From contig NZ_JAPWGY010000016.1 in assembly GCF_027214005.1 (NCBI RefSeq), positions 1-32,400 of the forward strand: 32,400 bases of DNA, read 5' to 3'. Under the pieces are notes generated by a model that did not search any database, was not told the origin of the DNA, and worked only from the letters and a program-made list of their open reading frames with translations. Positions 1-32,400 of this stretch are shown here, one piece after another. Made by a program: the position numbers and the translations under genes. Every line of letters begins with the position of its first letter. The first letter of the stretch is position 1. Source of the DNA: Kiloniella laminariae (GTDB lineage: Bacteria > Pseudomonadota > Alphaproteobacteria > Kiloniellales > Kiloniellaceae).

Positions 1-3000
1 GCAACAGTCTCCATTTCCGGTGGCTTCGTTGCCGGAGAGGATGTCTTGTCCTGGGCCAGCTCTGCCCTACCCGGTGGCGTGGCTGCTGTCTATGACCCGA
101 CAACAGGTGTGCTTACCTTTACCGGTGTCGCCAGCCTGGCACAGTATCAGGCACTACTCGGCAGTGTCGGATACTGCAACAGCTCCATTACCCCCGATCA
201 GGGACAACGCAGTGTCTCCTTCCAGATCACTGATGATCACGGCGCAACCAGTAATGAAATCATCAAACTGGTTAATGTATATGATCACTCCGTAACTCCC
301 AGCAGCAATCTGGCTCCTGTAATAGATAGTGCTGACACAACGGGTTCAGCTATTGAAATCGCTGACGGCGCGATTGGTGAGAATGTAGCCACACATACTG
401 CTTCTGGCTCCATTGTGTTTAACGATGCAAACACAATGGATAGCCACAGCATCAGCTTTGCCCCAGTTTCAGCAGGTTATCTCGGCAGCTTTATGCCTGT
501 ACTTGATCAGGCCAGCAAAACCATCACTTGGGACTTTTCGGTGGCGGACGCTGCAATCGATTATCTCGCAGCAGGAGAAACCCTGACGCAGAGCTATACT
601 GTCACCATAAACGATGGTAACGGCGGTATTGTCAACCAAGACATAACCATCACCATCGCTGGCACAAATGATGCCCCTGTGATTACAGATAACAACAAAT
701 CAAACAATAGTGGAGAGAATGAAGTACAGGTAAACAGCTATACAGCTGGTGAACAATATGCACCTTCTATTGCAGGCCTTCCAGATGGAGGCTGGATTAT
801 CGTGTGGGAAAGCCAGGGTCAAAATGGCTCCAGCTATGGCGTCCATGGTCAGGCTTACAACGCTGAGGGCTCCCCGCAAGGGCAAGAGTTTCAGATACAT
901 AGTATTTCTCCTGATACTTGGACAGCGCCAGTTGTAGCAGGCCTCAGTAGCGGTGGTTGGGTCGTCACCTGGCACAGCTATGGTCAGGATGGAAATAATC
1001 TTGGCGTCTCGGCCCAGATTTACAACGCGGATGGCTCACCTCAAGGCAGCCAGTTCCAGGTTAACAGCTATGCTGCTTACTGGCAGGGCAACGTTGCAAT
1101 CACGGATCTGAACGACGGCGGATGGGTGATTACATGGAACAGTTATGCCCAGGATGGTTCAAGTAACGCCATCATTGGTCAAGCCTATAACGCTGATGGA
1201 AGCAAACAAGGAACTGAATTCCAGATCAATAGCTACATTTCTGGAGATCAAATTTACCCTTCTGTTTCATCTTTGAGTGATGGTGGCTGGGTTGTTACCT
1301 GGCAGAGTAATGGCCAGGATGGTTCCAACTGGGGAATTTATGGTCAAGCCTACAATGGTGATGGTTCCCTGAAAGGAACAGAGTTCCAGGTCAACAGTTA
1401 TACCGCGAGCGCACAACACAACTCCTCTGTAACCGGACTTTCCGATGGTGGTTGGGTTGTTACTTGGGATAGTGAAGGGCAGGATGGGGCCAACTCTGGA
1501 ATCTTTGGGCAAACCTACAATGCCGATGGGACCACGCAAGGTTCCGAGTTTCAGGTTAACAGTTACTCAGAAAGTGTACAGGATGGCTCTTCGGTCACAG
1601 CGCTAAATAACGGCGGTTGGGTTGTCGCTTGGGAAAGTTATGCCCAAGACGGTGCTCTATGGGGTCTTTTTGCCCGTATTTATGATGCCAATGGAACTCC
1701 ACAAGGAATAGAGTTTCAGATCAATCGCTATACACCAGATAATCAGTACGCTCCTTCAGTCTCTGCGCTGACAGATGGAGGTTTTGTTGTCGCCTGGCAG
1801 AGTAATGGTCAGGATGGTTCTGGTAATGGTATTTTCTCCCAGTCTTATAATGCTGATGGCTCAGTCAGAATTCCCAATATCTACACCGAAGGCGGCTCGG
1901 CTCTCCAGCTCTTTACTGACATCGATATTTCAGACGTCGATACAGCCGATGATGTGGTTTCAGCGACGCTGACGGTGACGGATTTTGTCGCTGGCGATCA
2001 GCTTGATTTGAACGCAGGTTATAATTTGCCTGCTGGTATTACTTTCAATTACAACGGTGTCACTGGTGTCTTGACTTTGTCTGGAGCGGCAAGCGCAGCA
2101 GATTATGAGGCTGTAATTGAACACATCACTTACAACTCAACATCCGATTACCCTGATGTACAGGTCGCTCGCACCATTGAACTCACCGTTAATGACGGAT
2201 CAGACAACAGCAATGTGATTGCTAAAACCATCAATATTGTCGGTGTTAATGATGCGCCAATTGTTACAGGTGGCGTAATCACTGGCACTGTTACCGAGAT
2301 CACAGATGGCCTGGTCGATGAGAATGTCATCACACACACAACTTCTGGCTCAATTGTCTTTGCTGATCCTGAGACGGTAGATACTCACAGCATCAGTTTC
2401 ACTTCTGCTGCAGCAGGTTATCTTGGCAGCTTTACACCTGTACTTGATCAGGCCAGTAAAACCGTCACTTGGGATTTCTCTGTAAACGACGCTGCTCTCG
2501 ATTATCTGGCGGCAGGAGAAACCCTGACCCAGAGCTATACTGTCACCATAAACGATGGTAACGGCGGTGCCGTTGATCAAGACGTTACCATCATCATCAC
2601 AGGTACAAACGATGCCCCTGTAATTACCGATAATAGTATTTATGATACCCAGGTTAACACTCATGTAATCGGAAATCAGTACATTACCTCGGTCGCTTCC
2701 CTGGCAGATGCCGGTTGGGTTATCAGTTGGACAAGTAAAGATCAGGATGGATCCAGTCACGGCATTTACGGCCAGGCGTATAATCCAGACGGAACAAAAC
2801 AAGGATCTGAATTCCAGATCAACAGCTTTACCAATGGCGACCAACTGCGCTCTTCCATTACAGGTCTCCCTGACGGAGGATGGGTCGTTACCTGGGACAG
2901 TTTCAATCAGGATGGTGATAGTGGAGGCATATATGGGCAGGCCTTCAACTCTGATGGAACTTCCCGTGGAACAGAATTTCGGGTCAATAGCCATACATCA

Positions 3001-6000
3001 AGTTATCAACTCTTTTCCTCCGTTACAGATCTGGCTGATGGAGGATGGCTGGTATCCTGGAACAGCTACTCCCAGGATGGCTCTGATCTCGGTGTGTATG
3101 GACAGGCCTATAACCCGGACGGAAGCAAGCAAGGGTCAGAATTCAGGGTGAATACAACCACCGCAAACGGACAACTCTATCCTTCAGCTACAGGCCTGGA
3201 TGATGGAGGTTGGATAATCACCTGGAGCAGCCAGCTACAAGATGGATCTCTAAGTGGTATTTATGCTCAGGTTTATAATGCGGATGGCAGTGTCAGAGGT
3301 TCTGAATTCCAGATAAACAGCCACACATTGAATGATCAACTCCAGCCTGCTGTCTCCGGTCTAGAGGATGGAGGGTGGATCATTACCTGGGAGAGCAATC
3401 TCCAGGATCTGTCAGGTAATGGTGTTTTTTCTCAAGCATATAATCTTGATGGAACAAAACAGGGTAACGAGGTTTTGGTCAATAGTTCGACTGTTGGAGA
3501 TCAGTCACAACCTTCTGTTGCGGGCCTAACCGACGGGAGCTGGGTTATTACCTGGAGAAGCAATGGCCAAGACGGGGATGGTTGGGGTGTCTATGGTCAG
3601 GTCTATAATTCTGATGGTACCAAAAGGGGGGTAGAGTTCCAGATAAATGACTATGTCTCAGGCAACCAATCTGGTGCTGTGGTAACTTCGCTGTCTGATG
3701 GTGGATTTGTTATCACCTGGGACAGTGAGAAATTAGATGGCTCCGGCTGGGGCGTTTTCAGCAAGGTTTACAATGCTGATGGAACTGTTCGTTCAAGCTA
3801 CACCGAAGGCGGCTCGGCTCTCCAGCTCTTTACTGACATTGCTATTTCAGATGTCGATACAGCCGATGATGTGGTTTCAGCGACGCTGACGGTGACGGAT
3901 TTTGTCGCTGGCGATCAGCTTGATTTGAACGCAGGTTATAATTTGCCTGCTGGTATTACTTTCAATTACAACGGTGTCACTGGTGTCCTGACCTTGTCCG
4001 GAGCGGCAAGCGCAGCTGATTATGAGGCTGTAATTGAACACATCACTTACAGCTCAACATCCGATTACCCTGATGTTCAAACGACGCGCACACTCGAGCT
4101 GACAGTTAATGACGGAACCGACAACAGTAATGTCATCTCCAAAACCATCAATATTGTCGGTGTTAATGATGCGCCTGTTCTTTCCTATGAAGAAAATTTT
4201 GAAAACCGAGCCAATACCACAACCACGGGCGTACAGGATTTTAGTAGTGTAGCAGGACTCTCTGATGGAGGGTGGGTAATTACCTGGCAAAGCGATGGTC
4301 AAGACGGATCTAGCTACGGTATCTTCGGTCAGGCCTATGCTGCAAATGGAGCGAAAATCGGTGCTGAGTTCCAAGTCAATAGTTATACAGCTGGCGTGCA
4401 AGGGCATCCAGAAGTCACATCTTTAACCAATGGCGGTTGGGTTGTTGTCTGGCACAGTGAAGGGCAGGACGGATCAAACTATGGTGTTTATGGTCAAGCC
4501 TATAATGCAGATGGCACCCCACAAGGCACAGAATTCCGAAGTAATACTTATACATCCAGCTATCAGACTGACCCCTCCGTAAGCGGTCTCCCAGATGGTG
4601 GTTGGATTATAACCTGGAATAGCTGGGGACAAGATGGGTCTGAACACGGCGTATATGGTCAAATTTATAATGCTGATGGATCATCACGTGGGAATGAGTT
4701 TAAGGTCAGCACACACACTTCAGGTCTTCAATGGTACTCAGCTGTAGAGACTGTTGAAGATGGTGGCTGGGTTGTTAGCTGGAGAAGCTATAACCAAGAT
4801 GGGTCGGATTATGGTGTTTATAGCCAAGCTTTTAATGCGGACGGCAGTAAACAGGGATCTGAATTCAGGGTAAATAGTTACACCGCAGGAGCTCAATTTA
4901 ATTCAAAATTGACCGGGCTTTCAGACGGGGGTTGGTTAACCACGTGGCAGAGTAATGCCCAAGAAGGGAGTAGCTGGAATATTTATCAACAGCGTTATGA
5001 TGCCTCAGGTACAGCTGTGGGCGAGGAAACTCGAATTAATTCAAGCTCTACCGGAACACAACTAAATGCAGACGTTACTTCATTAGATGATGGTGGCTGG
5101 GTTGTTGTTTGGCAAGGCGAGGGCCCTACTGGTGATGGGCATGATATCTATGTTCAAATCTTTAATGCCGATGGATCACGTCGTGGTACAGAAACCCAAG
5201 TAAACGACTATATTTTATCCACGCAAGGTTCACCTTCCATTGATAGCCTATCCAACGGCGGTTGGATTATTTCCTGGAAAAGCTATGAACAGGATGGTTC
5301 TCATTATGGGGTCTATTACAAAACCTTTAATGCTGACGGCACGACTTATTCCAATTATATTGAGGGGGGAGATACTCTCAGCCTATTTGAGAACGTTACG
5401 ATTATAGATAATGATGCCTCTGATGATATCGGTTCGATCACGGCCACAATAACTGATTTTGTTGCTGGCGATCAGCTGGCATTGACTACTGGATATAGTC
5501 TGCCCACTGGGGTGATCTTGACTTATGACAATATCACAGGTGTTTTGGTTATCTCGGGCTCTGCAAGTTGGGCAGACTATACCACCATCATTGAAAATAT
5601 AACTTACAGGTCTACTTCCGATTTTCCTGATGTTCAGTCGACAAGAAATATTGAGCTCGTTGTGAATGATGGGGCCGACGACAGTAATATCATCTCCAAA
5701 ATCATCAATATTATTGGTACCGATGAAATCATCACGGGTGATGATGATGCCAATACCTTGACAGCGACATCAGATGGTGGAGCATCACTTTCTGGCTTGC
5801 TTGGTGATGATATCCTCTATGGTGCTGCCGGGGATGACATCCTCCTTGGCGGCGGTGGGAATGATACGCTATCCGGCAATGCTGGGGCCGACCTGCTCAC
5901 AGGGGGAACTGGGGCTGATAATTTTATATTCAACGATATATCTTCCCTCGACCAAGTGACTGACTTTAGCCTTTCCGATGGCGATGTTCTCAACATTGCA

Positions 6001-6204
6001 GATCTGATCGACTTCAGCGATACCAACGGAGACATAATCAGCAATTACCTTTCAGTCACCAGTAACGGTGATACAGCAACACTCAGTATCTCCAATGACG
6101 GTGGAGTAAATTTCGCAGCCGTTGCCACCTTGGATAATATCTCTACTGGAGACACCCTCAGAATTATTCTCGACGAAAGTGAACAGAATATTCTTGTCAT
6201 CTAG
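1..6204 (+). CDS. Giant RTX-type repeat adhesin secreted by type I secretion, 5'-truncated by the window edge
   Basis: The frame is open from base 1, so the true start lies upstream; 2067 codons are visible. Order by visible residue: end of a cadherin-like/tandem-95 type domain (1-95); VCBS-like domain (about 102-225, ends NDAPVI); seven 55-residue repeats (241-623); cadherin-like domain (624-757); second VCBS-like domain; seven repeats (882-1264); cadherin-like domain; seven repeats (1401-1783); cadherin-like domain; RTX nonapeptides such as GDDILYGAAGDD and GGNDTLSGNAGAD (about 1930-1978); and a C-terminal region (VTDFSLSDGDVLNI) typical of type I secretion signals of large Vibrio/Pseudomonas-type adhesins. 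RTX repeats bind calcium outside the cell, and such proteins usually serve attachment or biofilm. No ABC exporter, membrane fusion protein or TolC gene is in the window. Family assignment is firm; the adhesive role is inferred. Confidence 0.9.
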   Translation, partial: ATVSISGGFVAGEDVLSWASSALPGGVAAVYDPTTGVLTFTGVASLAQYQALLGSVGYCNSSITPDQGQRSVSFQITDDHGATSNEIIKLVNVYDHSVTPSSNLAPVIDSADTTGSAIEIADGAIGENVATHTASGSIVFNDANTMDSHSISFAPVSAGYLGSFMPVLDQASKTITWDFSVADAAIDYLAAGETLTQSYTVTINDGNGGIVNQDITITIAGTNDAPVITDNNKSNNSGENEVQVNSYTAGEQYAPSIAGLPDGGWIIVWESQGQNGSSYGVHGQAYNAEGSPQGQEFQIHSISPDTWTAPVVAGLSSGGWVVTWHSYGQDGNNLGVSAQIYNADGSPQGSQFQVNSYAAYWQGNVAITDLNDGGWVITWNSYAQDGSSNAIIGQAYNADGSKQGTEFQINSYISGDQIYPSVSSLSDGGWVVTWQSNGQDGSNWGIYGQAYNGDGSLKGTEFQVNSYTASAQHNSSVTGLSDGGWVVTWDSEGQDGANSGIFGQTYNADGTTQGSEFQVNSYSESVQDGSSVTALNNGGWVVAWESYAQDGALWGLFARIYDANGTPQGIEFQINRYTPDNQYAPSVSALTDGGFVVAWQSNGQDGSGNGIFSQSYNADGSVRIPNIYTEGGSALQLFTDIDISDVDTADDVVSATLTVTDFVAGDQLDLNAGYNLPAGITFNYNGVTGVLTLSGAASAADYEAVIEHITYNSTSDYPDVQVARTIELTVNDGSDNSNVIAKTINIVGVNDAPIVTGGVITGTVTEITDGLVDENVITHTTSGSIVFADPETVDTHSISFTSAAAGYLGSFTPVLDQASKTVTWDFSVNDAALDYLAAGETLTQSYTVTINDGNGGAVDQDVTIIITGTNDAPVITDNSIYDTQVNTHVIGNQYITSVASLADAGWVISWTSKDQDGSSHGIYGQAYNPDGTKQGSEFQINSFTNGDQLRSSITGLPDGGWVVTWDSFNQDGDSGGIYGQAFNSDGTSRGTEFRVNSHTSSYQLFSSVTDLADGGWLVSWNSYSQDGSDLGVYGQAYNPDGSKQGSEFRVNTTTANGQLYPSATGLDDGGWIITWSSQLQDGSLSGIYAQVYNADGSVRGSEFQINSHTLNDQLQPAVSGLEDGGWIITWESNLQDLSGNGVFSQAYNLDGTKQGNEVLVNSSTVGDQSQPSVAGLTDGSWVITWRSNGQDGDGWGVYGQVYNSDGTKRGVEFQINDYVSGNQSGAVVTSLSDGGFVITWDSEKLDGSGWGVFSKVYNADGTVRSSYTEGGSALQLFTDIAISDVDTADDVVSATLTVTDFVAGDQLDLNAGYNLPAGITFNYNGVTGVLTLSGAASAADYEAVIEHITYSSTSDYPDVQTTRTLELTVNDGTDNSNVISKTINIVGVNDAPVLSYEENFENRANTTTTGVQDFSSVAGLSDGGWVITWQSDGQDGSSYGIFGQAYAANGAKIGAEFQVNSYTAGVQGHPEVTSLTNGGWVVVWHSEGQDGSNYGVYGQAYNADGTPQGTEFRSNTYTSSYQTDPSVSGLPDGGWIITWNSWGQDGSEHGVYGQIYNADGSSRGNEFKVSTHTSGLQWYSAVETVEDGGWVVSWRSYNQDGSDYGVYSQAFNADGSKQGSEFRVNSYTAGAQFNSKLTGLSDGGWLTTWQSNAQEGSSWNIYQQRYDASGTAVGEETRINSSSTGTQLNADVTSLDDGGWVVVWQGEGPTGDGHDIYVQIFNADGSRRGTETQVNDYILSTQGSPSIDSLSNGGWIISWKSYEQDGSHYGVYYKTFNADGTTYSNYIEGGDTLSLFENVTIIDNDASDDIGSITATITDFVAGDQLALTTGYSLPTGVILTYDNITGVLVISGSASWADYTTIIENITYRSTSDFPDVQSTRNIELVVNDGADDSNIISKIINIIGTDEIITGDDDANTLTATSDGGASLSGLLGDDILYGAAGDDILLGGGGNDTLSGNAGADLLTGGTGADNFIFNDISSLDQVTDFSLSDGDVLNIADLIDFSDTNGDIISNYLSVTSNGDTATLSISNDGGVNFAAVATLDNISTGDTLRIILDESEQNILVI
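721..1869 (+). repeat. Adhesin repeat block 1: seven 55-residue repeats, likely a seven-bladed beta-propeller
   Basis: The GGW/GGF core codons start at 787, 952, 1117, 1282, 1447, 1612 and 1777, each exactly 165 bp apart. The unit reads roughly LSDGGWVVTWQSNGQDG, GIYGQAYNADG, EFQVNSYTAG. The last unit stops after NADGSVR and lacks the EFQVNSYT strand, while an extra one (EVQVNSYTAGEQ) precedes the first core. This permuted closure is what a circular beta-propeller shows. Confidence 0.85.
1881..2160 (+). repeat. Near-identical 280-bp intragenic duplication, copy 1
   Basis: This segment codes for the cadherin-like domain after block 1 (TEGGSALQLFTDI onward). It matches 3798-4077 with about nine mismatches by my count, far closer than the propeller repeats match each other. 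A shared 35-bp stretch recurs further on (2224-2258 and 4141-4175). This points to recent duplication or gene conversion. Confidence 0.85.
2644..3792 (+). repeat. Adhesin repeat block 2: seven 55-residue repeats
   Basis: Core codons start at 2710 (AGW), 2875, 3040, 3205, 3370, 3535 (GSW) and 3700 (GGF), all 165 bp apart without any indel. The block is 1149 bp, the same length as blocks 1 and 3. It opens with DTQVNTHVIGNQ, which supplies the strand missing from the last unit. Confidence 0.85.
3798..4077 (+). repeat. Near-identical 280-bp intragenic duplication, copy 2
   Basis: Second copy of 1881-2160, offset by 1917 bp and in the same reading frame. The equivalent domain after block 3 (from about 5350) is clearly more diverged, so homogenisation affected only the first two copies. 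Confidence 0.85.
4201..5349 (+). repeat. Adhesin repeat block 3: seven 55-residue repeats
   Basis: Core codons start at 4267, 4432, 4597, 4762, 4927, 5092 and 5257, again 165 bp apart. Units 5 and 6 are the most diverged (EGSSWNIYQQRYDASG; GPTGDGHDIYVQIFNADG). Unlike the gap between blocks 1 and 2, the gap between blocks 2 and 3 has a cadherin-like domain only and no VCBS-like domain. Confidence 0.85.
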
Positions 6205-6219
6205 GGTCGATATAAAATG

Positions 6220-6250
6220 ACACCGCCTGAAATTCAATTTCAGGCGGTGT
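6220..6250 (+). terminator. Inverted repeat downstream of the adhesin gene, probable terminator
   Basis: Perfect 15-bp arms (ACACCGCCTGAAATT and its complement) around a single central C, starting 15 bp after the adhesin stop. No T-tract follows on the plus strand (gacaagaaaaaa instead), so it may stabilise the mRNA 3' end or terminate inefficiently. The rest of the 184-bp gap to the next gene shows nothing I can identify. Confidence 0.55.
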
Positions 6251-6388
6251 GACAAGAAAAAACCAGAGGCCGACCGCGGGTGTGCAATTTGAACATGATA
6301 CCTGTTGAACCCCTTTCGCCTGGCGACCAGAGTTATAGCTGTTGATGAACACGACAGAACTTTATGACCAATTCGAATGGAGGAATGA

Positions 6389-7099
6389 GTGTCCAACGCA
6401 TCCTTAATTCCTGTTCGAAAAGATTTTGTTTTTGACCAGACATGCCATGCTTGTCCACGCAAGTTAACATCCAATGTGGCTGTTATTTTGCAAGACGAGC
6501 TCGGGCAAGATTTTCCATATGGGCCTGTATGCGCAAAGAATGCTCTTGATCATGAGGGGCAACGTTTACTTAAACAGATTCCGGATTTCACAAAGGCGGC
6601 TCCCGGTCAGGAAAACGAGCCGGGGGCCGGTCGTGGGAGCACAGACACCAGATATGGCGGAAGTAGCGGTTTGGGCAACACTGATCGGCAATTCCGTCGT
6701 GCGGTCACCTATCTCCTTCTTCGACAGCGCAAGCTCGCTCATATTCCTGCGGCAAACTACAAACGTTTTTCTGCCTACGCCGATATATTTGATCAGACGA
6801 ATTCCTTGCCAGAAGACAGCATCGCTCACCTAATCAACGTTGAACGTAAGAGCGGGGGAACAAAATTTGGTTTTGATAGCCTGCAAGCTGTTTACGGTTA
6901 TGATTGTTGCATCAACCGTACTTTCTTGTCCTTACCAGCGGAGAAACAGGACTGGCTAAAAGACGTCCAGACTTCACTTCGAAAGCGTTTGTACCTAACT
7001 GAAGCCCAAGCGAAGGGAGTCGAGAATTGGTTCAAATATATTCCAGGTCATCAGCCCCTAAGCCCCAAGGGATTTCAATGGGCTTGGAAGCAGAAATAG
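6389..7099 (+). CDS. Uncharacterised 236-residue protein with Cys-rich N-terminus
   Basis: I do not recognise this protein. The GTG start is fixed because an in-frame TGA ends at 6388, and a GGAGGA ribosome site lies at 6379-6384. Visible features: Cys19-x2-Cys22 (TCHACPRKL) with a further Cys48 (YGPVC), which could be part of a small metal-binding finger; a Gly-rich hydrophilic linker at about 70-100; a basic, probably helical middle part (RRAVTYLLLRQRKLAHIP); and a C-terminal LYLTEAQAKGVENWF segment. No signal peptide or membrane segment is seen, so it is probably cytoplasmic. It stands alone between two terminator-like hairpins, so it is probably transcribed by itself. DNA or RNA binding is possible but only a guess. 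Confidence 0.7.
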   Translation: MSNASLIPVRKDFVFDQTCHACPRKLTSNVAVILQDELGQDFPYGPVCAKNALDHEGQRLLKQIPDFTKAAPGQENEPGAGRGSTDTRYGGSSGLGNTDRQFRRAVTYLLLRQRKLAHIPAANYKRFSAYADIFDQTNSLPEDSIAHLINVERKSGGTKFGFDSLQAVYGYDCCINRTFLSLPAEKQDWLKDVQTSLRKRLYLTEAQAKGVENWFKYIPGHQPLSPKGFQWAWKQK

Positions 7100-7164
7100 C
7101 AGCTTGTGCCCTGTTATTTGCTCCCGTATTGATCCCTAATTCTTCGAGTTGACCATTCAGTCAT

Positions 7165-7230
7165 GCCCCCCATCCAACAAAAACCCCCTTAGTCAGGAAT
7201 GACTAAGGGGGTTTTTGTTGGATGGGGGGC
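7165..7230. terminator. Perfect 30-bp inverted repeat with an intrinsic terminator core
   Basis: The arms 7165-7194 and 7201-7230 are exact reverse complements around the loop AGGAAT. The inner stem (CCCCCTTAGTC/GACTAAGGGGG) is flanked by A5 on the left and T5 on the right, so it can terminate on either strand. The pairing continues past the U-tract for another 14 bp (GTTGGATGGGGGGC), which is unusual for a simple terminator. The remaining bases to 7472 are AT-rich and hold the promoter of the next gene by default; no clear hexamers or riboswitch were recognised. Confidence 0.8.
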
Positions 7231-7472
7231 ACGCGTGCGCCGAAGAATTTCATTCGTTTATCGACATTAAAAATTCTTTCTATACATAAAATGGACGAAA
7301 TTCTGATCCTAATGAGATAATCTACAAAGCGTACCCCCCTTTGAAACAAGCACTCCTTTAAAAAACTTGGGGGACGGCAAAATTTTATTCGTTTGCTGTA
7401 CCCCTTCGTCTACCAGATCATCTTTGGGATAATCTGAATAGTGTTTTAGGTAGTAGGCAGGGTGTTATCTTC

Positions 7473-9896
7473 ATGGAAACTCAGGCAAAAGTCGTGATCA
7501 TCGGCGGTGGTGTAGTCGGGTGCAGCATTTTGTACCATCTGGCCAAGAAAGGCTGGAGTAATGTCGTCTTGTTAGAGCGACAAGAACTGACAGCGGGGTC
7601 TTCCTGGCATGCCGCGGGTAATCTTTTCACACTGACCGCCCCTGGGAATGCAGCCATACTGCAAAAATACACCATTGACCTCTATCCAGAGCTGGAACAG
7701 GAAAGCGGGCAGGATTGTGGCCTTCATTATAATAGTGAGCTTTTGATTGCCAAAGATGAAGAAGAAATCAAGACCCTGAAAATCGCCCATGGCTTTGGCC
7801 TTCGATATGGAATTGAGTCTGAATTTATATCAAATGAACAGGCGAAGGAACTCGCCCCTACTCTCAATACCGATGGCGTAATGGCTGTCTTGCATGAAAA
7901 AACTGCAGGTTATTGTGATCCAGCCAGTGTTACCCATGCTTTTGCCAAAGCTGCGCGACAAAGAGGGGCAAACATTTATCGGCACACCCCTGTCCTCGAG
8001 ACCAATCAGCGCGATGACGGCAAATGGGATGTCGTCACGGAAAAAGGGACGATCATCGCTGACTACGTGGTAAATGCTGCTGGGCTTTGGGGCCGTGAAG
8101 TCGCGGCCTTGGCTGGTATTAAACTGCCTTTGATTCCTGTTGAGCATCATTATCTGGTCACAGAAGATATTCCAGTTTTGGTCGAACACGACCGCCCGCA
8201 TGCGTTATTATCCTATGCAGATGCCAATCTTTATATGCGGCCAGAAGGTAACGGCCTGCTCATTGGTGCTTATGAAAGCAAGTGTCATCACTGGTCTGAA
8301 CATGGCACTCCGCTGAATTTCGGTCATGAGCTACTTCCCGATGACCTCGGTAGAATGGAAGAAGAATTTTGCCAGGCAGTCGATCTCATTCCAAGCCTTG
8401 CTGAGGCTGGAATTAAAAGCGTTATTAACGGCCCAATGATCTTCTCCCCCGACCTTGGCCCCCTTATCGGCCCCTACCCCGGAAAACCGGGTTATTTCTG
8501 TGCCAATGGCGTCATGACCGGCTTTAACCAAGGCGGTGGGATCGGCAAGGTACTCGCAGAATGGATAATTGATGGTGAGCCAAGCCTGGATGTGAGTTTC
8601 TGGGACGTCGCACGTTACGGTGATTACGCAGGCTCACGCTATACAAAAGAGATGACAAAGTACTGGTATGAAAATCGATCAAGTCGAATTTATCCCTACC
8701 AGACTTTCTCTGTCGGACGTCCAATGAAAACATCCGCGATCTATGATCGCCTGAAAGAGGCTGGCGCGGTCTTTGGTGAAACCTGCGGTTGGGAAGATGC
8801 CTACTGGTACGCCACAACCCCTGAAGAAGCGAAAGAAAATTATTGTTACGAACGCCCGAAGTGGTTCGATGCCGTGGGACGTGAAGCACGGGCCACACGC
8901 GAAACAGCCGGACTATTTGAGCTAACAAGTTATGGGAAATACCGTTTTAGTGGGCCAGATGCAGTATCGTTTCTCGACCACCTGATGGCGAATGCAATAC
9001 CAAAAATTGGCAAGACCGCACTTTGTCCTATGTTGAGCCCCCAAGGTAAAGTGATTGGAGATTTTACGATTACACGCCTTGCACAAGACAGCTGCCTAGT
9101 ACTTGGTTCTGGCTCTATGGAGAAAATCCATGAAAGATGGTTCTTGGAAAACCTCCCTGATACGGGTGTTACTTATGAAAATCTGACCCAACGTTATGCC
9201 GGGCTCCATGTTGCAGGTCCAAAAGCGAGAACAATTGTGTCGAAATTGGCTCCTAATGTCAGCTTTGACAACGCAGATTTTCCCTTCTTAAGTGGTCGAG
9301 CCATGGAATTGGGATCTTGTCCCGAGGCCTTTGTTGTTCGGGTGTCTTATACCGGTGAAGCCGGATATGAGATTTATATGCCGATGGAGTATCAACGCGG
9401 TGTATTTGATGAGATTATCAACGCCGGTGAACCTCATGGCCTGCAACTTGTAGGCGGGCACGCCCTGATGTCGTTGCGCCTGGAAAAAGGCTTTGCAGGC
9501 TGGGGACTTGAACTTACCTCTGATTACTATCCACATGAAACAGCCTTAGCGCGTTTTGTCCTATATTCAAAAGAAGATTTTATCGGTCGTGAAGCTGCGT
9601 TAGCAGCAAAAGCTGGCGGCCCACGAGAAGTCTTTGTTCAGTTTGAAATTGAAGTAGATGATGCAGATGCCTATGGTGGTGAACCGATTTATCTTAATGA
9701 CGAACAGGTTGGCTATACCAGTTCCGGAGGCTTTGGATATTGTAGCAACACCAGTTTAGCCTTAGCCTATCTGTCAGCAGAATCTGTTGATGTAAATGCT
9801 GCCTATTACATAGACATCATCGGTGATAAAAGAAAAGCGCGCTTGCTTACCCAAGCACCTGTTGACCCAGAAGGTCACCGTATGCGTATGGGGTAA
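7473..9896 (+). CDS. Dimethylglycine/sarcosine dehydrogenase-like FAD-GcvT protein
   Basis: An 807-residue flavoprotein that would oxidatively demethylate a dimethyl- or monomethylamine and pass the methyl carbon to tetrahydrofolate. The N-terminal Rossmann motif VVIIGGGVVG spans about 7-16. The SSWHAAGN motif has His46, the position used for covalent FAD attachment in dimethylglycine and sarcosine dehydrogenases. The DAO fold runs to about residue 380, then an FAO_M-type linker, a GcvT aminomethyltransferase domain from about 463 (RETAGLFELTSYGKYRFSGPDA) and a GcvT C-terminal barrel (about 690-800). The length matches the family. The ATG start is preceded by CAGGG ten bases upstream. The gene is monocistronic and converges on the MttB-family gene. 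Family is firm; the choice between dimethylglycine, sarcosine or another N-methyl substrate is open. Confidence 0.85.
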   Translation: METQAKVVIIGGGVVGCSILYHLAKKGWSNVVLLERQELTAGSSWHAAGNLFTLTAPGNAAILQKYTIDLYPELEQESGQDCGLHYNSELLIAKDEEEIKTLKIAHGFGLRYGIESEFISNEQAKELAPTLNTDGVMAVLHEKTAGYCDPASVTHAFAKAARQRGANIYRHTPVLETNQRDDGKWDVVTEKGTIIADYVVNAAGLWGREVAALAGIKLPLIPVEHHYLVTEDIPVLVEHDRPHALLSYADANLYMRPEGNGLLIGAYESKCHHWSEHGTPLNFGHELLPDDLGRMEEEFCQAVDLIPSLAEAGIKSVINGPMIFSPDLGPLIGPYPGKPGYFCANGVMTGFNQGGGIGKVLAEWIIDGEPSLDVSFWDVARYGDYAGSRYTKEMTKYWYENRSSRIYPYQTFSVGRPMKTSAIYDRLKEAGAVFGETCGWEDAYWYATTPEEAKENYCYERPKWFDAVGREARATRETAGLFELTSYGKYRFSGPDAVSFLDHLMANAIPKIGKTALCPMLSPQGKVIGDFTITRLAQDSCLVLGSGSMEKIHERWFLENLPDTGVTYENLTQRYAGLHVAGPKARTIVSKLAPNVSFDNADFPFLSGRAMELGSCPEAFVVRVSYTGEAGYEIYMPMEYQRGVFDEIINAGEPHGLQLVGGHALMSLRLEKGFAGWGLELTSDYYPHETALARFVLYSKEDFIGREAALAAKAGGPREVFVQFEIEVDDADAYGGEPIYLNDEQVGYTSSGGFGYCSNTSLALAYLSAESVDVNAAYYIDIIGDKRKARLLTQAPVDPEGHRMRMG

Positions 9897-9999
9897 ATCC
9901 CAACATTTAAGCTCTATTTTTTTACGCCTTTTCTATCTATGCCTTAATACTTTACCTAATTCTTCAAATTTATTACTTTATCTCACTTACATTATCCCA

Positions 10000-10040
10000 A
10001 AAAAAGAAACTGCCCGGCGATTTAACGCCGGACAATTTTT
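10000..10040. terminator. Bidirectional terminator between convergent genes
   Basis: Nine-bp arms 10011-10019 and 10026-10034 (TGCCCGGCG/CGCCGGACA, one C-A mismatch that becomes a G-U wobble on the minus-strand RNA) with loop ATTTAA. T5 follows on the plus strand and an A7 run precedes it, giving a T-run for minus-strand transcripts. It lies between the stops of the two converging genes. Confidence 0.75.
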
Positions 10041-10117
10041 GAGCTTAAACTATTCACAAATACTACGGGTGAGTAACAAATAGAGATCGTTAAGCCTGCT
10101 GTTCTTATATAAATTAT

Positions 10118-11662
10118 TCAAGCTGTTTTACCGTGGATCTCTTGCTTACGGCGTGCCATATAATCTTGCAAAGCTTCATCGATCGCAGGGTCAATTTCAG
10201 GTTGTTCATAATCTGAAAGTAACTTCTTCCAAACTTTATTTGCCCGCTCTGCGGTACCCAGGCTTCCGCGATCGATCCAGTTTTCATAGTTATCCCAGTC
10301 AGAGACCATTGGCGCGTAAAAAGCGTCTTCATAACGGGCAAGTGTATGCGACGTTCCAAAAAAATGCCCACTTGGCCCAACTTCACGAATAGTATCCAGG
10401 GCAATTGCATCGTCATCAAAGGCAAGAGGTTTGTTATAGGCGGACATCATCTGCAACATTTCAGCGTCGATAATTAACTTCTCAAAAGAGGCAACCAACC
10501 CTCCCCCAAGCCAACCAGCACCTTGATTTAGTAAATTGACATGACCTGTCATTGCTCCCCAGATTGACATTTGGCTTTCATAAGCCGCTTGAGCATCGAC
10601 AGCATTAGAGGACGTCACGTTGCTGGAACGGAACGGCACTCCGTAACGCCGTGCGAATTGACCTGAAGCCTGAGCCGCCAATGTATATTCAGGCGTCCCA
10701 AATGCAGGTGATCCCGTTTTCATATCCACGTTCGAAGTAAAACCACCATAAATTACCGGTGTTCCTGGCCGAACACATTGCGCCAGCACGATACCGGATA
10801 ATGCTTCTGCATTTTGTTGGGTTAAAGCACCTGCCAGTGTTATGGGAGACATGGCACCAGCAAGTGTAAACGGTGTAATAATCACCGGTTGGCCGTGAAG
10901 AGCCATCTCAATTAGGCCTTCTGCCATCGGGATATCAATCTGAAGCGGCGAATTTGTATTGATGACCGTTGTGAAGACTGGTTTATCTACCAACTCCTCA
11001 CGCGTGATACCAAGCGCGATACATCCCATCTCAAGCCCATCACGAGCCCGATCTTGACCTAGCCCCCAAGGCTGCCAGTTTTTGTCTGTTAATGTCGCTT
11101 GAGCGTAGTGCAAATCCAGATGGCGGCTTTCCTGTGGCAAATCCATTGCCTCAAATGGACCACCGCCTTCCTGGTGTAAGATATTTAAACTCTGAACCAA
11201 GCGTATGAAATCACACATTTCTGCATAGGTTCCCTGGCGTCGTCCTTTGTCCAGATCGGATACAAAAGCAGGCCCACCTACAGACGCAAATATAGCGTGT
11301 TTGCCACCAACTTTCACATTTCGGGCAGGATTTCTGGCATGTAGAGTAAATTCACTGGGCGGTAATTTTAATTTTTCTTCTACTAAACCACGATCCAGAT
11401 AAACCATTTCAGAAGCATGATCTACTTTTGCACCAGCCTGTTCCAAATAACGCCTTGCTTCAGGTTCATGAACCTTAACCCCGATGTCTTCTAGGATAGT
11501 CAATGAGGCTTCATGGATGGCCTCGATTTGATCTTCACTCAGTACATTTTGTGGCTGATATTGATACTCTATCTGCTTCCAGGGTTGTTGGGTGATCAAA
11601 TTTTTATCTCGAACAGAACGTCCAGTTCTTTGTCCCCGTCTTCGGCTACCCGGTTTCGTCAT
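10118..11662 (-). CDS. MttB-family (trimethylamine methyltransferase superfamily) protein, non-pyrrolysine type
   Basis: 514 residues. Superfamily members move a methyl group from a quaternary or tertiary amine (trimethylamine, glycine betaine, proline betaine, carnitine, gamma-butyrobetaine) to a corrinoid protein. Diagnostic stretches are the basic N-terminus, VLSEDQIEAIHEASLTILEDIGV, VGGPAFVSDLD, TPFTLAGAMSPITLAGAL, PVIYGGFTSNVDMKTG and SSNAVDAQAAYES. There is no in-frame amber codon, so it belongs with the MtgB-like, non-pyrrolysine members. The ATG at 11662 is chosen over the upstream in-frame TTG (11683) because GGGGAG sits just before it. No corrinoid protein or reactivase gene is in the window. 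Two predicted TetR-type operators lie upstream. The substrate is unknown. Confidence 0.85.
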   Translation of the reverse strand: MTKPGSRRRGQRTGRSVRDKNLITQQPWKQIEYQYQPQNVLSEDQIEAIHEASLTILEDIGVKVHEPEARRYLEQAGAKVDHASEMVYLDRGLVEEKLKLPPSEFTLHARNPARNVKVGGKHAIFASVGGPAFVSDLDKGRRQGTYAEMCDFIRLVQSLNILHQEGGGPFEAMDLPQESRHLDLHYAQATLTDKNWQPWGLGQDRARDGLEMGCIALGITREELVDKPVFTTVINTNSPLQIDIPMAEGLIEMALHGQPVIITPFTLAGAMSPITLAGALTQQNAEALSGIVLAQCVRPGTPVIYGGFTSNVDMKTGSPAFGTPEYTLAAQASGQFARRYGVPFRSSNVTSSNAVDAQAAYESQMSIWGAMTGHVNLLNQGAGWLGGGLVASFEKLIIDAEMLQMMSAYNKPLAFDDDAIALDTIREVGPSGHFFGTSHTLARYEDAFYAPMVSDWDNYENWIDRGSLGTAERANKVWKKLLSDYEQPEIDPAIDEALQDYMARRKQEIHGKTA

Positions 11663-11687
11663 TAGACTCTCCCCATAAAGCAATTTT

Positions 11688-11705
11688 ATTGTTCAGTCGT
11701 TCAAT
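11688..11705. promoter_or_regulatory. Predicted operator, distal-degenerate copy, upstream of MttB-family gene
   Basis: ATTGTTCAGTCGTTCAAT fits the 18-bp dyad ATTGTACA-NN-TGTACAAT imperfectly, 26 bp before the methyltransferase start. It is 50 bp, about five helical turns, from the better copy at 11738, which suits cooperative binding. On its own it is too degenerate to call. Confidence 0.45.
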
Positions 11706-11737
11706 AGTAGACTTAACTTCAGCCTAAAAGCAATGCT

Positions 11738-11755
11738 ATTGTTCAACTGTACAAT
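11738..11755. promoter_or_regulatory. Predicted TetR-type operator upstream of MttB-family gene
   Basis: ATTGTTCAACTGTACAAT matches the perfect palindrome at 25438-25455 at 15 of 18 positions. It lies 76 bp upstream of the minus-strand start and probably overlaps the promoter: on the minus strand a TTGCAA about 18 bp before AACAAT could be the -35/-10 pair. Confidence 0.6.
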
Positions 11756-11844
11756 AGTAAATTGCAAAACAGGTATCAGAATGGGTACCAGTGCCAAAGC
11801 GTTAAATAAAAATTTTTGAATTTGTGAAGCTTAAGAAAAAGAAC

Positions 11845-12744
11845 TCAAGATTTCTTAGAATCAGAACTGGATTGAATCAACCAATCCTGAAAACGGTATC
11901 CATAAGGCAAATTCTTACCCCGGGTGGTACAGATCAGTGAAATACAAAATCCCGTAGAGACTAATCCCGATACAGGCGCAATAAGTCTGCCTGCTTTTAA
12001 GTCATCATCTAAGTAAGGGTTCCGTCCCATGGTAATCCCCAGCTTTTCCTTTGCTGCGATGACCGCAGTAGAACTCATATCGAGTTCAAGATACTGAGCC
12101 TGGGAATGGCTTGTTATCCCCTGGGCTTCAAACCATGTTTTCCATTCTTCATCTTCAGACAAACTGGCGATCAGCGTATGACCAAGTAGATCTTCGGCTT
12201 TTTCAATGGCAGGATGATCGTTAAGGTATTCCGGAGTAGCAACAGGAATAATTTCCTCAATAAAAAGAATAGTGTTCTGATCCTCAACAGAATCAAGCGA
12301 TTGATAAACCAAAGCAAAATCAACTTCACGATCCAAGTTACTTCCCACAATGACGGAGGTATTTAATCGCACATTGATGTCTGGATTTCTGGCGTGAAAG
12401 CCCGACAAACGGGGAATTAACCACATATCAGCCAAAGATGGATATAGGTTAATCGTCAGCTGGGATTTACCGCCTGTTTTAGAAATAGTCTCGGTGGCCC
12501 TTTCTATCTCGTCCAAGGCCACGCAAAGTCTATCATAATAAAGTTGTCCCTCTTCACGTAGGATCAACCGATTGTTTCTCCGGATAAACAAAGGCATCGC
12601 GATAAATTCTTCTAACGATTTTACCTGATGGCTAACTGCCGAAGCTGAAATGCCCAATTCATCCGATGCCAACTGGAAATTACAATGGCGGGCTGCAGCT
12701 TCAAAAGCTTTGACCGCCGCAAAGGGAGGAAGCCGTCTTCTCAT
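11845..12744 (-). CDS. LysR-family transcriptional regulator, GcvA-like
   Basis: 299 residues when started at the ATG at 12744 (MRRRLPPFAAVKAFEAAARH), the usual GcvA-type N-terminus; an upstream in-frame start at 12906 would add 54 residues unlike the family. The winged helix-turn-helix is at about residues 10-65 (FQLASDELGISASAVSHQVKSLEEFI), followed by a LysR substrate-binding domain (LTINLYPSLADMWLIPRLSGF). GcvA-like proteins often control one-carbon, glycine or sarcosine genes. It is divergent from soxB with a 366-bp shared gap, so control of the sox operon is the natural guess. Ribosome site is weak (AGG eight bases upstream). Confidence 0.85.
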   Translation of the reverse strand: MRRRLPPFAAVKAFEAAARHCNFQLASDELGISASAVSHQVKSLEEFIAMPLFIRRNNRLILREEGQLYYDRLCVALDEIERATETISKTGGKSQLTINLYPSLADMWLIPRLSGFHARNPDINVRLNTSVIVGSNLDREVDFALVYQSLDSVEDQNTILFIEEIIPVATPEYLNDHPAIEKAEDLLGHTLIASLSEDEEWKTWFEAQGITSHSQAQYLELDMSSTAVIAAKEKLGITMGRNPYLDDDLKAGRLIAPVSGLVSTGFCISLICTTRGKNLPYGYRFQDWLIQSSSDSKKS

Positions 12745-13110
12745 TACGAATTTACCTAATTGAAAACTTACAATCAAAAACCCAAAGGGTCCTTTTAATC
12801 TGCAATCTATATTGTTTTCATACAAACAAAAATTCGGCGCTATAAAAACCAGGTAACTGTAGTCAGTGAATTTATCCTGTGAAAACCGTCTAATCCTTTT
12901 GAGCACAGGTAATTAATAGAGTTGGTTGCCTACTCTAGATATTCCGACAAGGTATTGAAAAGCTATCAAAAAAAAACTTGAACAAAACCTGCCCTATAAA
13001 AAATTTAGCCCACCCGTGAAATTTTTCACCCTGTCTAGAGAATTGCTATCCCCGCATCATCTATTGAATGAAATTAAGAAATACTGTGAACAATTCTGGT
13101 ACCCGATAGT
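12745..13110. promoter_or_regulatory. Divergent control region between the LysR gene and soxB
   Basis: A 366-bp AT-rich gap with no gene. It holds a short dyad GTGAAA-TT-TTTCAC at 13016-13029 and A-rich tracts at about 12969-12976. No copy of the 18-bp TetR-type operator was found here. LysR sites usually lie in such divergent gaps; the exact site was not identified. Confidence 0.45.
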
Positions 13111-14364
13111 ATGAATTATTCCATGACATCACTCATCAAGCAGGCCTTCCAAGGACATAAAGGTTGGCCTGTGGGCTGGCGGGATCCGGAACCTAAGAAA
13201 CAGTATGATGCTATCATTATTGGCGGCGGAGGCCATGGTCTAGCTACCGCATATTATCTGGCAAAAGAGCACGGATTAACGAATATAGCTGTGCTTGAAC
13301 GTGGCTGGATTGGCAGCGGAAACGTTGCACGGAACACGACTATCGTCCGCTCCAATTACCTATTAAACAATGAAATCCCGCTATTGGAGTGGTCACTTAA
13401 GCTCTGGGAGAACCTCTCTCAAGAACTGAATTACAATGTCATGTTTTCCCAACGTGGAGTGTTGGACATATTTCATACTAATGGCCAACGCGATGAGGCC
13501 GTTAGGCGTGGAAATGCCATGATTATGAACGGTGTTGATGCCGTTATGCTGAACAAGGAAGAAGTGCTCAAGCAGGTCAACATCATTGATCCCGACAATG
13601 GCCGCTATCCCATCCTTGGTGGATTGTTGCAACCTCGCGCAGGCACAGCCCGCCATGACGCAGTCGTTTGGGGATATGCACGTGCCGCCGACCGCCTGGG
13701 TGTCGATATTATCCAAGGCTGTGAAGTCACGGGTTTCTTACGCGACAGCGATGGTCGTATGACAGGTGTTGAGACTTCACGCGGCACCATCAACGCACCC
13801 AAAGTCGGTGTTGCTGTTGCGGGCCATAGCAGCCAGGTAATGGAAATGGTGGGAATTCGATTACCCGTTGAGAGCCATAAACTACAAGCCTTTGTTACAG
13901 AAAGTGTAAAGCCAATCATCGATACTGTCGCAACCTTTGGTGTTGGGCACCTCTACATCAGCCAATCTGATAAAGGAGGATTAGTCTTCGGTGGCATGTT
14001 GGATGGTTACAACAGTTTTGCTCAACGCGGCAACCTTCCCATCGTAGAAGATGTTGCAGAAGCCATAATGATGTTTTTGCCCACACTAGGCCGAGCCAGA
14101 TTATTGCGTCACTGGGCTGGCGTTGTTGATATGACCATGGATGGTTCGCCCTTTATCTGTAAGACCCCGATAGATGGGCTCTATCTAAATGGTGGCTGGA
14201 ACTACACAGGATTCAAAGCCATTCCCGGTGCAGCCTGGTGCTTTGCCCACACTATGGTACATAACGAGCCCCACCCCTATAACGCGCCCTTTGATCTGGA
14301 TCGCTTTTCCCAAGGGCGTCCCGTAGACGCTACTGGTGGCGGCCCTTTCCCAAACCATCATTAG
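13111..14364 (+). CDS. soxB: Sarcosine oxidase beta subunit
   Basis: 417 residues, normal for heterotetrameric sarcosine oxidase SoxB, which carries FAD and covalent FMN and oxidises the N-methyl group. Family signatures: GHKGWPVGWRDPEPKKQYD, dinucleotide site IIIGGGGHGLATAYYL (about 36-50), RNTTIVRSNYL, PRAGTARHDAVVWGYARAA with His182 at the position of the covalent FMN histidine, and C-terminal NGGWNYTGFKAIPGAAW. It is the first gene of soxBDAG, with 12 bp to soxD. No clear ribosome site precedes the ATG at 13111; the start is kept because the N-terminus aligns with known SoxB. The amine may be sarcosine or another N-methyl compound. Confidence 0.93.
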   Translation: MNYSMTSLIKQAFQGHKGWPVGWRDPEPKKQYDAIIIGGGGHGLATAYYLAKEHGLTNIAVLERGWIGSGNVARNTTIVRSNYLLNNEIPLLEWSLKLWENLSQELNYNVMFSQRGVLDIFHTNGQRDEAVRRGNAMIMNGVDAVMLNKEEVLKQVNIIDPDNGRYPILGGLLQPRAGTARHDAVVWGYARAADRLGVDIIQGCEVTGFLRDSDGRMTGVETSRGTINAPKVGVAVAGHSSQVMEMVGIRLPVESHKLQAFVTESVKPIIDTVATFGVGHLYISQSDKGGLVFGGMLDGYNSFAQRGNLPIVEDVAEAIMMFLPTLGRARLLRHWAGVVDMTMDGSPFICKTPIDGLYLNGGWNYTGFKAIPGAAWCFAHTMVHNEPHPYNAPFDLDRFSQGRPVDATGGGPFPNHH

Positions 14365-14376
14365 AGGGATCAACAG

Positions 14377-14676
14377 ATGCGTATTCCCTGCCCATTATGT
14401 GGCGAACGCCCACTCGAAGAATTCACTTACCGAGGCGATGCCAAAGTCAAACGCCCCGATCATGATGCACCGATAGAAGATTGGGTCGGCTATGTTTATG
14501 TTCGCGATAACCCAAAGGGAGATCATCAAGAGCATTGGCGGCATTCTGGGGGGTGTGGTAGCTGGCTGACTGTTAACAGAAATACCGTTTCGCATATTAT
14601 AAATAGTGTCGAAGAAGCACGCCAAACTGAAGAGTCTCGAATTTCAGAAAAGACACAAGAAAAGAAACTGGCATGA
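14377..14676 (+). CDS. soxD: Sarcosine oxidase delta subunit
   Basis: 99 residues. The delta subunit is a small structural zinc-binding chain of the heterotetramer. The N-terminal MRIPCPLCGERPLEEFTY gives Cys5 and Cys8, and the HSGGCGSWL motif gives His56 and Cys60, matching the known Cys-Cys-His-Cys zinc site. AGAGGGATC precedes the ATG. Its stop overlaps the soxA start as ATGA (14673-14676), indicating translational coupling. Confidence 0.95.
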   Translation: MRIPCPLCGERPLEEFTYRGDAKVKRPDHDAPIEDWVGYVYVRDNPKGDHQEHWRHSGGCGSWLTVNRNTVSHIINSVEEARQTEESRISEKTQEKKLA

Positions 14677-17600
14677 GCAAGCAACCAAACCGCCTGTCCC
14701 AAACTGTTAACGAATGCCGGATAGACAGAACCAAACCAATACAATTCATCTTCAATGGGAAAAGCTATCAGGGGTATCAAGGAGATACCTTGGCCTCTGC
14801 CCTCTTAGCAAATGGTGTAACACTTATTGCGCGTAGTTTTAAATATCATCGCCCACGAGGTATTCTTACTGCCGATGCCCATGAGCCCAGCGCCTTGGTT
14901 CAATTGGGTAGTGGTTCCAAGTGTGAACCTAACATTCCAGCGACAACAATTGAGCTGTACGACGGGTTGGAAGCCAGAAGCCAAAACTGCTGGCCCTCAC
15001 TTGCTTTCGATGTGATGAGTATAAATTCTCTTTTTTCACCTATTTTTGTGGCAGGGTTTTATTACAAAACCTTTAAATGGCCTGCTAAGTTTTGGACCAA
15101 TTTTTACGAACCGATAATTCGTAAAGCAGCAGGCATGGGCGAACTGTCCGGCAAAATAGATCCTGATACATACGAAAAAGCCCATGACCATTGTGATGTC
15201 CTCGTGATTGGTGGCGGAATTTCAGGAATCATGGCTGCCAAATCTGCCGCTGATAGCGGCGCGCAGGTTATTCTCTGTGACGAGAACCCTGTTCTTGGCG
15301 GACAGATATCTGATGGGAAACCACCCCTTGAAGAAGTAAGCGGCAAAGGGCCGCTCGTTGAACAGGTCGAGACATTGCTCCAATTGCGAGACATGAATAA
15401 CGTGAGGATCATGCCCCGTTCAATGGTCTTTGGTTGGTATGACAACAATACTTTTGGTGTTATCGAACAAGTTAGTGATCACCTGCCTCAGCCAGAAAAA
15501 AACCAACCCCGGCAAAGAATGCGGAAAATCGTTGCCCAACAAATCATACTCGCAACAGGATCCCATGAACGGTCTCTGGTTTTCCCAAATAATGACAGAC
15601 CTGGCGTCATGCTGGCATCTGCCGTGCAACGTTATATCAGGCAATATTCCGTTCGCCCCGGTCAAAAAGCAGTAATATTCACCAATAATGATAGTACAAA
15701 AAAACTAGTCAACGACCTTAACTCCGCCGGAATAATCGTTTCTGCCTATGTTGATGCACGTGAAGATATCACTTCTGACTTCTCAGATATTCAATGCTCA
15801 AATATCCTTAACGGATATGTTGTTGATAACGTTCACGGTGGAAAAAAAGTTCAAGCTGTAACGCTACGCCCATGTAATGGCGGTCCCTTAAAAAAGATTG
15901 ATTGTGATCTGATCTGTGTGTCTGGTGGATGGAACCCTGCTGTACAATTGTTAGCCCAGCGAGGGCAAAAGCCTCAATGGAGTGAAAATTACCAGAACTT
16001 CTTACCGCAATTCTCTACGGGCGAGGACTTTCTTTGTACCGGTAGCCTTGCTGGATTGGAAAGCACCCGAGATTGTCTGGATCATGCGCGATTGGTCGGT
16101 GAGATCGCTGGAAAAAGAATATCCGGCAACACCAACATTTCATTAGAGAAGCTAACATCAATTACCACAACAAAAGAGCTTGAAACACACAATACTGGTT
16201 TCTTTGAAGTTCTCAGTGATAAGGGTAAGTCCTTTATTGACCTGCAAAATGATGTCACCCGCAAAGATGTCGAACTCGCGGCCCGAGAAGGTTACCGTTC
16301 GGTTGAACACGTCAAGCGTTACACCACACTTGGCATGGCGACAGACCAAGGAAAAACATCCAATATAAATGGGATAGCAACCCTCTCCCGCAGTTTAAAC
16401 AAACCAATAAGTCAAGTTGGCACGACAGGATTTCGCCCGCCCTACCGTCCCGTCAGCTTAGGCGTGTTGGCTGGAAGATCGAGAGGAAAGCACTGGCGCC
16501 CCATTCTGCGTACTCCTTTACATAACTGGGTTTATGCCCAAGGTGGCAAATTTATCGAGTCCGGTCTCTGGCATCGCAGCCAGTATTTTCCAATCAACGG
16601 GGAAACCATGGCTCAGTCCATTGATAGGGAAGTTCGAACAGTTCGAGAAAAGGTTGGCTTCTGCGATGTCTCAACCTTGGGGAAAATCGACCTTCAAGGG
16701 CCTGATGCTGCAACATTTTTAAATCGGGTTTATTGTAATGGATTTGCAAAATTGCCTGTAGGTCGCTCTAGATACGGCCTTATGTTACGTGAAGATGGTA
16801 TCGTCTTTGACGATGGCACCGTTACCCGGTTGGATGACGACCATTATTTCATAACCACAACTTCAGCTGAATCCTGCAGTATTGTCAGCCATCTTGAATA
16901 TTGCCATCAAGTACTCTGGCCTGAACTGGATATCTGCCTAGCTGATGTCGGCGAAGATTGGGCCGCGATCGCCTTAGCCGGTCCGCACTCACGAAAAGTG
17001 TTGAGTGAAATTGTCGATAATTTAGATGTCAGCAATGATACCCTGCCCTTCCTGAAGGCCGTCACAACGACAGTGCTTGGTGGATTGGAAACTCGCTTAT
17101 TTCGAATAAGCTTTTCTGGGGAGATGGCATACGAACTCTTTGTACCTTCACAACATGGAGCTGATCTTGCAAAAATGCTTATGATTGTTGGTGAAAAATA
17201 TGGCATTGCACCCTATGGCGTAGAAGCTCTTGATGTTCTCCGCATAGAAAAAGGCCATGTTAGTTCAGAGTTGAACAAATTTACCACAGCGAGTGATCTA
17301 GGTCTTGGTGGCATGATGTCAAAGACCAAGGACTATATTGGGCATAGATTAAGTCAACGCCCTGGCTTAATCGCACCTGACCGAGAAGTTGTCGTTGGCC
17401 TGCTCCCACTTAACCCAAAACACAGCTTTGCTCAGGGAGCGCATATCATAACAACAGGAACTTCAGCCACAGCTGAAAATGATGACGGTTATATTACCTC
17501 CGCCGCCTGGAGTCCGACATTAAACAGCTATATTGGGATTGCTCTGGTACGTCGTGGCAGAGAACGGATCGGGCAAATCGTAGATATTGTCGATCCATTG

Positions 17601-17678
17601 AACGGAAAAAAACCCGTTACAGCAAAGATAGTTTCTCACCATTTCTACGATCTGGAAAACACCCGTGTCACAGCTTAA
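14673..17678 (+). CDS. soxA: Sarcosine oxidase alpha subunit
   Basis: 1001 residues, the family's usual length. N-terminal ferredoxin-like domain (about 20-100; FNGKSYQGYQGDTLASALLA, SFKYHRPRGILTADAHEPSA), NAD-binding Rossmann domain (VLVIGGGISGIMAAKSA at about 176-192) and a C-terminal GcvT-like tetrahydrofolate domain from about 640 (VREKVGFCDVSTLGKIDLQG, YGLMLREDGIVFDDG) ending in the GcvT C-terminal barrel. The complex produces 5,10-methylene-tetrahydrofolate and hydrogen peroxide from the removed methyl group. It overlaps soxD by 4 bp and soxG by 14 bp. The folate genes often linked to sox (glyA, purU, folD) are absent here. Confidence 0.95.
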   Translation: MSKQPNRLSQTVNECRIDRTKPIQFIFNGKSYQGYQGDTLASALLANGVTLIARSFKYHRPRGILTADAHEPSALVQLGSGSKCEPNIPATTIELYDGLEARSQNCWPSLAFDVMSINSLFSPIFVAGFYYKTFKWPAKFWTNFYEPIIRKAAGMGELSGKIDPDTYEKAHDHCDVLVIGGGISGIMAAKSAADSGAQVILCDENPVLGGQISDGKPPLEEVSGKGPLVEQVETLLQLRDMNNVRIMPRSMVFGWYDNNTFGVIEQVSDHLPQPEKNQPRQRMRKIVAQQIILATGSHERSLVFPNNDRPGVMLASAVQRYIRQYSVRPGQKAVIFTNNDSTKKLVNDLNSAGIIVSAYVDAREDITSDFSDIQCSNILNGYVVDNVHGGKKVQAVTLRPCNGGPLKKIDCDLICVSGGWNPAVQLLAQRGQKPQWSENYQNFLPQFSTGEDFLCTGSLAGLESTRDCLDHARLVGEIAGKRISGNTNISLEKLTSITTTKELETHNTGFFEVLSDKGKSFIDLQNDVTRKDVELAAREGYRSVEHVKRYTTLGMATDQGKTSNINGIATLSRSLNKPISQVGTTGFRPPYRPVSLGVLAGRSRGKHWRPILRTPLHNWVYAQGGKFIESGLWHRSQYFPINGETMAQSIDREVRTVREKVGFCDVSTLGKIDLQGPDAATFLNRVYCNGFAKLPVGRSRYGLMLREDGIVFDDGTVTRLDDDHYFITTTSAESCSIVSHLEYCHQVLWPELDICLADVGEDWAAIALAGPHSRKVLSEIVDNLDVSNDTLPFLKAVTTTVLGGLETRLFRISFSGEMAYELFVPSQHGADLAKMLMIVGEKYGIAPYGVEALDVLRIEKGHVSSELNKFTTASDLGLGGMMSKTKDYIGHRLSQRPGLIAPDREVVVGLLPLNPKHSFAQGAHIITTGTSATAENDDGYITSAAWSPTLNSYIGIALVRRGRERIGQIVDIVDPLNGKKPVTAKIVSHHFYDLENTRVTA

Positions 17679-18345
17679 CACACTAATAAGCCAGCATCCT
17701 TTGGAAGGCATTGCCCACACAGGTGTTTTTGGCAAGCTCAGTAAAACATATCCTGGTGTTTATTTTGAAACTCCACCTCAGAGGAAAATTATCAGGTTGA
17801 TGCCTTTTCGAGAAAAAGCTCATGCCGTAAATTTAATCCTGCAAGATCTGTATTCAATGACAATGCCCGGCACTGGAAAATTCAGCCAAAAGGATAATTT
17901 GACAATCGGCTGGAGTGCTAAAAACCGCTGGTACATAACCGAAACCCCAAATAGTGATACAGTTTCTTTCTGCAAAATAAAAAATGCCCTTTCTGGCTTA
18001 GCTGCAATAAGCGATGCAAGCCAAGGACTGATATCAATCATCATTGATGGTGATGATAGCCGAGCACTAATATCCAAAGGTTGTGTATTAAATTTGAGCC
18101 ATTTTCTGCCTGGGGATAGCACACCCAGTTTAATGGCTCATACCAATGTTCACATTTATCGATTATCTGAAAGCAAATTTGAGATACTTGTGCCAGCAAG
18201 TCATGTCACAAATTTCTGGGAATGGCTTTGCTTATCTGCTGAAGAGTTTGGATTTCAAGTGACTTTTCTTGACCAAAAATTCACTGAAATAACAGAAAAT
18301 TTTGACCATACTATTCCTTTTGAAAAATTGGATAAAGCAACATGA
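17665..18345 (+). CDS. soxG: Sarcosine oxidase gamma subunit
   Basis: 226 residues from a GTG start inside the end of soxA (14-bp overlap). SoxG is a weakly conserved GcvT-fold partner that binds SoxA, and the position as fourth gene of soxBDAG supports the call more than the sequence itself. Visible are PLEGIAHTGVFGKLSKTYPGVYFE near the N-terminus, an acidic GLISIIIDGDDSRALISKGCVLNLSHF stretch and AHTNVHIYRLSESKFEILVPAS. No catalytic residues are expected. Confidence 0.85.
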   Translation: MSQLNTLISQHPLEGIAHTGVFGKLSKTYPGVYFETPPQRKIIRLMPFREKAHAVNLILQDLYSMTMPGTGKFSQKDNLTIGWSAKNRWYITETPNSDTVSFCKIKNALSGLAAISDASQGLISIIIDGDDSRALISKGCVLNLSHFLPGDSTPSLMAHTNVHIYRLSESKFEILVPASHVTNFWEWLCLSAEEFGFQVTFLDQKFTEITENFDHTIPFEKLDKAT

Positions 18346-18357
18346 AATCAAAATCTT

Positions 18358-18397
18358 ATCAAAATATAACCAAGCTACAGGCAAGGTATATTTTGAT
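18358..18397. repeat. AT-rich inverted repeat after soxG
   Basis: ATCAAAATATA (18358-18368) and TATATTTTGAT (18387-18397) are exact complements, extended by CC/GG across one bulged A. The stem lacks a GC-rich base and a T-tract, so terminator function is doubtful; it could be a weak end of the sox transcript or a regulator site. Confidence 0.4.
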
Positions 18398-18444
18398 ACG
18401 CGAAACCAGGATTCATAAATTTAAAGTAGCTTTGCCCAACAGAT

Positions 18445-18462
18445 ACTATACACCTGTACAAT
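18445..18462. promoter_or_regulatory. Predicted TetR-type operator upstream of the ABC transporter operon
   Basis: ACTATACACCTGTACAAT shares 14 of 18 positions with the perfect palindrome at 25438-25455. The right half contains TACAAT (18457-18462), a possible -10 with TTGCCC at 18432-18437 as a poor -35 (19-bp spacer). An overlapping dyad CCTGTA-CAA-TACAGG lies at 18453-18467. The site is in the 255-bp gap between soxG and the transporter, implying the transporter has its own promoter. Confidence 0.55.
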
Positions 18463-18600
18463 ACAGGATGTAATCTTCTAAATATAACTCGGCACAGGCG
18501 TTGTGCTTCAAGTCGAGACAAAAGGGAACACACAGCTTTCCCGCCATAAAGCAAAGTCGGCAGAATCATAAGAACCGACACCTCAAAATATATAATATTT

Positions 18601-19572
18601 ATGAGTACAGGAGCTTACAGGCATATGCTGAACTACGCCTTTAAAAGGGTCATGCTGGGTATCCTCATCCTCTTGTTTACCATGATGGTGATGTATGTCG
18701 CAGTTTACTTGATCCCAGGGGATCCGGCAGCAGTGGCCCTGGGGCCACGCGCCACCCCTGAAATGAAAGCTGATTTACTTGCCCGAATGGGATTGGACCA
18801 ACCGATATATATCCAGTTCTCTAGTTTCATCGTGAATATTCTACATGGCGATTTGGGACTTGATGTTTGGAGCAATCGCGAAGTATCCGCTATCATCTCA
18901 GAAACCATGCCGAACACTATGATTCTGGCGTTTGCCAGTATTGGTTGGGCCTTGGCTCTTGGTATTCCTTTGGGATGCTTTTCAGTTATATATCGCAACT
19001 CTTTTGTGGACCGCATTATTGGCATATTATCGGTCAGCTTTATCGCCATTCCCTCCTTTGTTGTCGCCATTTTTGTACTATTGATTTTTGCGGTCCAACT
19101 CCGTTGGCTTCCTGCCATCGGTGCGGGCGAAGAAGGCGATATTCTTAGCCAAGCGAGAGCCCTCATTTTGCCAGCTTTTGCCATTGGACTTGGTTGGGTT
19201 GGATATCTTGCCCGTATGGTTCGCGCTTCCATGCTCGAAGTGATGGGAGAGCAACATATTAGAACTGCTCGCGCTTTCGGCCTGTCTGAAACCAGGGTCG
19301 TATTTCGATATGCATTGGCCATATCCCTGATACCCGTCATTTCCCTGATCGCCGTAGGTATGGGAGGGATAATTTCGGGGTCTGTCTTTGCCGAAATTAT
19401 CTTCGCCCGTCCCGGTATCGGAAACCTGACTTATAACGCCGTTACTTCAAGAAATTATCCCGTAGTAATGGGCGCTGTAATGGTCACAACCGTCTTTTAT
19501 GTATCAATCACTGTTATGGCAGATCTGTTGATGGCCTACACGGATCCGAGGGTACGCGATGTCCTTAAATAG
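18601..19572 (+). CDS. Peptide/nickel-type ABC transporter permease (DppB/OppB family)
   Basis: Inner-membrane permease, 323 residues from 18601. An in-frame ATG at 18625 gives 315 residues, starts at the family-typical MLNYAFKRVMLGILILL and has AGGAG upstream, whereas 18601 has no ribosome site; 18625 may be the true start. Hydrophobic segments are spread over the whole length. The EAA-type loop reads LARMVRASMLEVMGEQHIRTARAFGL and the C-terminal part contains FARPGIGNLTYNAV. It overlaps the next permease by 14 bp. Substrate cannot be read from the permease; the family carries dipeptides, opines and various amines. Confidence 0.9.
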   Translation: MSTGAYRHMLNYAFKRVMLGILILLFTMMVMYVAVYLIPGDPAAVALGPRATPEMKADLLARMGLDQPIYIQFSSFIVNILHGDLGLDVWSNREVSAIISETMPNTMILAFASIGWALALGIPLGCFSVIYRNSFVDRIIGILSVSFIAIPSFVVAIFVLLIFAVQLRWLPAIGAGEEGDILSQARALILPAFAIGLGWVGYLARMVRASMLEVMGEQHIRTARAFGLSETRVVFRYALAISLIPVISLIAVGMGGIISGSVFAEIIFARPGIGNLTYNAVTSRNYPVVMGAVMVTTVFYVSITVMADLLMAYTDPRVRDVLK

Positions 19573-20482
19573 TACCTCACATGCACGTTCACCCCTGCGC
19601 AACAATCTGCTGGTTAACATTAAGGCCCATCTGGCGAGTATCTGGAACACGGTACTTCAGATATCCCGAGACCCTATTGGGGCTCTTGGGTTATTTCTGG
19701 TGACAACAATCATCTTTATCGCATTTTTTGCTGATTTTTTGATGCCCTATGATCCAAACCAAATCAATGTCCTAAATCGACTAGCAGATCCGACATGGGA
19801 GCACTGGTTAGGTACAGACAATCTTGGCCGAGACAGCTTTTCAAGGGTGTTGATCGGTACCCGGGTTGCCATGCAAGTCGCCATTGTTTCAATTGGCCTC
19901 GCCATGGTTGGCGGAATTGTCTTAGGCCTGATATCTGGCTATGGGCCCAAATGGCTAGATTCCTTATTAGTACTGATTTTTGATTCTATGAGTTCGCTTC
20001 CCATGATCATGTTTGCAATGGCAGTGATCACCGTTCTCGGCCCAGGCACTTACACTCTAATAATTGTAATTGTCAGTGTCTCTATCCCCGGTTATGCACG
20101 GATGATACGCGCTCAGACTCTGTCTTTGAAAAACAGTGAATTTATCTTGGCAGAACGTAGTCTTAACGCCAGTTCTGGACGGATAATTTTCAACCACCTC
20201 TTACCCAATGTTGTTGGCTCTCTTGTTATTTTGGCAAGTATGGATATGCCCGTGGTCATTATGCTCGAAGCAGGCTTGAGCTTTTTAGGGCTCGGCATCA
20301 AACCACCTGATGCCAGTTGGGGTACGATATTGAATGACGGCTACAGCTTTATTCGTGATTCACCTGTTCTTATTATCGCAGGGGGAGGGCCATTGATCCT
20401 GGCGACCCTGGGGTTCACCTTTTTAGGAGAATCTCTGCGCGACGCCCTAGACCCCAAACTTAAAAAACGGGGTTCCAAGTGA
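19559..20482 (+). CDS. Peptide/nickel-type ABC transporter permease (DppC/OppC family)
   Basis: 307 residues. Second inner-membrane permease, with the OppC-type N-terminal segment (DPIGALGLFLVTTIIFIAFF), the LGTDNLGRDSFSRVLIGTR motif typical of DppC, the EAA loop ARMIRAQTLSLKNSEFILAE and LEAGLSFLGLGIKPPDASWG near the end. It starts inside the previous gene, and its TGA shares a base with the ATG of the following ATPase, so the four transporter core genes are translationally coupled. Confidence 0.92.
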   Translation: MSLNSTSHARSPLRNNLLVNIKAHLASIWNTVLQISRDPIGALGLFLVTTIIFIAFFADFLMPYDPNQINVLNRLADPTWEHWLGTDNLGRDSFSRVLIGTRVAMQVAIVSIGLAMVGGIVLGLISGYGPKWLDSLLVLIFDSMSSLPMIMFAMAVITVLGPGTYTLIIVIVSVSIPGYARMIRAQTLSLKNSEFILAERSLNASSGRIIFNHLLPNVVGSLVILASMDMPVVIMLEAGLSFLGLGIKPPDASWGTILNDGYSFIRDSPVLIIAGGGPLILATLGFTFLGESLRDALDPKLKKRGSK

Positions 20483-21453
20483 TGAATAATGCCCTTGAAA
20501 TAAATAACCTTTCAATTCATTACCAGACAGATTCCGGGGAAGTTCGTGCACTGCGAAATGTAAACTTGAAAGTGCCTGACGGGAAAGTCGTTGGTATCGT
20601 TGGTGAAAGCGGATGTGGAAAATCCACGTTAATGTCAGCAATCATCAACCTGTTATCTGAGAATGCTATCGTCAAAAATGGTAAAATTCTGTTCGAAAAT
20701 ACCGATATTTTGACCATGTCTAAGCATCGGTTGCGAAAACTACGTGGCTACGACATCGCCACGGTCTTTCAAGACCCCATGACCACCTTTAATCCAGTCA
20801 TGACCATTGGTCAGCAACTAACCGATTTTCAACATAGATTCAAAGAACGCAATCGTCAGCAAAAACGACAAAAAATCATCGAAATGTTTGAACTTGTTGG
20901 CATTCCCGACCCGGCCCAACGATTGAATCAGTTTCCGCATGAATTTAGCGGCGGCATGCGTCAAAGGATGGCCATTGCAGCAGCCCTGCTTATGAACCCA
21001 AGATTGTTGGTAGCGGATGAGCCCACAACCGCTTTAGATGTCACTATGGAAGCCCAAATATTACATCTTTTGAGGAAGATGAAGAATGATTTCAACGGGT
21101 CAATTCTGATTATCACTCATCATCTAGGTGTGGTCGCTGAACTTTGTGATTATATCACTGTAATGTATGCGGGCGAGGTTGTGGAACAAGGCACCGTCGA
21201 AGATATTTTTTACCGCCCTTCTCATCCCTACACCAAGGCTTTACTTGAGTGTGATCCCGCCGTTCTCAAGAGAAAAACCCGTTACTTGCCAACCATCAAA
21301 GGCAGGATACCAGATCTTAGAACCCCACCTCCCGGCTGTGTCTTCGCAAATCGGTGTTCAAAGGTTAGTGCTCAATGCACGCAAACAGCACCACCGGTCG
21401 TCGATCTGAGTGACGGAAACCACTGGTGTATATGTCACGAGGTAAGTAAATGA
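20482..21453 (+). CDS. Peptide/nickel-type ABC transporter ATP-binding protein (DppD/OppD family)
   Basis: 323 residues from the ATG at 20482, which shares its A with the preceding stop; a GTG three bases earlier is in frame but less likely. Walker A GESGCGKST (41-49), Q-loop VFQDPMTTFNPV, signature FSGGMRQRM, Walker B LLVADEPTTALD and switch His in IITHHLG are all intact. The C-terminal oligopeptide-transporter region has the Cys-rich CVFANRCSKVSAQC. It powers import together with the next gene. Confidence 0.93.
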   Translation: MNNALEINNLSIHYQTDSGEVRALRNVNLKVPDGKVVGIVGESGCGKSTLMSAIINLLSENAIVKNGKILFENTDILTMSKHRLRKLRGYDIATVFQDPMTTFNPVMTIGQQLTDFQHRFKERNRQQKRQKIIEMFELVGIPDPAQRLNQFPHEFSGGMRQRMAIAAALLMNPRLLVADEPTTALDVTMEAQILHLLRKMKNDFNGSILIITHHLGVVAELCDYITVMYAGEVVEQGTVEDIFYRPSHPYTKALLECDPAVLKRKTRYLPTIKGRIPDLRTPPPGCVFANRCSKVSAQCTQTAPPVVDLSDGNHWCICHEVSK

Positions 21454-22439
21454 CCGCCTTTCTAGAAGTCAGAAATCTGGATGTCAGTTTTGTTCTGCCC
21501 CGTAGTATCTCTTCAATACTCTTACGTAATAAAGCCCCCGGACTTGATGTCCTACAAAATGTATCTCTTACCCTCGGCAAAGGGGAAACTCTGGGTTTGG
21601 TCGGAGAAAGTGGATCTGGAAAAACGACCCTTGCTCGGACCATCACAGGTCTGATCCCACCACAATCCGGAACTATTAGCTTGGGTGGCCGAGTAGTATC
21701 GGGCAATAAAGATAAAGCTTTCCATTGGTTGCGTCGGGAAATCTCGATGATGTTTCAAGATCCCATTGCTAGCCTCAGCCCAAGAATGCGGATCGGGTCT
21801 CTAATAACGGAACCTTTTATCATCAATGACATTTCTATTGGCAATCGATGGGAAAAGGCCGAAGAGCTCTTGGATATGGTAGGGTTACCCACCGAATTTG
21901 CCAACCGTTATCCCCATGAATTAAGTGGTGGACAAGCCAGGCGTGTTGGCGTGGCTCGTGCTCTGGCCCTGCTGCCAAAGATCGTGATCGCGGATGAGCC
22001 TACCGCGGGCCTTGATGTGTCTGTCCAAGGTGAAATTCTCAACCTAATGACAAGACTTCAAGAGGAGCTTGACCTTAGTTATATCATCGTCACACATAAT
22101 CTGGCTGTCGTAAGGCATACCACTACTCAGTTGGCGATTATGTACCTTGGTCAAATCGTTGAGCAAGGTCCAACCGACGATATATTTGAACGGCCATCTC
22201 ACCCCTATACCAAGGCTCTTTTAGATTCAGAGCCGCACCCCGATCCGGCGAAGCGACGCGATGATTTACAGATAAAGGGAGAAATCCCGAGCCTGTTTTT
22301 ACGACCAACGGGGTGCGATTTCCATACCCGCTGTTCATTTGCACAAGACAAATGTCGCGCTGTGGAGCCCGACTTCATGACAACAGAAGATGGCCGTCTT
22401 TTGCGTTGTCACTTCCCATTGCAAGACACGGATGGATGA
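21450..22439 (+). CDS. Peptide/nickel-type ABC transporter ATP-binding protein (DppF/OppF family)
   Basis: 329 residues, overlapping the previous ATPase by ATGA. Walker A GESGSGKTT, Q-loop MFQDPIASLSPRMRIG, signature LSGGQARRVGVARAL, Walker B IVIADEPTAGLD and switch His in IIVTHNLAVV are intact. The C-terminal CDFHTRCSFAQDKCRAVEP is typical of the OppF type. An insertion between the first strands (PRSISSILLRNKAPGLDVLQ) is usual for this branch. A 97-bp gap without recognisable features separates it from the binding-protein gene. Confidence 0.93.
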   Translation: MTAFLEVRNLDVSFVLPRSISSILLRNKAPGLDVLQNVSLTLGKGETLGLVGESGSGKTTLARTITGLIPPQSGTISLGGRVVSGNKDKAFHWLRREISMMFQDPIASLSPRMRIGSLITEPFIINDISIGNRWEKAEELLDMVGLPTEFANRYPHELSGGQARRVGVARALALLPKIVIADEPTAGLDVSVQGEILNLMTRLQEELDLSYIIVTHNLAVVRHTTTQLAIMYLGQIVEQGPTDDIFERPSHPYTKALLDSEPHPDPAKRRDDLQIKGEIPSLFLRPTGCDFHTRCSFAQDKCRAVEPDFMTTEDGRLLRCHFPLQDTDG

Positions 22440-22536
22440 CTAATGAGAACGTAACTTTACAACGAGCAAGTCCGGACAAGAGTAATGAAAGATCCCGTCC
22501 AACAAATAAAGAATCATAAACAGAAGGGTTATCGTC

Positions 22537-24096
22537 ATGAGTAAACTGGAGACCACAAGACGTACATTCATTCAAGGCGCAGGCATACTTGCTGGTCTTA
22601 CTGCCCTACCAGGTGTCACCTGGTCTGCGACCAAGGATGTTCTTAAAATTCGTGTAGAAAAAGACATCGCCGTTTTAGATCCAGCCTACGAAACAGGTAT
22701 GTTAGAAGAAGCTGTAATCCGTTCCATTTTCGTATCTCTTATTGAATTAGAAGATATACGTTCTGGCAGTAACTGGAAACTGGCCGCAGCGGAATCAATG
22801 GACCAAATTGATGCAAAAACTATACGTTTTAAGCTACGTGAAGGACTTAATTGGACGGGTGAATATGGGCCAGTAACAGCCGAAGACGTGAAATATTCCT
22901 TTGAGCGTGTTGCAGACCCTGAACTGAAATCTCCATGGGCTTATCAATTTGAAAAGCTAGACCATGTGGAAGTGATCGACGAACGCACAGGTATCATTCA
23001 TCTGAAAGAACCTTTTGCTCCCCTATGGCTGATGTCCCTGCCTTGGTATGGTGGTCATATCGTCTGTAAAGCAGCCGTTGAAAAAGCCGGTGGTAAATTC
23101 AATGTGGAAACGCCTGCCACCTGTGGACCTTTCGTCGTTGAAAAATGGCAACCCAAGGAAAAGCTAATCCTGGTCGCCAATCCCGATTGGACAGGACCAA
23201 AACCTGACTTCAACAAAATTGAATTTATTATTGTTGAAGACAACGAATCAGCCCTGTTAGCTTATGAAGCAGGTGCTTTCGATTTCAGTAAAATTAGCAT
23301 TAGTGCTGTTCCTCGGATCCAAAAAAATCCCCCTGCTGACACGACTCTATTGATGGCGCAATCGTCTCGCTATGTCTGGATTTCTCTTAACCTTGATCAT
23401 CCCAAACTTAAAGATGAAAGGGTTCGTCAAGCTCTCCAACATGCTTTCGATGGCGACTCTGTTCTTGCTGGTGCCTATAACAATCTTGTCGAACGCTCCG
23501 CCGGGGTCGTACAGCCGGGAACTAAATCATCCAGAGCAGAAAATAAAATCAATAAAGTAGATTACGACAAGGCCCGTAGTCTTCTGGATGAAGCTGGTGC
23601 CAGCGATCTAATGGTTAAGCTTTCCGTGTTGAATACCACTACGGATATGGCAATTGCGCAAATCGTTCAGGCCACGATGACACAGGCTGGTATTACCGTT
23701 GAGATCGAGCCATATGACGAAGGAGTTTATTGGACTCTGGGTGATCAGGCCAGTGGTGATGGCTGGAAAGAACAGGAAATGATCCTCATGGCCTTCAATG
23801 GTGGGTTGGATCCTGCTGAAAACCTCACATGGTTCAGACCTGAACAAATTGGAGTCTGGAACTGGTCACGCTATAACAGCCCAGAATTTGAATCCCTTTA
23901 TCAGCAGGGATTGGTGGAAACTGATGTAGAAAAGCGCGCCACTATTTATCATAAGATGGAAATGATGATGGAAGAGTCCGGTGGCTTCATTTTTATTACC
24001 CATGAACCTCTTGTGGCAGTCCATCGCTCTAATATCGCCCCAGTTATCCTTGCTGATAATCAGTTAGTGCCTGCAGCAACTAAACTGTTTACTTAA
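22537..24096 (+). CDS. Extracellular solute-binding protein family 5, Tat-exported
   Basis: 519 residues; the periplasmic receptor that gives the importer its specificity. The N-terminus TTRRTFIQGAG with Arg8-Arg9 and a following hydrophobic stretch is a twin-arginine signal, cleaved near TWSATK. Family 5 landmarks: LKIRVEKDIAVLDPAYETG, FKLREGLNWTGEYGPVTAEDVKYSFERV, PATCGPFVVEKWQP, DERVRQALQHAFD and IAQIVQATMTQAGITVEIEPYD. GAAGGG precedes the ATG. It is the last gene of the transporter operon, whereas family binding proteins more often come first, and it ends at a strong terminator. The ligand cannot be inferred from sequence alone; a methylated amine or peptide is suggested by context. Confidence 0.9.
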   Translation: MSKLETTRRTFIQGAGILAGLTALPGVTWSATKDVLKIRVEKDIAVLDPAYETGMLEEAVIRSIFVSLIELEDIRSGSNWKLAAAESMDQIDAKTIRFKLREGLNWTGEYGPVTAEDVKYSFERVADPELKSPWAYQFEKLDHVEVIDERTGIIHLKEPFAPLWLMSLPWYGGHIVCKAAVEKAGGKFNVETPATCGPFVVEKWQPKEKLILVANPDWTGPKPDFNKIEFIIVEDNESALLAYEAGAFDFSKISISAVPRIQKNPPADTTLLMAQSSRYVWISLNLDHPKLKDERVRQALQHAFDGDSVLAGAYNNLVERSAGVVQPGTKSSRAENKINKVDYDKARSLLDEAGASDLMVKLSVLNTTTDMAIAQIVQATMTQAGITVEIEPYDEGVYWTLGDQASGDGWKEQEMILMAFNGGLDPAENLTWFRPEQIGVWNWSRYNSPEFESLYQQGLVETDVEKRATIYHKMEMMMEESGGFIFITHEPLVAVHRSNIAPVILADNQLVPAATKLFT

Positions 24097-24126
24097 GTCG
24101 TTTTCCCCACAACCTCCTATATACCT

Positions 24127-24163
24127 AATCCCGTCGGATCTAATATCCGTCGGGATTTTTTTT
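24127..24163 (+). terminator. Intrinsic terminator of the ABC transporter operon
   Basis: Thirteen-bp arms AATCCCGTCGGAT (24127-24139) and ATCCGTCGGGATT (24145-24157) with one T-T mismatch and loop CTAAT, followed by a T-run through 24163. Confidence 0.85.
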
Positions 24164-24179
24164 ACACAACACACACCAC

Positions 24180-24212
24180 AAAAAATCGGCCACTTCATTT
24201 GAAATGGCCGAT
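24180..24212 (-). terminator. Intrinsic terminator of the minus-strand dioxygenase gene
   Basis: On the minus strand the RNA folds ATCGGCCATTTCA against TGAAGTGGCCGAT (one G-U wobble) and is followed by T6. It is 58 bp beyond the dioxygenase stop and lies back to back with the plus-strand terminator at 24127-24163. Confidence 0.8.
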
Positions 24213-24269
24213 AGTCAGGGAGTGCAACAAGTTTTGTAATACCTATCCCTAAGGATAAATAAAGAATAA

Positions 24270-25388
24270 TTATCCTTTGCGCAGGACTCTCAGTTTGCTC
24301 AGGAAATCTTCTTTATTTAAGTAGGCCCCGCACAAACGACGATGGCCCTGGTAGGCATCACGGGCATGCATAACACGCCAGTTATCGAACAAGACCACCG
24401 TGCCCGGTCGCAATCCAAATCGCAGCTGGAAACAACGATCGTTGATCAATTCATTAAACAGGCGTAATCCTCGATAAAAATCGTCCTGCTGGTCATCTTC
24501 CAGCCGGAACGGCGCCCGGTCGTAATTGTTGTATGCAATCTGCTGTAAAGTTCCGTCACGACCCAAACCTATAATAGGATGTTCTGCACGAAGATGAACT
24601 CCATCGCCCAAATACTGTGCCGGGACAGGAACAGAGGTCAGGGTATCGAAAGCCTTTGGATCTCGGGTGCGGATTTCTTCAGCTACTCGAAAACCATCCA
24701 CAAAGATGCTCTCTCCTCCTGTGCCATCGAATTCAAGACAATGAAACATCTGATAACCTGGCGAATCAACGCTGTAAGTTCCATCTGTGTGGGGACCGAT
24801 TTCTACGGTACTATAAGCTGAATCAGCAAAGGCCTGGTTCGCCGTAAAGTCCCAAAAACCACCAAAAATAGTTTCCCGGATGTAGGTAATCCGTCGGGCT
24901 AAAGCTTCTGTTGCTTCTGGTGTGGCTGGAGTATTATCGACGATGGCAAAACCATAATAGTCGATCAATTCAACCCAACTTTTAAGCCCCTCGTCTCCTG
25001 CCATGACATCATCATAGGATACCGTTGGCAAGTGACCAGCGATTTCATCTGCGGTCCATAAACTGCTAGGATGATCAGACTTCGCCAATCCGGTTGTCGC
25101 CATCTCTCGCAAGAATGAAGCAGGATAAATACTTTTCTGTTCTTCTTTCTCCCACCGAATAGAAACCGTGCTTCCATCTTCACTCAATTTCGCCTCTACG
25201 GCTTTCAAATCAACAGGAAGCGAAAAAGTATCTACCTGACGTTGATTTGTCTCCTGATTCATACTGTGCAGAGCGTGACAGTGATCCCGGAGCCAGAAGT
25301 ATGGGTAACGGGATGGTTTCACATCATCCTTCCATTGAATTTCCAAATAGTTGTCGGTTGTTCTTACTGTATCCATTTGAAATGTCAT
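24270..25388 (-). CDS. TMLH/BBOX-type 2-oxoglutarate and Fe(II)-dependent dioxygenase
   Basis: 372 residues. Enzymes of this family hydroxylate trimethylammonium substrates (N6-trimethyllysine or gamma-butyrobetaine) on the way to carnitine. The N-terminal domain has YFWLRDHCHALHS (about 31-42). The catalytic jelly roll has the Fe(II) triad His200, Asp202 (GPHTDGTY) and His341 (FDNWRVMHARDAY), with Arg350/351 placed for 2-oxoglutarate. FHCLEFDGTGGESIFVDGF, IAYNNYDRAP and GHRRLCGAYLNKEDFLSKLR resemble eukaryotic trimethyllysine dioxygenase as I recall it more than butyrobetaine dioxygenase. The N-terminal zinc ligands look incomplete: Cys37 is present, but the CxC pattern of BBOX is not. It is divergent from the TetR gene with a perfect operator palindrome 50 bp upstream. 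The exact substrate is open. Confidence 0.85.
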   Translation of the reverse strand: MTFQMDTVRTTDNYLEIQWKDDVKPSRYPYFWLRDHCHALHSMNQETNQRQVDTFSLPVDLKAVEAKLSEDGSTVSIRWEKEEQKSIYPASFLREMATTGLAKSDHPSSLWTADEIAGHLPTVSYDDVMAGDEGLKSWVELIDYYGFAIVDNTPATPEATEALARRITYIRETIFGGFWDFTANQAFADSAYSTVEIGPHTDGTYSVDSPGYQMFHCLEFDGTGGESIFVDGFRVAEEIRTRDPKAFDTLTSVPVPAQYLGDGVHLRAEHPIIGLGRDGTLQQIAYNNYDRAPFRLEDDQQDDFYRGLRLFNELINDRCFQLRFGLRPGTVVLFDNWRVMHARDAYQGHRRLCGAYLNKEDFLSKLRVLRKG

Positions 25389-25437
25389 GGTCAGTTTCCC
25401 TTACCTCATACAGATTGATTTACGCTTCAATTTTATA

Positions 25438-25443
25438 ATTGTA
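25438..25443 (-). promoter_or_regulatory. Candidate -10 of the dioxygenase gene inside the operator
   Basis: On the minus strand TACAAT lies at 25443-25438, with TTGACT (25464-25459) 15 bp upstream as -35. The spacing is short, and a shifted -10 is possible. If right, a bound repressor would cover the promoter. Confidence 0.35.
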
Positions 25444-25455
25444 CATATGTACAAT
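25438..25455. promoter_or_regulatory. Perfect 18-bp palindromic operator between dioxygenase and TetR genes
   Basis: ATTGTACATATGTACAAT is a perfect palindrome in the 260-bp divergent gap. Related sites at 11738, 11688, 18445 and 25549 define the pattern ATTGTACA-NN-TGTACAAT. Symmetry and length fit a TetR dimer site, and the adjacent TetR/BetI-like gene is the obvious candidate to bind it. Confidence 0.7.
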
Positions 25456-25548
25456 AAGAGTCAATTACAATTTCTTACTTTGCTAATATAAATTTATTTC
25501 AGTGATTTCGAAATTGGCTGACGCAAGGTATTGCAGAAGTAACAGGCT

Positions 25549-25566
25549 GTTGTACAATAGTCCAAT
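25549..25566. promoter_or_regulatory. Second predicted operator upstream of the TetR gene
   Basis: GTTGTACAATAGTCCAAT matches the 25438-25455 palindrome at 13 of 18 positions, with an intact left half (TTGTACA) and degenerate right half. It lies 83 bp upstream of the chosen TTG start, consistent with autoregulation. Confidence 0.45.
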
Positions 25567-25648
25567 ACACAGCATCTATGTGAAACTTCATATTTATATA
25601 ACTAATATTTATAGAAATATATCTGGTATCCAAATAAAGGAAAAAACC

Positions 25649-26266
25649 TTGGCAAATGGCAAAAGACAACGGCTGGATCCTGATGACCGAAAACAACTAT
25701 TGCTTCAATCTGCACGAGATTCTCTGGCCCGTTATGGAGCCCAAGGAACGGGCGTACGAGAAATCTGTAAAGAAATAGGTGTATCCCCCGGGCTCCTCAC
25801 CCATTATTTCAATGGCAAGGACTCTTTGTTTATCGAAGCCTATATCGACATGGCTCAAAGCTATAACGCAGAGATTTTAAAAATAACCGAAAACCCCAAT
25901 TTTTCTGCCGAACAGCGGATGAAAAATTTATTTGACCTCTATTTTTCATCCGACTGGGTCGATGAAGCCACCACAGGCACCTATATCGGTTTCTGGAGCC
26001 TGTCACGAACCATTCCAGAATTGCGGGATGCTTTCAACAAAACCTTCAAAATCCAGCATCATGCCATAGAAACCCTGGTTTCAGATCTGGTGGAGGAACG
26101 TCAGGTAGATATTGACCCCAAACCCTTTGCTGCCTTCCTGCTGGTTTGCCTCGAGGGCACCTGGTTCCAGCTCTGCTTTAACCCGGAAGTTGTCGAAAAA
26201 GAAAGCATCCAAGCCCTCTGCTGGGATTGGCTCGAGATCTATCTCCTGCATAAATCCAAGAGTTAG
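25649..26266 (+). CDS. TetR-family regulator, BetI-like
   Basis: 205 residues from a TTG at 25649, preceded by AAAGGA. A GTG at 25502 would add 49 residues of unfamilial, Tyr/Ile-rich sequence and would place the operator at 25549 inside the gene, so it is disfavoured. The N-terminal helix-turn-helix is at about 15-60 (VREICKEIGVSPGLLTHYFNGKDSLF), and the C-terminal ligand domain contains TGTYIGFWSLSRTIPELRDAF, like the choline-sensing BetI group. BetI-type proteins repress in the absence of a quaternary amine ligand. The neighbouring dioxygenase, and operators at the methyltransferase and transporter genes, suggest it controls the regulon. The actual ligand is unknown. Confidence 0.85.
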   Translation: MANGKRQRLDPDDRKQLLLQSARDSLARYGAQGTGVREICKEIGVSPGLLTHYFNGKDSLFIEAYIDMAQSYNAEILKITENPNFSAEQRMKNLFDLYFSSDWVDEATTGTYIGFWSLSRTIPELRDAFNKTFKIQHHAIETLVSDLVEERQVDIDPKPFAAFLLVCLEGTWFQLCFNPEVVEKESIQALCWDWLEIYLLHKSKS

Positions 26267-26608
26267 ATCAAAGTTGTTCTGCTAATCCAAACAATTTTAG
26301 ATGTAAAATCACCCTATCACTCCTGATCCTTCCTGACGAACTCTGGAATTAGGTATAGGCGGAGATAGGCAGCCTTACGGTTCTGTTACAAGAATTGTAG
26401 AAACCCATTTTTCGATATCCTTACAATGGCATTGAAGAACTTCGCTCAAAACATCAGGTCCAGCTTTGAAAGTACTTTTAACAAGACATAATTCTACCCA
26501 AATATCCTTCTTAATTTTATTTCAAAAGATTTTTTATTGGTTGCACGTTGATTTCAACCTGCCCTTTTAAGTCATTGATTTCACTAAATAGTGCCAAATA
26601 CCCAGAAC

Positions 26609-26648
26609 CACAAAACCCCGTAACCGATTAAGGTTACGGGGTTTTGTG
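26609..26648. terminator. Symmetric terminator hairpin beside the tRNA-like fragment
   Basis: Perfect 17-bp arms CACAAAACCCCGTAACC (26609-26625) and complement (26632-26648) with loop GATTAA; short A4/T4 tracts flank the stem on both sides. It is 342 bp after the TetR stop and nine bases from a tRNA-3'-end-like sequence on the minus strand, which is how tRNA genes normally end. The rest of the gap 26267-26987 has no supportable gene. Confidence 0.8.
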
Positions 26649-26657
26649 TATAAGTAT

Positions 26658-26675
26658 TGGTTGCGGGGGCAGGAT
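26658..26675 (-). other. tRNA 3'-end-like fragment, possible attachment-site scar
   Basis: On the minus strand the sequence ATCCTGCCCCCGCAACCA equals the end of T-arm, acceptor strand and CCA of initiator-methionine type tRNAs as I know them. Upstream, the expected T-loop and stem are missing (CTCGGCGCT instead of a TTCRA loop), so it is not an intact tRNA. The terminator nine bases downstream completes the picture of a tRNA tail. This is the form left at one end of an element integrated in a tRNA gene. Confidence 0.5.
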
Positions 26676-26987
26676 AGCGCCGAGATTATTGGTTCAAGAT
26701 CGGTTAAACATCCTTCTCTTGCCAAAGAGAAGGATAAAGACGTTTTTTCCGGCCTGAGCGGAAAACCAGTCAGCAGAAATTACCAATACTTCGAAAAGAC
26801 GCCAGTAAAACATTTTCACGCTCTGCTGTCCCCCACCAGAACACTTGTTATTTGGTGCATCAAATACCCCAAAACATAATAACAAATTTACATAAAAATC
26901 GAAACGATAGTCATTATTATCTATTGTTAAGGTAGAAAAAATTCGATAACAACGCGTCTCTCTAGTTGCGTTTTCCGAGTTTATTCC

Positions 26988-28706
26988 TTGAGCAAAATTC
27001 TATCTACAGCATTTGCCAGTTTGTTCGTCCTGTCCCTGTCAGTCAATGCCTATGCTGCAAGCCCGGCTGACCTGCTGATTATCCAGCAAAAACAGCAACA
27101 GATCCTGCAGCAGCGCGAAAACGAGTTGCGTCAGCTCGAACGTGAGCGACTGCAACGACAACCGGGCGGACTGGAGATCACCCCCTTACCGGAAACACCC
27201 CCGTCATCTGATGAACAGACCTGTACGGAGATAAAACAGATCACCGTCACAGGTGGCGATGTTCTCGCTTCAGCCGTGCAACGGATTACAAGAGATTACG
27301 AACAACGGTGCCTGACAATTACCGATATCAACAACCTTCTCAAGGGCCTTACCAATCTTTTTATTGAGGCAGGTTATGTCACCACCCGCGCCTATATTCC
27401 CGCCCAGGATACATCGGACAGCATCCTCGATATCGAAATCATCGATGGCAAGATCAATCGCCTGGAAAAAGATGGCGACTGGACACCCCGCTATGAATTT
27501 ATTACCGCCTTTCCCGGCCTTAAAGGCGAACTTCTGAACATCCGGGATCTGGAACAGGGACTGGACCAGATCAACCGTTTGCCCTCGAACAATGCAAAAC
27601 TCAAGCTGGTTCCCGGGGAAAAAGCCGGAGAGACCATCGTTCTGATTGATAACAGACCGGCAAAGCGGATCCGCTTTTCCCCTGGAATCAGCAATTCCGG
27701 ATCCAAAAGAACAGGCGAATTACAAAGCAAATTTAACGGCCAGGCTGATAATCTTCTGGGAATAAATGATTACTGGACTGTCGATTTCAGCAAGGCATTC
27801 AACTCCGAGAAAGGGGCGGACAGCCGCAGCTTTTCCGGTTTTGTTTCCCTCCCCTACGGTTACTGGACATTATCACTTTCTGGGGATTATTTCGAGTATG
27901 AAAGTGAAATCAAAGGCGACATCGAGACTTTTAACACCAGGGGTAACAGCCGGGGATACAAAGCGGAACTCGACCGGGTCATTCACCGTGATGCAGACAG
28001 TAAAACATCCCTGACCCTGGCGCTGGAAGATAAGGAAACCCGTAATTTCACTAAGGGTTCCTTGCTGGGGACCAACAGCAGAGAACTGGCCATATTTGGT
28101 TCCCGTCTTAATCACAGTCGTAAATTCCAGAACGGAATACTCTCGGGAAGTCTGGAGTATCAACGGGGTCTCAAGCTTTTTGGCGCTTTAAAAGATGAGC
28201 CCACTGCAGAAGATTCACCCCGTGCACAGTTTGATAAATTTGACCTCTCCCTGAATTATTACCGCCCCTTCTCGGTTGCTGAACAGTCTTTAAGCTGGAG
28301 CAGCAGTGCCGTCGCCCAGTGGAGCCCGGACAACCTTTACAGTACGGAACGTATTTCCATCGGCGGGCAGTCAACCGTACGCGGTTTCAAGGAAGGGTCT
28401 GCTTCGGGGGATGTCGGCGGATACCTGCGCAATGAACTCAGTTGGTCTTTGCCTCGAACCGGGCTTGAAGTTCCCGATCACATTATTGGGAACGCCAGTC
28501 TTTTTGCCGCTTATGACATCGGCAAGATCCGCAGTGATAACAGCGATGCCTTCGAACATGGCACCTTGCAAGGTGCCGCCCTTGGCCTGCGTCTCAATGG
28601 CGGATTTGCCAGCGGATCTCTGGTCTGGGCCCGCCCACTGGCTGCCCCAGATTTTGTCGAACAACGCAATAACGAGGTCTATCTCGACCTCAAGATCAAT
28701 TTCTAG
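26988..28706 (+). CDS. Two-partner secretion transporter (FhaC/ShlB/CdiB family, TpsB)
   Basis: 572 residues. Outer-membrane pore that exports the partner encoded just downstream. The start is TTG at 26988: the frame has a stop at 26928-26930 and no ATG between, and the TTG leads directly into a signal peptide (cleaved near AYAAS, about residue 24). Then follow a Gln-rich coiled-coil-like helix (QQKQQQILQQRENELRQLER, about 33-52), a ShlB-type POTRA domain (about 78-152; CTEIKQITVTGG, LFIEAGYVTTRAYIP), a second POTRA region and a 16-strand-type barrel. STVRGF with Arg465 is the conserved barrel-loop motif. The ribosome site is weak. The downstream gene begins 5 bp later, so the two form one operon. 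Confidence 0.9.
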   Translation: MSKILSTAFASLFVLSLSVNAYAASPADLLIIQQKQQQILQQRENELRQLERERLQRQPGGLEITPLPETPPSSDEQTCTEIKQITVTGGDVLASAVQRITRDYEQRCLTITDINNLLKGLTNLFIEAGYVTTRAYIPAQDTSDSILDIEIIDGKINRLEKDGDWTPRYEFITAFPGLKGELLNIRDLEQGLDQINRLPSNNAKLKLVPGEKAGETIVLIDNRPAKRIRFSPGISNSGSKRTGELQSKFNGQADNLLGINDYWTVDFSKAFNSEKGADSRSFSGFVSLPYGYWTLSLSGDYFEYESEIKGDIETFNTRGNSRGYKAELDRVIHRDADSKTSLTLALEDKETRNFTKGSLLGTNSRELAIFGSRLNHSRKFQNGILSGSLEYQRGLKLFGALKDEPTAEDSPRAQFDKFDLSLNYYRPFSVAEQSLSWSSSAVAQWSPDNLYSTERISIGGQSTVRGFKEGSASGDVGGYLRNELSWSLPRTGLEVPDHIIGNASLFAAYDIGKIRSDNSDAFEHGTLQGAALGLRLNGGFASGSLVWARPLAAPDFVEQRNNEVYLDLKINF

Positions 28707-28711
28707 GTGAG

Positions 28712-31700
28712 ATGATGAAACAATTCCTGAAACAGACAACCGCCATCATCGTCGCTTTTGACCTGGTCTTCACCCCGGTTTTTACCGCTATGGCAGACGG
28801 TATTACCATAGATCCGGCTGCGGCGGCAGCCAATCAACCAAATCTTGGTGCCGCCCCCAATGGAGTGCCTCTGGTCAACATTGCCCGTCCCAATGGTTCG
28901 GGTGTTTCCCATAACAAATACCTGGATTTCAACGTCGGCAGCCAAGGTGTCATTCTGAACAACAGCACCACGGTCGGCGTGTCACAACTCGGGGGCGCCC
29001 TCAACGGAAACGCCAACCTTGTCGGGACTGGTGGTGCCAGCCTGATCATTAACGAGGTCACCAGCACCAATCGCTCCCTGCTTGAGGGCCACACAGAGAT
29101 TTTCGGGCGCTCGGCTCAGTATATCCTTGCCAATCCCAATGGCATCACCTGTAACGGTTGCGGTTTTATCAACACTCCCCGCAGCACCCTGACCACCGGC
29201 GCCCCGGTTTTTGCCCCGAATGGCAGCCTGCAATCCCTGTCGATCGAACAGGGCGATGTTATCGTCAGTGGTACGGGGGTGGATGCCAGCAACACCGACT
29301 ATTTCGACATTGTCAGCCGATCCAGCGAAATCAATGCCGCCATCAACGCCAAAGAGCTGAGCATCACAGCCGGGCGAAACGATTATGACTATGCAACAGG
29401 CGTTGCAACACCGAAGGCCGACGACGGGTCTGCCAAACCCTCTTTCGGCATAGATTCAACCGCTCTGGGGGGCATGTATGCCAACCGCATTACCCTTGTG
29501 GGCACAGAAGCAGGCGTTGGCGTGCGCGCCGCAGGGGATATGGCCGCAACAGCCGGGGATCTAAGCCTCAATGCCGATGGCACCATCTCCCTTGCCAAGG
29601 CAACAGCCAGCAATGATCTTCAGATCACTTCTGGCAATGGGGATATTGCCCTCACAGGGAATGCCTATGGCGGCAATGCGCTTTCCCTCGATGCGGCAAA
29701 CGGCAGCATTACCTTTACCAGCAGCACCACCTCTGGCGCACAAAACCAGGTCACACTGAACGCGGATAATGTCCTGTTGCAAGACAATGCCGCACTGGTT
29801 GCCGGGCTGTCCACAGATGGTAAAACCACCCAGGCCGGACAGCTTGATGCGACAGTCACCGACACACTGCACAATCAGAAGGGTCTGATTACCAGTGGCG
29901 GAGATATCGTTCTCAATGCCGAAAACCTCGATAATGACGAAGGCATTATCCTGGCAGTCGGCAATATCACCATTCAGGGCACTGGAGGCGGAAAAAACCA
30001 GAGCGTGGTCAACCAGTCCGGTACCATCGAAAGCGCAAAGGGCGACATCACCATCCTAACAGAAGACCTGACCAACCGGAAAAAGGTCTTCTCCACCACA
30101 ACCTCAGAGATTTACCGCGCCAGCCATGCCTTTAGCGGCAGCGGTCATCCCGGTTGCAACTCTGTACCTGGTGCTACAATTTCTCCCGAAGGCTGTGGAT
30201 ATTTCTCCGGCAGGAGTGTCGCGACTGTTCCCCATTGGGAGAAAGCCAATTTTACCGCCTATTACAGTGGCGAAGGCACCCTGACCGACTGGGTTGTCGA
30301 AACCAGGGTAGATCAGGATTCTGCCGCATCCCTGATTTCCTCGGGCAAGGATCTGACCATTGAAGCCACCAGCCTGCAGAACAACAACAGCGACATCGCC
30401 GCGTTGGGTGATATCAATCTGACGGGGACGACCCTGACCAACCAGGGCACCAAACTGACCCGCGACTATTATGCAAGAAGCGACTACAACAAGACCACCC
30501 GCTGTTACGGCGGAGTTTGTAAATGGTTCGGCGATGGTGGTGGCACCGCGTTACTCGAACGCAATGAAGTTGCTTCGGTCAACTCCAGCATTGTTGCAGG
30601 CGGCAGCATTACCAACAGCTTTACCGGCCAGATCAACAATGCAACCATCGTTGAAACCGCCGACAGTGCCAATATCCCGCGTAAAAACTATATCAGCGAA
30701 GTCGGTGCCGTTACCTCGACACCCGGCGGGGATGTGCCTCTGCTCGATATCACCAACCTTGGCGACCCCGGCCCCCTGCTGGTTAAAAACCCCGATCCCA
30801 CGGCCTCCGGCCCGGTGATTGAATCCCGCTTTGAATATACCGATCTGGGAACGTTCTATGGCTCGGAATATTTCCTGCTTGGCAACGGCCTGACACCGGG
30901 GGATGCCCGCTACGAGGACCTGCCCCGTCGTCTTGGGGATGCCTTTCTCGATACCCGACTGGTTCGCGATTCCATCATCCGCAAAACCGGACAGCGCTGG
31001 CTCAACCCCGCCGTACGCGATGACATCGCCCAGATGAAAACCCTGCTCGACAACGGCATTGCCGAGGCGAGCGATCTTGAACTGACGGTGGGTGTTGCCC
31101 TGACGGCAGAACAGCTCGCCGCCCTGACCAGTGACATCGTCTGGTACGTGACCGAGCAGTTCGAAGGACAGGAAGTTCTGGTCCCGCGCCTCTACCTTGC
31201 GCAAAACAGCCGCAGCAAGCTCTTGCCCAAAGGGGCGATTATTGCGGCGACAGATCTGGACTTGATCTCGCGTGAAGGCTCTATCCGCAACAGCGGCAAT
31301 CTGACGGCAGAAAATGACCTCAATCTGACAGCTGAAGAAGACGTTATCAACAGCAGCGGATCCATCCGCGCAGGTAACAATGTTCGACTGGTTGCCCAAA
31401 GTGGAAACGTGATCAATGAAACCGCGACCTATGAACTGCGCACGGATGGCACCGATGTTCAGACCGTTCGCAACGCCCGGGGTGAGATCTTTGCGGGCGG
31501 CACACTGGATGTTGTTGCTGATAGTGACATCATTATCCGCGGGGCAGATCTTGCTGCGGTTGGGGATACTACTCTTACCGCCGGAAATGATGTTCAGATC
31601 GGGTCGATTGAACTGCGGGATAAAAAGCATCACACCCACAAGGCTGGCTACACCAATATCGACAGCACGACAAATGTCGGTTCAACGGTCCTCACCGATG

Positions 31701-32400
31701 GCAATCTGGTTATTACCGCGGGCAAGGATGCCACGGTCAAAGGTTCTGCCGTTGCCGCCGGTCAGGATCTTACAATCCGCGCGGGGGATAATATCAATAT
31801 CACCTCGGCACAGGATCAGCGGAGCTATGACTACAAGCTGAAAAAGAAAACCTTTGGCGGCTCGTCCTCGCGCGAAGGTAACGGCCTGAAGATCACCCAA
31901 CAGGCCTCTGCCGTCGGCGCCGGGAATGATCTTGTACTTGAATCAGGCAAAGATACGACGATTACTGCTTCTGCGCTGAATGCCGGAAATGACCTCAGCA
32001 TTACGGGTGACAATGTCACCGTTGATACTGCTGAAAACTATGAATACGACTATAGCAAGCGCAAGAAATCCGGCTTCTTTGCTGACGGTATGATCTCTTC
32101 CGGCGGGGCCAGTGTTTCCGTTGGCTATCGCAAGGAAAAACACACCAAGGAAACCGAGGGTGTTACACAGGTTATCTCGGCATTGGGGGCCGGAAATGAT
32201 ATTTCCATTACCGCCAGAAAAGATGCCACGGTTGATTCTGCGACTGTAAGCGCCGGGCGCGATGTGACGGTTACGGCGGCTGAAGATGTTGATTTCAAAT
32301 CATCACAGGATCTTTTTAATCGGAATGAAGAACACAAGGTCAAACAGGTTGGCCTGACCCTTTCCCTGAAACAGAACGTCACGGCGGCGGCAAAAGCCGT
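28712..32400 (+). CDS. Filamentous haemagglutinin/CdiA-type two-partner secreted exoprotein, 3'-truncated by the window edge
   Basis: Open from the ATG at 28712 to the window end, at least 1229 codons. A second in-frame ATG at 28715 has better spacing from AGGTGA (28705-28710). After a short signal peptide (ending near FTAMAD) comes the TPS domain: SHNKYLDFNVGSQGVILNNS, LIINEVTSTNRSLLEGHTEI and NPNGI at 141-145 followed by Cys147-x2-Cys150. Next come FHA-type beta-helix repeats; a conserved CdiA/FhaB central segment at about 737-830 (LGDAFLDTRLVRDSI, GVALTAEQLAALTSDIVWYV, VLVPRLYL); then FHA-2/haemagglutinin repeats (AGNDLSITGDNVTV, YDYSKRKKSGFF). Such proteins serve adhesion or contact-dependent inhibition; the toxin tip and any immunity gene would lie beyond the edge. 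The transporter-first order fits cdiBA as well as fha-like loci. Confidence 0.9.
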   Translation, partial: MMKQFLKQTTAIIVAFDLVFTPVFTAMADGITIDPAAAAANQPNLGAAPNGVPLVNIARPNGSGVSHNKYLDFNVGSQGVILNNSTTVGVSQLGGALNGNANLVGTGGASLIINEVTSTNRSLLEGHTEIFGRSAQYILANPNGITCNGCGFINTPRSTLTTGAPVFAPNGSLQSLSIEQGDVIVSGTGVDASNTDYFDIVSRSSEINAAINAKELSITAGRNDYDYATGVATPKADDGSAKPSFGIDSTALGGMYANRITLVGTEAGVGVRAAGDMAATAGDLSLNADGTISLAKATASNDLQITSGNGDIALTGNAYGGNALSLDAANGSITFTSSTTSGAQNQVTLNADNVLLQDNAALVAGLSTDGKTTQAGQLDATVTDTLHNQKGLITSGGDIVLNAENLDNDEGIILAVGNITIQGTGGGKNQSVVNQSGTIESAKGDITILTEDLTNRKKVFSTTTSEIYRASHAFSGSGHPGCNSVPGATISPEGCGYFSGRSVATVPHWEKANFTAYYSGEGTLTDWVVETRVDQDSAASLISSGKDLTIEATSLQNNNSDIAALGDINLTGTTLTNQGTKLTRDYYARSDYNKTTRCYGGVCKWFGDGGGTALLERNEVASVNSSIVAGGSITNSFTGQINNATIVETADSANIPRKNYISEVGAVTSTPGGDVPLLDITNLGDPGPLLVKNPDPTASGPVIESRFEYTDLGTFYGSEYFLLGNGLTPGDARYEDLPRRLGDAFLDTRLVRDSIIRKTGQRWLNPAVRDDIAQMKTLLDNGIAEASDLELTVGVALTAEQLAALTSDIVWYVTEQFEGQEVLVPRLYLAQNSRSKLLPKGAIIAATDLDLISREGSIRNSGNLTAENDLNLTAEEDVINSSGSIRAGNNVRLVAQSGNVINETATYELRTDGTDVQTVRNARGEIFAGGTLDVVADSDIIIRGADLAAVGDTTLTAGNDVQIGSIELRDKKHHTHKAGYTNIDSTTNVGSTVLTDGNLVITAGKDATVKGSAVAAGQDLTIRAGDNINITSAQDQRSYDYKLKKKTFGGSSSREGNGLKITQQASAVGAGNDLVLESGKDTTITASALNAGNDLSITGDNVTVDTAENYEYDYSKRKKSGFFADGMISSGGASVSVGYRKEKHTKETEGVTQVISALGAGNDISITARKDATVDSATVSAGRDVTVTAAEDVDFKSSQDLFNRNEEHKVKQVGLTLSLKQNVTAAAKA

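Follow-up and report, generated by a model that had tools for sequence, protein, structure and literature searches.

The window analyzed here, a stretch of 32,400 bases that is the entire contig C7, encodes a dioxygenase that by sequence is of the TMLH type, accompanied by a TetR regulator, a peptide-type importer and a set of demethylation-type genes. We regard as close to an even call the reading that TetR here controls a regulon for the catabolism of a trimethylated cationic amino acid. The most likely substrate would be N-epsilon-trimethyllysine, either free or bound in peptides, a compound released on the breakdown of methylated proteins (PMC7764450). A search of open-licence PMC papers gave no bacterial trimethyllysine catabolic operon among the matches listed. 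Open reading frames and profile searches located every gene named in an earlier sequence-only reading of this DNA, whose gene list lacks a GcvA-like LysR regulator (11845–12906, minus strand). The strand switches imply at least three transcription units. A TpsA-like frame stays open up to the end of its contig.

The dioxygenase and its clade

The dioxygenase (372 aa, 24270–25388, minus strand) exceeds the cut-off of a single profile model, TIGR02410 for TMLH (321.7 versus 268.3). It retains the iron triad (His200, Asp202 and His341) and the 2OG arginine (Arg350), and its aromatic cage, placed on what we take to be the BBOX cage positions, Tyr177 included, consists of Phe175, Trp179, Tyr192 and Tyr356, with Phe175 replacing Tyr177 of BBOX. 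Asp189 aligns without a gap with Asp231 of human TMLH, the role of which is described in PMC7764450, and with Asn191 of BBOX. A 44-row alignment has Asp at this position in all 31 clade rows and Asn in all 13 others, the latter being 11 paralog rows (10 genes out of a longer list), BBOX and TmpA. Identity as BBOX is ruled out by a score below the cut-off of TIGR02409 (284 versus 415) and by Asp in place of Asn191; TmpA, the best PDB match at 170 bits, is ruled out likewise by the model NF049936 (258 versus a cut-off of 400) and by Asp in place of Asn. Of the earlier label 'TMLH/BBOX-type', the TMLH half stands, on the model score and the Asp231 equivalent, and the BBOX half falls. Hydroxylation of trimethyllysine at C3 is the putative activity.

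Members of the clade occur in genomes of the same class as the window and also in MAGs that carry the labels Actinomycetota and Gammaproteobacteria; one member tested falls under the TMLH cut-off (247 versus 268). Within the nine genomes of the genus, the sole other member, 88% identical, is in the sister genome G008. The genome under study carries its own TmpA-like gene at C22:680280, which scores 565 against a cut-off of 400.

The TetR regulator and operator-like palindromes

The TetR gene (25502–26266, plus strand; PF13977, PF00440) diverges from the dioxygenase gene and probably starts near 25649, as judged from an AAGGA stretch and the onset of the TetR_N domain. Its product has a BetI-type C-terminal domain, which bears out that part of the earlier description 'BetI-like'; its identity as BetI is ruled out by scores under the cut-offs of both BetI models (64.7 versus 201.3 for TIGR03384 and 66.8 versus 118 for NF001978).

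Five operator-like sites, all intergenic, are the window's top five under an external matrix built from 11 sites at the TMLH loci of 10 other genomes; no window site is included, and the external sites were picked by likeness to a motif first spotted in the window. The perfect palindrome ATTGTACATATGTACAAT (25438–25455), between the TMLH gene and the divergent TetR gene, ranks first (24.65), followed by the palindrome ATTGTTCAACTGTACAAT upstream of MttB (11738–11755; rank 2, 18.82), ACTATACACCTGTACAAT between soxG and dppB (18445–18462; rank 3, 13.48), a further palindrome upstream of MttB, ATTGTTCAGTCGTTCAAT (11688–11705; rank 4, 13.19), and GTTGTACAATAGTCCAAT (25549–25566; rank 5, 12.06), probably in the TetR leader. 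The TMLH/TetR gap and the MttB upstream region thus hold two sites each, and dppB one. The best two are strong and the remaining three weak, none of these three scoring above a site elsewhere in the same genome (13.70), which is the best other one examined and was chosen for matching the pattern.

Within the window, five matches at up to two mismatches compare with 0.90 expected, and 0 of 100 shuffles give five. Leaving out the TMLH/TetR gap, three sites fall in 1484 intergenic bp, against a shuffle mean of 0.056, and 0 of 5000 shuffles reach three. At one mismatch or fewer, the motif lies upstream of TMLH in 10/10 other loci with a TetR neighbor and at 0/13 other TMLH loci without one. Enrichment is absent genome-wide (nine sites at one mismatch or fewer versus eight for the reversed pattern) and, for the joint form of the motif, across the genus (strict sites in nine genomes, 12 versus 20), and none of nine loci holding relatives of the window MttB has a match at up to two mismatches. 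Locus L098 shows a weak palindrome upstream of TetR and a weak matrix match in the TetR–MttB gap, neither of which was counted. The nearest TetR in the tree adjoins a 67% identical MttB in G130 (support 99/99, with a long-branch warning).

The sites support a predicted common regulon for part of the gene set, namely the TMLH/TetR pair, MttB and the dpp importer. The single regulon proposed from sequence alone is supported to that extent, with one palindrome type upstream of these genes; the support does not extend to DMGDH or soxB, where the matrix scan of the window finds no operator-like site and where the LysR gene is divergent to soxB.

Demethylation genes, importers and competing readings

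The MttB gene (521-aa open frame, 10118–11683, minus strand) probably starts at an ATG near 11662 and encodes a non-pyrrolysine member of the MttB superfamily (PF06253, 647.8 bits) with no in-frame amber codon and a score of 318.7 against the cut-off of 525 of the Pyl-MttB model TIGR02369. It is one of four paralogs in the genome, which elsewhere encodes the corrinoid protein partner that MttB needs, as a stand-alone gene adjoining DUF1638. Its matches in the PDB include 4yyc (367 bits) and the glycine betaine methyltransferase 9yce, whose 363 bits do not settle glycine betaine as the substrate. At lower coordinates lies the gene of an 807-aa DMGDH-like enzyme of putative substrate (7473–9896, plus strand) with FAD-dependent DAO and folate-type GcvT domains (PF01266, 230 bits; PF01571, 217 bits) and 553 bits to human DMGDH 5l46. 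The LysR regulator (256 bits versus a cut-off of 288) is encoded divergently from the genes of a heterotetrameric sarcosine oxidase, which lie on the plus strand: soxB (13111–14364; TIGR01373, 643.9 versus 529.45), soxD (14377–14676; PF04267, 106.2 versus 27), soxA (14673–17678; TIGR01372, 1258.5 versus 1164) and a divergent soxG (17665–18345) that scores weakly, under its cut-off (TIGR01375, 56.8 versus 143.95).

The importer comprises dppBCDF-like permeases and ATPases (18601–22439, plus strand; 18601–19572, 19559–20482, 20479–21453 and 21450–22439) and a family-5 binding protein (SBP_bac_5, 22537–24096, plus strand; PF00496, 229 bits). The N-terminus of the latter looks twin-arginine-like by eye. 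Binding-protein relatives co-occur with TMLH-type genomes in 6/14 versus 18/129 cases (p = 0.014), a value that ignores kinship and was not used.

Conservation of the full gene set was looked for in the neighborhoods of TMLH (in 23 further genomes and at 8 named loci, of which one is the same contig as G008), MttB (19 regions) and the binding protein (13 regions), and none of them showed it. Because many regions stop at contig ends, the absence counts are limits.

The locus may be an accidental neighborhood, a reading that we consider rather unlikely: demethylation genes of the betaine type (MttB, DMGDH, sox, LysR) and an importer of the peptide type, with a dioxygenase/TetR pair of no relation to them that came to lie alongside. 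No other fetched neighborhood brings the full gene set together, and in the congeners G001, G004 and G007 a single contig bears MttB, DMGDH, soxBDA and an importer of the dpp type, with no TMLH match in the 40 kb examined per genome; MttB, DMGDH and sox thus recur as a group in congeners. The window and G008 cease to be homologous ~34 bp upstream of the dioxygenase start, and a stretch of 20 kb around the G008 TMLH, of which just 978 bp lie upstream, showed neither TetR, importer nor MttB. Relatives of the importer adjoin a gene of the S15 (X-Pro dipeptidyl-peptidase) family in 7/13 loci and an HTH gene in 6/13, neighbors that suggest peptide-like substrates through the S15 gene and leave a role as methylamine importers unsupported. 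The operator-like sites of MttB and dppB argue against mere adjacency, since they fit the motif present at TMLH/TetR loci in other genomes, as does the recurrence in G047 and G053, both of one genus, of a TMLH gene directly adjoining a family-5 binding protein gene (21% identical protein) with MttB ~6 kb off. Less probable is a plain glycine betaine pathway, in which MttB, DMGDH and sox lead to glycine and the dioxygenase merely feeds in carnitine-type compounds. DMGDH, sox and MttB do make up the known aerobic MtgB route (PMC12478193), and the G007 island adds a BCCT transporter and an aldehyde dehydrogenase; against this, a BCCT gene is absent among the scanned window genes, and the window MttB is 48–50% identical to the congeners' copies versus 62–67% to those in G130, G046, G010, G012 and G021, some of which adjoin TMADH-like or Rieske enzymes.

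Least probable of these alternatives, and in our view improbable, is that the clade uses arginine-like or other guanidino amino acids, with the cage holding guanidinium. At other TMLH-type loci, a polar-amino-acid importer of the SBP_bac_3 type with its permease lies 83–2185 bp from the dioxygenase gene in 14/23 cases, against 0/37 control loci (3/37 of which gave weak, 24–31%, matches to an aminotransferase query). This pairing speaks for an amino acid substrate and counts for the trimethyllysine reading as well. This partner matches Lys/Arg/Orn-, arginine-, nopaline- and glutamine-binding proteins; it scores below the Lys/Arg/Orn model (131 versus a cut-off of 256), so that 'cationic' is itself a predicted property of the substrate. 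The genome's own SBP_bac_3 locus points to arginine, because it includes a 5-guanidino-2-oxopentanoate decarboxylase (760 versus 500) beside a PLP aminotransferase (GntC-like, 307, below 415). Also against the trimethyllysine reading, that locus occurs at 81% identity or more in 6/9 genomes of the genus, four of them without a TMLH-type gene. In favor of an amino acid substrate in that reading, TMLH in G008 carries the same operator type as the SBP_bac_3 locus there, and in G031 the motif precedes TMLH (no mismatches) and recurs between the SBP_bac_3 and aminotransferase genes (two mismatches). An agmatinase-family gene (TIGR01230, 190.6 versus 174.3) stands ~4 kb from the dioxygenase in G053, and G047 has a copy of it at 88% identity. 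A guanidino substrate sits poorly with a dioxygenase that passes the trimethyllysine dioxygenase model and retains most of a BBOX-type cage, and with an MttB-family enzyme as its putative co-regulated partner. These readings overlap, and their probabilities need not add to one.

Proposed pathway and relation to known systems

In the trimethyllysine reading, the TetR repressor would bind ATTGTAC-N4-GTACAAT-type palindromes at the computed sites that precede the TetR and dioxygenase genes, mttB and dppBCDF with its binding protein, and a trimethylated ligand would free it from these operators. The importer would take up the trimethylated compound, which the dioxygenase would hydroxylate like animal TMLH; the cage would enclose N(CH3)3+, and Asp189 would engage the alpha-ammonium group. 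PLP-dependent and aldehyde dehydrogenase steps, encoded elsewhere (a profile scan of the window genes finds neither an aldolase nor an aldehyde dehydrogenase gene), would lead to a betaine such as gamma-butyrobetaine. MttB would hand one methyl group to the genome's corrinoid protein, and the DMGDH-like enzyme and SoxBDAG, whose genes lack a TetR operator and probably answer to the GcvA-like LysR, would move the next two to folate. Stepwise demethylation of one substrate is thus predicted from enzyme families. Taken as a whole, the sequence-only reading has support for its dioxygenase type, a partly shared regulon, the MttB–DMGDH–sox grouping seen in congeners and the corrinoid partner of MttB, and none for the all-gene regulon or for full recurrence.

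More doubtfully, aerobic bacteria may possess a dedicated TetR-regulated trimethyllysine pathway, in which the Asp231-type clade frequently has an amino acid importer as its partner and here has come, through shared operators, to be wired to a corrinoid-dependent MttB and a peptide-type importer, protein-derived trimethyllysine being demethylated for C1 units and nitrogen. A bacterial TMLH-type clade with its own operator would be a candidate first step in bacterial trimethyllysine use. It would also offer a substrate class for one among the many MttB paralogs that lack an assigned substrate, as discussed in PMC12478193. The operator motif may serve as a regulon marker for scanning further genomes.

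The window dioxygenase resembles eukaryotic TMLH (TMLHE) in passing TIGR02410 and in sharing the His-Asp-His triad, the 2OG arginine, most of the cage and the Asp; it differs in being bacterial, with a putative activity, and in having operator-like sites in common with MttB and an importer. In animals, TMLH carries out the opening step of carnitine synthesis. BBOX has Tyr177 where the window enzyme has Phe, and TmpA shares the fold family but has Asn, not Asp, at the diagnostic position. The regulator is like BetI in combining TetR_N with a BetI-type C-terminal domain, and unlike it in both model scores. The Ruegeria pomeroyi MtgB–MtgC–MtgD system (PMC12478193) similarly uses a non-Pyl MttB, a corrinoid protein by DUF1638, and DMGDH and sox for later steps, whereas the window MttB has TetR-type sites upstream and a TMLH-type gene nearby. 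Also named in PMC12478193, the anaerobic Eubacterium enzymes MtyB and MtcB, acting on gamma-butyrobetaine and carnitine, offer a parallel as MttB-like demethylases of longer betaines.

Gene content and identity of the dioxygenase

The window spans contig C7 entirely (assembly, 4.38 Mb), and the genes named in the sequence-only reading were confirmed one by one. A gene for a DMGDH-like (dimethylglycine dehydrogenase-like) enzyme (7473–9896) is followed by MttB (10118–11683, minus strand), a GcvA-like LysR regulator (11845–12906, minus strand), soxBDAG (13111–18345), dppBCDF with a family-5 binding protein (18601–24096), a dioxygenase of the trimethyllysine hydroxylase (TMLH)/gamma-butyrobetaine dioxygenase (BBOX) type (24270–25388, minus strand), and a TetR gene (25502–26266). 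This set is flanked on one side by an RTX-type giant protein of 2052 aa (46–6204), which carries HemolysinCabind repeats and weakly matches CopC, and a small frame without Pfam match (6389–7099). On the other side, a TpsB (ShlB/FhaC) transporter (26988–28706) and the 1229-aa frame that follows it, open to the contig end, cover 26988–32398 at a GC content of 53–56% and probably form a two-partner secretion locus. Between soxG and dppB (18357–18398), an AT-rich perfect inverted repeat with 12-nt arms (TATCAAAATATA) lies separate from the TetR-like site.

Among the models for TMLH, BBOX, and TmpA (2-trimethylaminoethylphosphonate hydroxylase), the window dioxygenase passes solely that for trimethyllysine dioxygenase (321.7 versus a cut-off of 268.3). 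Identities as BBOX (284, below the cut-off of 415) and TmpA (258, below 400) were rejected. D189 aligns, with no gap nearby, with Asn191 of human BBOX. A review (PMC7764450) gives Asp231 as the TMLH residue at this position and describes it as the presumed contact of the alpha-ammonium group. In a 44-row alignment, this residue is Asp in 31/31 rows from the enzyme's own clade (37–100% identity) and Asn in all 13 others, which are BBOX, TmpA, and 10 paralogous genes represented by 11 rows. Assigned by alignment, the clade is present in 24 of 143 searched genomes, our own included, and at seven further named MAG loci labeled actinobacterial (six) or gammaproteobacterial (one). Because one tested clade member scores 247 with the TMLH model, below the cut-off of 268, the clade is TMLH-like, short of proven TMLH. 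The genome encodes two more members of the dioxygenase family (positions 9233–10384 of locus L050, from contig C22, and 9004–10164 of locus L049, from contig C11), one passing the TmpA and BBOX models and the other none of the three, with SP replacing the NN motif.

Operator-like sites

The gap between the dioxygenase and TetR genes holds a perfect 18-bp palindrome, ATTGTACATATGTACAAT. With up to two mismatches, TTGTAC-N4-GTACAA occurs five times in the window (25438, 25549, 11688, 11738, and 18445) versus 0.90 expected, a count reached in 0 of 100 shuffles; two sites lie in the TMLH/TetR gap, two before MttB, and one before dppB. Excluding that gap leaves three sites in 1484 intergenic bases (shuffle mean 0.056; three reached in 0/5000). 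A scoring matrix built from 11 sites at the TMLH loci of 10 other genomes, including no window site, ranked the same five sites highest (24.65, 18.82, 13.48, 13.19, and 12.06), all intergenic, followed by a genic site at 10.64. The first two are strong; since the best score in 171.7 kb of other own-genome sequence was 13.70, in a stretch fetched for its pattern match, the other three fall within the genome background by score alone. The operator-like sites connect TMLH with MttB and, less strongly, with the importer. The regulon proposed by the sequence-only reading for 7473–26266 is thus partly supported, by features outside that reading's view. No such site precedes DMGDH or soxB, and DMGDH and sox are probably under another regulator.

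Beyond the window, TTRTAC-N4-GTAYAA with at most one mismatch was found upstream of other TMLH genes at 10 of 23 loci, exactly the 10 that have a TetR neighbor; locus L058 has a one-mismatch match, but 9 kb away. Genome-wide, the own genome contains nine sites with at most one mismatch versus eight for the reversed control, but three of the nine are on the window contig, which is 0.74% of the genome. The strict joint form TTGWAC-N4-GTWCAA gave two own-genome sites (control, one), at 25439 and in an SBP_bac_3/TetR locus, and 12 versus 20 in the control across nine genomes of the genus.

Neighborhoods of TMLH-type genes and the likely substrate

The full gene combination turned up in none of the fetched neighborhoods. 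An SBP_bac_3 protein and a permease lie 83–2185 bp from the dioxygenase gene in 14 of 23 other-genome loci (72–90% identity to the L076 copy, one of the 14), in 0/37 control loci (five around Asn-type paralogs, 19 around MttB, and 13 around the family-5 protein), and in 0/7 further named MAG loci. Its matches are polar amino acid binding proteins, and its score with the Lys/Arg/Orn model is 131, below the cut-off of 256. An aldehyde dehydrogenase gene adjoins the dioxygenase in four actinobacterial MAG loci (one by Pfam; 4/4 by tblastn, 87–100%). In genomes G047 and G053, of a single genus, a family-5 binding protein gene adjoins the dioxygenase, a DAO-family oxidase is present, and MttB lies ~6 kb off. 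The sister genome G008 carries an 88% identical dioxygenase gene with different neighbors. A histamine/trimethylamine dehydrogenase-like flavoprotein is close to the TMLH-type gene in eight genomes of two genera (L046–L048, L070, L071, L074, L076, and L077).

Six of the nine genus genomes, our own among them, carry an SBP_bac_3 gene (at least 81% identity) together with a TetR gene and a pair of TTGAAC-N4-GTTCAA sites (at most one mismatch); four of these six lack a TMLH-type gene. The own-genome copy of this importer/TetR locus (positions 8359–13990 of L172, from contig C22), with its TTGAAC-N4-GTTCAA palindromes, also encodes a PLP aminotransferase together with a 5-guanidino-2-oxopentanoate decarboxylase. 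The same operator type is found upstream of TMLH in G008, TTGAACGAGTGTTCAG, which connects the dioxygenase with the breakdown of amino acids.

The most probable reading of the window locus is that a repressor controls a system acting on a trimethylated cationic amino acid, for which trimethyllysine would be the first candidate. The SBP_bac_3/TetR locus speaks as well for an arginine-like substrate of the dioxygenase. Less probable rivals are a chance neighborhood, such an arginine-like substrate, and a plain glycine betaine pathway. The families, residues, operator-like sites, and co-occurrence are observed, whereas the ligand, the reaction, and the order in which methyl groups are removed are inferred, as are an aldolase step and an aldehyde step, for which no genes were seen within the window.

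The MttB, DMGDH, and sox module

On the MttB/DMGDH/sox side (DEMETHYLASES), MttB genes number four in the own genome, which also encodes a stand-alone corrinoid protein beside DUF1638, a pair described for Ruegeria (PMC12478193). A dpp-type importer, MttB, DMGDH, and soxBDA share one contig in three congeners, with no TMLH match in those regions. The closest relatives of the window MttB (62–67%, some partial) are genes in G130, G046, G010, G012, and G021. In G046 and G010 the neighbor of such a gene is a trimethylamine/histamine dehydrogenase-type flavoprotein; in G130 the gene adjoins a TetR and a Rieske oxygenase. The window TetR groups in a tree with this G130 TetR (99/99, with a long-branch warning); at nine loci of window-MttB relatives, no motif was seen with up to two mismatches.

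Two additional DMGDH and MttB pairs are found in the own genome (L051 and L053; contigs C2 and C22). Near MttB genes, a fatty-acid-desaturase-family gene is present in 11 of 24 regions and an HTH regulator in 8 of 24, some regions overlapping (L098–L116, L147–L149). Relatives of the window importer (L119–L129) often have as neighbors a gene of the S15 (X-Pro dipeptidyl-peptidase) family and an HTH regulator.

No bacterial operon of the TMLH/MttB/importer kind was found among the open-licence papers listed by the literature searches. From the congener contigs and the pair described for Ruegeria, MttB, DMGDH, and sox together are a recurring module of an already described kind.
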